The notes under the pieces were generated by a model. That model was not told the DNA's origin. It worked only from the letters and a program-made list of their open reading frames with translations, and did not search any database. From Alentia gelatinosa (Eukaryota > Annelida > Polychaeta > Phyllodocida > Polynoidae), in assembly GCA_950022655.1 (NCBI GenBank), contig OX465579.1, positions 15,165,088 through 15,229,087 on the forward strand: a stretch of 64,000 nucleotides of DNA, given 5' to 3'. Both the position numbers and the translations under genes were made by a program. Positions 1 to 64,000 of the stretch are shown one piece after another. Within the stretch, counting starts at the first letter, position 1. Each line of letters opens with the position of its first letter.

Positions 1-114
1 ATTTCACGAGCTTGGTCGATTCCATTGACCGATTTTGGGTCAGCAGTGCCAAACATTCTGTTGGTGGTTCCTGACTGGAGATTGGTGACTGGGGATCGGC
101 CGATGGAAACAGGC
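1..114. mobile_element. Foldback element fragment (CCGAC/TTTCC family), cut by window edge
   Basis: The segment contains GATTCCATTGACCGA near its start and GGCCGATGGAAAC near its end. Between them lies the interior CAGCAGTGCCAA ... GGTGGTTCCTGACTG. The same interior and ends recur at 12245-12443 and 39366-39556, so this is another copy of that non-autonomous family. Its left end lies outside the window. No coding sequence. Confidence 0.6.
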
Positions 115-416
115 ATTTAAGGACTTTACAAGATGCGACGCTTGTTTATAATTTGAAGATGAACTGCTGCAATGAACTTATATGTTCACTAATGTTGAAA
201 TAAGTATGTTCCGACTCAAAAGCCGCAAAATCTAAACTAACATGAGTAAAGATGCATGTTGGGTTTAGTTATGTATGCATGTATGTAAGCATTATAAATA
301 TATATATGCATATATGATAAAAATGTGTATGAATATATTCATGAACTTAAATGAATGCATAGTTACATTCATACATGTTTGTATACAGTATTTATACACC
401 TTTATGGACACAGATA

Positions 417-713
417 TTATAGAGGAAACCCGTGAAAGTTTAGGGTCCGAGCCCGTAACCCATCGAGTTTGAATCACATAGTAATTCACAAGGCGAAGCC
501 GCGTGAATTACTATGTGATTCAAATGAGATGGGATCCAGCTCTGACCCTAAACTTGAATGGGTTTCTGAATTTATCTCACCTTTAATATTGACTAATGGG
601 CTAACATTTGTGACATTATCCCCCATTGGATATTTTTCCTAAATATCTAATGGGCGTTAGATACGAGTTCCCAATGTTAAGTCTAAGGAGAAAAAATATC
701 TGGGGTGAGATAA
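417..713 (+). mobile_element. Bipartite stem-plus-box element, subfamily A, copy 1
   Basis: The left half is a long imperfect stem. GAAACCCGTGAAAGTTTAGGG pairs with CCCTAAACTTGAATGGGTTTC, and the loop contains AAGGCGAAGCCGCG. The right half is a box opening with TTTATCTCACC and closing with GGGGTGAGATAAA, with AATGTTAAGTCTA about 25 bp from its right end. Copies at 8799, 26169 and 27499 share both halves. No coding capacity. I know no standard name for this family. Confidence 0.85.
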
Positions 714-2233
714 ATACATGTATGTATGTGTATGTAGGTGCAAGTTTAAAAGTATGCATATATTTATAGTATGTCTTTGCCTACATATATACACTAAGGT
801 ATATTGATCTATAATTGGCAACATCAATATTATGGGTCGGCTTTTCTTTTAAATGTTTAGACACTGATAAATGAGGGGTCGGTCAACAAATGTTATGGGG
901 GGCAGTAGATTGGAATTTCTAGTGGTCCCGTCCCACCATTAGGTAGGTAATTATTCCACGCTGGTAATTTGGAGGTTTCAATAAACTACCACTAATTGAC
1001 GCCATGGTCCCTTTCAGGCCGCCGGGCAGTGACAAAAGATAACAAACATCGCAGACATAGAGGTTAATTTCCGGGCGACCTGGCCTAGCTAACAAACTAC
1101 CCGCTGTAGTCAGAGCAGTGACTTGTGTACGCCATTCGTCTTGCCTGTTTACTTCTCTTCCTACAGGTTTACACTGTCAGCTGCGGTAGCTGCTGATTCA
1201 TGGTAACGTTAAAAGACCTATGCGGACTTGAGTTATGGGTTTCTTCTCTTGTAGTACAAGCACAGACCAGTCCCCATTGTTACAACGATGCCATACGCAA
1301 CACGCAGGGGGTTGGTGGAACACTGGAGGAAAAGAGTGATAGCCTTGATATGATCTGATATGGAACCAAATGTAACCTAGACGCAAATGCATTTTGATGA
1401 AGGCACCCCATTTCTAGAGAGATATCCGATTGGTGTTGAGTGCGTGGTGGTGCTAGTGGTGATTCACGTATTGAATCGCAGGGTGAAAAAATGACAGCAT
1501 CTGACAGACACGCTACAGTACATGTAGTGGAGCCCAGGATTAATGTCACTGAGTAAGGCGTTATGTATTTGCCTCTAGGCAACCCTCTCTTAGCGTATCC
1601 CACGTGTGTCTGGCTTTCCCACAATTATGAAAGGCCAGATTTTAGCGCATTCTATACACAGGCTTCCCATTTCTCAACTTGGTGCACAATACCGACGCTG
1701 CGAAAATCAATTTCAGATGCAGCGTTGTGTGATAATTCCCAAGGATGGGATTTGGTTTTGAGAGCGAGTTGTACTTTGTTACTGATTCTCAAGTGGTAGT
1801 TGTTTTGATGAAATGCCCCATATTTACACACGAGTAGTCCCATTTACTGCTGCCTAATGGCTTTCATGTTTAACAACCCATAGATGTTCGTAGTGATGGC
1901 AATGGTATCTATCGCACCAACATCATTATCAATACCTTCTCCGTGGAAACACAAATGTATGTATTTTCATCCTCTTCAATCGTTCAATTAAACTGATTTA
2001 AAAATAAGTTTTATTCATCATTATTGAGTAGCATCTTCATCGCTACTTAAGCAAATTTGAATTCTGCCAACACCTGCTCTCTCTCTAACAGGATCACTCT
2101 CCACTCATAAACGTCCATCGATTCGCCTTTCTGCCAGCCTGCAGACTGTCATTTGGTTCTTGTATATTAAATGATTTTGAAGTGAATCACAGAAATTGAC
2201 GGATGGAGTGTGAAGGAAGGGGAACTGGTGGAT
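714..2233. other. No supported feature
   Basis: AT-rich to mixed sequence. The open frames of 60-114 codons overlap each other on both strands and show no domain, splice context or codon bias. A weak resemblance to the CCGAC foldback family near 830-990 (TGGGTCGGCTTTTCTTTT) is too eroded to call. Confidence 0.5.
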
Positions 2234-2433
2234 GGATTGGGGTGCTGAAGGGGGATAACATAACCCTCAGCACTGCGTGGGCTGGCCGATTAACTGGAGT
2301 CAGTTGGGAGTATTGTAGTGTGCCAATTGGAGTGAATCACGCCTGGATAACAGTGGATTGGGAGTCTCCCCAGCCATGACCCTGTATAGGGAGAGATATT
2401 GGGTTAGAGTGTGGGTAGAGAAGGGTTTTTTTT
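2234..2433. repeat. Paralogous segment, copy 1 (without large insertions)
   Basis: The segment runs from GATTGGGGTGCTGAAGG to GAGTGTGGGTAGAGAAG and is repeated at 3064-3843. There it is interrupted by a 455-bp element and a TA/A-rich block. Here the first interruption point reads TAACATAA at 2256-2263, where the other copy has TAA on each side of the element. It therefore serves as a near-empty reference for both insertions. Confidence 0.85.
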
Positions 2434-2520
2434 AGATCTTTCTTACTCTGAAAAAGCTTCGGTAGCACGCCGGTATGACTGCTCGTTCAGTCTTCCTCGG
2501 TACACAAATATCAAATATAA

Positions 2521-2802
2521 GGCCCGGCGTCCACCTACTACGATAGAATCGTAGACCTCCCGATATGGAACCGATACAAAATGTCAAAATCGGTGCCATA
2601 TCGGGAAGGTGCAAAATCTTAGGCATATGTCTAGACATGCCAATCCACCACGCATTGTATGGGGTTTTTATCGGTGTGTAATCGCAGAAACGTTGTCAAC
2701 TGCCCCGATATTAGGTGACCTTCGGACGCGATTTTGATTTTGCATCGGGAGGTGCATCGTAGGGCATATCGGTGCCATATCGTAGTAGGTGGACGCCGGG
2801 CC
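2521..2802. mobile_element. Foldback element, GGCGTCCACC family, CGATA subfamily, copy 1
   Basis: Near-perfect terminal inverted repeats begin GGCCCGGCGTCCACCTAC and end with the inverse, GTAGGTGGACGCCGGGCC. The interior repeats the word CGATA or TATCG about eight times, the word also found inside the terminal repeat (CTACGATAG). TATAA lies to the left and TTAA to the right, roughly compatible with a TAA target duplication. No ORF of transposase size, so the element is non-autonomous. Confidence 0.85.
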
Positions 2803-3087
2803 TTAACCATAACAGTGCTCTTTAACTTTATCGATTTAGTTATTCAGTCTTTAGTTCATAATTGTCCTCGGTGCTTGTGCAAGATGAATGGTGATGACGT
2901 CGTAAGGTTTTCGTTCTTCATAGCTAGTAGGGTGTCCTCTGGTAAGCCATGTACTAACATTATCTAAGTTTGATATTTACAAGTTCGAGTAAAGTCATAT
3001 TACACATATGCTCAGTTATCGTACAGATTTGATGTATAGTCTCAACTTGAGCTTACAATTGTTGATTGGGGTGCTGAAGGGGGATAA

Positions 3088-3542
3088 GAGGGGGCGTCCA
3101 CCAACCACGACAAGGTTGCGACAACGGCTTTCCGACAAGGTCCACGACAGCTCTACGATTGGAAGGCCTGTCATAGCCTTGTCGTGGTTGGTGGACCATA
3201 GTTCCCGACAAGAGGCTACGACAAGGCCCCGAGAGGCTGCGACACGAAGCTTGTCAGGAGGTTGTCGGGGGCCTTCCGACAAGGCTACGACAAAATCGAA
3301 CATGTTCGATTTTTGCCACGACAAGAGCCTTGTCGTGGCGTGTCGTGGCATGTCGGGAGGTTGTCGCAGAGGTCTACGATAGAAAATTTAGGTGGAGCGT
3401 GCTCTTCCCGACAGACTACGACATGCCCCGACAACGCTGTCGCAGAGCTCTTCTCCTCACGACAAGCCTGCGACAAGGCCCTGATTGGAATTTTCTTGTC
3501 TGCGCGTGTCGCAGCCCTGTCGTGGTTGGTGGACGCCCCCTC
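3088..3542. mobile_element. Foldback element, GGCGTCCACC family, CGACA subfamily
   Basis: A 455-bp element with perfect terminal inverted repeats of about 25 bp starting GAGGGGGCGTCCACCAACC. It is flanked by TAA at 3085-3087 and 3543-3545. A 3-bp TWA duplication is typical of PIF/Harbinger elements (family knowledge; the assignment is inference). I counted about 24 copies of CGACA or its inverse TGTCG inside. A second inward copy of the terminal repeat ends near 3195, marking a roughly 100-bp sub-element at the left end. Open frames here are by-products of the repeats. Confidence 0.9.
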
Positions 3543-3660
3543 TAACCCTCAGCACTGCGTGGGCTTGCCGATTAACTGGAGTCAGTTGGGAGTATTGTAG
3601 TGTGCCAATTGAAGTGAATCACGCCTGGATAACAGTGGATTGGGAGTCTCCCCAGCCATG

Positions 3661-3663
<3 letters not shown>

Positions 3664-3728
<65 letters not shown>

Positions 3729-3806
3729 GCAGGAAGACCTGACCGTTGTGTCAGATGTTGACAATAAATAATAAAAAAAAAATTAATAAAAAATAAAATT
3801 AAAAAA
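3664..3806. repeat. (TA)n tract plus A-rich insertion
   Basis: About 29 TA units are followed by roughly 50 bp of unique sequence and then AATAAATAATAAAAAA and further A-rich DNA. Copy 1 of the host segment reads CCCTGTATAGGGAGAG at this point, so the whole block was inserted or expanded here. The A-rich right end would suit a short retroposon, but no tRNA-like promoter is visible. Confidence 0.7.
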
Positions 3807-3843
3807 TAGGGAGAGACATCGGGTTAGAGTGTGGGTAGAGAAG

Positions 3844-5784
3844 TTGTGAGGTTGTCCAGCCGAGCCGTGGAGGATTTCCAGAGGTAATAGAGTAAATTAG
3901 AATGATCATCTCGACTAGACTGCGACTAGATGATAGCCGTGGGGTGTGAGGGGAGCCTGGTAGAAAGCAGTGGCTGACTATGCAGCAGCTTTGTCGTGTG
4001 CTTCTCCATCCAAATGGGGACGATGATTTCAGCTTGGTTAGACGCATCTAGCCTCCTGTCGTAACTAGCTTTGCTAGTGCCGTTATCGGGACTCGATTCC
4101 ACCTTAACAGACAGCGTTGGATAATTCGGCAGCCTTGGGGAAGGAGCTGGGAGGCAGAGAGGTATGCAGTTATAGGCACTCAGATAGGAACGACATGAAG
4201 AAAATGAGAATTTATATCCAATGAACACAAACCACGTACTTATACCAAGGAGGCTGAAATTGACTATAATAGTCTGTGCAATATAGTCGAAACCGCGCCA
4301 ACGCGTAGGCGGAGCGACAAATAATACCCTATACTTATCACAAATGCGAATATATCGTACATGGGTGATATATAGAAATAATATGGGGTTTTTTTCCTGT
4401 TGGGTTTTCCATGTGTTTTAGGGGTCTCAAGGATACTCATGGAGATATATGCCCACCAGTATTAAAAAGAAAAGTAAATTGAAGTAGGTGAAGTCATAAA
4501 AAAACAGACAACAGTAGATGTATTTCCAAGGGTTTAATGTAAAACCAAGATGACAATGTTGTGGTATGTTCGGTAGTATCAAAAGGAACACGACGTTTCG
4601 TGCTAGTTTATAGCCCTTCTTCAGGTGATTTTCTTTAAAAAAATAACCTCAAAATATTAAACTATCCTTGATAAGTTACAAAAATGAATATTATAGATAC
4701 GATCAAGATAAAGGTCCCACAATGAAGAATACTACCATATAACGTTAAAAGGATATCTGGCTATACACTACCGTGGCTATAGAATGAACGTGAAACATAC
4801 GGCTCGATAATCGCATGTATATTCTCAAACACGGTAATGTCCTCCCGAATTGTTTCTCTAACTGTTATTATGAAGAGATATACGATGTGAAAGAACCCAA
4901 TTGAATGTTTAACTAAAAAAAGAGTGATGTCTTGCCCTGTTTCCAATTTTGCGGAACATGATTTCAATTTTGTTAAACATGACTACATCTTTTGATCGAG
5001 TTCGTGTCCCCTGAGGAAGTGACGTGATGTGTCACGTGTTCAGCAGTTCTTAGATAGGTGGAGAGGTGGCAGCAGCAGTTGATTCCCCCTCGTTGAATTT
5101 TAATCAATTTCACAATTAATGGCCGATGAAGAATGCCTATGAAAGACTTTGAACATCAATGGGAATATAAGAGCAATGCTCTTTATGGAATGGTACCAAT
5201 ACGAAGGTATATCTTAGAGGTCAGGAAGGCATATATACGGAACTATGATGGGGTCCGGATTCAAATAGTTTTCCCTAAAAAGCCTTAAAGATTTAGGCCT
5301 ACTTGTGTTGCATATCTAATTAATTTAAGTAAGTATTTGTTTGTATATGACAATAAAAAAAACATTTATTGAATTTAATATATAAAAATATTGCATTATT
5401 TAAAATTAAGCCTTTTTTCTCCATTTTTCTCATACCATGACATGGCCATGACATATGGTGGATATCACAAAAAAGGGTAAAATCTGTATCATGTTTAGAG
5501 TCTAATTTATGATTATCTTTGTATTCCAAGTCAAACATGAGTATACTTTTCGTTCCCCTATATGGTTGCACGGCTTATAGCCTGCTAGATTGGACGGATC
5601 CGAGAACTAGTTCTGATCACACAGAGTACATTTGTAGTTACTATTTATCTGAGCGTCCTTCTCCCAATCCACCTACGTTCATTTGGCTACTTTTCCCCGC
5701 TCATTGTAGCTATAGATACGATAACCTAGACTCGGGTACGCCCGCCGCTCATACACTATCATAGTCGGCGGGAACTCGGGCGCC
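3844..5784. other. No supported gene
   Basis: AT-rich sequence with overlapping short frames on both strands and no recognisable domain. The 4563-4625 motif is listed separately. At 5011-5040 CTGAGGAAGTGACG is followed by a short hairpin (GTGAC/GTCAC). It recalls the ends of Penelope-like elements but cannot be assigned. Confidence 0.5.
4563..4625 (-). mobile_element. Possible Penelope-like/retroelement end with hammerhead-like motif
   Basis: On the minus strand the sequence reads CTGAAGAAGG, GCTA-TAAAC-TAGC (a perfect 4-bp stem with a 5-nt loop), then ACGAAACGTC. The order CTGANGA, stem II, GAAAC matches the conserved core order of the hammerhead ribozymes described in Penelope-like elements (known association). 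One core base differs (A for T in CTGATGA) and no stem III is visible, so any ribozyme would be a relic. No reverse transcriptase or GIY-YIG frame is recognisable nearby. Confidence 0.35.
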
Positions 5785-6170
5785 TGCATGGGTAAAGCAG
5801 TTAGGGCGGGGGCCTGGCATCGATACTCCCAGGTCAGGGGTTCAGATTAGTGTGCCGAGACTGTCACTCCTGGGTCTAGCCTGGAGGCGCCCACACAGCA
5901 CCACACCCGGGCAGGAGAGCTGTGGTAATTGCCATGGAAACGGGGAGCCGGCGGTATGCATGTATTCTGTGAAATCAATCAAGGGGAGGGGAGACTGGAC
6001 AAAACCCTGCAGAGCCTGTGTGCCGGGGATGAGTCTGGACGGTCCCCGCCGGTCTGGAGGACCAGGGCCCGGTGTGGGGTGGGGGGAGGGCAGGCCCTGG
6101 GCGTGAGGGAGCGGACTTTGTGTGGGCGCTTGGAGCATGTGGTAACATGGGGAGGTTGTGACTGAGGTTA
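5785..6170. other. GC-rich patch with possible tRNA-like SINE head
   Basis: At 5785-5860 CCTGG and CCAGG could form an anticodon stem, followed by GTCAGGGGTTCAGATT, which resembles a B box. This would suit an eroded tRNA-derived SINE on the plus strand. The A box is not clear. From 5880 to 6110 the DNA is GC-rich and holds overlapping frames in several registers with no domain. I do not call a gene. Confidence 0.3.
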
Positions 6171-7079
6171 GAGTTCATAGCGTGTGGAAATGATCAGGTG
6201 AATGCGTGAGAAAGAGTATTGTTTCGTTCTGCAGGCGAAAACCTTTGATTTGAGATACATTGATTATTGTGCTGCTTAGCTATTACATGTACAGGTACAA
6301 TTGGCATCATATAATGTGCAGACTCTATTTGATCATATGTCAATTTTGTTGTAAACTGACAGTTAAGAAAATAGATTTCCTCTAGCATTTCCATGTTTCC
6401 TTATAAAATCATACAATAAAGTGCATACTGACCCATGGCTCAATATTCCCCGTTAGATAAATACAATCCCATTGATGTAGAATCGCGTGAGACTGCAAAT
6501 ACAAGCGGACATTTGAATAGGTTTTATAGCACATGGGGTGGGCATATGTATGTATACCTGAAAGGGGTTCGTATGTATACAGCCACTGTATCATGCATAT
6601 CATGCATCATATATGATCATATTGAAATATTTATTGCCTTGACGCCCGATATATAAATGTTCACCTTCCTTTATCCACAGAAAAATGTTTTCAACTGAGC
6701 AGAAATAAAAAGTAAATAAATAGCAGTACAATTACAGTTTTGCTCTTGTAAGATACATCATCTTCTTATCCTAAGTGCGTGCACGCGACTTAATGTATAT
6801 ATTTCTTTTCTATTTCTGGCCTACGGGGTGCATTATATGCCATTTCCCACCCAGTTAGTCCGTCCACAAGCCAACTGTATTTAATCCATCTCGATTGGTT
6901 TTTTATTGTAGTTAAAAAAAACATATGGAATCCATCAAGAGCCAAGAATCTCATACATTCTTCGCACGCCTTGCTCCACAGAGCTAATGCAATATATAAC
7001 GCGGCCGTATAAAAATATTACCCAAAAAAACATACAACGACTGCTTCTGCAAATCATATAGCTTGGCAAAAAAAACATA
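6171..7079. other. No supported feature
   Basis: AT-rich sequence with scattered TATA/CATATA stretches. Short frames on both strands have no domain or splice context. Confidence 0.5.
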
Positions 7080-8050
7080 GAGCGGGGGACAGGTGTGTTT
7101 GCTAGCTGTGTGAGAGTATATTGCTGGAGGTGGAGTAGGGATGAAGAACCTCTGGACCTCCCGCCATATGCGTCCCTCCCTACAGCCCGGAAACAGAGGA
7201 CGACCTCTGTAATAACCCGCAGTGGCTGGTGCCCATACCTGTATGAGTTCCCCACGTGGTGGCTGCCTCCCCACCTGCCATCACAGCGCTCTCTCTCTCC
7301 TCCGTGGTGTCCCTAGGCGCCCGCCCCGCCGCCACCTCCCGCGGTGGACCGGGCGTATTAGCTTACTTTGACGGGGAATAGAGCCCTGATGTCCTGCCGG
7401 GGAGGAAGGCAATATTCTCCGCCGATAGCCCACAACCTTCACGGGGATAACAGCAGCAGCAGCTGCTACCCCCGCTGAAGGGGTCCTCCTCCGCTCAAAC
7501 CGCTATACACCTTAGCTGAGGCCCGCACGAACGGGCAATATGTACCGTGTCCTATAGCCAGGGACCAATCTACAACCCGCCTCCTGTGACGGCCCTGGAG
7601 GGTCCAGGTATTACCCACCGCCAACCCGCCCCGCTGCGCTTGTCAAAAAAGCCTTCACACTCGAGCGGTATTTTCTGAGTCGTTGCCGTAGCAACCTTAT
7701 GTGGCGGCAATCGAGTTAACGGCTGGCTTAATCAAGCAGGAGTCTTACAGGGCGGGGAGGCTGATTGTAAAGCCCCTGTTCCCCGCGGCGCTGGCCAAGA
7801 GACCGCGGGAGGGTGGGGGAGCGGACCGGGGCCTGGCCGTGTTGATCCGGCCCAGAGGGGACGAGCGTGGCCGGTCCATAGAGCCGCCACCCCGTCCACC
7901 CCCCGTCCGCCCGGGTCCGCCCGTCAGGCAGGGATTAACCAGTCACTGCGCATTTCCAAACTGATTTACCCGGCATTTGGCGCGCCCCCGGCACCCACTA
8001 TGCCCCCTGAGCCGTGGTCAGTGGTCATTAGGCGCTCATATCTGGCCGCA
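7080..8050. promoter_or_regulatory. GC-rich patch with a perfect X-box; candidate regulatory region
   Basis: This roughly 900-bp island is much richer in G+C and CpG than its surroundings. At 7682-7695 it contains GTTGCCGTAGCAAC, which fits the RFX-factor X-box consensus in both half sites with a 2-bp spacer. At 7977-7984 TTTGGCGC fits an E2F-type site. No transcript start or exon is recognisable. The regulatory role is inference from motifs that could occur by chance. Confidence 0.3.
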
Positions 8051-8159
8051 TATGGAGCTTGGGTTCTTTCATTGCTTTAAGTTGGCATGTGCGTTGAATC
8101 TGAAAACAAAACCATCCGCCGAGACGAAATATGTGAGAATATCCTTGATATAATAAGTA

Positions 8160-8464
8160 ATATCGTAAAACTGGATGAGTTTTAATTTTGGCCACCGTAT
8201 GCCATGACAGGAGTTGGGCATAGTGATTTCATGAGGGGAAGCCAAGTGAAGTCCAGAGCCAAAACTTCAGGAGTGGAATGCGGTTGCCACGATTAAAAGG
8301 AATCAGGTTTAGATTTTATCCTACCCCGTCTCCTCGATTTTGGAATATTATGTGATAACAATTCTGTATGCCACTAGTGGCATATAAAACTCTGTATGCC
8401 AATCAGCGTGGCATACGGAAAGTCAATGTTAAGCCTATGCGACTTCATATTATGGGTAGGATAA
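8160..8464 (+). mobile_element. Bipartite stem-plus-box element, subfamily B, copy 1
   Basis: The element begins TATCGTAAAACTGGATGAG and ends GGGTAGGATAA. The stem pairs the TTTTGGCCACCG-like arm with its inverse, and the loop carries GGGGAAGCCAAG. The box opens TTTTATCCTACCCCG and contains GTATGCCAC, TAGTGGCATA and GTGGCATACGG, with GTTAAGCCTATG near its right end. The word GTATGCCA also occurs in the stem (CCACCGTATGCCATGAC). Copies at 17147 and 36175 match. Confidence 0.85.
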
Positions 8465-8798
8465 ATGTTAGTCTGCTACAGAAATCTCTACAAACGGAAA
8501 GTATAAGGGTGTTGACAATCTTTCATTCGGTGCATACAGTTCATCGCTGTAAAGTATAGCTGGTGTGAAGTATATATTGATTTCCAAAAAAATAAAAGTC
8601 AACAAAAAGTCACTAGAATATCATCTGATTTAGAGGGAGTGCACTAAAACAGACACACCCACCAAGTAGACACGCAAAATAAAACTGTCAATATAGATAT
8701 TGAAACTAGTACACATAGTTGACACAGGGTACTCACAAAGAGTAAAAAAAAGCTCTAACTCAACTCACCTAGTCCCAAGGGTGCCTGATGAGGCAGAA

Positions 8799-9086
8799 TA
8801 TAGAGGAAACCCATGAAAGTTTAGGGTCAGAGCTTGTATCCCATCGAGTTTGAATCACATAGTAGCCGAAGCCGCGTGAATTGCCATGTGATTCAAATGA
8901 GATAGGATCGAGCTCTGACCCTAAACTTGAATGGGTTTCTGAATTTATCTCACCCTTAATATTGACTAATGGGCTAACATTTGTGACATTATCCCCCAAT
9001 GGATATTTTTCCTGAATATCTAATGGGTGTTAGATACGAGTTTCCAATGTAAAGTCTATGGAGAAAAAATATCTGGGGTGAGATAA
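8799..9086 (+). mobile_element. Bipartite stem-plus-box element, subfamily A, copy 2
   Basis: Nearly the same as the copy at 417-713. Left arm GAAACCCATGAAAGTTTAGGG, loop GCCGAAGCCGCG, right arm CCCTAAACTTGAATGGG, then a TTATCTCACCC to GGGGTGAGATAA box. High similarity to copy 1 suggests recent spread. Confidence 0.85.
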
Positions 9087-9465
9087 GATGGCGAAACTGC
9101 ACACATAGACATGATATCCAAGCCTAAACACAATATTCTCAAACCATCATGACACTAGTCAGGGGTCAAGGCTGCTCACACAGGTTATTTCCGCCTATCT
9201 GACCATCCGCAGGCATGAATAATAATGTGTACGTGTAACCACAGGTAACCACTGTATCATCCAATAAAATAGGGAATACAGGCGAATGTTTGGAAAAAAT
9301 GATCTACCTAGTCAGTTGTGCAGTTGTACACGGAGTCGAAACACGTCCTGTATTAGATCCCTCAGTAATGATGTTGAACCTTGTGAGGTACATGAATCCC
9401 ACTGTGTGATTTCCACTTCACGACTGTGAGTCAAACAATGCAATGTGTTTCTATTCACAGCAAGC
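9087..9465. other. No supported feature
   Basis: AT-rich unique-looking sequence leading into the minisatellite; no domain-bearing frame. Confidence 0.5.
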
Positions 9466-10500
9466 AGTTCTACTGCGATCAGTTCTACCACGATCATTTC
9501 TACCACGATCAGTTCTACCGTGATCTACCACGAACAGCTTCATAGCGAGTAGCTCTACTGCAAATAGCTCTTATGTGGGCAACTCTAATATGAACAGCAC
9601 CATCATGAGCAGTTGTAGGGCCATGCAGGGCTCTACCATAAATTGCTCTGTCACAGACAGCACTATCATGAACACATCTACTGTAACTAGGTCTGCTATA
9701 ATCTGCTCTCTCATCTTGAGCTGCTCTAGTTTGATCTGTTCTACCATGGGGTGCTCTACCAAGAGTGACTCTATCGCAAGCTGTTCTACCATGAGCGGCT
9801 CGATCATGAGCTGTTCCACCACAAGAGCTGTTCTACCAGCTGCCACTCCATTATGAGCTGTTCCACCACAAGCGGCTCCATTTTTTAGCTGTTCCCCCAC
9901 AAGCGGCTCCATCACGAGCTGTTCAACCAAATGCCACTCCGTCATGAGCTGTTCCACCACAAGCAGCTCCATCATGAGCTGTTCCACCACAAGCAGCTCC
10001 ATCACGAGCTCTTCTACCAAATGCCACTCAGTAATGAGCTCTTCTACCAAATGCCACTCAGTAATGAGCTCTTCTACCAAATGCCACTCAGTAATGAGCT
10101 CTTCTACCAAATTCCACTCCATCACGAGCTGTTCTAACATAAGCGGAACTATCATGAGCTGTTCCACCACAAACAGCTGCATTGTGAGCTGTTCAACCAC
10201 AAGCAGCTCTATCATGAGCTGTTCCACCCAAGCGGGTTTCATCACAAGCTGTTCCACCACTAGCTGCTCCATCACAAACTTTTTTTACTATGAGCAGCTT
10301 CATTATGAGCTCCTCTACTGCGAGCTACTCTTTCCCGAGCTACTTTACCCCGAGCTACTCTACCCCGAGCTACTCTACCCCGAGCTACTCTACCCCGAGC
10401 TACTCTACCCCGAGCTGCTCTATCCAGAGCTGCTCTATCCAGAGCTGCTCTATCACGAGCTGCTCTACCGCGAGCTGCTCTATTACGAGCTGCCCTCACA
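9466..10500. repeat. 15/30-bp minisatellite (GAGCTnyTCTACC array)
   Basis: About 1 kb of degenerate tandem repeats. The left edge has 15-bp units like GATCAGTTCTACCAC. The centre has 30-bp units like AGCTGTTCCACCACAAGCAG. At 10010-10120 there are near-perfect 30-bp units (GAGCTCTTCTACCAAATGCC). The right edge has about ten 15-bp units CGAGCTACTCTACCC. Because the period is a multiple of three, several frames stay open on both strands: a 234-codon minus frame with VEQL/VEEL units, and plus frames rich in Ser, Thr and Cys. I treat these as by-products. Confidence 0.9.
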
Positions 10501-12244
10501 GACGACATTACACCCAACCTCGCGCTCTTGGTATAAAGGGATCAGAGGAGTCTAGACACGCGTCCAGCTGTCCGAGTCTCACGGATGGCGTTTGGCACCC
10601 GCTGTGTACAGTCAGAGAGTGGACCGGGTTGGAATACCTCGGGCGCGCCTCCTAAAAGGAATCCTGAGTTTTCAACTAAGACTTGAAGGGATTCCACAAT
10701 TCAGGAATTACTTAATTAGAACCGGAATGAACAATGCAGTTATCAAATTCTAATATGTCAACTATTATTTTCATTTTGTCAAGTTTTACTGTAGGGTTTA
10801 GCTGAACTCACATCTTTCCTTATGAAAACAGATTTGCTAGGGGACCTCGCTTAAGCGCCAGTTATTTGCTATTTGGCATTGAGAGGTACAATGACCCTGA
10901 ACCCAATGCACACAGGCTTGATCTCTGTGAGGTACCCAAACTAGGCAACCACTAGAAGATCATACAAATCCTATCCTCCTGTTGGACAACATGGACTACA
11001 CCGGCAGTAATTCGCTCCATCTTGATGCTGTTGATAACAAGCTATAACTCATCGCTATGGAGTTTGTTGTATGTTTGTGGTCCTGACTGACTATACGCAG
11101 ATACAGGCTTTGGTCTAATCCCCTTACGTCTACCAATAATATCACCCCCCCCCCCCCCCGGCCCTGTCTGTATCTAGCACTGACCACAACCTCTCAGACG
11201 TAAATCCCCGACGGCGAGTCTTTGGTAATTACCACCAAGAGCAAGCCGAGGAGGATCTGCATATTTTGGCTCAACACGATGGCTTCTAATCCCCCCAAGC
11301 TGTCCAAACGGGCTGAGCCTGAGCCGTGCCTCCCAGTGGCCATCACTTATATCTCCTCCAGTGAGTCCTCCGCGCATCTCCGATTCCCAGCCCTCCTGAC
11401 TCATCTCCGAATCTGTGCTAATTGGGGAGAAGTGCGCTCAGTGGGAGCCGGGATTCTCGACTCGGTATCTTATCAGGTCCCAGACCCCACCCTGGATCTG
11501 TTTCCAGGGCGATCAGTGGGAGGTAGTGCTAAGGGTGCCAGCTCACATGTTCAACTCACCACTACCCCACAATGCATTCCCATGTCGCCTACTGGAGTGG
11601 AGGGCATGTCTCCCAACATGGGGTGTTGTGTGTGTGTGTCAGCGGCCATTGCCCCAGGCTACACAAACAGGAGACATTACAGGATCTGGCTGCAGGGAGG
11701 TAGTGTTTTATGAATGACAAAGTTAATTGCTCCTTCGGAAATACCGTGCATGCTTATCTGGGAGTCGTGGTAAAGGGACTCTTACTCAGATCCTGCTTTA
11801 GTTTCATGTCTGGTCGTTTTGTTTTTTGGTGCATTTTTTTGGTGGAATTGTTAGTAATGTATTGTCTAACAGACGCATGTAGAGATATATACGGTTAGAG
11901 TGAACCAAAGAGTTTTGACTTGAATGTCATTGGATAATCAACCAGGTCAGTTGTTTAACATAGATGTGTCAAGTTCATGTACTTCACAATGCCTTGACTG
12001 TTAAGGGTTATCTAAACAAAGTGTATTATCGGCTTTGTTCGTGGGGTGATCTATATATCTATCCTGACATACTATATCTAGACTGACATCAATGCTGATA
12101 AATGATTCCTGGAGTTGTTATTTGTTGTTGATTCAAACATGAGACCTGTTATATATTTCCATATATAAGTTAAGAAAAGCATAAGAACGTTTCCATATAT
12201 AAGTTAAGAAAAGCATAAGATCGTTTCCTAGAAGTATCCCTGTA
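10501..12244. other. No supported gene; short poly-C tract
   Basis: A run of about 15 C lies at 11145-11159. The plus-strand frame at 11222-11713 (163 codons) is the longest frame in the first 13 kb outside simple or tandem repeats. It shows no domain I recognise and no clear splice borders, so it is not called. The rest is AT-rich. Confidence 0.45.
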
Positions 12245-12443
12245 AAGGCCTTTTTCCATTGACCGACAAACACTGTGTAGATTTTATGTGTTCTCCTAAT
12301 AGCCTATTTCAAATTTGGCGTCAGCAGTGCTAAGGTCCGTCGGTGGTGACTGACTGTGTATTGGTGATGGCCAATGGAAATAGGCTATTAGGAGAAGACA
12401 AAAAATCTACACAATGTTTGTCGGCCAATGGAAACGGACCTTA
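12245..12443. mobile_element. Foldback element, CCGAC/TTTCC family, copy 2
   Basis: The left arm AAGGCCTTTTTCCATTGACC through ACAAACACTGTGTAGATTTT pairs with the right arm AAAATCTACACAATGTTTGTC through GGCCAATGGAAACGGACCTT. A second inner pair is AGAATAGCC-like: CTCCTAATAGCCTATTTC pairs with GAAATAGGCTATTAGGAG. The unpaired centre CAGCAGTGCTAAGGTCCGTC is shared with the copies at 1-114 and 39366. It could fold into a long hairpin. Confidence 0.85.
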
Positions 12444-12836
12444 TAGCAACAAGGATTATGATATTTTCTGATACCAGGGAGGTGTTTTTAAAAATAGAAT
12501 GTTTTCAAATAATCTTATCCTGATCTTAGTTGCGTTCGCGTGATCAATCTTTATAGAAGTCAGACTTAAAAGACGGTCATGTATGGATCACCATACATAT
12601 ATATGCTGATATTATCCAACGTATGTAATCAGTAAGTGTTTGGGAATATATCTACAATGTTTATGAGATACTCATAGCAATTTGGGATTGTCCTACCCAC
12701 AAACTTGTCATCCAATATACTCTGTTAATCAACATTAACAATACTTTAAAATAATGCAGTCACAAGGACACCTTTATATGGCCCATGTAAATCATTATCG
12801 TAATGATTGATTCAGTACCTTCCTGGTTTTTCAGAG

Positions 12837-12975
12837 TTTCAGAATTCTTAACGACTTAGGCTTAGAGCCTTGAGAATCAACTTCCCTGCCTCCCGTGCTA
12901 AAGACGTACATCAATGAAAGCAAAGATCCCTAAAAACTCGATGATGCCACCTAGCGGGATCACTGTGTGCCAGTT
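12837..12975. mobile_element. Partial relative of the 46.8-kb palindromic element
   Basis: AGAATTCTTAACGACTTAGGC and the following CTTAGAGCCTTGAGAATC match one arm of the large palindrome at 46817-47130. GATGCCACCTAGCGGGATCAC and GTGCTAAAGA match its loop in inverted order. The right arm is not recognisable, so the copy is truncated or eroded. Confidence 0.65.
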
Positions 12976-13302
12976 CTACGGTTGAGAGTTGACCGCGAAT
13001 CTTAGGGGCCACAACCACTCTCTATGAGAAGGGTGCACCGACACGTGCGTAGAGCGCCAAGGAGCGAGGTGGGCGGGGGCAGGCACATAATGGAATTAAG
13101 TGTATTCAGCCCGAGACCCCAAGTAATTGTTCTGATATCTGACTCATGATCTATTTATCATTACACGGCAGGTGTCCATGATGACAGAGCCTTTTGTGAC
13201 CGACTCTTCTTCCCCGCCAATGGTGCGTTAAGGTCTCACCCACACACCTTTCACTTAGGGAGGCTGTGGGGCCGACTATGGCAGGCCGTTCTACGATAGA
13301 GG
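12976..13302. other. No supported feature
   Basis: Mixed-composition sequence with no domain-bearing frame. Confidence 0.45.
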
Positions 13303-13530
13303 AATATTTTTTTTCTTTTTCAATCAATTTTCAATGGGACATTGTGTTACACAATCACCGAATTCGGCTATATGGCCGTTCTTCCACTCGGGCCCTAGAC
13401 CCCTACTCCTCATTCTAAAGCCGAATAGGCAGTGGGTACCTTTTTTGCAAGTCTTTGGTATGACCCGACCGGATGTTTGAACCCACGACCTCCCATGCTT
13501 GAGGCGAACACCTCTACCACTTGGCCTCAG
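13303..13530 (-). mobile_element. tRNA-derived SINE
   Basis: Read on the minus strand, the head is tRNA-like: GGCCAAGTGGTAGAGGTG (A-box region), TTCGCCTCAAGCATGGGAGG, then GTCGTGGGTTCAAACATCC (B box, one or two changes from GGTTCGANTCC). Next come GGTCGGGTCATACCAAAGAC and a body of about 110 bp. The tail is A-rich with TTGAAAA/TTGATTGAAAAAG repeats. Head, body and tail in this order fit an RNA polymerase III SINE; I recall similar heads from molluscs and other marine invertebrates. It abuts a bipartite element at 13533. Confidence 0.75.
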
Positions 13531-13532
13531 AG

Positions 13533-13802
13533 TTGAATGATGAATGAATCTATGAAAGGTTATGGTCATAACTCGTATCCCATCGCCTTGTGAATTAAGT
13601 AGCGATGCAAACGAGATGGGACCCGAGCTCTGATCGTAAACTTGAATAGGTATCTGAATTGATCTCACCCCTCACAATGACTAATTGGCTATTTTTCTTT
13701 TTACATAATCCTCGATTTTTCTTTTTACTTAATACTCCATGGGCATTGAGGACGAGCTCCAAATGTTAAGTCAATTGGGGAAAATACTGGGGTCAGGTGA
13801 AT
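13533..13802 (+). mobile_element. Bipartite stem-plus-box element, subfamily A, copy 3 (eroded)
   Basis: Shares ATGAAAGGTTATGGTCATAAC, ATCCCATCG, CAAACGAGATGGGACCCGAG and a box running from TGATCTCACCCC to GGGGTCAGGTGAA. The loop has CCTTGTGAATTAAG but has lost GGCGAAGCC. It is more diverged than copies 1, 2 and 5. Confidence 0.75.
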
Positions 13803-15000
13803 TAGTATATCTGGCGTACGGACAGGTATCGATTCAGATTTATATCTATTAAGTATATATAAAAGGTCCAAAACCAGTAATCTGGGACCAATTATTGAAA
13901 ATGATATTGATGTCCTCTGCACTAATTTGATGGATTGAGTGACCTGAATAGATAAGGTATGCCTCAAGACAGTTTTATAGTCATCATTTATTGTATTTAT
14001 CATCATTTTGTCAACCATATATATCAAACTACAGGTAGCAGGTAATGATAATCTTAAAACACTATTACTTCTTATCTATCTTCTGTATATATCAAATAGT
14101 AATTGAATGGCTATACTTTTTATGCCTCAGGGAAATATCTCTTTGACAAGATGTTTATTGACAGCCATAATGTAAAACCATCCACAAGATCAATTATGTG
14201 CAAATAATGTTCATCTAATCTTCCCCAACGCCAAATGGGAATTCTAAAGGACGATGAGCTATATGTTAAACTGTTGAATGCAAATTCATGTATATTAATT
14301 AGATTTTGCATCTAAATCTCTTCGCATGTCTGACTCAAATCTGTCAAGTAGAATTTCATTTTGTAAATATCCAGCATATATATGTCTCTTCTCAGCTATT
14401 ACTCAACAATTAAACATATGTCTAGTAGAAGTTTTGTTTCTGAATATTCCCTGGAATGGCGAAGTAATGCACTATCGGTAGCTTCACCATAGGCGGCTGT
14501 TCTTTAAGTCTCTATCTAACCTGAGGGCGCATATCCAATGTTAAATACTGCAGGCTACAGAATGGGAATGTCTAGAAGGTATATACATCTATTTTCTGCA
14601 TAGGTATCGTTTTCTGTTAGCTTCCCAGACAACTATATCGTTGGAAGCTTGCCACTAAATTGGTGTCCTGTAGTTAGTTTCCGAGTATTACGTTCAGTTA
14701 GAATTATTTGATGCCCTTTGGGGCAATGACTTGGACAAGCCATTAATATTTGCATTGCAACAAATTTGTATCGGAATCATATGCCCAAGTCTTTCGCATT
14801 TCCTCTTAAACCCCTAGACCTCAAACATATGATGTTTAGCAACGAATACCCTATTTTTGACAGACATTTTAAAGTATGACACATCCTCTTTGGTGACGTA
14901 AAACTGAAATATTCATCAGTTACTACATCGTGAATGCCCTTCTCTGTATGTAGTGAATCACACTCACATTCATCATATCTATACCTTCTTGATATACAAC
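13803..15000. other. No supported feature
   Basis: AT-rich sequence; short frames on the minus strand lack domains and splice context. Confidence 0.5.
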
Positions 15001-15260
15001 CTAGGACAGGCCCAAGAGTGCGACGCGCGAGTACATGAAATCAAACCAATGAATAGGAAATGTTGAGAAATATTTCCCCCGGTGCCTGTGAACCGGTGGG
15101 AAAAAAACAGTCGGCCTGCCATAGCAGGGGCCATGCCCGTGGCCTCGGCCCACTGGACCATGACTAATGCCCGGTGGTGTGGGCAGCGGCCACCCGGGGG
15201 CGTTACCGCCGCGCCCGGTCGCGTCCAACGTATAAATATTTGAGGAATGCATGAAAGCCG
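15001..15260 (+). promoter_or_regulatory. GC-rich patch ending in a TATA-like box; weak promoter candidate
   Basis: A CCAAT pentamer (AACCAATGAA) near 15044 and a CpG-rich stretch precede CGTATAAATATTTG at about 15230-15243, which matches a TATA box. No exon with a credible start follows within about 100 bp. This may be chance in a GC-to-AT transition. Confidence 0.2.
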
Positions 15261-15460
15261 TCACCTGTTAATGGTCATCTGAAGGTGGGAGCGCTTGGCC
15301 GGAAAAGTAGAATCTTGGCACCTCTGTAGGGGCAGGGGGTCCTTGGGTTGGCGTCACTACTGGGCACTGGCAGGGAGAAGGGTTGGTTGTGTTAGTGTAG
15401 GTGATGGCTATATTGGCTACGGTGGAATAGTAGTACAGGGGTTCGTAGCTCCTAGAAATG

Positions 15461-15665
15461 TGGGAAAAGCGTTGCTCCAGTAATATCGGATTGTGTTGTG
15501 TGGTATCGTTATCTTCTCGATGTAGCGTTACTTTTTGCAACACCACATTCTCAGAGAAAATATGGGAAAAGCGTTGCTCCAGTAATATCGGATTGTGTTG
15601 TGTGGTATCATAATTTTCTCGTTGTTACGGTTGTATCGCTACTTTTTTAAAACACCAGATTTTCA
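15461..15665. repeat. Tandem duplication of about 102 bp
   Basis: TGGGAAAAGCGTTGCTCCAG begins both units, at 15461 and 15563. The two stay alike through AACACCA at their ends, and the second unit has a small internal insertion near GTTACGGTTG. No function is suggested. Confidence 0.85.
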
Positions 15666-16552
15666 GCGACATAGGTGAAAGGTTCATTTTAAATATCATT
15701 TAATGGAAGTATAACACATACAGTGTAAACTGTCTAAAGTCAATAAAGAATTGCACCCCCAAAAAAATAATTCAATTAAATATAGATGGTGATATAGTTA
15801 TGATGCGATCCGTAAAAATATCTGAAGCAACAACTTTGACCTCAGGTTGCGAAACAAAACATGAAGCACCTCTGAGGATGGTTGGGGTAGGATGTAATGG
15901 TGGTAAAGGATAATGGTGGTGTTTCGTTAATGCAATATTTTTCCAACTCGTCTGTGATTAAAATTAAATGCATCCTAGCCATGTCACGCCAGAGAAAAGG
16001 GGGTCATTGTGTATGACTAAGAAGTTGGACAAAGAAAATTGATTTCGCAGTAAAATAAAGGTGCTTGGTAGTGATCGTTATATGGTTAGGATATAGGGGC
16101 ACATAGCTATTGTGTTATGGAGGTGGCCATCTTGCACCCGCCGCCAAACCAAACACTAGACCAGTTATGAATGGATTTTATCAAAATAAAATTTCTTCAG
16201 CTTACTATGCATGGGTTTTAGCTTGGCCTCATGATTATTTATGGCTTAGAACAATTAATGATATTTGTTGTCTCCTGTGGCGCCTTCTTAGAATTTCCTA
16301 GCGGAAAATGGCGGAACTAGCAATCACTCTGCGCCCTATATAGTGAATCTCCTGCTTTCAAAGACTTAAATTTTCCTCCCAGTTCCCTGTTCCTAGAACG
16401 ATGACAGATGGCACACACATTGTCTCCCTTAGAGAAGAAATGGTAATTTAGCATGATGATCATAGCTGAAACAACGTTGACTGCTTGATGTGCTAGTGCC
16501 ACAATGTCCAGCCCAGGGCATGATGTGCCCTATAGAGCCTGGTGGTGGTAGC
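15666..16552. other. No supported feature
   Basis: AT-rich sequence without recognisable genes or repeats. Confidence 0.5.
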
Positions 16553-17506
16553 ACACGCTGCACGAAACTAACCATTTTATTCATGTATACGCCATCGCGG
16601 AAGTGTATGTATCGGCTGTATATTGACTCCTTGTCACATGTAAACGCCTATATTTCACGCCTACGTATGAGGCGTATACAAGACTGTTTCATTTTGAATA
16701 CGGACGCGTCTTGGCTGTATTTCGCACCTGGCGTATACAAAAGGAAATATAATCTGCGCGATAGATAGGCCCACCACCCGACTCCCTATGACTTCAGGAG
16801 AGTGGTGTTTGATAGCAAAATCTATCAAAAAAACGTTTTAAAAAACCAAAGAATGCTGGGTTTATTATATGTAATTAATGTAATGATACTTATTAGGGTT
16901 TTAGAACAATTTTATAATCAAAATTTATTATATAACATTGGGTTTTCCACATACCAAGGACTTAGTGACTAATGGCATATGAAATATGATACAGTGGTGT
17001 CCCCAAGTGGCAGAGATACTAATCGATAGTGGTGTAAATACAACAGAATCAGGCGTATAGATGAATCAGGCGTATATATGAATCAGGCGCCTATAGATAA
17101 GGCGTATACACAAGGGGAATAGGACGATCTTGTATAAGCAAAAGTATTATCGTAAAACTGGATGAGGTTTAATCTTGGCCACCGTATTCCACGACTGGAG
17201 TTTGGCAAAGTGACTTCATGAGGCGAAGCCGAGTGAAGTCCGGAGCCAAAACTTCAGGAGTGACATGCGGTGGCCAAGATTAAAACGAATCAGGTTTTGA
17301 TTTTATCCTACCCTATCTCCTCGATTTTGGAATATTACGTGATAACAATGCTGTATGCCACCACTAGTGGCATCTAAAACTCCGTATGCCAGTCAGTGTG
17401 GCATACGGAAACTCAATGTTAAGCCTATGGGATTTTATATTAGGGGTAGGATAAACCTATATACACCGGGTGCATATATATGTAAAATGGTGGTTCTCGT
17501 GCAGTG
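16553..17506. mobile_element. CGTATATA-rich element with CGTGCAGTG ends, copy 1, carrying a nested element
   Basis: The left end CTGCACGAAACTAACCATT then TTATTCATGTATACGCC pairs with the right end ATATGTAAAATGGTGG then TTCTCGTGCAGTG. Interior landmarks GACGCGTCTTGGCTGTA and GGGGAATAGGACGA recur in inverted orientation at 29616-30030. A subfamily B bipartite element (17147-17454) sits inside it near the right end, so this element is older than that insertion. Confidence 0.75.
17147..17454 (+). mobile_element. Bipartite stem-plus-box element, subfamily B, copy 2 (nested)
   Basis: Begins TTATCGTAAAACTGGATG and ends GGGGTAGGATAA. Loop GAGGCGAAGCCGAG; arms CTTGGCCACCG and CGGTGGCCAAG; box with GTATGCCAC words and GTTAAGCCTATGG. 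It interrupts the element at 16553-17506; the copy at 29616 supplies the uninterrupted arrangement. No obvious target duplication is seen at the junctions. Confidence 0.85.
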
Positions 17507-17821
17507 ACACCACTGGACAGGTGTGAGTGGGAGGCCCGATGAAGCCAAGGGTGACTGGCTGGCGGTGGGGATGGAGACAGCGGTCACGAGGCTGTATTAA
17601 GAGGGCGCTTTTAGCAGCGACCACGGCCTCTAGGTGAGAGGTCCGGGGGATTAATGCGGTCAGTGAGCAGGAGGGAGCAGATCCGAGCCGCTCGAGCCAT
17701 ACGCAAAGTGAAGGTGTCGCTGGTGATAGTCATTGAAGAACGAGCAGGCACTTTATTCGCCAGTCGGCAGTATATATATGTCGTTATTGATGAGAAGGAA
17801 ATTTGTGATAAAATCATTCTC

Positions 17822-17824
<3 letters not shown>
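17507..17824. other. No supported feature
   Basis: Mixed-composition sequence with a plus frame that runs into the TA tract; no domain. Confidence 0.45.

Positions 17825-17883
<59 letters not shown>
17825..17883. repeat. (TA)n microsatellite
   Basis: About 29 uninterrupted TA units. Repetitive Ile-Tyr frames through it are artefacts. Confidence 0.95.
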
Positions 17884-17887
<4 letters not shown>

Positions 17888-18426
17888 CTGTTCTCTATCC
17901 ACCCCCTCGTATCCCCCTAAGTTGGAGAATTAAAACTGTCCCTCCAACCAATAAGGGGAACTGAGACATGATGGGGTGCCGAAGTAGCTCTTGATAATGG
18001 GTTATGATATCAAAATTGTACAATGCTTACAGCGGGAGTAGAAAGGGAAATAATCAGAGTGTTTATCCTTCAGCGCTACGGGCAATAGTGCGTCCAACTT
18101 CTCGAAGAAATATAAGAACACATCTCTACTAAGACATTTATGCTCCTGCCTCATACCGAATTTCTTTTGCAGTTAATGATGTCTGATGATACTTATATTC
18201 TTTGGTCCTAAATGCAAACCACCTTAGTGAAAATCTGACATAATTCCCTTTTAATGTTCTTATCTAATGAGTCAGAAATAATCCAATGCACTGATGAAGG
18301 CAGTATAACTGAACTAAGACGAGTTCAGCGTGAGATCCAAACAAGTATACCTTTATACGAAAATAAGAAAATATAAGAAATGAAAATCAAAGTGAGACTA
18401 CTAGGGCTCACTTTGAGTGCCGTTCA
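17884..18426. other. No gene; one CTGATGA stem-loop motif
   Basis: Around 18290-18335, CACTGATGAAGGC is followed by TGAACT-AAGACG-AGTTCA, a perfect 6-bp stem. CTGATGA next to a stem recalls a hammerhead core, but the GAAA strand is missing. Otherwise unremarkable AT-rich DNA. Confidence 0.3.
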
Positions 18427-18520
<94 letters not shown>

Positions 18521-18523
18521 TAT
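18427..18523. repeat. (AC)n-(TA)n compound microsatellite
   Basis: About nine AC units pass directly into about 35 TA units, followed by ATAATATATATA. Confidence 0.95.
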
Positions 18524-18898
18524 GCTGCTGTAAAGCATCAATATCACTGATATCATTTTTCTGTTGTATAGAAAAGTTAAGCAGGTGCACATTTGAAAGA
18601 GGTTTCATCTGCCGCAGCCCAAGTTCTGCTCTGAATAAACACATAAAATCATAATTAAATTTACCATAGGCAATTCTCTAACTAGATTAAATTGCTGTAT
18701 ATGTGTGGCGACGATTAAAGGTAAACGTATTGGTGAAGTTTTTCTGATAACAATGGAGGACAACGTTTTGTGCAAGGCAATCCCAAACTGGTATGAGCAT
18801 ATATGGTAAAAACGATATATGCCCAAATACTTACTGATTATACATTGAATAGTATGAGTATATGTACGATTTATCCCTGATCGCTTAATGTGGTGTTT
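18524..18898. other. No supported feature
   Basis: AT-rich DNA. A minus-strand frame covers part of it but has no recognisable domain. Confidence 0.45.
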
Positions 18899-19597
18899 CC
18901 ACCTGCCGTAGGAAACCCCACCAATAATTTTCACGCTGTACAAAAGTCGGTCGGTGGTCCTCCTTGTGAAAAGTCGGTGGCACACACTCGGGACCTGGGA
19001 CCTGTTTCACTAGTTTCGTGACATGTCTAGATGGCGTGACATGTCTAGATGGCGTCTAGATGGTGTGTCCGGTTTCATAAGAACTATACATTAAACTTCA
19101 TTTTGTGCGTTCTTGCTTGCACTGTTGGCGCTGCTTTTCATGTCTGTCTAACACTTTTGTCACAAAACTAGTGAAACAGGTCCATGATGTGTAGATTTGT
19201 CTAATTCCTATGTTTGGGGTCTGTCTTTTCCTAAGGGCAGCTCCTTGTGTTGTCACAAAACCAGACGACCCACTATGTCTGTATGGTGTCACAGACATGT
19301 CACGAAACTATTGAAACAGGTCCCAGAACTGTGTTTCCATTTGGCATTTCAAGGTACACTGATAAATGAATTTTGGTTTTAAACTGCAGAGCGCCACTGA
19401 TTAATTCAACCCAGTTTGATTTTATCGGTGGGCTCAAAAGTCAATCGGTGGTGCCATATTGCATAAGGAGGGAGAAAAGAAATCGTTGACCATTTCTGTT
19501 TCAACCTGATGATTATTGCGCCAAATGTGTCACATAATTGGGCAGCGTTGCGAAATGACATTATAGGTGGCCTTAATCGGCAATTGGAAACGCCACA
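18899..19597. mobile_element. Foldback element, CCGAC/TTTCC family, interrupted by a second element
   Basis: Left end TGTGGTGTTTCCACCTGCC and right end TTGGAAACGCCACA match the intact relative at 33123-33605. The interiors also match (AAAAGTCGGTCGGTGGTCCT; TTAATTCAACC; AACCTGATGATTATTGCG). The relative runs straight from GCACACACTC into TGTTTCC, whereas here about 330 bp of another element lies between those points. Confidence 0.8.
18997..19324. mobile_element. Nested palindromic element with GGGACCTGTTTCACTAG ends
   Basis: The left end GGGACCTGTTTCACTAGTT then TCGTGACATGTC pairs with the right end GACATGTCACGAAACTA then TTGAAACAGGTCCC. A third, internal copy of the right arm (CAAAACTAGTGAAACAGGTCC) ends near 19182, so a smaller palindrome is contained in the larger. 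It lies inside the element at 18899-19597. Confidence 0.8.
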
Positions 19598-19802
19598 TCC
19601 GACTCTCTTCCATAAAGACTGATTATTTTGACTACGATGAGATCGGATGTTTTTATCGCTCTTTCTTAATAGGCTCGCTCTTGTTATAAGTAGGGAAACA
19701 CTATATAACCTGACAATATATAGGCATGGAGAAGATAAGGTAAACCTGTTATGAAGATGTTACTATTATCTCTATCTGACCAAGTCAACCCAATCGGTCC
19801 AT

Positions 19803-20105
19803 GTCCACATAATATCATGAAACTTCACGAAATTTCATATGATTGTTTATATGGCATGAGTTGTCTTCGCGGAATGATATCACGAAGCGGGGCTGAGTGA
19901 TATCTGTAGCAGAAGACAATGAATGCCAAGTAAGCAATCATATGAAATTTCGTGATGTTTAGATATTATCCTACCCTGTCACATGTTTTTAACTTCATAT
20001 GTCACCAGTGGCATATAAGTATTGTATGGCATAACCGTGGCATACAGTCACACCATGTTAAGTCTATGGAGGTTTATATGAAGTCTATGGACTTTATATG
20101 AAGTC
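19803..20105 (+). mobile_element. Bipartite stem-plus-box element, TATGGCAT subfamily
   Basis: The arms CACGAAATTTCATATGATTG and CAATCATATGAAATTTCGTG are near-perfect complements. The loop reads CGAAGCGGGGCTGAG, an altered GGCGAAGCC. The box opens ATTATCCTACCCTG and has TATGGCAT words that also occur in the stem, then GTTAAGTCTATGG. The closing GGGGTAGGATAA is not present; the right end instead repeats TTTATATGAAGTCTATGG. Confidence 0.8.
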
Positions 20106-20127
20106 TAACTAAAACAAACTGATATCG

Positions 20128-20300
20128 ACATGCCACTTGTCAAAAAAGGTGGATAATAAATACAATATAGACTGGTTTCAGATAAAAGCACAAAACCTCT
20201 GAGATGACTCTACGCAATATCCTCGCATACGCTCGGATATTACTACGCGTCAACTCCTCGGAGCATACGGCCGCTTGTATCTGAAACCAGTCAATATTGC
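20128..20300. mobile_element. GACTGGTTTCAGATA palindromic element, copy 1
   Basis: AATATAGACTGGTTTCAGAT and ATCTGAAACCAGTCAATATT are inverted arms. The interior TACTACGCGTCAACTCC and the left shoulder GGTGGATAATAAATAC recur at 24610-25240 and 54598-54950; the interior also recurs at 56313. Confidence 0.85.
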
Positions 20301-21185
20301 GTATATATTTGCCACACACTGCCCGTATCAATGCCAGGTAATAGACCACGAGAATATGCTGTTATTTTCATAACATAAACACTACTCCTACCACGCCTCC
20401 GCCTCGTATCACCCACTAGCCTGGAGGTTTTTAACCCAGCTCTCTTTCATACATAAAACACGGCAGATAAACAGTGAATAAATGCCCCACTATAGAAACA
20501 GCCATTGACTTAAGCCCACTAGCACAAACTGATAGTACTATGTAGGAAATAATTAGGTTCAGCTTTCGAGCCAAACGACTGTTCCCTGCAAGACCTATTG
20601 CCTGCTCGCTTGAACCTTTAATGGATGCTTTAAAGACTAATCCTACGAGTCACAGTGGCGCCACCTGGTTATTTCTAGGTATTGTGAATCATCACTCATG
20701 GGATCGTTTGTTACACATGGTAGAGCCATACGAGTGAATTTCATGATTTGTCAAATTTAACCAAACCTTTCCTGTACATTAAGCAAATTTACATTAGTAC
20801 TATTTACATAGGTAATGTACTGAAAAGTTTGGTTTTCCTGAGTTTTTTTTTTTTTAAAACAAGGACGGTGACCTATGCTTTTCAAGTTTGGAATGTGTTG
20901 TATTATACATTTACTACATTCTATGAGAGTTGACATGGGTTTTCCAAAATAAAAATCAACGTTATAGAAATTCTACATATTCCATTAAAATATAATCGTA
21001 ATATTGATGTCTAAATCATATACTATAGCACCGTGTACCTCAATTTTTGATTCACCATGTGTTTCATAACTTTGGGATCATCATAAATAACTTTTAATTT
21101 TCACGACAAATCTTCCGACATGCCTTTAACAATCCCGAATCGTGTGTATGAGCGAATGGCTCCGCTCATACACAGACACCGCCCC

Positions 21186-21189
<4 letters not shown>
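20301..21189. other. No supported feature
   Basis: AT-rich DNA with a T run near 20847-20857. No gene signal. Confidence 0.5.

Positions 21190-21260
<71 letters not shown>
21190..21260. repeat. (TA)n microsatellite
   Basis: About 35 TA units. Confidence 0.95.
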
Positions 21261-21262
<2 letters not shown>

Positions 21263-21579
21263 AACTCCTGCTTGACTAACAGGTGGATGGATCCTTAGAA
21301 GTTAGTGCAGGAGCATTGGGTGCCAGGCAACCATCAAAGGAAGGCCAGGAAGGGACTATTTCAAACCCATCCAAGGCAGAATCTTTGTAAGACAGATTAA
21401 TGAGCTGAAAAGAATTTATGTTTAGCAGTGTCTTTGTGCTCTGTGTTTTGATGTCTTATACTCACAAAAGAACTGGTAATGATAACATTTTTCATTTGTG
21501 ATAAGCCAATGCAAAGGGTGTATATTTTATATAGTAGGGATATTACTTTTCGATATTTTTATAAGGAAGCACCCATGAA

Positions 21580-22429
<850 letters not shown>

Positions 22430-22682
22430 GGCCCGGCGTCCACCTACCACGATAGAAATTTAGACCTACCGATATGGCACCGATACAAAAAGCAAATATT
22501 GAAGACATATCGGGAAGGTGCAAAATCGTAGACATATATGTCTAGACAGGCCAATCCACCACGCATTGTATGGGGGTTTTATCGGTGTCTAATCGCAGAA
22601 ACGTGGTCAACTGCCCCGATATTAGGTGACCTTCCGACGCGATTTTGATTTTCTATCGGGAGGTCAATCGCAGACCATACCT
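22430..22682. mobile_element. GGCGTCCACC family, CGATA subfamily, truncated at right
   Basis: Starts GGCCCGGCGTCCACCTACC and follows the copy at 2521-2802 closely. It stops at ATCGCAGACCATAC, before the right terminal repeat, so about 30 bp of the right end is missing. Confidence 0.85.
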
Positions 22683-22892
22683 GGTAAGGTTAAGTTTCAT
22701 GTGAATTTTTTTTAGCAAAGTTATCTCTTTATTCTCCTGTCTACGTACTGTCCTGTTTTGTCCGTATCTTTCCGGCTCATAATAGGGGATCGCTGTGTCT
22801 CGGCGAATTATTTGTCGTTATGTTTGTTTTGAATTAATGATAATAATAATAATAATAAATACAAAAGATTGTGCTAGACCTATTCACATTCA

Positions 22893-22896
<4 letters not shown>

Positions 22897-22954
<58 letters not shown>
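22897..22954. repeat. (TA)n microsatellite
   Basis: About 29 TA units directly left of a tandem array. Confidence 0.95.
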
Positions 22955-22955
<1 letters not shown>

Positions 22956-22958
<3 letters not shown>

Positions 22959-23705
22959 CCCAGTAGAATATTACTACAGGAAACGAGGCAATATAGGGAC
23001 CATCATAGACCATCATAGCCCATGATAGGGACCATGACAGACCAGGGTAGAACTATTCAGATTCTAATTATGCACAATTCAGCAATTTCATATTTGCAGA
23101 TCCACACTATGAGCCTACATCATGAGCCTACATTACATAGGGGCCCAGTAGAATATTACTGCAGGTAAAGAGACAATATAGGGACCATGATAGACTATGA
23201 TAGGGACCATGGTAAAAATATTCAGATTCTGATTGTGCATAATTCAGGAATTTCATATTTCCATGTTCACACTATGAGCCTACATCATGAGCCTACATTA
23301 CATAGGGGCCCAGTAGAATATTACTACAGGAAAAGAGACAAAATATAGTGACCATGATAGACTATGATACATTAATAGAGACCATGGTAAAACTATTCAG
23401 ATTCTAATTTTGCATTATTCAGGAATTCCATTTGCAGGACCACACTATTAGCCTACATCTCGAGCCTACATTATATTTATATATAGGGGCCCAGTAGAAT
23501 ATTACTGCCGGAAAAGAGGCAATATAGGGACTATGATAGGGACCATGACAGACCATGCTAGAACTATTCAGATTCTAATTTTGCATAATTCAGGAATTCC
23601 ATTTGCAAGGCCACACTTTGAGCCTACATCTCGAGCCTACATTATATAGGGGCCCAGTAGAATATTACTGCAGGAAAAGAGGCAATATAGGGACCATGGT
23701 GCAGC
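22956..23705. repeat. Tandem array of 163-185-bp units (GGGCCCAGTAGAATATTACT)
   Basis: Units start at 22956 (as GGACCCAGTAG), 23141, 23306, 23487 and 23650, with the last one partial. Each contains GGAAAAGAG, GGGACCATGATAGACTATGA, ATTCAGATTCTAATTTTGCA and GAGCCTACAT. Length differences come from changes in the number of short internal repeats (GACCATGATAG; GAGCCTACAT). Short frames inside are not genes. Confidence 0.9.
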
Positions 23706-24609
23706 CTAGAAGGGGCCAAGTGCAGTGTCTAACCTCGGGTCCATACAGGGCTCACGTTACGACTCTCCTGGACCCGGAATGGGGCCGTACTGGGGCCGGG
23801 AGCGGGTGGAGTCGGGGCCGGGCAGGGCCCGTTATAGGTGTCGGGCGCACGGTGCCCCTTTATCGATCGCCTCGTTTCCCTAACACCTCCCGCCGTCCAT
23901 TGCCACTGTCTGCCAGCCACAGTCCCAGTCCCCCACCGCGGCCAGACACCTGAATCCTCCGCTTTAATTCTTCCCCTTGCTGTTCTGAATTACAATAATC
24001 AATTCGGCTGACTTATAGCGGACCAAATTCTCAAGAGGAAATCCCAAAGCCAAAGCATGTATATTCTGGTTAAAATATCCTCTCCAGAGAGGTCTGTGTA
24101 TTCTCAAAGTTAGATGTAGCGTATCAAGATATGTGGGGAGCTTTTGGTACTTGCCATATGGAGGTCAATGCCTTCACGTAGTTCCTGGAGAGTCCAGTAT
24201 TCAGAACCTATAGCACAAGGACATTTTTGCTGCTAGACCTCTCAACGGTGGTGGAATACGAGCTAGGTTATCAAAGGTTACGATGCCTAAGGGTCGTTAG
24301 ATGTGAAAGAAGTGCTGCAGCCATTCGAGGCAATCAGATGTAGTGAGCCTCTCAAGAGTCGGTCTCCATCCATCGTCCGGCCATTCGCAGCCGATGGGTC
24401 GAGTTCCCAGTAAAAGATAAATCTTTACAGCCTCTGTGACTGCAAACATGTCCTGTAAAATATAGATTATACTGCCTTATCTAAGTGTGATAGGAGAAGG
24501 CAAGTTACATATTTGTAGTTTCTTCTGTGAAGGGAATATTTAATCATATGGATTACAATAAATGGAAGTTTCTTGTGTGTGCTAATGAATATATTGTATC
24601 GGCATAAGG
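23706..24609. other. GC-rich patch (to about 23950), then featureless sequence
   Basis: From 23740 to 23940 the DNA is GC-rich with overlapping frames on both strands and no domain. Beyond that it is AT-rich with no recognisable gene. Confidence 0.45.
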
Positions 24610-25240
24610 AATTGAATTATAGTTTCAGATATAAGCGGTGGCATTCTCCGAGGAGTTGACGCGTAGTAATATCCGAGCGCATGCGAGGATACTGCGTAGA
24701 GTCAACTCCGATGAGTATACAACCGCTTTTATCTGAAACAAGTTTATATTGTATTTATTATCCACCTTTTCCTGACATGTTAGGTAGAGATATTAGTTCA
24801 TTTAGGTACGCACTATTTTTTCATACGCACTATTTGTCCGTATGTGCCGGCTTTTGCTACATGGAGTATACAGCATATCCGTATGCTCCGGGTATGTAGA
24901 TACACAATCCCCATGTTTTTGTAATTACATTTTGTATTAGGTGGATGTACCTGTATGCTCTGAGTATGTAGATACAAGCTGCCTCTGGTTTTCTATGGAC
25001 ATTTTGTATTTTATCTGTATGCTCTGGGTATGGCAATACACACTCCCTGTGTGTTTTCTATGGACACTTTGTATTAGGAAGATATATCTGTATGCGCCGG
25101 GTATGTAAATACACACTCCCTTTGTGGTTTCTATGTACACTTTCTATTGGGTGGATATATCTGTATGCTCCGGGTATGTAGATACACGATCCCCATGTGT
25201 TTTCTATGGACACTTTGTATTAGATGGATAATAAATAGAC
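24610..25240. mobile_element. GACTGGTTTCAGATA palindromic element, copy 2, expanded
   Basis: Arms TAGTTTCAGATATAAGCGG and CCGCTTTTATCTGAAACAAG surround ACGCGTAGTAATATCCGAG. To the right come TATTTATTATCCACC and a body that matches 54598-54950 in the opposite orientation. This copy differs from that one by amplification of a 74-bp segment. Confidence 0.8.
24879..25230. repeat. About five 74-bp tandem units inside the palindromic element
   Basis: Units share CTGTATGCTCCGGGTATGTA, GATACAC and TTTCTATGGACACTTTGTAT. The related element at 54598-54950 has a single unit, so the array expanded within the transposon after it spread. Confidence 0.9.
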
Positions 25241-26168
25241 ATACTGGTTCCCACTGAATGCACTCTGCCGTACTCCATGGCTGATCACGCTCGTCCTGGC
25301 GCGTGGCCCCTCGTGAGATCCTACCTCGTAAGTCACTATGTCAGGTTTCCACCTTCCAGTGCATTTGTGCGGATGCCGTGTTTAAATGTCGTCTGCTTGC
25401 GTGCATCTAGACGCGTGTCCTTCCGCAGGTAAACCCCACCCTTGGAGAAGCACCGCGTGTGACTCTTTGCCATAACATCCCCCTTACGTGAACTTTTCAC
25501 CTGATCAGGAAGCCTTCTAAACCCTCTCGCCCTTTGTCACCCTGGGATCTACACATCTACAGGCACGCGGTTAGACTGGCTCCAGTCCCTCCATCCTATG
25601 GCTAGCCTCATTGCTGGGATATAGGGACTGGTAATCGGTAATGGTGTTGGATTTCTGGCACTGTTTAGCTCCAGTATTCCCAACACTCTCCATACAGGAG
25701 ATTCTGTTCATAGTTGACAAGTTTCTGATCCATGGGCCAGTCGGAGAAGGATACATACTTTAATTAACTTAATTCTGATTGTGCATTTAATAAATGTTCA
25801 TAATCAAAGACTTGAGCAAGTCTAGCACGCGGTAGACAACGAGTGACCGATTGGTATATGAAACGCCATGTTTTTTTACTCAGAAGTCTTCTCAGATCTA
25901 AGAACTGAGCACCATGTGAGGGAGAAACTGGCTTCTCAAATGTAATCTGCACGCTATGGGACAATTACGGAAGCTTTAGAGAAAGAGCATGCGATATAAA
26001 TCAAATCAAATTATGATATTCATTTTCAAGGCACAATTGTAATCTTTTTCCAAAGATGCATTCGTGGCATGAAATGTTGCCTGTAAATGATATACTTAGG
26101 TAAGCAAAAGGGGATATATCAAAAGATTTTATATTGGGTGGAGCATCATGAACTATCATACATAGATA
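25241..26168. other. No supported feature
   Basis: Mixed-composition sequence. Minus frames at 25571-25964 have no recognisable domain. Confidence 0.5.
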
Positions 26169-26467
26169 TTATACAGGAAAACCATGAACGTTTATGGTAA
26201 GAGCTCGTATCGCATAGACTTTTAGTAGTGTAGTAACTCACAAGGCGAAAACCCGTGAATTACGTAGCGATTCAAAATAGATAGGATCGAGCTTGGACTG
26301 TAACCTTGAATAGGTTTCTGAGTTTATCTCACCCCTCACTTTAACTAATTGTCTAACTTTTGTGATATAATCCCCCATTGGGAATCTACATTCTAAATAC
26401 TCCATTGGCATTGAGTACTAGTTCCCAATGTTAAATCTACGGGGACAATAACCCTTGGGTGAGATAA
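26169..26467 (+). mobile_element. Bipartite stem-plus-box element, subfamily A, copy 4
   Basis: Left arm ACCATGAACGTTTATGG; loop CAAGGCGAAAACCCGTG (altered GGCGAAGCC); right arm ACCTTGAATAGGTTTC; box from TTTATCTCACCCC to TTGGGTGAGATAAA with AATGTTAAATCTA. Confidence 0.8.
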
Positions 26468-27187
26468 ACACATTGATTCCATGTGATTTATATTGAGTAT
26501 TAACTTTTATCAATTCATACTCTCTGGTTCCCATGTGTGATGTTCATATCAAGCCATACTAAGGAGGATCAAAGGAGATGTGAGCAGAAAACACGATTAG
26601 ATAGGGAAAGAAACGGTCCTGCCCTAACAGCCTGTTTCAGTCGTCAGTATCATTTGCTCGATATGTCTTTAGATAATCCGGCATGTCAGCACATAGGGAC
26701 TGAAGACTTGAGAGAAGATAACCCTAGCCAACTTGTCTCCGTTATTAACATGCTGATATTACACGCTACAACATGATGTGACATGATGGTGGCCATTGCT
26801 GATGGGACTTGCAGCCCTTATGGCAGATAAGACGAGTATAAAAGTGAGGGGTGCAGAAATTCAATCTACTGCATACTCAGCGGGGGAAGCAGTCGGCAGT
26901 TAATCACTAAGACGGATGGTGTATTTGCGGCAGGGGGGAGTTGCTCCACGGCTGTCCAGGCGACCAATGATAAGCCCACTCGTTCAGACATCAGCTGCTC
27001 AGCCCACTCCAGCAGGTACCCAACACAACGGGGAGCAACTCCCAACTCCAGGGTTCATCCTTTTTGATATCGGCGGTGCATGAATCAGTGGTACAGGAAT
27101 GTGGATGGACTCCCAACGGGCCCTCACAGAAACAGGGAACCAGGGCTGTCTATGACAGCCTGTGTACAGCAATTACGTATATATACT
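26468..27187. other. No gene; one short inverted repeat
   Basis: GGGGGGAGTTGCTCC near 26935 and GGGGAGCAACTCCC near 27030-27043 are inverted copies about 80 bp apart. Otherwise featureless. Confidence 0.4.
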
Positions 27188-27498
27188 TTATCCTACCTCC
27201 AATAAAAAACTCCATAGGCTTAACATTGGGTCACTGTATTCGGTCTGGAGTTCAGAAAAATGAAAAATATCGCTCTAGTGGGATACACTGGACAAATGGC
27301 GTCATTTGTTAATGTAGAAGTAATTTAGACGGGTGGGGTAGGATTAATTCTAAACCAAACTCGAGTTAGTCATGTTATTGTTCATCGCACTCCGGCAAGA
27401 TCGCATATTACTGCTCTCGGCTTCACCTCGCGCATTAATATGCGATCTTGCCGTCGTGCGATAAACAACAACATGACTAACTCTTGTTTGGTTTCTCC
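27188..27498 (-). mobile_element. Bipartite stem-plus-box element, GAGTTAGTC subfamily, reverse orientation
   Basis: This is the reverse complement of the element at 52733-53036. The box runs from TTTATCCTACC to GGGGTAGGAT with CCATAGGCTTAACATTG. The stem arms CTCGAGTTAGTCATGTTATTG and ACAACATGACTAACTCTTG surround GCTCTCGGCTTCACCTCG. It ends GGTTTCTCCAT and directly abuts the subfamily A copy at 27499. Confidence 0.85.
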
Positions 27499-27796
27499 AT
27501 AATAGAGGAATCCTATGGAAGTTTAGGGTAAGAGCCCGTATCCCATCGAGTTTGAATCGCGTAGTTATTCACAAGGTGAAGCCGCATAAATTACGTAGCG
27601 ATTCAAACAAGATGGGCTCGAGCTCTGATCATAAATCTGAATAGATTTCTGAATTTATCTCACCCTTCATATTGACTAATTGACCAACATTTGTGACATA
27701 ATCTCCCATGGAGTATCCTTTCTAGATACTCCAAGGGCATTGAGTACGGGTTCCCAACGCTAAGTCTATGGAGAAAAAGCACCAGGGGTGAGATAA
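27499..27796 (+). mobile_element. Bipartite stem-plus-box element, subfamily A, copy 5
   Basis: Left arm GAATCCTATGGAAGTTTAGGG; loop CACAAGGTGAAGCCGC; right arm with AATCTGAATAGATTTC; box TTTATCTCACCC to GGGGTGAGATAAA. It lies stem-to-stem against the element at 27188-27498. Confidence 0.85.
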
Positions 27797-28297
27797 ATGT
27801 TTTATAAATCAACACCACCAGATTAATTGGTAACACGGTATACTTACGCGTTGAGTTAGTGCTGAAAGTATCCTACAGTATTGCCCAACACTTGGCAAGG
27901 ACGTATAAGCAAGGTTTAGAGGTTACTTTCCTCCGTCAGTATTGTATCCGTGGTGGTAAATCAGGATCTGTTTTTCTAGCATAGATACCCCGCGGATAAA
28001 AACTCGCGGTGGTTGTGTCGCAGAGGACTCCCACTTGGACAGTTGGGCGTTTACTTTGTAACCCTGGCTCCACTGTGTTATGGATAATAATAAACGTCTG
28101 CAGTATCGCCACACAACATATTCCCCCGGGTGTTTGATGTGAGTGATACGGGCTGTCGGTGGGTGAGTATTGGTGAGCCTATCTGTCAGCCTAACACGGC
28201 CCCTTGCTCTCTCACCCTCACAACATCCGGACCCTGTTTCACGCTGCCCCAACCTGTCTTGAGTCATCTTAACCTGCCTTAATCTAACCCTACTGTA
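27797..28297. other. No supported feature
   Basis: Mixed sequence. A 114-codon minus frame spans much of it but shows no domain. Confidence 0.45.
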
Positions 28298-28806
28298 TTT
28301 ATCTCACCCCTGGTATTTCTTCCCCATGGACTTAACATTGGGAACCCATTCTCCATGCCCCTACAAATATTGCAGTCCGTTCTCCGTGGTCTATATTGTG
28401 TGTGTCGTCCATTCTCTTACTGTGTAGGGGATGAGATAAATACAGAAAGCAACTTGTTTTGGTCAACGTCATCGTTTTTTTTGTTTTTTTTTAATTTTAA
28501 AGAAACTTGTATTCATTCTGCCCTGTGGCTTGTTTTTTTAAGGCTGTCTTTGGAGGGGCAGTTTTAGTCTCCGAACTGAACCTGTTCCATAGAGTTTCAT
28601 AACTTTCTGTCAGTAGAGTTTAACATCTTTCCATAGAGTTTCACATCTTAACATAGAGTTTCACATCTTTACATAGAGTTTCACATCTTTCTTTAACTCA
28701 TTTGAATGCTAAACGATATTCACTTGGCTGTAGCCTCGTTCATATATTACTCCACATCAAACTCCTGGAAAATGATGACTTTGACTAAAACCTGTTGGTT
28801 TCTTCT
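28298..28806 (-). mobile_element. Bipartite element, TTCTCCA subfamily, with inserted minisatellite
   Basis: The box comes first: TTTATCTCACCCCTGG to GGGGATGAGATAAA with GGACTTAACATTGGG. Then comes a stem with arms CAACTTGTTTTGGTCAA and TTGACTAAAACCTGTTGG and a loop reading GGCTGTAGCCTCG. A 23-24-bp tandem repeat at 28588-28695 splits the stem relative to the copies at 30889 and 37938. Confidence 0.75.
28588..28695. repeat. 23-24-bp minisatellite (CATAGAGTTTCACATCTT)
   Basis: About five units of CATAGAGTTTCACATCTT with one- or two-base changes, lying inside a bipartite element. Confidence 0.9.
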
Positions 28807-28809
28807 CGC

Positions 28810-29100
28810 TTTATCTTAGCCTGGTAAAGATGTCCATAGGCTTAACATCAGGAACTCATACTAAACAGACATGCGGGTACAGTAAATCATACTAAATGGG
28901 TGACAAAGTCACAAACAGATAACTATATCCAGGCTAAGATAAAATCAGCAACATATTGGTGTTTGGTCTGTGTCCCCGATAACCATCTCGTTTGAAGCAC
29001 CTCAGAATATTCAATCGGCTATCGCCTCGTTCATATTACTGCACACTCCAAACTCGATGGCAAACGAGGAATCAGACCAGACACTCATCAGTTTCTTTCA
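28810..29100 (-). mobile_element. Bipartite element with variant box TTATCTTAGCCTGG
   Basis: The box runs TTATCTTAGCCTGG to CCAGGCTAAGATAA, so both terminal repeats changed together from ACCCC to AGCCTGG. CCATAGGCTTAACATCAGG is retained. The stem arms GTGTTTGGTCTG and CAGACCAGACAC enclose CGGCTATCGCCTCG. Abuts the preceding element. Confidence 0.8.
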
Positions 29101-29615
29101 TACTATTCCACCCTCAATCCTACCCGTGCTGACCTAAAGTAACCTGAAACAACTACAGCCGCAATCCGCAAATAGTTTCCAGAACCCAACAGGTTCAAAT
29201 TGCTTTTTGTAGCCCAATACAAAAATGAAATTGATAAAAGTTCACTTTAACACCCTTAAGGGCAACCCGGGCATTCCTAGCGTAACCTCACCCATCCTGT
29301 CTGTTGATTTGCCTGTATCTGGTGTATCTACACCCATACGCCCTTATGCCTTCCTAAACAAACCCAAGCCACACCAACTATCCTGAACACAGCCTAATTT
29401 ATACCACATGTTCTTATCCAACCTCTCCCGACTTGCCACAAACTGAACTTGATTATGGCCCATTTCCCTTGAGTCTGCATATCTAAGTCTTTGAATTAAG
29501 GGATTGATTATTTTTTTAAAGCGATAGAGACTTATTGATTCTAGAGAGTCATCCCATCCATTTTCAGTTTAGCTATAGGAATAACATCAGAAAAAAATAC
29601 CCTATGATCACTCTG
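29101..29615. other. No supported feature
   Basis: AT-rich sequence without recognisable genes or repeats. Confidence 0.5.
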
Positions 29616-30030
29616 GTAAAGTGCAATCATTATTTTACATGTGAATGCGCCCGGCGTTCATAAGTAGATATTTTGCGTATATAAGGTCGTCCTATTCCCC
29701 GTGTATATACGCCTCATCTGTAGGCGGATATAAGCATCCAGTGAAGAGGGCTTTACTGAGAGCGGGCGGCGGGAGGTGGCGGAGGGGGGCGGGGGAAGGG
29801 ATTCCTACACAGAACACCTGTACTTCTACAAACACAAACGGGCGGGAGGCGGTGGGGGAGAGGATATTTCCTCTCATATACGCCGGGTGTGAAGTACAGC
29901 CAAGACGCGTCCGTATATAAGGCCTGGGCGTATATATATATAAATATATGAAAACAAGTCAATATTCAGCCAATACATGCACTTCCGCGATGGCGTATAT
30001 ATGAATAAAATAGTGGTTTTCGTGCAGTGT
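29616..30030. mobile_element. CGTATATA-rich element with CGTGCAGTG end, copy 2
   Basis: The right end ATGGCGTATATATGAATAA then AATAGTGGTTTTCGTGCAGTG matches the inverted left end of the element at 16553. GCCAAGACGCGTCC and GTCGTCCTATTCCCC are shared in inverted orientation. The left end (GTAAAGTGCAATCATTATT) is eroded. A GC-rich interior at 29760-29860 is private to this copy. Confidence 0.75.
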
Positions 30031-30059
30031 CTGATATCGTGATGCTATTTAAAGTCCTA

Positions 30060-30500
30060 AAAAGGGGTGAGATTAACCCAGAACCACACTCGAATCGTAA
30101 AATACTCAATACTCCACCCGTATGGATGTACCTTAATAATCACTCAGCTTTGCCTCGATGACGACTGCGGCACATCCAAACTCATGGAGTATTGAATATT
30201 TATCTGATTTCTGATGCAGTTCTATATAATTATCTCACCCCGGTATTTTTGTCCATAGGCTTAACATTAGGAACTCGTACTCCACGGCCGTGAGGTTCGT
30301 GTATCCAATACTCAATGGCTAATTTGGTGATTCATTTTATCAATAAATAATGTTATACGGGGTGAGATAAAATCAGAAACCCACTCTATGACTTGGTCCG
30401 CACTCCACCTCGTTTGACTACAGAGTAGTCGTGAATTACTCTGCAGTCAAACTCGGTGGAATACGGACCAAGCTATTGTCATCTCATGGGTTTCCTTCTA
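30060..30500. mobile_element. Bipartite element with stems on both sides of the box
   Basis: A stem at about 30060-30215 uses the word AATACTCAATACTCCA and its inverse TGGAGTATTGAATATT. The box TTATCTCACCCC to GGGGTGAGATAAA follows, then a second stem with arms GACTTGGTCCGCACTCCACC and GGTGGAATACGGACCAAG. The box itself contains TACTCCACGG and AATACTCAATGG, words of the left stem. Confidence 0.8.
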
Positions 30501-30888
30501 AGTATCAACCTGCCTCAAAATACCACGATGCGTCCCAACTGATGAACATTCTACTCAACCCACGTCCACCTCATTCCACCCCCAACCCTGACCCGACTGA
30601 CCTCCACCCGCCCCTGCCTCCTCCTACCTCATCCAGATCCTCCCTCATCCGCACCAGTGTAACGCCACTAACCCGGAGCTAACCCCATCGGCACGCAGCC
30701 TGTTTTAATATCCATACACCATGTGCTAATCCCGATACCTGACAGGAGTGAAACATACCCTCGTCCATCTTGGTGCCATGTTGAGCTGTTCAATAGTGAT
30801 TATCTTTATTAGTGTATGAGTGGTCTTAAGTCATGAGACTATTATTAAAAAAAAGTTTTTATCTCACCCCTCGTATAAGACCAGTTTT
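30501..30888. other. No gene; C-rich stretch and a stray TTATCTCACCCC
   Basis: 30560-30680 is pyrimidine-rich. At about 30858 an extra TTTTATCTCACCCCTCG lies just left of the next element, probably a remnant end. Confidence 0.45.
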
Positions 30889-31145
30889 TTTTATCTCACC
30901 CCTGGAATAAATGTCCATAGGCTTAACATTGGGAACTGTTCTCCATGCCCCTACAAGTATTTCAGTCCGTTCTCCATGGTCTGTATCCGGTGTGGCGTCC
31001 ATTCTTTTAGTATGTACAGGGGTGAGATACATACAGAAAGCAACTCGTTTTGGTCAAGGAAGTCATTCTCCAATTCGTTTGAATGCTACGTGATATTCAT
31101 TCCGCATCAAACGAGGACTTTGACCAAAACTTGTTGGTTTCTTTA
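30889..31145 (-). mobile_element. Bipartite element, TTCTCCA subfamily, copy 2
   Basis: Box TTTATCTCACCCCTGG to GGGGTGAGATA with CCATAGGCTTAACATTGGG and two GTTCTCCATG words. Stem arms CAACTCGTTTTGGTCAA and TTTGACCAAAACTTGTTGG. The stem also contains ATTCTCCAATTCG, the same word as the box. Confidence 0.85.
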
Positions 31146-31228
31146 GTATGTCACCAGAGCCACCAGAGGGCGCACACATAGCCACCTGGTGGAGTATCTG
31201 ATCAACACTTTACATACCTGGTCCGCCA

Positions 31229-31453
31229 TAAAGTCCGTTTTCATTGACCGACAAAAACGGCAGAAATTTTTTTAATTCCCCTAAAAGTCTGATGGTGGTG
31301 CCACTGACTGCACGTACACGAATATCGGTGAGGGTGTATTACTCTTTTTCTGCTGCATTTGACCGGTTTATAACGACTTCCGTCGTTCGGTTGTAGCCTC
31401 ATTATTTTCCGACTGCAGATCAGTGGCGAATAGTCGGCTTATAGGAACGGATA
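31229..31453. mobile_element. Foldback element, CCGAC/TTTCC family, copy 4 (eroded)
   Basis: Left end AGTCCGTTTTCATTGACCGAC and right end AGTCGGCTTATAGGAACGGA are imperfect inverse repeats. The interior GTCTGATGGTGGTGCCACTGAC matches the copy at 63832. Confidence 0.65.
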
Positions 31454-31735
31454 TATTTGTCCCCATAGACTTACCATCAGTAACTCATACTTAGCGTCCA
31501 TGGAGTATTGTACACAAATACTCAATGAGTAGTGATAGTGATGTCACGTGCGTTAGGCAATTAGCCAGTGACAGGGGTAAGATAAAATCTGAACCACTCT
31601 TGATCCGTAGCCACTGAAAATATGCCATTCACTTTGATTTGCTACATAATCTTACTTGGCCTTGCCTCATGAGATTACTCCGCAACCAAAACTCATGGCA
31701 TATCTTCAGGGGCTATGGATATCGATGCAGTTCCC
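31452..31735 (-). mobile_element. Bipartite element, subfamily A-like, left end lost
   Basis: The box interior CCCCATAGACTTACCATCAG continues to CAGGGGTAAGATAAAA. The stem arms GATCCGTAGCCACTGAAAAT then ATGCCA and TGGCATATCTTCAGGGGCTATGGAT enclose CTTGGCCTTGCCTCATGAG. The left TTATCTCACCCC is missing, probably lost where the foldback element at 31229 lies. Confidence 0.7.
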
Positions 31736-32840
31736 TATTAACCTGAGACATTTCTAATGTTAATTTAGATGTTTATGCCTGAAGACTTGAGTTCTGTACC
31801 TTATACATTTCACCTGACTCCAACACCACTGATAAATTCGTATTGAAAAGGACGTTTATTTACAAATAAAACTCAGACGGAAAAAATCAAACAGACACCC
31901 ATGCATCAGCTCACACCAGCTCACACCAACTCGTTCCGACCGGCCGCGACCTGACGGGATGGGTGCAGGTTTACCGTGTGGCGGCGCTGTCAGAATGTTG
32001 CCCACAAACATCAACACCGGCTCCGGTGGCGCCCTCCTCATGTGGTGTTGGCAAAAAGTCTGCTCGGAGTTCAGGGAGCAGACGGGGAGAGCATCCGTTC
32101 TCTGTGTACGGTCAACCGTTACACTCGCCTGACGTACACACAGTACCGGTGTGCTGCGATCGTTTGTTACCCTGCGATAAACCGTTATTATCGCCCACTC
32201 AATACGCGCATGCGTCTGGACACAGAGGGAATCCTCTCATGGTGACTGCATGTACGTCTATGTTTAGAAGTAAGTGTAAGCTGAACAAATATTGCTCACA
32301 TTGTATCTGAAACTAACAGGCTGGTATGCCCCTTGAAGGACTACACAACAAATAGATATGACGAAAACAACAGAGAACTGAACTTTATCATAAGTCAGAG
32401 ACTATGAGATACTGTGTACATGAAAAATGAGGTGTTTTCCTCAAGCCAGTTTCTATGTTAGACGCGTAATATTGTATATTCAAGGGTTATAGAAACCCTT
32501 TTCTACTAGTCATTTATGGAAAATGTATAATAGAATTTTGTATTTTTGATGACAAAATGTAAAAAGCAGAGATTGACTGGTTTGTAAGATTTTGTATTTC
32601 CTTACTCTTAATTAAAATTAAAAAAACATTCTTCCGTTCAGCTAGCACGGACTATTGGACATACTATTTTTTTATGTGATTTTAACGTAAATAAATGGAA
32701 AGAATAGTATTTCACCAACAGAAACTGTTATTAAGACATGATAATTACATGTCGTGATATGTCGTGATATGTTTAATTTCGGCAAATTTTTCATTTTTCC
32801 AATCGTGGACTTCAACAATGCGCAGGTGCATCAGATACTA
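31736..32840. other. No gene; arm of a long-distance inverted repeat
   Basis: About 60 bp at 32140-32202 (ACCCTGCGATAAACCGTTAT within it) recurs inverted at 32841-32905 (ATAACGGTTTATCGCAGGGT). This may be the remains of a larger element with about 640 bp between arms. Frames around 31963-32310 are not recognisable. Confidence 0.5.
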
Positions 32841-32880
32841 GTGGGCGATAATAACGGTTTATCGCAGGGTAGCAAACTAT

Positions 32881-33767
32881 TGCACTACACCGGCACACCT
32901 GACAGGGTGAGATTTACAGCTAGGAGCGATGGCCATATTCAAAACTCCAACACTTGGCAAAGTCATCCACCATAGTGCCCAAACAGGAACACCCTACTGA
33001 GCTCCAATAGGTTTAAGGTTTATGTGTTCTACACTTCTTATCGTTTGGTTTATCATTGCGTTCTTTGATGGAAGATTTATGCAATAGTACCGGGACACTT
33101 GACTGGGCGAGATTTACAGTTATGTGGCGTTTCCACCTGCCGACGAAAAACCCTACGATTATGTGCACCCTGTATAAAAGCCGGTCGTTGGTCCTGCTTG
33201 AGAATTTGTCTTGCTAACAATCGCTAACCCCAAAGCACACACTCTGTTTCCACAGGACGACCGATTAAGCGTTCCATGGGCACTGATTATTCAATATGTA
33301 TAGGATCTCTCCTGCCTGAATATTGACCCTCCCTAAACTAGCATTGAAATCGGTGGTAGTGAGAAAAAACACCGTTTTTAGACGGAAATGGAGGTGGTCA
33401 CCGACCGGCTTTTGGTTGCCGCCATCAATTAATTCAACCTGGTGGGATTTTGTCGGGGACCTCAAAAGTGCATAATGTTGGGGAGAAAAACTTTTGAGCC
33501 ATTTTGTTTCCACCTGATGATTATTACGCATAAGGTATCACATAGTCGGTCGGCGCGGCTAAATGCCATAATCGGTGGTCATGATCGGCAGGTGGAAACG
33601 CCACATTAAGGAGCACTGGCTGAATTCAAAACTCCAAAACTTGGCAAAGTCATCCACCACATTGCCCAAACACGAACACCCTACTGAGCCCCAATACCTC
33701 GGAGGTTTACATGTTCTACATTTCTTATCGTTTGGTTTATCATTGCTTTCTTTGACGGAAGAGTTAT
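32881..33767. repeat. Tandem duplication of about 200 bp, second unit split by a transposon
   Basis: Unit 1 (32881-33079) and unit 2 (33080-33767) share GAGATTTACAG, AACTCCAACACTTGGCAAAG, TCATCCACCA and TTCTTATCGTTTGGTTTATC. Unit 2 contains the 483-bp element at 33123-33605. Unit 1 shows the same site empty at 32920-32922 (CTA). Confidence 0.9.
33123..33605. mobile_element. Foldback element, CCGAC/TTTCC family, intact, with TTA target duplication
   Basis: A 483-bp element with about 21-bp terminal inverted repeats starting TGTGGCGTTTCCACCTGCC. It is flanked by TTA at 33120-33122 and 33606-33608. The neighbouring tandem unit gives the empty site CAGCTAGGAGC, so a 3-bp TWA-type duplication is well supported. 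Such duplications are typical of PIF/Harbinger elements. No transposase frame, so it is non-autonomous. Confidence 0.9.
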
Positions 33768-35628
33768 GCACTCGTTGGACAATGATAAAGAGGCGTTGTT
33801 TAAACACATGGTTCCGATATGTATCTTTAATAGTGGGAGGATCCTGAAATGCGCATCTGTCGCAGAAAAACTAAACAAACTTTTTTCTGAAGGGGTAGCT
33901 TATGTCAACACTTGTCTGCCATGAGCGAACAGCCGCCTCTGATTTCAGAGAGCAACGGCAGAATAAAAACTCCTCCTCAACCTCAGAAAACCGTAAAAAC
34001 AGCTTGGGATGGACTCAAGCTGCATGGTCTTCAGTAAAGTCAGCGCTTCACTATAATAATCGCCTTCACAGTAGAGGTTGTAGTACCCTCTGCAGAGTTG
34101 CATTGTACTCACGAACATTCCTGTATCGGTTGCTGCAGCTAAAAACGAAGAATCACATCGGGAATCGCATCTCGATTGTTGAAGTCATTATAAAACTAGC
34201 AAGGCATAGAATAGAATCACGAAAAGCTAGTCTGCTCCGCTAACTAAGTAGAATGCAGCAATTTATTGCCGTGGGATCGCGAGCACATCTGAGCATATGG
34301 CAATGACGACTGAATAGCTCGAAATAAATTCAAGTGCCATATTTTTTTTTTTTTAAACGAGCTTTGCTCCATTTATTGAACTGACTTAAGATACATTTAA
34401 TCATCGATTGACATGTGGGCAATCCAACGGTGTAAAATCGTATATCCGAGAGGCTACAAGTGATCACTCCACCGCTGCACAAAACCTGGAATGAAGACAA
34501 GAAGTTGACAGTAATCTTACTTAGCCGTCATCAAGGCATTGCAACATCCCTGAGTCTTGGATAGAATAGTTGTAAAATCAATTTTGGGTATCCTTCTTGT
34601 AACAGACTTTTCTCCTCTCTGTTTCTAAACCAAAGTACATGCATAGGAAGCACCATTAATCTTTTCTTTTGTTTTCCCTTTACAGGGGAAAGTGTACACT
34701 ATACAACTTCTGGTACATTTCATAATGTCTTTGAATCTATCCCTAATAGCAAGTAGAGGATGCTCTATTTTTTCCTTTTCTTCTTTTTCTAAAAATAAAA
34801 TACAATACAATACACAACACTATAAGACACGACAAGACGAGACAAGGCGACATAATCAAGTGCCATATTTCTGTGGGGTTCCATGCGTTTGCGCCCTTGA
34901 TTCCTCACATGTGTCCCGTGCCCTAGTGCCTTACCTCACTGCCTGCAATGATGGCATATCGAGTTCTTTAGGTGCCGATGGGGGGGATCTTCAGGTTCGT
35001 GTGTGTGTGCCACCCTGGGGTGATGAGCAGCTGCTGAGTTGATACCAACTCCCGTACTGCTCAGTGGGGCTTCCTCTGATGACCATGTACGAATGTAATC
35101 AGACTCACCTTATCTTGCACCATCAAACAGCCTTGCCGATTGGATGGGGCGCCCTGCCGTTACCTTAATAAACTCCAATAACGCTGCCCATCTCCCCCGG
35201 ATCGCTAGTACGTCTTCGCTGAGGCCGCCGCCGATAATATCAGAGAAATAGCTCGACGGTTCATAGCCATGTCGGTGGAGATCGCCGGGGAAGCTCTGGT
35301 TTTTTATTTTCACCTGGAGCTTTTGATATGATAGACGACCTCAGCTGTTTGACACGCATCGTCATGTCGATCACCTCTTACACCCAACGAGGGCCTCGGC
35401 TGATACGACGCACACCCGAGAACTGGGATTCCTCGATCTGGTCGGATATCGCGAAACACCGTGCATAGCTTTGTGTTTGTGCAGCTGTGAGTGAATCATA
35501 ACTGCTCACTTTGCACACCAATACTTCTCAATAGAATTTGTATACCCAGTTTATTTTGGACACATATTTCACAGCAGAGTAACAATGATCTTCCAATATA
35601 TCCGCCTACATATAAGAGACACAAAGAT
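33768..35628. other. No supported gene
   Basis: AT-rich DNA with a T run near 34343-34356 and a CAAGTGCCATATTT word repeated at 34330 and 34858. A minus-strand frame at 35110-35313 (67 codons) ends near AAGGTGAGTC on the minus strand. It has a stop before that site and no recognisable domain, so it is not called as an exon. Confidence 0.45.
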
Positions 35629-35908
35629 ATTATCAAGAGATGTCACGAGTTTGAGTATGAGTCTATTTATGTCACGGATTTTGTTGGTTTTGTTTGTTCG
35701 TCTTCGACTCGTGAGATTGCGGAACCAACACAATGCGCGACATAAATAAACTCAAACTCAAACGAGTGGCGTCTAGATTTTAACCTTTCCCGTTTCCACG
35801 ATTTCTGAATATTAGAAAGTAGTGACATAAACAACACTTTATGTCACACCCGTGACATAAACGAATCCTATGTTAAGCCTATGGCGTCTTTTATTAATGG
35901 TAGGATAA
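35629..35908 (+). mobile_element. Bipartite stem-plus-box element, TTTATGTCAC subfamily
   Basis: Stem arms GAGTATGAGTCTATTTATGTC and GACATAAATAAACTCAAACTC; loop CGTCTTCGACTCGTGAG. The box carries TTTATGTCACACCC and two GTGACATAAAC words, repeating the stem word. It ends with GTTAAGCCTATGGCG and TGGTAGGATAAA. The left box terminus is degraded (TTTTAACCTTTCCCG). Confidence 0.8.
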
Positions 35909-36174
35909 ATCTCAATACTATACAACCGAGAAGTGGAAGCTTGGCTCAAGGTCATGTTCTTCCCAATTAGGACCTTAATCACACCATGCCACTCAAAAAG
36001 AGCAAGTCATTAAGCGATTGCGCTTAAAATATTGTTCACCCTATCGTCCAAAGAGGATCAGCTTTGTACGAAAAAGAGAGTCAGAGCATGACAATTTTGC
36101 ATTTTACAGAATCTAACAACACAAGTAATAGAGTATACAATATCATACATACACCGAGTTTACAGTACTTATAC
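35909..36174. other. No supported feature
   Basis: Short AT-rich spacer between two bipartite elements. Confidence 0.5.
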
Positions 36175-36472
36175 TATCGTAAAACTGGATGATTTTTAAT
36201 CTTGGCCACCCGACTGGGGTTTGGCATAGTGATTTCATGAGGTGAAACCGAGTGAAGTCTGGAGCCAAAACTCCAGGAGTGGAATGCGGTGGTCAAGATT
36301 AAAACGAATCAGGTTTTTGATTTTCTCCTACCCCGTCTCCTTGATTTTTGAATATTACGTTACAACAATTCTGTATGCCACTAGTGGCATATAAAACTCC
36401 GTATGCCAGTCAAGGTGGCATACGGAAACTCAATGTAAAGCCTATGGGATTTTCTATTAGGGGTAGGATAAA
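36175..36472 (+). mobile_element. Bipartite stem-plus-box element, subfamily B, copy 3
   Basis: Begins TATCGTAAAACTGGATGA and ends AGGGGTAGGATAAA. Loop GAGGTGAAACCGAG (altered GGCGAAGCC); arms TCTTGGCCACC and GGTGGTCAAGA; box with GTATGCCAC, TAGTGGCATA and GTGGCATACGG. Confidence 0.85.
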
Positions 36473-37937
36473 ACCAAATACATTTACAAATACAGGTACA
36501 ATACAATTTACATTTAAATAAGGAGTCGTGGAGTGGAAGTAGAATTTGTGTTGATGCTGCGAGCGCGTAATGGTTACCGTGGAGGGTGACTGCCGAATAA
36601 TCAAGAATAACAAGCCACAACAAGTACATTTGTATACAGAAAGTTAAACAGAAAGTACAGTACTATTGGCATCTCACATAATTATGAGAAGAAATGTGAT
36701 GGGCAAAAGTAGTGTCAAATGATCATTATGTATTGTATGCTATTTACATATTGATGATATTTCACAATAATGATCATAATTTTTTCTATTCTATTCATGT
36801 ACTAATGATATTTCCCACCAATCACTATAAATACATGCATTTTGACACTCTAATCGCTACTGCAGCCGCAACCTGAAATCTAGAATCTGTTTACAGACTT
36901 TACACTTTCGAACATGTAGCAAAATCAGTTTTTCACGCTATAACGACTCTAATTGAAATGTTGCATGTCTCTAGAATAGAGCTGCTGCAGCTCCAGCCAA
37001 CAAGTATTCATTTCAATTTGTCTATAGCGAGTAGAGAATCCCGCAGAAATTCGCCTGTTCACGAGTAAAATGCCGCCGCTTCTCAGGTAGTAAAAAAATC
37101 CCACTCGTTTGACATAGTTTAGAATGTGAACCGACTTGCTGAGAGGTCGGAGCTTCAATCCAATTACGCAGCGTGTCATGGCGTAGTTTTAAACTGTCGG
37201 CCTGCTGTACCTTACCCCGCCTCTGTGAGCTGCTCACCTGCCCCCGGCTTGTCATCCATCCAGCTCAGCCCGCTACCTTCTAGCCCCGTGTCCCTTGTTA
37301 ACTCTGACCCCGTCCTACATCCCTGCTACACACCTTCATGGGTACCTCAGCCCTGTCAGATTACCCCTTACCTTCTCCCTCTCCTCGTTATCGTGTCAAC
37401 ACCCAACACGGCAGCCTTTCCCTTCTAATCTTGTCCTTGTATGTTCATCTCCTAACCCCATACCCGGCTCTTGAACTATATTTCCCTTTAATCATTTTTT
37501 ATACCTCTGTTTCTCTTAATGCGTTTATTAGAGCGAGCTTGCACGCTCTAAATACACCATCTAGAGGTTAGAGTGGTCACATTGAACTTTCAGTGTGCAT
37601 CCAGAAAACTATCCCTTTACTATCTGCATGTTGTTCACTGTGATAGTGAGAACAGAGCAGGGAGCCAGTGTCTCAGGGTCTTAGAGGTGAGCCCAGCTGA
37701 CCATGACCAATCACTCAAGACCAAAATATCTCAAAATCCACTGGTGCTTGTTATGTTTGGATCCTAGACTACTCAGACAGTTGCAGAAATAGCAAGTTGA
37801 TTGGGTGGTCGTGCCTTACAGAAAACTATCCAAAATCTAACCCAAACCTTATAATTGTTATTCATTTATAATTACACGCTCATTCATCTATGATGAACAT
37901 ACTATTTGCTCCTAGTTTATTACATATATGTTCCCGA
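36473..37937. other. No supported gene
   Basis: AT-rich to mixed DNA. Pyrimidine-rich 37200-37500 yields open frames without domains. Confidence 0.5.
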
Positions 37938-38237
37938 ATTTATCTTACCCTTGGTATTTTTGTCCCCCAGGCTTAACAGTGAGAGCCACTTGGAGTTCTC
38001 CATGCCCCTATGAGTATTGCAGATCGTTCCCCAGGGTCTATATCCTGTGGCTCATCCATTCTTTTGGTGTGTACAGGGGTGGGATAAATACAGAAAGCAA
38101 CTAGTTTTGGTAAAAGTTGTTGTTCTCCAACTCGTTTCAATGCTATGTGATATTCACTTGAATGTCGCCTGGTTCATATCACTCCGCATCATACTTGTAC
38201 GGAACTCTAACTTCAACCAAAACTTATTGGTTTCTTC
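37938..38237 (-). mobile_element. Bipartite element, TTCTCCA subfamily, copy 3
   Basis: Box from TTTATCTTACCC to GGGGTGGGATAAA with CCAGGCTTAACAGTGAG and GTTCTCCATGCC. Stem arms CAACTAGTTTTGGT and ACCAAAACTTATTGG. The stem repeats the box word as TTGTTCTCCAACTC. Loop GAATGTCGCCTGGTTC. Confidence 0.8.
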
Positions 38238-39084
38238 TCTATTAGTCTCACACTTACTGGCTAGCTGTACGGAATCCGTTTGTAGTAGTGTGACGAATTA
38301 TAAGTATACTGCTACCCCCTGTACCACTTGTGAAGATGAAAATGGGCGTTCTTAATCATTTCCAGGTATATCATAATAAGGAGACATATTGTGGGTTACT
38401 GAATATCATCTGTTACTTGTTCTATTGATAGAAAATGCCCCGCTCGTTTTTTTAACTTGGGTTGATATTTTCAACACAAAACAGCACGGAAGAGATTCCA
38501 TTGAGCCACCCTAACTATGTCTTTCTATTTTAGTTTATCCCTCCGCTGAATATTACTTTGCTATCGTCGCATTTGCCGTATACTCAATTTTATGCTTTAA
38601 CCCCCCTCCGGCTGTATTCCCCTGGATTGTTGGTTACTGTCACCATCATCCATCAATGAATCCCTAATGATACATTTCCCCCCCGGATATATCATTACTT
38701 TCTATGATTGGGCCCTCCTTGCGACCACCCCATAATCTCCTACTTGGACCTTTCAATGTAGGGACCCCTACACCATTACATTCTTATCTATAGTCTTGTC
38801 TAATATGCTCTTCCCACTGTGGATTTAGGAATTTATCCCGTTTTGCTATGCCTTCCCATATATAGATTAAAAACCTCCCTCTACCCTGTCCTCTCGTATC
38901 TTCCTACCCAGCATCTAACTGACTATCACCACCCCTGTTCTGCACCCATGTCCTACCTTCTTCAAGCAATACCTTGTTTTCCTTCAATGTCGTGATCTAC
39001 CTTGTACCTTACTTTTACTTATATTTCCCTTTCCTATTGCCTCTGGGGCCATCCATACGGGCGCAAAAGTTCCCAAAACATCTT
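38238..39084. other. No supported feature
   Basis: Pyrimidine-rich plus strand with no recognisable gene. Confidence 0.45.
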
Positions 39085-40345
39085 ACTCCCCCCCCCTACT
39101 CTACACCATTTACGCATTAAAGAAGGGATGTATGCAAAATTTATAATATTTTCAAAAATCTCCCCACCACCCACCCACATCAGTGCTTACGTACTTTATG
39201 GATGGCCTCCCTTCCATTATTCATGCCTCACTCCATCCTTACTCTTCATCCTTCCACCTTCTGTTCTCTCTATAAATCTTTGTCTCCAGCTGTCCCTATA
39301 CCTACTTCACCCCTCCACCCCTCCCTCGTACCTTCCCTCACCCTCCCCTTCTCACACAGTCTGACATAGGCCTGTTCCCATTGGCCGACAAACACTGTGT
39401 CGATATATTTTGTTGTGCCTATTTACATTGGCCATCACCGATATACAGTCAGGAACCACCGACGGACCTTAGCACTGCTGAGGTACAATGGAAATAGGTT
39501 ATTAGGAGAACACAGAAAATTTACACCGTGTTTGTCGGCCAATGGAAAAAGGCCTAGATAGTCGCAGAGGTTCTAAAATACTCCTACCCCCACCATGTAC
39601 ACACTAAAAAAGGGATATATGCAAAATTTACAATAATTGTTTAACCTCAGTACTTGCATACTTTATGGATAGCATCTCTTCCACAACCCATGTCTCACCC
39701 TCCACCTTCTATTCTCTCTATAAATCCTCTTACTTCTCCCGCTGTCCCTATACCTACTTTACCCCACCATCCCTACCTCGTACCTGCTTCACTATCACTT
39801 CCCTCACCCTCCCCTTCTCACATAGGCTGACAGACAGCCGCAGAGGTTCTGAAAAACTCATACCCCAACCATGTACGCATTAAAGAAGGGATATTTGCAA
39901 AATTTACAATAATTCTTTTACCTCAGTACTTGCATACTTTATGGATATCATCTCTTCAAGTTCCACAACCTATGTCTCACCCTCCACCTTCTATTCTCTC
40001 TATAAATCCTCTTTGTTATCCAGCTGTCCCTATACCTACTTTACCCCACCATCCCTCCCTCGTACCTGCTTCACTATCACTTCCCTCACCCTCCCCTTCT
40101 CACATAGGCTGACAGACAGCCGCAGAGGTTCTGAAAAACTCATTTTCCTACCATGTACACAATAAAGAAAGGATATATGCAAAATTTACAATAATTCTTT
40201 TACCTCAGTACTTACATACTTTATGAATATCATCTCTTCAAGTTCCACAACCTATGTCTCACCCTCCACCTTCTATTCTCTCTATAAATCCTCTTTGTTA
40301 TCCAGCTGTCCCTATACCTACTTCACCCCTCCATCCCTACCTCGT
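39085..40345. repeat. About four tandem units of 280 bp, pyrimidine-rich, one split by a transposon
   Basis: Units share GCCGCAGAGGTTCTGAAAAA, GCAAAATTTACAATAATTC, CACCCTCCACCTTCTATTC and CACCCTCCCCTTCTCACA. The junction GGCTGACAGACAGCCGCAG occurs near 39826 and 40106, giving a 280-bp period. The first unit is diverged. A foldback element (39366-39556) lies at the junction of units 1 and 2. Proline/serine-rich frames in the array are repeat artefacts. Confidence 0.85.
39366..39556. mobile_element. Foldback element, CCGAC/TTTCC family, inserted in a tandem array
   Basis: Ends TAGGCCTGTTCCCATTGGC and GCCAATGGAAAAAGGCCTA. The interior matches 12245-12443 but the centre is inverted: GGACCTTAGCACTGCTGAG here, against CAGCAGTGCTAAGGTCC there. 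It interrupts the junction that reads CTGACAGACAGCC in the unfilled units. Confidence 0.85.
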
Positions 40346-41459
40346 ACCTGCTCCCCTATCACTCCCCCATCCCCCACCCCGTCCCCTCCCCCCTGACAGA
40401 CCGGGCCGCCCGGCGCTCATCCCCGGCACTGATACCATCTGAGGGATAGCTCGGGGGGCGGCGCCCGACGCGGGTTTCATCACCCGTTGATATGTCCATG
40501 AATACGCCGGTGTGCCGCTGATCAGGTCCCGTCCGGTCCCCGGCCGCGTCAAGTGGGCGCCCGGCCCGTTTTACCGCCGTCCTGGGCCCATAAAATCACG
40601 GCGCCGCCCCTCAAGTGTCCGCATCCTCCGCCCGACATCAGCTACCGCCAGTATATGGCCTCGCTGCTGTTTTTTTTTTTTTTCGCGAAGCTACCTCGAT
40701 CGCTGGCTCGTCAATGCAATGGCATGCTATCTCATCTGCGGCTAATGTATTCTCATTTGGGTGGGTATTTTTTTTTAATCTTCTCTGAAAAGGCAAGCAA
40801 TATGCTCAGGTACTTTGTATCCTTTAAGATTAAAAGTTCGCGGATGTTTGAGATTGTGTTTGGATATGGCCCCCAACTGGGTACATAGTGTCTGCTTTTT
40901 TTATATTTATTTCTAAAAGCGGGACAGTAGATGGGGCTATCTGGTGGAGTTTATGTTTAGAGTCGGTCTCCACGGGAGGGTAGTGGCCGGCAGTTATCGT
41001 TGACAAATAGACACTGATAAATTGCCACGGTACACGGGTTTAGTTGGCACATAATCCGCCGAGTGCGTGCCACAACAAAAAGCGCCACTCCCCATGTAAC
41101 GACCGCTGACTAGCTGAAAGGATCGATATGTGAGTGGCGGGGTGATTGAGCTTCATTTGGCGCAGCCGGGACAGCTAAATACTACACATGTAGTTCGCTT
41201 TTATCGGGCTCTCCACATTTTTTCTGGTTTTTCAGGATCTAGAATTTTACTGTTGTAACAGCGATATTGCCATCGATGTCTTATCTGATCAGGATTCAGT
41301 GTTGCTACTCGACAATCTATCGGCGTTTCTGACTGGTTGTTAAACATGAAACGCGGTGGGATATAGGGAACGCCAAGTGGAAATTCGTATCTATATGTCA
41401 AGCTTCAAGCATAGAACTCTGGATATTTGCCAGTATAATTCTGCTTTTAGATTCATGTA
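40346..41459. other. GC-rich patch (to about 40640), then featureless sequence
   Basis: The GC-rich, CpG-containing part yields frames in several registers with no domain. A T run at 40671-40682 follows. No gene is recognisable. Confidence 0.45.
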
Positions 41460-41545
41460 TCTACATAAATACCTGTATATATACATGTATATAAACATAT
41501 GTATATATATATATCTATAATGTATATATATATATATATATAATG

Positions 41546-41576
<31 letters not shown>

Positions 41577-41583
41577 TATATAT
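41460..41583. repeat. TA/TATG microsatellite tract
   Basis: Interrupted TA repeats with ATGTATA variants. Confidence 0.9.
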
Positions 41584-42193
41584 GTGAAATATAAAACCTT
41601 CATAGTCGCTGAGTAAAGATTTACCTCTTAATGGCACTGACATTGGCGCCAAAGGACAACAAAAACACCGTCACCCACAAACGAGGCCTCGGCACCCCAA
41701 ACAATACGCAGCGACACGAGAAAACGCGTGGCGCATATCACCAGTTAATCCGGAAACGCCGCCATTGCGTGGTTTTCTCGGGTCGGTGCGTGCGCGGCGG
41801 AAGGGAGTCCGCGCCGAGAAATAGTCCGCGCCGGGACTCATTGTCTGCCGTCTCCCCACGTGCTCCGGCGTACAATGGATGTTCGATTGTGACCTCGGAG
41901 GACACAATAGTGGTTGACCCAGTGCTCCACAGTCAGCATACAATACCGGTATCCCCCACACGTGACCCATATAAAAGTAGTTCCCCAGGCGGTATCCTTT
42001 ATCGTCCGGGTTCTATCACAACCCTTTCCCCGACGGCGGATTAATACACTCGCAACCTAGTTATGTTGATGAGTTGCACACATGGGAAGCCATGATAAAG
42101 ATAACTTAATGTTAACCAAACTGATGGGTGGACTGCAGTGGCTGTTTGGTGGGGGCTGCAGGAAGGTGGCCGTGAGGTGATTTTTAAAGCCTG
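41584..42193. other. No supported gene
   Basis: Overlapping frames on both strands at 41631-42044 have no recognisable domain; moderately CpG-rich. Confidence 0.45.
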
Positions 42194-42590
42194 CCCCCAC
42201 CTACCACGATTCTGGTCCCGATTGGCCTTACGACGGCCTTCCCGACACCATTCAGATTCTAGCGTGAGGTCTGGCAAAATCGTGGTAGGTGGAACAGGTT
42301 TCTGCGATTCTGTCTACGACAGCTCACGATAGGCTGCGATGAAAACGCCAATCGTAGAGGTCCCGATAATTTCCAACATGTTGGAAATTTCCTAGCCTGT
42401 CGTAGGGTATTGTAGCCTATCGGGAAGATATCGTGGTCAGCGTTTATGTTATTGGTCCTCCCAAGGCTTTGCCACGCTCTACGATTTCAAACTGTTGGAC
42501 CTATCGGGGACCTCCCGATAGGTCACGATTTCCCCATTTCAAATCGTAGCGATCGGGAAGCATGTCGTGGCCTATCGTGGTAGGTGGGGG
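42194..42590. mobile_element. Foldback element, CCCCCACCTACCACGAT family
   Basis: The ends CCCCCACCTACCACGAT and ATCGTGGTAGGTGGGGG are perfect inverse repeats. The interior is crowded with CGATA, CGATT and their inverses, plus a palindrome AATTTCCAACATGTTGGAAATT-type core near 42370-42390. An inward terminal-repeat copy (ATCGTGGTAGGTGGA) ends at 42293, giving a 99-bp sub-element as in 3088-3542. No transposase. Confidence 0.85.
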
Positions 42591-45438
42591 TCTCTCTTAC
42601 CCTGTTCAGTGGGAAGGATCCGTTGTTCACGGGGAGGGCTTGTTGATTGGTCTGGATGGAAGCATTGACAACAGCGCTGATGGATATTAAAGGGGCCGTC
42701 GGGGTCAAACGGGAGATCAGCCGGGGGCATTAAAGCATAGGGGTGGTCTCTGGTGGTCATCTAACCACAAAGGGCGTGCCGGGCACGGCGCCAACTCCAC
42801 CCACCGCCCGGGAGGGACCGCCGGGTCCCCGGGTACCCTGCGATCCTCCACCGGTCCCTCCGGATTCAAGGGTGGACGAAGCCGTTAGACTTAGGGATTT
42901 TCACATTGAGGCCCAGCTTGCCTGACCCCGCCCCTTACCACTACACAAACCAACAACCCACTAACCCACTAGTAAGTCCCACTATGTGATGAGGCCTTCA
43001 TGAGAACAGGCCATATTTACCTTTGTAGACTTTAAAAGGCCTTCCCAATGTGTGTCATCTTAATGGAGGAAAAGTTGAAATAATGGAGCACTTAGCTCTG
43101 TGGAAATGTGTTTTTATTCACATTGAATACTTAATTACTTCAGTCTCTTTGAAGGGCAATTATCTCATTGAGACAGTGGGTTCCTAATTCCATTAACCTA
43201 TATTATGAGTTGGTCTGGAAGGTAGTTCTAAACATTGTATAGACAATGTAGGTTGGATTGCGCAGTTTACATCAATTAGGTAGTTAAAAGGTTCCTTTGG
43301 GGCCATGCATAAAGTATACCTACGCGATGGTAAAAGTTTTATGTTTGTTCCTTCTTTGTTCTATTGCGTTGCAGATCGGGAGGGAGGAGGAGGGGGGTTA
43401 AAAAATTCTGCGTACATGCTTTAATGATAGCCCCTTTCTGGAAAAATAGAAGAGAGATTTATCACTATAGATTTACACTCATAGTATAAGTGCAGGACCC
43501 CTCCACGAGACAGAATTGACTCTAATAAACCAAAGTAGAAGTCTCTGACAACCATTAAAGTTTTAAACTTAAGGCATTGTCCACCACGCCTTTCAAGTAT
43601 AACACAGTGTCTCGCAAAAGTACTGAAGTTTTTCAACACAACAGTTTCTCCTCAAGGCCAAGGCGGGTAATGGGCCACAAATGACAAGGTTTTATAGGCG
43701 TCACTTGGCCTCAGTGAGGTCAAGGTAGCTGACCAGGAAAAAAATGAGAGGCAGTCTGGGTCATTATTCACGCTGCAAGGCGGCACACTCATTACCAGCC
43801 GTCACTTGCCGAGCCTCTATCCACGCCCGGCGCGCGATTACAGCGACACCTGCACTGTACCTTGTCATCGTGAGCGTCCAGATTTCACTTATCGCGCCGT
43901 GGTAATTGTGGACGCTTTGTCCGCGGCGGTGGACGCCCAGACGCGCGCGTCCGAGTGGGTTGTAATTTGTACTTTATGGCGCGACGTGATAGGGCTAATT
44001 TCCTCAGAGGTGACAAAGAACCCCAGGGAGCGAACGGCCATGTAGCACTGCCGATTTATGTCTCAATCACTCGCTTTACCTTATTATCGCTCACCAGTGA
44101 CTGTGCAATTGTCAACGTCATTGCTGTGCTGTGGGCGTCGGCGGTGGCGGCGAGATTGCTGTCAAAGGGCCAACGCTGGCGGAACCAATCTGGACTTGTT
44201 TGGTGCAGTTTTGTGGTTTAGTTTATGATCTACAGCGCTCTCTCATACATTCATCCCTCGTCCCCCTCCCTCCCTCCCTCCCCCGCCCCCGCCTCCGAGC
44301 CCCGCCGCCGACGGACCTGTAATGTGTGTTCCCTCTCCGGCCAACGTTAATGCATCTCTAGCGGGACATAAATTACACGAGGGAAAAAAACACAAACATG
44401 TTATTATTGGGAGCCTCGAGACAAACACATGAATCTCTCCCAGTTGAGTGATATTTGCTCGACTCATCTTGGGCAAGGACACGGCAGACAAATTGCCATG
44501 CCCACAGAGAATGCATGGTCGTTATAGCCTGGTTTGGACAGGGCCGGCTTGTTGCCAATATAGCAGGACCTTTGGGGTGATTAAAAAACCTTGCAGGGTG
44601 AAGGGTTAATTTGTCGGTCTGCACCCTCCCTCCCCGCGCCGGCGCAGTGCCCCGCGGCCACCATCCCCGGGTCCCGGCCGCCTTTGCCGCCGTGTGGCGC
44701 GTCAAGCACCGACCGGTGGCTCTCTATAGCAAATATAATTAGGCTGTTAATTATTGGGGAAGACGCCCCGGAGAAAGAAGCGTGTAAAGGTAGCGGGCCC
44801 CACTTGATTAGGCTCGCCGCTCGGGGCTTGTTTGCCCGTCCCTGGAGGAGGGGATGTAGGGGAGGCAGGAGAAGGCACTGTGGTAGCCACAGGCCATAGA
44901 CGTGTGTATCTGGAGTAGGGTGCTATGCATGAGGATAAGGTGAGGTGTAGGAGGATACCTTCTGGGGATATCTGCAGGGGTTCGTATTGATATTCCCATT
45001 GGTTCTATTAAAAAAGATGCTCTAGATTAATACGATTCTCCACTATTCTTATGATTTATAATGGATTCAGACGCAATATGTTACTTACTAAATCTTTCAT
45101 GGGATTGGCGAAGACATGGGAACCACAAAAAGGAATACAGATTGTTTTTCCTAGTCCACCTCGATGTAGTAATACGATACTGCAACTCAGTTTACAGCAC
45201 ATAACAATATTTATGTATTTATGCGCGGCAGACAGAATATTGTTTAGATAATCTTGTGTGGGTCTGACAAACGTGCATATTTGATAGGCACACGTAGTCT
45301 CAGTTGTATGAAATTTTACTGTGTAATCATAGTAATTCTTTCCTCGTTAAACTCATGTTTTTTTTCCTGGTCGTACTACATCTATTAATTATGTCTATGG
45401 AGAAGCACGCTACATAGAGTACAGACCCATCATCAGGT
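42591..45438. other. No supported gene; GC-rich patches at 42770-42900 and 44280-44720
   Basis: The two GC-rich patches produce long overlapping frames with no domains. 43800-44180 and 44700-44830 have mixed, non-repetitive composition with homeodomain-like TAATTA words (TTAGGCTGTTAATTATTGGG). They could be conserved regulatory DNA, but this cannot be judged from one genome. Confidence 0.4.
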
Positions 45439-45467
45439 TAAAGGTATGAACGTAGCGCCTCCCCTAT

Positions 45468-45750
45468 GGCCTGGCGTCCACCTACTACGATAGAAATTTA
45501 GACTTACCGATATGGCACCGATACAAAAAGCAAATATCGGAGACATATCGGGAAAGTGCAAAATCGTAGACATATGTCTAGACATGCCCAATCCACCACG
45601 CATTGTATGCGGTTTTTATCGGTGTCTAATCGCAGAAACTTGGTCAACTGCCCCGATATTAGGGGACCTTCCGACGCGATTTAGTTTTTTTATCAGGAGG
45701 TGCATCGTAGACCATATCGGTGCCATATCGTAGTAGGTGGACACCGGGCC
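45468..45750. mobile_element. GGCGTCCACC family, CGATA subfamily, copy 3
   Basis: Ends GGCCTGGCGTCCACCTAC and GTAGGTGGACACCGGGCC; interior as in 2521-2802. TAT on the left and TAA on the right flank it. Confidence 0.85.
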
Positions 45751-45779
45751 TAAAGGTATGAACGTAGCGCCTCCCCTAT

Positions 45780-46064
45780 GGCCTGGCGTCCACCTACTAC
45801 GATAGAAATTTCTACCTACCGATATGGCACCGATACAAAAAGCAAATATCGGAGACATATCGGGATGGTCCAAAAATCGTAGACATATTTCTAGACGTGC
45901 CCAATCCACCATGCATTGTATGCAGTTTTTATCGGTGTCTAATCCCAGAAACTTGGTCAACTGCCCCGATATTAGGGGACCTTCCGATGCGATTTCGTGT
46001 TTTTTATCGGGAGGTGCATCGTAGACCATATCGGAGCCATATCGTAGTAGGTGAACGCCAGGCC
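45780..46064. mobile_element. GGCGTCCACC family, CGATA subfamily, copy 4
   Basis: Second copy in the duplicated unit; ends GGCCTGGCGTCCACCTAC and GTAGGTGAACGCCAGGCC. It differs from the first by scattered substitutions. Confidence 0.85.
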
Positions 46065-46816
46065 TAAGACTGCATAACAAAACCCCATTCTTGATTTATG
46101 TCTGCGTGGTGAGGATACTTTGCGGTTATGGCATTGCCTTTCTGTACATAGTACCCTATTTATCATAAGCCTTATTTAAACAACTACCACTAATCATTGT
46201 CATTTGCTAAGGTGTGACACCCAACAACCCCCTCCCACGCATAAACATCCCTCTTTGCCAATCTTCTATTTAATTACTTATTTAATCCACGTGGCCCCGA
46301 GGCCCATTTATCTAGGCTCTTTCCCACCCCCCACCCACCCGCCCACTATTACGGTCGGTGGCAGATGCTATCGCGTAGCGCACCGCTGGGGATCTTAATT
46401 TACGACGCGGCTACGATGATGACGGCGCCTCGGTGTATACCATGCAGGCAAAGAGATGTTCAATTATTGACACGGGCACATGTTCATTGCGGTCTGCACC
46501 CCACCCCCCACCCCTATAGTAGCTGCAGGTACAGCACAATCAGGCCACGGATAAGATCAGCTTGATGAGCTGATGTTAACAGGTGATAGCAAACGATGCC
46601 ATCAGCACAACAATACCTACCGGAGCGATGCAATTTAGCGCATCAATGCACGCGCTCACCCACACGCCATAGCATATATATACATACAGGATGCGATTCA
46701 CCAGATTCTGGTGAGTAATAGGAGGAGGAGGGGAAGGGGTGGCCCCTAGGGGGTCATGAATCAAAACTGGCTTTATATAAATAGGTGCTAACAGACACAG
46801 AACAATTAGATATTTA
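46065..46816. other. No supported feature
   Basis: Mixed sequence. Frames on both strands lack domains. Confidence 0.45.
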
Positions 46817-47130
46817 TAAAGCACCCCTCTCATAAGATCTCACACTCTCTAAGTCGTAATCTGTACAAGGTTCTCACTGCGCTCTAGGGGAGAAGAATTC
46901 TTAACGAAGTAGGCTTAGAGCCTTGAGAATCCACTGGCACACAGTATTCCCGCTAGGTGGCATCATTGAGATTATAGGAATCTTTGGGTTACATTGATGG
47001 TCATCTTTAGCACGGAGGCAGGCCAGTGGATTCTCAATGCTCTAAGTCTAGTTCGTTAAGAATTCGTCTCCATAGAGCGTAGTGAGAGTACAGAATACGA
47101 CTTAAAGAGTGAGATCTCATGAGACGGGTG
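46817..47130. mobile_element. 314-bp palindromic element
   Basis: Arms of about 115 bp: the left reads CACCCCTCTCATAAGATCTC and continues to GAGAATCCACTGGC. The right reads GCCAGTGGATTCTCAATGC and continues to GAGATCTCATGAGACGGGTG. The loop of about 80 bp carries CCGCTAGGTGGCATCATTG. A partial relative is at 12837-12975. The single strand could fold almost end to end. Confidence 0.85.
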
Positions 47131-47880
47131 CATCAAAGACCTTCAAGGTATGCTATTGCTCTATGGTATCGTGATGGTTTTGACTGTGAGGGATCTACAC
47201 ACAGTAGGTAGGTGTATAGTGGTGTCCTCTTACAGCATCTACTAGCACCCGTTCCAAAGGATGGCGAAAGGGGGTGGTTATAGAGCCCTATCCCTGAGTA
47301 CCTTCATCGTTCTCTAATGTTCACCATTCACACTTTTATAGACGCCAGGGCAACTTCTAAGGCTAAGTGTCGTAGCAAGCACCCCTCCTCCCTCCCACAC
47401 ACAGACACACACACACACTCATCCTCCTCCACTACCTACCAAACTGCCGGGAACCAGCGCACCCGCTACATAGCCTATGTATGCTATTATTTCGCTTGTA
47501 CCTGAAGGGCTCTCTATATAGTGCGGTATGGCCATTACGGGCCAGGCAGGTAGCTGAGTGCTAATAGTTTGATAACCACCTCGCCTTCCCCATACAAACC
47601 CCACCACCCACCCCAACCACCCTGTTCTTCAATCAGAGTGTAACTAGGACATTCCCTGCCACGACTAGCCAAGCATCAAGCAGTTAACGCAGGCCCTACT
47701 CACCCGCTAATGGTTTGGTCACAACTAACACCGACGCCCCCCACCCACACCCTCAGGCCTAGCGTACTGGCATCGATCCGGCGGTCATATCATCGCATGC
47801 ATCATAATCCCGACCCACTCCGCTCATATGGCCCTCCAGCACACACTCTATCAGTGTAGTGTGCGCGGTGGGATGGGTTA
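47131..47880. other. No supported feature
   Basis: C-rich plus strand at 47380-47650 and short CA repeats; no gene. Confidence 0.45.
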
Positions 47881-49035
47881 TGCCCAGTCCGCACTGTGCG
47901 ACTGGAGTTACCAACGTGCGCCCAGTCTGAGACGGGATTTACTGAGGTACGCCAAGTCTGAGTATGGGGTTACCTAGGTACGCCCAGTCTGAGACTGGAG
48001 TTGCCTAGGTACGCCCAGTCTGAGTATGGGGTTACCGAGGTATGCCCAGTCTGAGACTGGAGTTGCCTAGGTATGCCCAGTCTGTGTATGGGGTTACCTA
48101 GGTATGCCCAATCTGAGACTGGAGTTACCTAGGTACGCCCAGTCTGAGACTGGAGGTACCTAGGTACGCCCAGTCTGAGACTGGAGGTACCTAGGTACGC
48201 CCAGTCTGAGACGGGATTTACTTAGGTGCGCCAAGTCTGAGACTGGAGTTACCTAGGTACGCCCAGTCTGAGACTGGAGGTACCTAGGTACGCCCAGTCT
48301 GAGACTGGAGGTACCTCAGGTACGCCCAGTCCCAGACTGGAGGCATCTAGCACGGCAAAACGCACAGTGTGAACTGCACGCTTCCTTCTAGTCTGAGACT
48401 TGGTGTATCAGGTATGCCTAATCTCAGACAGGAGGTACCTCAGGTACGCCCAGTCTCAGACTGAAGGTACCTAGCACGGCAAAACGCACAGTGTGAACTG
48501 CGCACTTCCTGCTAATCTGAGACTGGATGTATCAGGAACAGCCAGTCTCAGACTGGAGGAACCTCAGGTATCCCCAGTCTCAGACTGGAGGTACCTCAGG
48601 TACGCCCAGTCTCAAACTTGAGATACCTAGCTCGGCAAAACGCACAGTGTGAACTGCGCACTCCCTGCTAGTCTGAGACTGGGTGTATCAGGTACAGCGA
48701 CTCTTAGACAGAAGGTACGTGTGAGCACGTAGCACGAGAAAACGCATAGTGTGAACTGCACGCTTCCCGCAGTTCACAAACTGGATTTACCTCAAGCAAG
48801 CCCAGTCGCAAGCCGTTCGAATAGCAAACATGTCTGATATTCGGTACCGCTAGACGCCGTCTGGGCGTACGGAGGGACAGCCAGGTGCAAGGGTTCCAGT
48901 CGAAAGCAGTGTGGTTCACACATATATTACCTTACGAATTGGCGCACCGGCTTTGGAACGTCCAGTTTCAAGCACAGTATCCCGAGTCGGCGATTAGAAG
49001 TACCCGCTCGCAAGCTCCCCAGTCGCACAGTGTGA
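47881..49035. repeat. 31-bp minisatellite with higher-order structure (CCCAGTCTGAGACTGG)
   Basis: About 13 units of 31 bp (GGTACGCCCAGTCTGAGAC ...) run from about 47900 to 48350. Longer units follow that add CACGGCAAAACGCACAGTG and TGAACTGC at about 48352, 48476, 48632 and 48737. Each 31-bp unit holds two near-palindromes, CCAGTCTGAGACTGG and GGTACCTAGGTACC, so the array could form cruciforms. Confidence 0.9.
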
Positions 49036-49309
49036 ACGGGGCTCTAGGGTGATGGGAGTGTATAGGGTAAAGGGGGGCAGGGTGAGTGTGTGCTAGCGTG
49101 ACGTGTTATCCGTCTCCATCCGTCTCTCCCTGTCACCTGCCCGCCACCCCGAGCACAAAGCGTACAGCTCCGAGATACTGCCGATCTATAGCACACACAC
49201 ACATACACACAGACACACACCCTACTGCAAACACATCTCCCTATTAACTATAGAGAAGGGAACATCTTTGCCAGCCGTACTACACAAAGGGGTAAATTGA
49301 CGGTACTTA
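49036..49309. other. No gene; short CA repeats
   Basis: ACACACACACATACACACAG tract near 49192-49220. Confidence 0.6.
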
Positions 49310-49675
49310 GTAGAAACCAAACGAGAGTTAGCCTTGTCAATGTTTATGCCACGATGGGCAGGTTGTGTATTACTACACGAGGCGTTAGCCAAGTTTAGTG
49401 AGTAGCAGACCTGACCAGAGTGGTATGAACATTGACAAGGCTACCTCGAGTTCAGTTTTGTATTTATCCTACCCCATCTCACCGATATACAGAGAATATT
49501 TGTAATTATCCATGTTAGTAGTTATCAATGCTGCCGGATCTACTTTCGTTATCTCGTCCCTGATTGGTCCGTTTTTTTATTCACCTCAGTGCATAAATAA
49601 CACTTTATCCAACGCACCGTCAAATACATTGAGTCAATGTTAAACCTATGGCGTTTTTTATTAGGGGTAGGATAA
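49310..49675 (+). mobile_element. Bipartite stem-plus-box element, GAGTTAGCC subfamily
   Basis: Stem arms GAGTTAGCCTTGTCAATGTT and AACATTGACAAGGCTACCTC; loop ACGAGGCGTTAGCCAAG. Box TTTATCCTACCCC to GGGGTAGGATAA with GTTAAACCTATGG. The outer stem sequence AGAAACCAAACGAGAGTTAG is shared with the element at 52733. Confidence 0.85.
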
Positions 49676-49976
49676 TCTATGGTTATGCTCGTGTGAAATT
49701 GTCCCCCGTCTGGCAATGCTCAGTGTGCTGCCGGAGTTTGAACAACTGTCTCCCCACCACACGCCATCATGCCCCCTGCTGTTGGGTTTTGAGGAGTGAT
49801 CGGGAAAATTCGACAATAGGTAAATTGTGAAGGTAGCATGACCCCGCGGAGATACTACCTTGTCATGCCAAAGTGCTCGCGTGACATCTGCCCCTTATTT
49901 GGTCATCTTCGCGGGAGGGCTTATCAGAGAATGCCAACTGAAGCCCCCCTTTTATCATAGACCTTGTATTCAGCTT
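49676..49976. other. No supported feature
   Basis: Mixed sequence between two elements. Confidence 0.45.
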
Positions 49977-50264
49977 CGACTCACCCCTGGTATTCTGTCC
50001 CCATAGACTTGTAATTGAGAGCTCGTACTCAACGCCGATGGAGTATTATAGAAAAATACTTAATGGGTGCTGATGTCACAAATGTTGGCCAATTAGTCAA
50101 TGTCAGGGGTGAGGTAAATTCAGAAAACTATTCAAGTTTACGCTTGATCCCATCTTGTTTGAATCGACATGTAGTTTGTGCGGCTTCGCCTTGTGAATTA
50201 CTATGCTTTTCAAACTGAATGAGACACAAGCTCAGACCATAAACCTTCAGAGGTTTCCTCTATA
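49977..50264 (-). mobile_element. Bipartite stem-plus-box element, subfamily A, reverse orientation
   Basis: Reverse of the 417-713 type. Box ACTCACCCCTGG to AGGGGTGAGGTAAAT with CCATAGACTTGTAATTGAG; stem with loop GTGCGGCTTCGCCTTGTG; ends CAGAGGTTTCCTCTATAGG. Confidence 0.85.
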
Positions 50265-50470
50265 GGATCTCATCCCTGCTGTTTTTCCCCATAGAATTGA
50301 CATTGGGAGCTCATACTCAACACCCAAAGAGCATTGTAGGGGAAAATCAATCATGAGAAATATCAATATCAGGGGATGATGTCACAAATTCATTTTGGAT
50401 TGCTACCTAATGTCACTCGGCTGTCCCTCGTGAGATTACTCCGCAACCCAAACTCAGGGCATATTGTTAG
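50265..50470 (-). mobile_element. Bipartite element, box and partial stem, adjoining the previous copy
   Basis: ATCTCATCCCTGCTG, CCATAGAATTGACATTGGG and CAGGGGATGATG outline a degraded box. A partial stem contains CTCGGCTGTCCCTCGTGAG. It shares its left border with the end of the preceding element. Confidence 0.6.
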
Positions 50471-51270
50471 TAGGTATAGATCTCAAAGCAGTTCCTTATT
50501 ATTCCTCTACACTCTCCGCTCCACTATAGATGCCGCCCCTATAGAATCTATGTCTCATTATCTTTGTTGTTGCTCGTATAGATTTCTCAGATGTAACCGC
50601 ACACGCCGGTATCTATAAATAGGTGTCTGGCAACAACAATGGCTCTAAGGATCCCCCTACCTCTTCCTCTCCGCACATCCTACCCATGCCTCCAGTGGTT
50701 CCATGGATCCCTTTCTGTTCCCTTACAGATAGCTGCTACATCTCAGGTACATAATGGGGGATCGTGGGTACCGAGCCGGAATGGCGGAGGGGTGGAGGAG
50801 AGCGGGGAGTGGGGTACGGGAACAGGCCTGGACGACGCCGCATATAATGGCCACGTGCGGCAGACCCGCCCGATTTATCTTGGTCGCGCGGCGGGGCGGG
50901 ACGGGCGGAGATGGGACGGCGGCGGGGGTCGGAGGGGCCATTGTCGGCGCTAACCTGGGGCGGGCGTCGCAGGGGCTTTGTTCCGGCCCGTAAGGACGCT
51001 AATCGGTCCCTCGGAACGACCCGGTCACGCGCCCGCCGACGCCCGGCCGCGCGGCGCCCCAGCCCGCCCACCCACCGGGGGACCTGGCGGGGAGCCCGGG
51101 CCCTCTTGTGTTTTAATACCCAGGTATCTATGCAGCACCGGAGGCCACGGCGGGCGCCAGGGCGGGACCTGGGGCCTGGGACGGGGGGACTGCCCGCCCT
51201 GTGTCGGCCGACGGGAAGGGGCGGGCGGGGGGAGGAGAGGGTGGGTCCGCGAGACTGGGAGCTAAAATCG
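50471..51270. other. GC- and CpG-rich island at 50750-51270
   Basis: The island is about 500 bp of very high G+C. Frames of 60-183 codons are open on both strands because stops are rare in such DNA; they are Pro/Arg/Gly-rich and show no domain. It lies about 2.2 kb upstream of the exon at 53433, so it could be a promoter or a GC-rich first exon of that gene. Nothing in the sequence proves this. Confidence 0.35.
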
Positions 51271-52732
51271 AACCGGTCATTCATCATCGGCGCTATATTA
51301 TCGTTGATCCCACGCTAAGCCCCGTGATCATGAATATTCATAAGACCCTGTAGCACCAGTTCTATGGGCAGGAGATGCGCCCACGCAAACCTAGTGGCAT
51401 ATACTATATACATACACCCAGCGGTGGGTATTCCATGAAGGTGCCTTAAAGGTAATCCTTTGTCTCTCTGTCTCTGCATTTTTTGTTGTTGTTTTCTCTG
51501 CCTAGTTAGGGCAGAACGTATTGTGGCAGGGAGTGATTTGAGTAGCAGTCGGCAACACTCGATAATGGCGCAATTCCTGTGCTTGGGATTAGCCACAGCC
51601 CGTCGCTAATTACCTTTTTCATATACTACTACGGAAACGACCCGCAGCTATGCGCTGTTTTCGTGCACTACTTAAAATATTCTCCGTCAATGCTGAACTA
51701 TTCGAGCAGTGAATATAGTGAAAAGTAAAATCTGAGATTGATGAACCAACACTGATATGAAAAACAGGGATATTGAAGGATTGCAGTGAAATCCAATACA
51801 CTTCCCTAAGCACCCTGCTAACGGGCGTCTACCTTCCATTGTCCAGCCACACAATACTGTAGGCAGACAGCGCTACAGAGTCTATTCTCTTGCCACTATA
51901 TAGCTGCGAATGGATACTGTTGCATACAGAAAAAAATACTAGTTTCGAATTCTATACAGAGAGATAGATTCGCAAACATGGCTCATATAGCATCAATGTA
52001 GTAGCTATACCAACATATCCTAGGGTATTGGCCTATACATACAGGGAGGCTGTATATATATGAAGGTATTTCTTATAATTTCCAAGCTTTGTGTTTTAAT
52101 TCAGAACTTTCCAGCACGTCTAACAGTCGAGAAATTGTCTTATTTTGTCCTTATTAGAACAGAGATAAAGTTTTACCCTTAATGGCACTAATTATATTTA
52201 CGGCGGGATCCGGTGAACAAAGAGACCCCTTTTTTAACGTTCCGCTGGGTGATGACAAGGTAATACAGGCAGCGTAAACGATTTTGAGCGAACAACGCTT
52301 AATGCCAGACGCTTAAAAGGGGGAATAGGGATGTTTGATCTGCCCTATGAAATATGAGAACAGCTTTGCGTGAGATCATATCGTATCACAAAGTAGGCAG
52401 TTTATGCATAGCGCTCTTCTTTCTGGTGGATTCATGATATTGTATATTTGCAGTTGTATTAGACCCTTTATGGAATAGTTTAACCTTTTGACAATGCGAC
52501 ATTTGCTCATCTACCTTGTACTGTTATCTCCTTCTATCAATAACATTATTTGATACTGTGACTCAACATATTATAAGCAACACATTTCAGAGTTATTGCA
52601 CCATAATATAATCCAATGGATAAGCTCTTTTTACTGACACTTTCGTCTCATTACAAATCAGTATATTGGAAGTCAATATGATTATGATTATTGAATCCAA
52701 GATTGCTTAACATCAAATATAGTATGGAGAAA
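51271..52732. other. No supported feature
   Basis: AT-rich sequence without recognisable genes or repeats. Confidence 0.5.
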
Positions 52733-53036
52733 CCAAACAAGAGTTAGTCGTGTTGTTGTTTATCGCACGACAGCAAGATCGCATATTACTGCACGAGGCG
52801 AAGCCGAGAACAGTAATATTCGATATTGCCGGAGTGCGACGAACAATAACATGACTAACTCGAGTTTGGTTTAGAATTTATCCTACCCCGCCCGTCTAAA
52901 CTACTTCTACATTAACAAATGACATCATTTGTCAAGTGTATCCCACTAGAGCGATATTTTTCATTTTTCTGAACTCCAGACCGAATACAGTGACCCAGTG
53001 TTAGGCCTATGGAGGTTTTTTTTAGGGGTAGGATAA
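52733..53036 (+). mobile_element. Bipartite stem-plus-box element, GAGTTAGTC subfamily, forward
   Basis: Stem arms GAGTTAGTCGTGTTGTTG and CAATAACATGACTAACTC; loop GCACGAGGCGAAGCCGAG. Box TTTATCCTACCCCG to AGGGGTAGGATAA with GTTAGGCCTATGG. It is the forward counterpart of 27188-27498; the two match along their whole length. Confidence 0.9.
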
Positions 53037-53407
53037 TTAATCAGAATGCAAAGCTGTGTGCTGTGTAGCTACGAACAAGGATATTGGAGAAGATATTTAC
53101 TACACAATCAACCGAGAACTAATACACTAAATGTGGTATGGATTTGTGACCTAGCCCATGTGTGTATAAGTGTAAGCTAATCTGCAGGTTACAAAAGGGC
53201 TAGTGTCTGGGCTCTATGATAATGTTGCAACAAGGTATTACTCCAATCCCCAAGTAATTTCAAAAATGGTGTGACACTTAGATTCCAAGCACGTTCAGTA
53301 GTGACACTGCCATGTAGTCACGTTCGGCTCCCACTTATCCAAACCCGATCGTTATAACAACCCCAGTGCGTGTTGAATATGGTAATCTCTAGTAATCCCT
53401 GCTAATT
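53037..53407. other. Probable intron sequence upstream of the exon
   Basis: AT-rich non-coding sequence leading to the splice acceptor. Confidence 0.5.
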
Positions 53408-53432
53408 CCTGCTCTTTTTCTCTCACTCACAG
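53408..53432 (+). other. 3' splice site with polypyrimidine tract
   Basis: CCTGCTCTTTTTCTCTCACTC leads into ACAG, a strong acceptor directly before the exon. Confidence 0.75.
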
Positions 53433-53574
53433 CCGGCGACTGTCGGTTCCCGTCCGATTGGCACGGGAGGTGGTTCCAGAGCGGACTCGGCGAGCTGGTC
53501 ATACGCAACCACTCCATCTCGCGGAAAGGCACGTGTCATGAACACCACCGGGACTACTACCTCGTGGAGAACAG
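53433..53574 (+). CDS. Internal exon of a secreted/membrane protein with a CxFPxxWxGxWFQSG domain
   Basis: The 142-nt exon is flanked by a pyrimidine-rich acceptor ending in CAG and the donor CAG|GTGAGT. Read with two leading bases from a split codon, it gives 46 full codons without a stop and ends with two bases of another split codon. It contains CRFPSDWHGRWFQSG, then GELVIRNHSISRKGTC and YYLVEN. The C-x-F-P ... W-x-G-x-W-F-Q-S-G ... K-G-x-C pattern matches, from memory, the N-terminal repeat of an invertebrate family of large extracellular or membrane proteins of unknown function (Pfam DUF7042-DUF7045 group). The two Cys probably form a disulfide, suggesting secretion; that is inference. 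Coding G+C is far above the flanking DNA. Preceding and following exons were not found, so start, signal peptide and full length are unknown. A pseudogene fragment is possible but unlikely, given intact splice sites and frame. Confidence 0.8.
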
Positions 53575-53708
53575 GTGAGTGGCGACTACTCTACACGCGT
53601 CGCGCGCACAGGTGTGTGTGCAGGCGCGTGTGTTTGCGTTAGGACACCTATATAGGACCGCTGGAAATGCCGGTCGCGACGTGCAAATAATGATGAAAAA
53701 AAAAGGGA
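53575..53708 (+). other. Start of the downstream intron
   Basis: GTGAGT donor followed by CpG- and GT-rich sequence, leading into the G-rich array. Confidence 0.65.
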
Positions 53709-54350
53709 TGGTGTAGGTGGGAAGGGTGGGTGGGGTTTGGAGGAGGGGAGGGGTTCGTGGAGGGGTGGGGGAGTAAAGGGTGGGTAAGGTTTGGGGGAGG
53801 GGGTTGTGGAGGGGTGGGGGAGTAAAGGGTGGGTAAGGTTTGGGGGGAGGGGGTTGTGGAGGGGTGGGGGAGTAAAGGGTGGGTAAGGTTTGGGGGAGGG
53901 GGTTGTGGAGGGGTGGGGGAGTAAAGGGTGGGTAAGGTTTGGGGGGAGGGGGTTGTGGAGGGGTGGGGGAGTAAAGGGTGGGTAAGGTTTGGGGGAGGGG
54001 GTTGTGGAGGGGTGGGGGAGTGGACGGTGGGTGAGGTTTGGAGGAGGGGAGGGGGTTGTAGAGGGGTAGGGAAGTAGATGGTGGATAAGGTTTGGGGAAG
54101 GGGAGGGGGTTGTAGAGGGGTAGGGAAGTAGATGGTGGATAAGGTTTGAGGAAGGGGAGGGGTTGTAGAGGGGTAGGAAAGTAGACGTTAGGTAAGGTTA
54201 GGGGGAGGGGAGGGGGTATGGAGGGTAGGGAGAATGGAGGGTGGGTAAGGTTTGGGGGAAGGGAGGGGTAGTGGAGGGGTGGGGAAGTACACAGTGGGTA
54301 AGGTTTGGGGGAGGGGAGGGGTTTGTAGAGAGGTGGGAGAGTGTAGGCTG
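53709..54350 (+). repeat. 49-50-bp G-rich minisatellite in the intron (G-quadruplex-prone)
   Basis: About 13 units of a roughly 49-bp sequence contain GGGTGGGTAAGGTTTGGGGG and GGGGGTTGTGGAGGGGTGGG. The central units (53750-54000) are almost identical; both ends are more diverged. Four or more G runs of at least three lie in every unit, all on the strand of the exon, starting 135 bp after its donor. Confidence 0.95.
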
Positions 54351-54597
54351 GGTACTGCTGTGTTGTGTAACCAGCCGTGGCAGAATAGACCGGGGCGGCC
54401 CGCCTGAGAGGGGCGGAGGGGTGGACGTGGGCATTAATCGTCGAGTGTGGAGCAAATAAGGTGTAAATAGAGACTTATTGGATGACGCGCGTCAGTGCTA
54501 CAGCATGGGTCATTACGAACTGGGGTTTATTTAGGATCACACGGCATTTATTGGTATAAAACAAGTAGGCCACCTTTAGTACATTGTGAGCGTCATT
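54351..54597. other. No supported feature
   Basis: Short mixed-composition sequence, presumably intronic. Confidence 0.45.
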
Positions 54598-54950
54598 TCT
54601 TCTATTATCCACCTAATATAAAGTGTCCATAGAAAACACATACGCAGCGCGTATCTATATACCCAGTGCATACAGATATGTTGTATGCTTCGGGCTGCAA
54701 AACTCGGCGCTTAAGGAAATAAACAGCGTATGAAAACATAGTGCGTACCTAAAATGAACTAACATCGGAATCCCACTTGTCGGGAAAAGGTGGATGATAA
54801 ATACAATATAGACTGGTTTCAGATAAAAGCCGTTGTATCTGTTCCTCGAAGTTGCCTCGGCGTTATATCCTCGCATGCTCTCGGATATTACTACGCGTCA
54901 ACCTCCCGCTTGTATCTGAAACTAGTCAATATTGTATATTTCCCATACCC
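54598..54950. mobile_element. GACTGGTTTCAGATA palindromic element, copy 3
   Basis: TCTATTATCCACCTAATATA, GTGTCCATAGAAAACACA, GGTGGATGATAAATACA and GACTGGTTTCAGATAAAAGC are followed by the inverse arm GCTTGTATCTGAAACTAGTC. It is the opposite-strand equivalent of 24610-25240, with a single copy of the 74-bp segment. Confidence 0.85.
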
Positions 54951-55301
54951 TATGAATTCCTGCTCTAAATTAGATTTGACAACATTTTAGTCTACTTTAC
55001 ACTCCCCACTATAGGACATATATATCCAATATAACCTAATAAAATGAAAATCATGTTCCCTTTTCACGACACGGAGTTACTTAACCTTAGGATCTGTATG
55101 ATAAATGAACACTATAAATGATTTGTGCACATTTAGCAGTGCCACACACGTAAGATCAAAGGGAAGCGGTGTCTTAAACGTGATCCTTTTTGTGACAGAT
55201 ATCTTCTTGGATGTGATTATAGTACGCACGCTATAGATGGGTGTTCACATGGAACAGTTCGCTCTAGGTGTATTCACAAGGGAGGTGCTACTAAGGGGAA
55301 G

Positions 55302-55372
<71 letters not shown>

Positions 55373-56312
55373 GGGGAGGGGAATCAATGAAATAGTTGTG
55401 GTATTCAACTCTGCCTTGATCCTCCTACATTCAGCCGGAGAAACACCAAGCTATAAAGACAGCGATTTCCAGAATCGCCGACACAAATTGGCGTGTATAT
55501 GTGAGGTATTATTCAACAGGAACATCTCCCACCGATAATTTAGCATCTCGGAAGAAAAAAAAACAGGCGAAATATCAAATAATGTATAGCACATTTCAAG
55601 AATTTTTATTTCAAAAGTAATTTCTTAAGGCTTAGGTTTTTTTTATAATAACGACGAGGCTATGGATAAAGAATTCTATAGCATGAAATCCCTGGTCAAC
55701 GTCGGTATAAAAAGCCTGACAATGTTGATTCTATGGCGTGTAATACAAATGGATGATGATAGGTAGGTCCATTAGGGGGCAAGTTTTAGCCAGCGGAGGA
55801 TCTGACAGCTTCTTTCTATGTTAACAGGCTAACACAATTCCAGCATCAACGCTCCATAAAATCTGTCCAGGAAGAACTATAACCATGACATATTCGCTAG
55901 TCTCAAGTTGTGTCGTTTCTATCGCTTTCTGGGTGCAGCAATAGAGCAGCAAATACATCCTCACTCAGTAGAATCAGCAGGCACCGTCGTAGGCTTTGCT
56001 GATCGACCGTTGCCACACAAACAAGTAGTTGTGGTTCGTCGGGGCCTCGCCCATCCCTCCGCCGGCCCGGGGGCTGCACCGGACGGGGGCGGGGGGCAGC
56101 GAGCCGGCCTATTATACCTTGATGACGTAGCCTCAAACATTAATTGGTACCTGTCATCGTCTAGCGGGAGAATTAATTACTGCTGCGTGCTGTAAACCAT
56201 TAGCAGTATCCTCCGGGCGATGTCGGGGCTGGTAGCGGTACCGGTCGGCGGTGTGGCGGGCGTGGTTGGGTGAATCTCACCGCGGTCTCTCTGTACATGC
56301 ATGGCCGGTGCC
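54951..56312. other. No gene; one TA tract and one GC-rich stretch
   Basis: A (TA)n microsatellite lies at 55304-55371. At 56030-56110 there is a short GC-rich stretch with overlapping frames. GATGACGTAGCC near 56121 resembles a CRE-like site. No exon is recognisable. Confidence 0.45.
55304..55371. repeat. (TA)n microsatellite
   Basis: About 34 TA units. Confidence 0.95.
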
Positions 56313-56425
56313 TATAGAGACAATATTGACTGGTTTCATATACAAGCGGTCGTATGCTCCTCCGACGCGTAGTAATACCCGAGTGCATGCGAGGATATTG
56401 CGCAGAGTTAACTCCAAGGAGCATA
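56313..56425. mobile_element. GACTGGTTTCAGATA palindromic element, copy 4 (one arm)
   Basis: AATATTGACTGGTTTCATAT, ACGCGTAGTAATACCCGAG and AACTCCAAGGAGCATACGA match the other copies; the right arm is missing. Confidence 0.75.
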
Positions 56426-56439
56426 CGATAGACAGTGTA

Positions 56440-56945
56440 ATGCAGCCTCAGGGGACATTGAACGCTCCGAGCAAAGTGTCCCCTTAAGCGGGGTGTCCCC
56501 CTTAAGTGAGGTTAAAGTAGACTGAAAAAATATTTGTTCCGAGCCAATTGTACCCTAAAGCGAGGCGTCCCCTTAAGCGAGGTGTCCCAGAAGTGGGGTT
56601 TTAACGTACGGCAAAAGTTTGCTTCGGGGGACATCCGCCGTTTCGAACAGTGTCCCCCTTAAGTGGGCTGTCCTCTTAAGCGGGGATAAACCATAAACAA
56701 ACAATCAAGATCGTTGACCCAAACTGGTCCCTCCCTGATAACGTGTCCCTCCAAAGTGGTCCCTTAACCGGGGTTAAGAAGCATTCCGTACTGAAATAAC
56801 AGTCCCCTGCAGCGTGATGTCCCCGTAAGCGGGGTCACCCCTTAAGCGGGGTTAAAATAAACTCTTAGTAGAAGGAACAATATCCGTTCCAGGTAAATTG
56901 TCCCCTTAGGCGGGGTGTCCCGGAAGCAGGGTTTTACTGTACTGT
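56440..56945. repeat. Repeats with CCCCTTAAGCGGGG hairpin words
   Basis: GTCCCCTTAAGCGGGGTGTCC and close variants occur about six times, at irregular 70-100-bp spacing, each usually followed by GGGTT and AAA. The block ends GCAGGGTTTTACTGTACTGTA. Similar AAGCGGGGTTTTACTGTA words are, from memory, common at DNA-transposon ends in animals; the class cannot be set here. Confidence 0.75.
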
Positions 56946-58138
56946 ACTCCATCCATATACCGCTTTCTCGACCGCGCCCCAACCTTCTACCCACCCGTAA
57001 AGTCCCTTCGCTAGCCTGTAACAACGCGACCCATTTTTTACCTCTCTGTCTCTTTATATATAGAGAGAGCCACAGAGAGCGTCTGTCTGTCCCGATGTAC
57101 ACCAAATATTTGGTCAGCTGTGTCTCCGCTCGACGGGCGCTCTTTTTTTTTATTATATGAAAGCCATTAAGCGTTTACAACGGCCTTTTAGGCAGCCGTG
57201 TTTGCAGTCATTCACCAATGGCGCCGTCGATATCACATTTGCCCTGTATTCCTGTCAGGACGGGCTTATATTTTGTCGGCCAGTTCAATTACGCCATGTG
57301 AAAGGCGGGACCGAGCGTGAGCTGTCAGATCAAAAGAGGGGTGAGCGAGGTTGAGCAGCTCAGCGACCGACGCGCCACACAGCGGTGAGCGGGCTTGCAG
57401 GTGGCGGGGGACCCGGAACACAATACCACTCATTTGTCACCCTCCTCAGTAAAGCCCCCGGTACTTAGACTGCCTGTTCTTAGTCTTCTAACCCCTTTTC
57501 TACAACCTGCCTCCCTACGACGGCCCCCTACACTCCCCCACTCACCCACCCACCCTTCCTCTCATTAGCCAGCTCCTTCCGTACCCTCACCCCACCCCCG
57601 TCACTCACCACACACCCACACCTCCTCTTCCTCCTCCCTTCTTGATTCCACATCGGTTCCCCGAGGCTGTTATCGTTATGGTTGTTTCACGACAATCGGC
57701 CAGCGCTTCTGCAAGTCGGTGTAATTTATCCACTCGCTCATACTTACTTCCCTACCTCCGACGTCGGCTAAAGCCCGATAATAACGCCAACAAGGGAGGT
57801 AATCTAGACAGAGGACTCGCCACTTTTGTCCCGGCTTTTGTGCTCACACAACTGTCGCCTTTCTGGTGCAGAAACGCCATGTGCTTCCTCTATATACCCC
57901 CCCCCCCCCCCCTCTCCTTACTTCCACTCCCTCCTCCCCCCATCTTCCCACTCCTCTGAGTTGCTCGGCTAAATCTCTGCGACTTAACTCTATATGAGCA
58001 GCTCTATAGGTGCTCACCGGGGACCTTTGTATCTCACCTGATGACGGGTGGAAGCAGTCCATGGTAGTAGAAACAATGCTGTGCATAACAATGGTCTGAA
58101 CAGCTCACGTCAGGCAAGCGCCACCGAGCCATGAGAGA
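56946..58138. other. No supported gene; candidate conserved block at 57160-57350
   Basis: 57160-57350 is non-repetitive and CpG-containing, with CCAAT and TTACAACGGCC words. It does not encode a recognisable domain and could be regulatory. C-rich 57400-57660 and a run of about 15 C near 57897-57912 follow. Confidence 0.35.
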
Positions 58139-58142
58139 GAGG

Positions 58143-58177
<35 letters not shown>

Positions 58178-58563
58178 GAACTGAGAGAGATAGAGAGAGA
58201 AGCCAAGGGATAGAATGGGAGAGATAGAGGGAGAGAGAGGGAGAGAGAGAAGGAATGAGAGCGAATGAGATAGAGAGGGAGGCCGAGGGAGAGAGAGGGA
58301 GGCCGAGAGATAGGGAGGGAGGGAGAGAGGGAGAGCGAGAAGGAGAGAAAGATAGAGACAGAGAGAAGGCAAGAGACTGAGAGGGACAAAGTAAAAGGGA
58401 GGGAGAGAGGGAGGGCGAGAAAGAGAGATAGAGGCAGAGAGAGAAAAAGAGAGAGGCAGAGAGTGAGAAAGTGAGAGACAGGGAGAGGGAGAGAGAGAGG
58501 AAGAGAGAGAGTGAGAGAGAGAAAGAGACAGAGAGAGAAAGAAAGAGAGAGAGAGAGAGAGAG
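58139..58563. repeat. (GA)n-rich polypurine tract
   Basis: About 425 bp of GAGA repeats with GGGA and GCCGAGG interruptions. Long Ser/Leu-rich minus frames (up to 211 codons) are artefacts of it. A long purine mirror-type tract of this kind could adopt triplex (H-DNA) structure. Confidence 0.95.
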
Positions 58564-60115
58564 AACGTGCTGTGGTTGGTATTGTTTTGCTGTTCCATTG
58601 GTCTCGATGGGACCGCTTCTGGAATCGATTACTTATGACTATTGGGAATAGCTTCTTTTGCGTTATCACTGACGAGATGCACCACAGATATCAGGTGTTT
58701 TGATTACGTATCTGACAGAGACTGTAGGACAAGTTATCCTCCTAAAATAATCACCTACGTATCAGTCAATGACACCGGACGCTTTAATGTACATTTGTAC
58801 ATATACCGGTTCATTAAAAGCAGACTCTGGGTTTTACAGCACAACCCTTTCTATCCGTATAACACGCTAATGTGCTCATACATAATATATGTTTAGTCGC
58901 ATGACTTATTAAAAATGGTAGCCGGAGATTTCAATATCTCTTGTACATCATTCATGTATCTCATGCATGTTTTATTTGTACAAATACGAAACAGTTATAG
59001 CTTAGACAGCACATCCCTGTGTTTTACGGAAAATCCTGCATTGCTTGCTTCTGCATCACTGCACGTTGGCAATATCGACTGCATTGAAAATCCCAATAAC
59101 TCATCGCACATGCACAAAACATCTCCACCTAGTTTCCACAGCATTAAACGTCCAAGATTCGGACAATAGGTCTGTGCCATCTCCTAAGGCATCAACGTCC
59201 CATGGCATCCATCCTCAACCACGACAAACAAAGCAATCACGCTCTAATCCCTCAGTATCTTATCTATTAATCAACCTTAAATCTCCCTGTGAGATGATGC
59301 TGGGTATGGTTTGCTGCAGTAATATTTAATTAGAAACACTACAGTAAACACCCACTCCACAATGCTCGCAGAGATTCTTGCCTAGCGGGGTAATGACATT
59401 TCACGGGGGCGGGTACTCAACACGCAGCTCCTTGATGTTACACTCATAAGGACGCGTCGACTTTTTGATCAAGACACAATTTCACCGCTAAATTCCACCG
59501 AGGATGAAATCTGGAATGACTCAAATTAATATTGTATTGTGCCCCCAAACAGCCTGCAGGCAGAGATTACTTCCTCTTTGCGATTAGCCCTTAAGAGTGT
59601 CTTACGCTGAGGGGATAGAGACTCGGAGGGATGTAGGGTGGCGGGGGTGGCGGGTGGCGGTGGTGGTAGTGGTGGAGGCTTCCGCCGGCGCCGACGCGAC
59701 TTAAACGCCAGTACTTTGTCAGTCTCGACCCGAGGTAATCCTCAGAATGATGGCCGTAATGAATAGCTGGGGGTCCGAGCGCCGATCGGCCACCACGTTC
59801 AGCGAGAAAGATTATACAGCCAAGCGAACGGTGAAATTGTATTCAACACGGGCGTCAAGGCGGCGCCCAGAATGGATTGCCTATATCAGCCCAGTGTCAG
59901 CGGGCGAGGCGGCGGTGGTGGAGACGTGTCGGCTTGCTGTTCTTACATACATACAGTGGGTGCACTGCTTCTTCACTCCGTCCTTCTATGACACCCCACC
60001 GCACTCCCATCATCCACAAGCACAAAATAAAACCTGGAGGTAAATGCAACCAGGATTTATGTATTTGGACGGAGATATACAAATACAGAGAGTTGGATAT
60101 CTATCAATATATATC

Positions 60116-60116
<1 letters not shown>
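58564..60116. other. No supported gene
   Basis: 58600-59330 is AT-rich and featureless. 59330-59930 is richer in CpG and non-repetitive, with TAATTAG, GCGATTAGCCC and ATTAATATTG words, possibly regulatory. Frames lack domains. Confidence 0.4.
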
Positions 60117-60184
<68 letters not shown>

Positions 60185-60204
60185 CTACATATATATTTAT
60201 ATAT

Positions 60205-60246
<42 letters not shown>

Positions 60247-60255
60247 ATATATATA
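60117..60255. repeat. (TA)n microsatellite, interrupted
   Basis: Two TA tracts around TTTATCTACATATATATT and TATGTATGTGTG. A short (GGGA)n run follows at 60297-60322. Confidence 0.95.
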
Positions 60256-60473
60256 TATGGATTCCTCACGCCTGTTTTTCTATATATGTGACCATAGAGG
60301 GAGGGAGGGAGGGAGGGAGGGAGAGAGAGATTTATCGTGCCTGTTTAGATCCATATATGTTGCCAATTTTATATCTAAATATCTGTAGATTCCTCTACCT
60401 ATATATGGGTCTGTAACTATGCATATGAACACATAATTTCTAAATTTTCTAGATTTCATGCATCAGACTGTTA

Positions 60474-60476
<3 letters not shown>

Positions 60477-60533
<57 letters not shown>

Positions 60534-60543
60534 ACATATATAA
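60477..60543. repeat. (TA)n microsatellite
   Basis: About 28 TA units, followed by GAGA-rich DNA to 60610. Confidence 0.95.
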
Positions 60544-62348
60544 AGAGGGAGAGAGAGACAGAGAGACAGATAATAAGGCTGAGATAAACAGAGAGAGAAA
60601 GAGAGATATCGACACACGTGACACATCATCTGACTTCGCACCCCCCTCCTCCCCTGTCTCTAAAGATCCATCCCCTTCCCACCTACTTTCCTGGTGTACT
60701 GGATCTGTATCGATATTTCGTGTCCGGTATCATATCGACCGCTGCATTGTACCGCATGACTACCTCGTACCCATGCTTTCAGTTCACCTTCTCAAACCGC
60801 CGCTGCAATCTCCAGTCTCAGGCTTAGCTGGAATCCGTGGCTTCCTCCCACACCTTGTCGCCTGGCAGCCCTCTAAGAATAGGCCCTGAGAGCATGAGGG
60901 GTCAGAGCAGGGGAGTCGCCAGCACATGAGCAGCTCGGGTTTATCCGCTCCGCCGACCGTAAAAATAAATGATATTGTCCGGTTCTTTGAAGAGGACCGG
61001 CGAGTGGGGCTGGACCACCGACGCCGCACTGCACAAAGTGATCATCTTGGCAATTGGATTGTGGTGTGGAGATTAAACCCCAGGCCCGGTTATGGCTGTG
61101 GGGCACGACGGACGGACCGTGTAGGGTCTGCCGTGCATGGGGCCGGCCCCGCCGGTACTGTCAACCGCGGTATTTCCCTCCCACTTTCGCCGATATAACA
61201 TCTCTTAGCTATATTGGCGTTGAGATTGCTTGTGGTATCCCCTCTATAGAAATAGTCCCAAAGGAGCTACTCTGAACTTTATATCATCTATGTGATACTT
61301 GGCCCACCAAGTCCCACCGACCTATATAGGGCACAGAGTGATTGCTAGTTCCGTATAATGAGATCGTGCCACTGTAGTCGGGGGTGGGGGGGGGGAGCCG
61401 TTGTTATAAGTTGTTATAATCAATGGATTATCATGAGACAAGAAGGCAAGCAAGAAAAAACAATCCATGGATAACTTGTCAGGTTCCAAAACGCATGTCA
61501 CAGTCGAAGTCAAATATCAGCGGATCAAAGTGGCCAATTTTCTTCATATTTGAAACGCTTATATGTATCCCTTACTCGTGTTAAAGTTTCATTGGTTAAT
61601 TCCTATGGGAAGTGAGTGATATTGTCTAATACTTTTGAAATCGGACACACAATCGGAATTTTGTAAGAACAAAGAGTCAGAATATAGATCTGTCCCCCCA
61701 AGGGCCCTGCCATACTGCTGGCCACCTAGTGACCGCTTCATGAACTAACAATGGCTCTGTCCCCTATACAATGACCACCTCCGCTGTATCTCCCTGTCTC
61801 ACCCTTTAACATTCACCTCTGCCCTCCTCTGTGCCCTGGGGCGGGGGACAATAGGGAAGTTTTCTTCGTGTATTTTTTTCGTATGATATTCTACACTATA
61901 AGACCCTGACCACACACACGGAGTTCTCCATCGTTTGGCGCGGTCAGCCTTCTCCTGGAGGCAAATTGGACGCGGGGAGAGCGGGAAGGAAGGGGAGGGG
62001 GGGTTACTGGTGCCTCAGACATCTCGGGAGGAATCAGTCATTCACATATTCGCCACTAGGTTCGCTGCACCGTAATTGTCCTCCTGTGTGGTCCCAACAA
62101 GCCGCCACCAGAGGCCGCCACCATCGCCCCCCCCCCTCCCTCCCTCCCTCCTCCCACATACACTCAGCCTACTAACAGAGATCTACCGATCTTTAAAAGG
62201 CAGGGTTTTGCTTTTAAATGGAACCGAACCTGTCTGCTATAATTGTCTATTTCAGGAGATGGCTACACACTGATATCGAAGGCACTAATAGTAAACCCTT
62301 CACATTTGTTCTGCGTGGATCTTATTTAAAGCGGTCCTGTACGTGACT
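60544..62348. other. No supported gene
   Basis: Mixed composition, CpG-rich at 60900-61190 and G-rich at 61378-61397. Overlapping frames on both strands at 60618-61275 have no recognisable domain. Confidence 0.4.
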
Positions 62349-62455
62349 TAACCCTTTAAGGACGCATGATGCCTGTAGGCATCACTGCGCTATTGACACA
62401 TGATGCCTCCAGGCATCACCTAACAAAGGACGCATGATGCCTCAAAACATCATTT
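62349..62455 (+). mobile_element. Candidate piggyBac-like left end
   Basis: TTAA at 62349-62352 is followed at once by CCCTTTAAGGACGCATG. PiggyBac elements use TTAA target sites and usually begin CCCTTT or CCC (family knowledge). Three copies of GCATGATGCCT-like sequence follow; the first two form palindromes GATGCCTGTAGGCATC and GATGCCTCCAGGCATC. I see no matching right end (AAAGGGTTAA) downstream in the window, so this would be a solo or truncated end. Confidence 0.5.
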
Positions 62456-63710
<1,255 letters not shown>

Positions 63711-64000
63711 TAAAGGCATTTTCCACAGGCCGACGGAAACGGCACCGATTAATTGAGTTCTCCTAATAGTCGGTTGGTTGTGCCCAACAAATGTACGTTG
63801 GAATATAAAGATCGTTGAGGGTACTGTATAAGGCCTATTTCCATTGGCCGACGAAAAGAGTGTAGATTTTTTGAGTTACTCAAAAAGTCTGTCGGTGGTG
63901 CTACTCACTGTGCGTGTATATAGAAGGGTAGTAGATTTCACCCAGCGACCAACCTTTCACTCAGTGGTGAATGGTGCCACATTGCATAATCTAAACAGAA
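63711..64000. mobile_element. Foldback elements, CCGAC/TTTCC family, cut by window end
   Basis: AAAGGCATTTTCCACAGGCCGAC starts at about 63714 and AAGGCCTATTTCCATTGGCCGAC at about 63831, so two left ends follow one another. AGTCTGTCGGTGGTGCTACTC and GTGGTGCCACATTGCATAA-like words match the copies at 18899 and 31229. The right ends lie outside the window. Confidence 0.7.

Follow-up and report, generated by a model that had tools for sequence, protein, structure and literature searches.

Tyrosine recombinases (YRs) usually act on sites made of inverted repeats that flank a spacer of 6-8 bp (PMC3212892). For the animal Cryptons, the 2011 survey of these YR transposons reports neither direct nor inverted terminal repeats, and the word "hairpin" does not occur in it (PMC3212892). 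In bacterial integrons, the folded attC site spans 57-142 nt, and its extrahelical bases, together with a central spacer, mark both the strand and the site (PMC2727003). Here we describe an abundant group of elements in the annelid Alentia gelatinosa that combine a long hairpin with a box bounded by inverted ends. Our search of openly licensed PMC papers found no description of this plan, and the papers matched by the letters of its box ends are, judging from their titles, unrelated.

Anatomy and abundance of the elements

The analyzed window is a stretch of 64,000 nucleotides and holds about 20 elements of one plan, in which a long hairpin is joined to a box with 12-bp inverted ends. Allowing one mismatch, the box end TTATCYYACCCC matches 33 times in the window, against a mean of 1.67 in shuffled sequences (33 or more matches in none of 100 shuffles), and TTAAGNCTATGG matches 19 times against 1.61. 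The loop CGAGGCGAAGCCGAG, with up to two mismatches, has 5 matches against 0.01. Genome-wide, exact copies of TTATCYYACCCC number 58,502 on one strand and 58,115 on the other, and the same count with the pattern reversed as a control gave 247 and 219. The plan can be seen in 30 boxes, of which 17 lie in the window and 13 elsewhere in the genome. Two of the window boxes re-use one end, which leaves 15 elements, and a clear stem is absent in a few of the 30 (e.g., at 28299 in the window and at L023:971). An element starts around 7 nt outside the base of the stem and ends with GATAA.

Both outer boundaries were set for 17 window elements (16 tabulated ones and that at 35631), and partial elements lie near 28299, 30064, 31574, and 50106. 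The earlier note had proposed a single superfamily of about 21 members with conserved box ends; its count is correct because the bounded and partial elements together account for it, and the single superfamily and the kept loop and box ends are supported as well. The window elements are as follows.

418..713, + strand, A2 element: hairpin 418-571, box 572-713
8161..8464, + strand, H1 element: hairpin 8161-8315, box 8316-8464
8799..9086, + strand, A2 element: hairpin 8799-8944, box 8945-9086
13544..13800, + strand, decayed A2-like element: ends uncertain, end motif with 2 mismatches
17148..17454, + strand, H1 element: hairpin 17148-17302, box 17303-17454
19813..20185, + strand, I7 element: hairpin 19813-19965, box from 19966, right end 20185 doubtful
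26170..26467, + strand, A2 element: hairpin 26170-26323, box 26324-26467
27188..27501, - strand, G0 element: box 27188-27346, hairpin 27347-27501, whose stem is better paired than any other in the window
27501..27796, + strand, A2 element: hairpin 27501-27654, box 27655-27796, stem-to-stem with the G0 element 27188..27501
28299..28439, - strand, B4-type box: stem broken off
28811..29102, - strand, type D singleton with box end TTATCTTAGCCTGG: box 28811-28942, hairpin 28943-29102
30064..30229, - strand, F5 hairpin: begins directly where the element 30230-30501 ends with GATAA
30230..30501, - strand, element of an A2 sub-branch: box 30230-30370, hairpin 30371-30501
30891..31145, - strand, B4-type element with shortened hairpin: box 30891-31030, hairpin 31031-31145
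35631..35908, + strand, J3-type element: hairpin 35631-35779, box 35780-35908
36175..36471, + strand, H1 element: hairpin 36175-36322, box 36323-36471
37940..38241, - strand, B4 element: box 37940-38087, hairpin 38088-38241
49307..49675, + strand, G0 element with longer box: hairpin 49307-49463, box 49464-49675
52723..53036, + strand, G0 element with tip CGAGGCGAAGCCGAG: hairpin 52723-52877, box 52878-53036

Neighbouring units can abut or nest, and one 62-bp tandem array is built of a single bare end.

The stems keep their shape while their letters change

The stem measures 153-156 nt in all eight subfamilies, and tandem G.A mismatches recur at three distances from the base, namely about 9, 39, and 62-67 bp. 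Between these fixed sites, the helices differ among subfamilies by paired substitutions and have near-unrelated letters, with left-arm identities of 0.35 in segment 20-38 and 0.28 in segment 51-62. At least three Watson-Crick types occur at 36 of the 69 pair positions that can be compared among the subfamily stems. Some stems are partly alike (z of 3.7 for A2-B4, 3.5 for F5-E6, and 3.2 for E6-I7), and others, such as G0, are not.

The mismatches are asymmetric between strands. In 28 stems we counted 165 A.G against 33 C.T and 107 G.T against 37 A.C; for a second sample we took 60 other loci, at 20 of which the script recognised no stem, and the 44 hairpins obtained gave 214 against 40 and 154 against 89, respectively. 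GA/GA makes up 43 of the 117 double mismatches of this second sample, where 0.45 were expected. The eight subfamily consensus stems show the same trend (A.G 52, C.T 3, G.T 23, A.C 7), whereas mismatches in 43 control hairpins are strand-symmetric. Since the asymmetry is found in two samples and is absent from the controls, one strand appears to be under selection in its folded, single-stranded form.

The loop is mostly GNA or GNNA, closed by C-G and placed between CGAG sites. The tip forms a GNA/GNNA mini-hairpin in 48 of 68 cases, and in 39 of the 45 with intact closing pairs. In DNA, loops of this kind closed by two G-C pairs are known to give mini-hairpins of extraordinary stability (PMC4686876). 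What had been taken for a constant loop is thus a conserved kind of tip rather than one fixed sequence. The stems, likewise described as unrelated between subfamilies with matching arms, do pair and have very different helices, but their length and the positions of their mismatches are common to all. With its near-equal length, fixed G.A doublets, covariation, and strand asymmetry, the stem pattern is of the kind that compensatory change leaves under structural constraint. The repeats, short and very abundant, look like passenger jumping genes with a terminal DNA hairpin that preserves its shape although its sequence varies.

Mid-stem word, insertion target, and empty site

A word found in the middle of the stem reappears in the box of the same element. 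On unfiltered boxes, the test of this association was not significant (4,153, 5,099, and 6,071 of 40,320 permutations); it was repeated after limiting the boxes to at most 260 bp (55 of 58), some unfiltered boxes being judged to run into their neighbours. The insertion consensus, derived from 55 elements, is RTAH^A(N5)ATAC; the passengers are flanked by RTAH at one end, and at the opposite end they include ATAA. At the clearest site, locus L006, the empty site has no target duplication, and stem and box are absent together.

A tyrosine-recombinase unit of the same plan

In the genome, 150 Crypton-type tyrosine recombinases (DUF3504) scored among 719 candidates. One of them lies in a unit of the same plan (L012:1759-4715), with a reading frame at 2288-3112 that matches DUF3504 (7.7e-16) and Phage_integrase (1.2e-11). 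A bare inverted end is followed by the recombinase, an inner inverted end, and the hairpin, which carries tandem G.A in mid-stem and at its GGA tip. The unit occurs in many copies: 15 of 93 match rows start at query positions 556-560, and 18 stop at 3514-3532. A further hairpin at L012:1437-1571 was considered as part of the unit and rejected, as the copies set the left end at 1759; it belongs to a neighbour. C12 carries the site without this unit, with TAATA once, where the filled site has it at both junctions; this could be a 5-bp duplication.

The search for an autonomous partner suggested by the earlier note has yielded a YR unit of the same plan, but with the ends TATTACTATATAGG instead of TTATCYYACCCC. 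Judged by these ends, this unit, the one YR unit read, does not directly partner the TTATCYYACCCC subfamilies. In a 1.76-kb copy, none of five open pieces reached the Pfam cut-off and one piece compared with the PDB gave no match, and a 16-base motif scan of viral contigs gave 12 stretches, none with the box end.

Proposed mechanism and alternative explanations

We read the anatomy, the strand-specific constraint, the common word, the preferred target, and the existence of a many-copy YR unit with this plan as the marks of probable non-autonomous relatives of Crypton-class YR DNA transposons, which would use the folded hairpin as the substrate of the recombinase. A unit has TTATCYYACCCC as its bare inverted end, then a body, a second inverted end on the inner side, and the terminal hairpin. 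The strand on which the hairpin comes first would fold as single-stranded DNA into a rod, maintained by compensatory change and marked by the G.A doublets and the GNA/GNNA tip, and the word common to mid-stem and box would probably be the site that gives the cognate recombinase its specificity. The enzyme would then act on the folded end and join the unit to the target at RTAH^A(N5)ATAC. We infer that this YR class moves the passengers and, by analogy with attC, the hairpin may be recombined as a single strand. More tentatively, and as a possibility that we hold somewhat short of probable, Crypton-class YRs could read a folded ssDNA hairpin by its shape (tandem G.A kinks at a fixed spacing and a GNA tip) and by a word specific to the lineage, and thereby carry around 10^5 passengers with stems that drift freely provided that they pair, as a eukaryotic counterpart of the integron.

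The elements might instead be IS200/IS605-like HUH (Y1) transposons in a eukaryote, with the hairpin as left end, RTAH as flank target, and ATAA as right cleavage site, the Y1 enzyme peeling off and pasting the hairpin strand. The strand-specific hairpin fits, and so does the way in which the element inserts 3' of a conserved tetranucleotide and has a similar one at its right end, comparable to TTAC/TCAA of IS608 (PMC5934647), and TnpA-REP requires stem bulges (PMC8266576). Yet Y1_Tnp (PF01797) has no match in the animal's own genome, whereas the control matched in 5 of 14 genomes, and the unit of this plan that could be read encodes a tyrosine recombinase, so we consider this origin unlikely.

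Selection of the hairpin as RNA, for example as a structured transcript, would explain the excess of G.T (G.U), and RNA energies do tell the strands apart for 26 of the 28 stems in the first sample and for 36 of the 44 in the second. However, 7 of the 8 GNNA loops with intact closing pairs are not GNRA and the GNA triloops are of the DNA mini-hairpin type, so that the loop types favour DNA as the folded molecule. With no match in an Rfam scan of the window at gathering level, and a target and empty-site pattern that fits DNA joining, an RNA function seems quite improbable.

Non-autonomous Helentrons (Helitron2; HINEs) have asymmetric inverted repeats, a terminal palindrome, and no target duplication (PMC4067079, PMC5148889), to which the box ends and the stem could correspond, and the 62-bp array of one bare end would suit them. 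Against this very doubtful assignment, HINE 3' palindromes are given as 5-10 bp (PMC4067079), compared with about 70 bp here; the target is RTAH^A, not TT, in the 55 elements; and the genome has a single Helitron_like_N match (3 candidates at first look) with no family end within the surrounding 3.3 kb. Viral_Rep had no match in the genome, nor in any control, which makes that scan uninformative.

The replacement of stems as modules, by template switching or by a new palindrome formed at the box, had been the explanation first offered, and several subfamily stems are indeed near-unrelated between the fixed sites. It fails to account for the near-equal length of the eight stems, the repeated doublet positions, the covariation, the strand asymmetry, and the partial likeness of subfamilies; G.A doublets are not expected in a fresh palindrome. 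We thus regard it as very unlikely in general, although stem exchange may have occurred in some lineages because, e.g., G0 is unlike the other subfamilies. Finally, that stem and box are two separate adjoining inverted-repeat elements, as abutting and nested copies might suggest, is scarcely credible given their constant order and common word, and is ruled out by the L006 empty site, which lacks both.

Comparison with known systems

If the Crypton-class reading is true, these elements are a eukaryotic parallel to the movement of gene cassettes by bacterial integrons. They would also give animal Cryptons, for which the survey saw no terminal repeats (PMC3212892), an end structure and a target accessible to bench experiments, and would provide a large natural alignment of an ssDNA structure under selection. 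A search based on shape could reveal hidden passengers elsewhere, where by sequence only unrelated inverted repeats are visible.

Among the systems compared, Helentrons and HINEs have similar asymmetric inverted repeats and a terminal palindrome (PMC4067079) but differ in target, hairpin size, and enzyme. IS200/IS605 elements (IS608) and REP/TnpA-REP resemble ours in the kept flank target, the irregular hairpin, and the strand specificity (PMC5934647, PMC8266576), and REPs also in their huge number of small passengers (PMC8266576); unlike in IS200/IS605, the hairpin here is much longer and the genome has no Y1 transposase match. The likeness to integron attC/IntI lies in the class of recombinase, in the precedence of structure over sequence, and in the strand-specific folded hairpin (PMC2727003), whereas our elements have a hairpin of about 150 nt with tandem G.A doublets, occur in a eukaryote, and would undergo a putative single-strand reaction. 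Neither an attI nor a cassette array was seen here.

Compared with animal Cryptons as surveyed, the elements have inverted ends, a large structured terminal hairpin, and a target consensus, and while YR sites generally consist of inverted repeats and a spacer (PMC3212892), the passenger target RTAH...ATAC resembles a direct repeat. Cryptons have 4-6 bp direct repeats at both termini and no target duplication, which the TAATA at both junctions of the L012 unit may reflect, a duplication being also possible. In line with animal Cryptons (CryptonA/CryptonI), a DUF3504/Phage_integrase gene, abundant in this genome, occurs in a unit of the same plan, there are more non-autonomous than autonomous copies, and a long target duplication is absent (PMC3212892).

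Copy number and anatomy of the elements

The exact box-end motif occurs 58,502 and 58,115 times on the two strands of the genome (1.234 Gb, 101 contigs) versus 247 and 219 times for the reversed pattern, and we estimate the family size to be on the order of 10^5 copies. About 21 elements, whole or partial, lie in the window. Read on the stem-first strand, an element starts with a linker of 5-7 nt beginning T(A/T), followed by a hairpin spanning about RAAAC to GTTTC/GTTTA and, 3' of it, by TTATCYYACCCC, the box, TTAAGNCTATGG about 25 bp before the end, and the terminal GGGGTRRGATAA. The box is usually 127-179 bp long; it measures 463 bp at locus L005 and 1,762 bp in a copy at L001/L104 in which the outer arm of the hairpin is gone. 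In some copies, a deletion runs from the box into the hairpin. The longest box includes one further feature:

A ~450-bp repeat of high copy number in the long element copy, L001:1700-2150 (C1:292364-292814)

Among the 40 of 1,427 candidates scored, other genomic copies of this repeat are often paired on the same strand about 6-20 kb apart. It thus resembles an LTR, and the L001 copy is probably a solo LTR.

The minus strand of window 13500-13530 resembles by eye the 5' part of a tRNA and is perhaps a SINE; ARAGORN found no tRNA in the window. Tandem arrays of 31-bp and longer units (GACTGGAG...CCCAGTCTGA) with inverted symmetry occupy window 47900-48700. The open frame L015:6960-7949, at another locus, encodes a NADAR domain (6.8e-24) and lies in surroundings rich in reverse-transcriptase frames.

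Strand-asymmetric mismatches in the stems

The stem of these elements is a structure. Our first set comprised 31 hairpins adjoining box ends in the window and the first loci, of which 28 were kept after removal of two that were a neighbour's opposite strand and one that was unrelated. The second came from a script search of 60 further regions along contig C1: 40 of them yielded 44 hairpins, and 20 yielded none; four of the 44 (clusters 9-12), probably non-family or on the wrong strand, are still in the counts. Control hairpins were non-family ones from 200 kb of the same genome.

Mismatches in stems, with GA/GA doublets among double mismatches
Set; A.G; C.T; G.T; A.C; GA/GA
28 stems (A.G to A.C columns with all mismatches scored equally); 165; 33; 107; 37; 27 of 80
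Second sample, 44 hairpins; 214; 40; 154; 89; 43 of 117
Control, 43 hairpins; 113; 93; 121; 131; 5 of 94
8 consensus stems; 52; 3; 23; 7; by site, see text

The 43 doublets of the second sample compare with 0.45 expected from single mismatches. The first set has 13 more of the form AA/GA or GA/AA, and the control has six TC/TC. The pairs closing the doublet covary in the second sample: CGAG/CGAG (24), TGAG/CGAA (6), CGAC/GGAG (4), TGAA/TGAA (3), CGAA/TGAG (3), CGAT/AGAG (2) and GGAA/TGAC (1). Box folding showed no strand difference (-45.1 vs -45.0 as RNA, -19.2 vs -19.7 as DNA, 23 boxes).

Clustering of 72 stems gave eight groups (15, 12, 12, 7, 5, 5, 4 and 4) and eight singletons. The eight subfamily consensus stems are 153-156 nt each, that of subfamily A2 being built from 8 of its 12 members. 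The exact GA/GA doublet is present in seven of them at the first site (about 9 bp from the stem base), in five at the second (about 39 bp) and in five at 62-67 bp; where it is absent, one base often looks to have been lost through CpG decay (CAAG for CGAG). With the first doublet of these stems as anchor, Watson-Crick pairs fill 446 of 541 cells, and at least three pair types occur at 36 of 69 positions. At locus L045 (cluster 9, box end at 336), a hairpin that lacks the family doublets, its arms almost perfectly paired over about 80 bp, precedes a TTATCYYACCCC-like end.

The tip was analyzed in 68 stems, excluding clusters 9-12, with the best tip match forced within four mismatches. The loop is GNA or GNNA in 48 of them, and in 39 of the 45 whose two closing pairs match; three of the remaining six are AAA, a CpG-decay product of GAA. 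With matching closing pairs, seven of eight GNNA loops are non-GNRA, and subfamily J3 keeps the loop though its loop-adjacent pair is T-A. DNA mini-hairpins with a GNA or GNNA loop and two G-C pairs are described as extraordinarily stable, with a sheared G-A pair (PMC4686876).

A stem word recurring in the box

The second doublet closes stem segment 26-43, whose mean match to the box of the same element is 7.49 (shuffled: 5.51), compared with 5.95 (5.57) for positions 10-26 and 5.58 (5.48) for 43-60. Over 55 elements, 47 of 40,320 permutations by subfamily reached the observed value for 26-43, versus 2,463 and 25,057 for these flanking segments. An earlier test of the word gave 4/20,000, and one with unfiltered boxes was not significant. 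Specificity is partial, because related subfamilies have words in common. Box copies of the word are often palindromic (e.g. TATGCCACTAGTGGCATA). The word is a putative recombinase site.

Insertion sites

At locus L006, an element of subfamily F5 lies inside a tandem repeat (junctions CAGATAG|TTATATAGAAC...GAGATAA|CATCACATAC); the repeat unit without it reads CAGGTAGCATCACATAC, so the target is not duplicated. The more diverged comparison of L005 with c2 again lacks duplication, while a third case, at 17303, is ambiguous. Across 55 elements, the bases at positions -4, -3, -2, +1 and +7 to +10 deviate from the background (p<0.001), with the consensus RTAH^A(N5)ATAC. The complete RTAH is found in 28 (3.3% expected from composition), and right-end ATAA in all 55, a count aided by the end pattern used for selection. 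Another unit starts exactly at the element's end in two (window 30230 and L054). Separately, an I7-like element's bare end (TTATCCTACCCC...GGTTA) forms the 62-bp unit of a tandem array at L091 (C1:1963600-1965000), which may be a satellite derived from the transposon end.

A candidate autonomous partner

Searches of the same genome gave one Helitron_like_N match among three candidates, no Y1_Tnp match, and no Viral_Rep match in a search where no control matched either. DUF3504, the Crypton-type recombinase domain, was scored in 150 of 719 candidates, mostly without stops inside the match. We read one such unit in full (L012), whose translation has R, HxxR, GHK and Y residues that we take to be those of a tyrosine recombinase (YR). 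In a genome comparison (93 matches, 40 of 9,778 candidates scored), 15 start at query 556-560 and 18 stop at 3514-3532, which puts the unit between L012:1759 and about 4715. On contig C12, query 564 joins 3511, so this site is free of the unit. Each of the unit's two junctions contains TAATA, and the unoccupied site has it once. The bare end is TATTACTATATAGG; the opposite side carries an inner GGTATATAGTAATAA and a hairpin that, stem-first, has G.A doublets both halfway along the stem and at CGAG-TTC-GGA-GAA-CGAG. This hairpin part also self-matches inverted at 16 other places. Adjoining the unit but outside it, L012:1437-1571 is a second hairpin, which has a CGAG/CGAG doublet and precedes TTATTACTATACACC; it is probably one of that subfamily's passengers.

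Comparison with known systems

The simplest account is that the hairpin-plus-box elements are Crypton-class passengers, because they have their plan in common with the YR unit, the end letters of the one unit read differing from theirs. Since the structural constraint bears on one strand only, it suggests that the recombinase acts on a folded strand, in the manner of IntI on attC. In integrons, the choice of attC strand by IntI depends on extrahelical bases (PMC2727003). While attC marks its strand in this way, the elements described here would do so by tandem G.A doublets.
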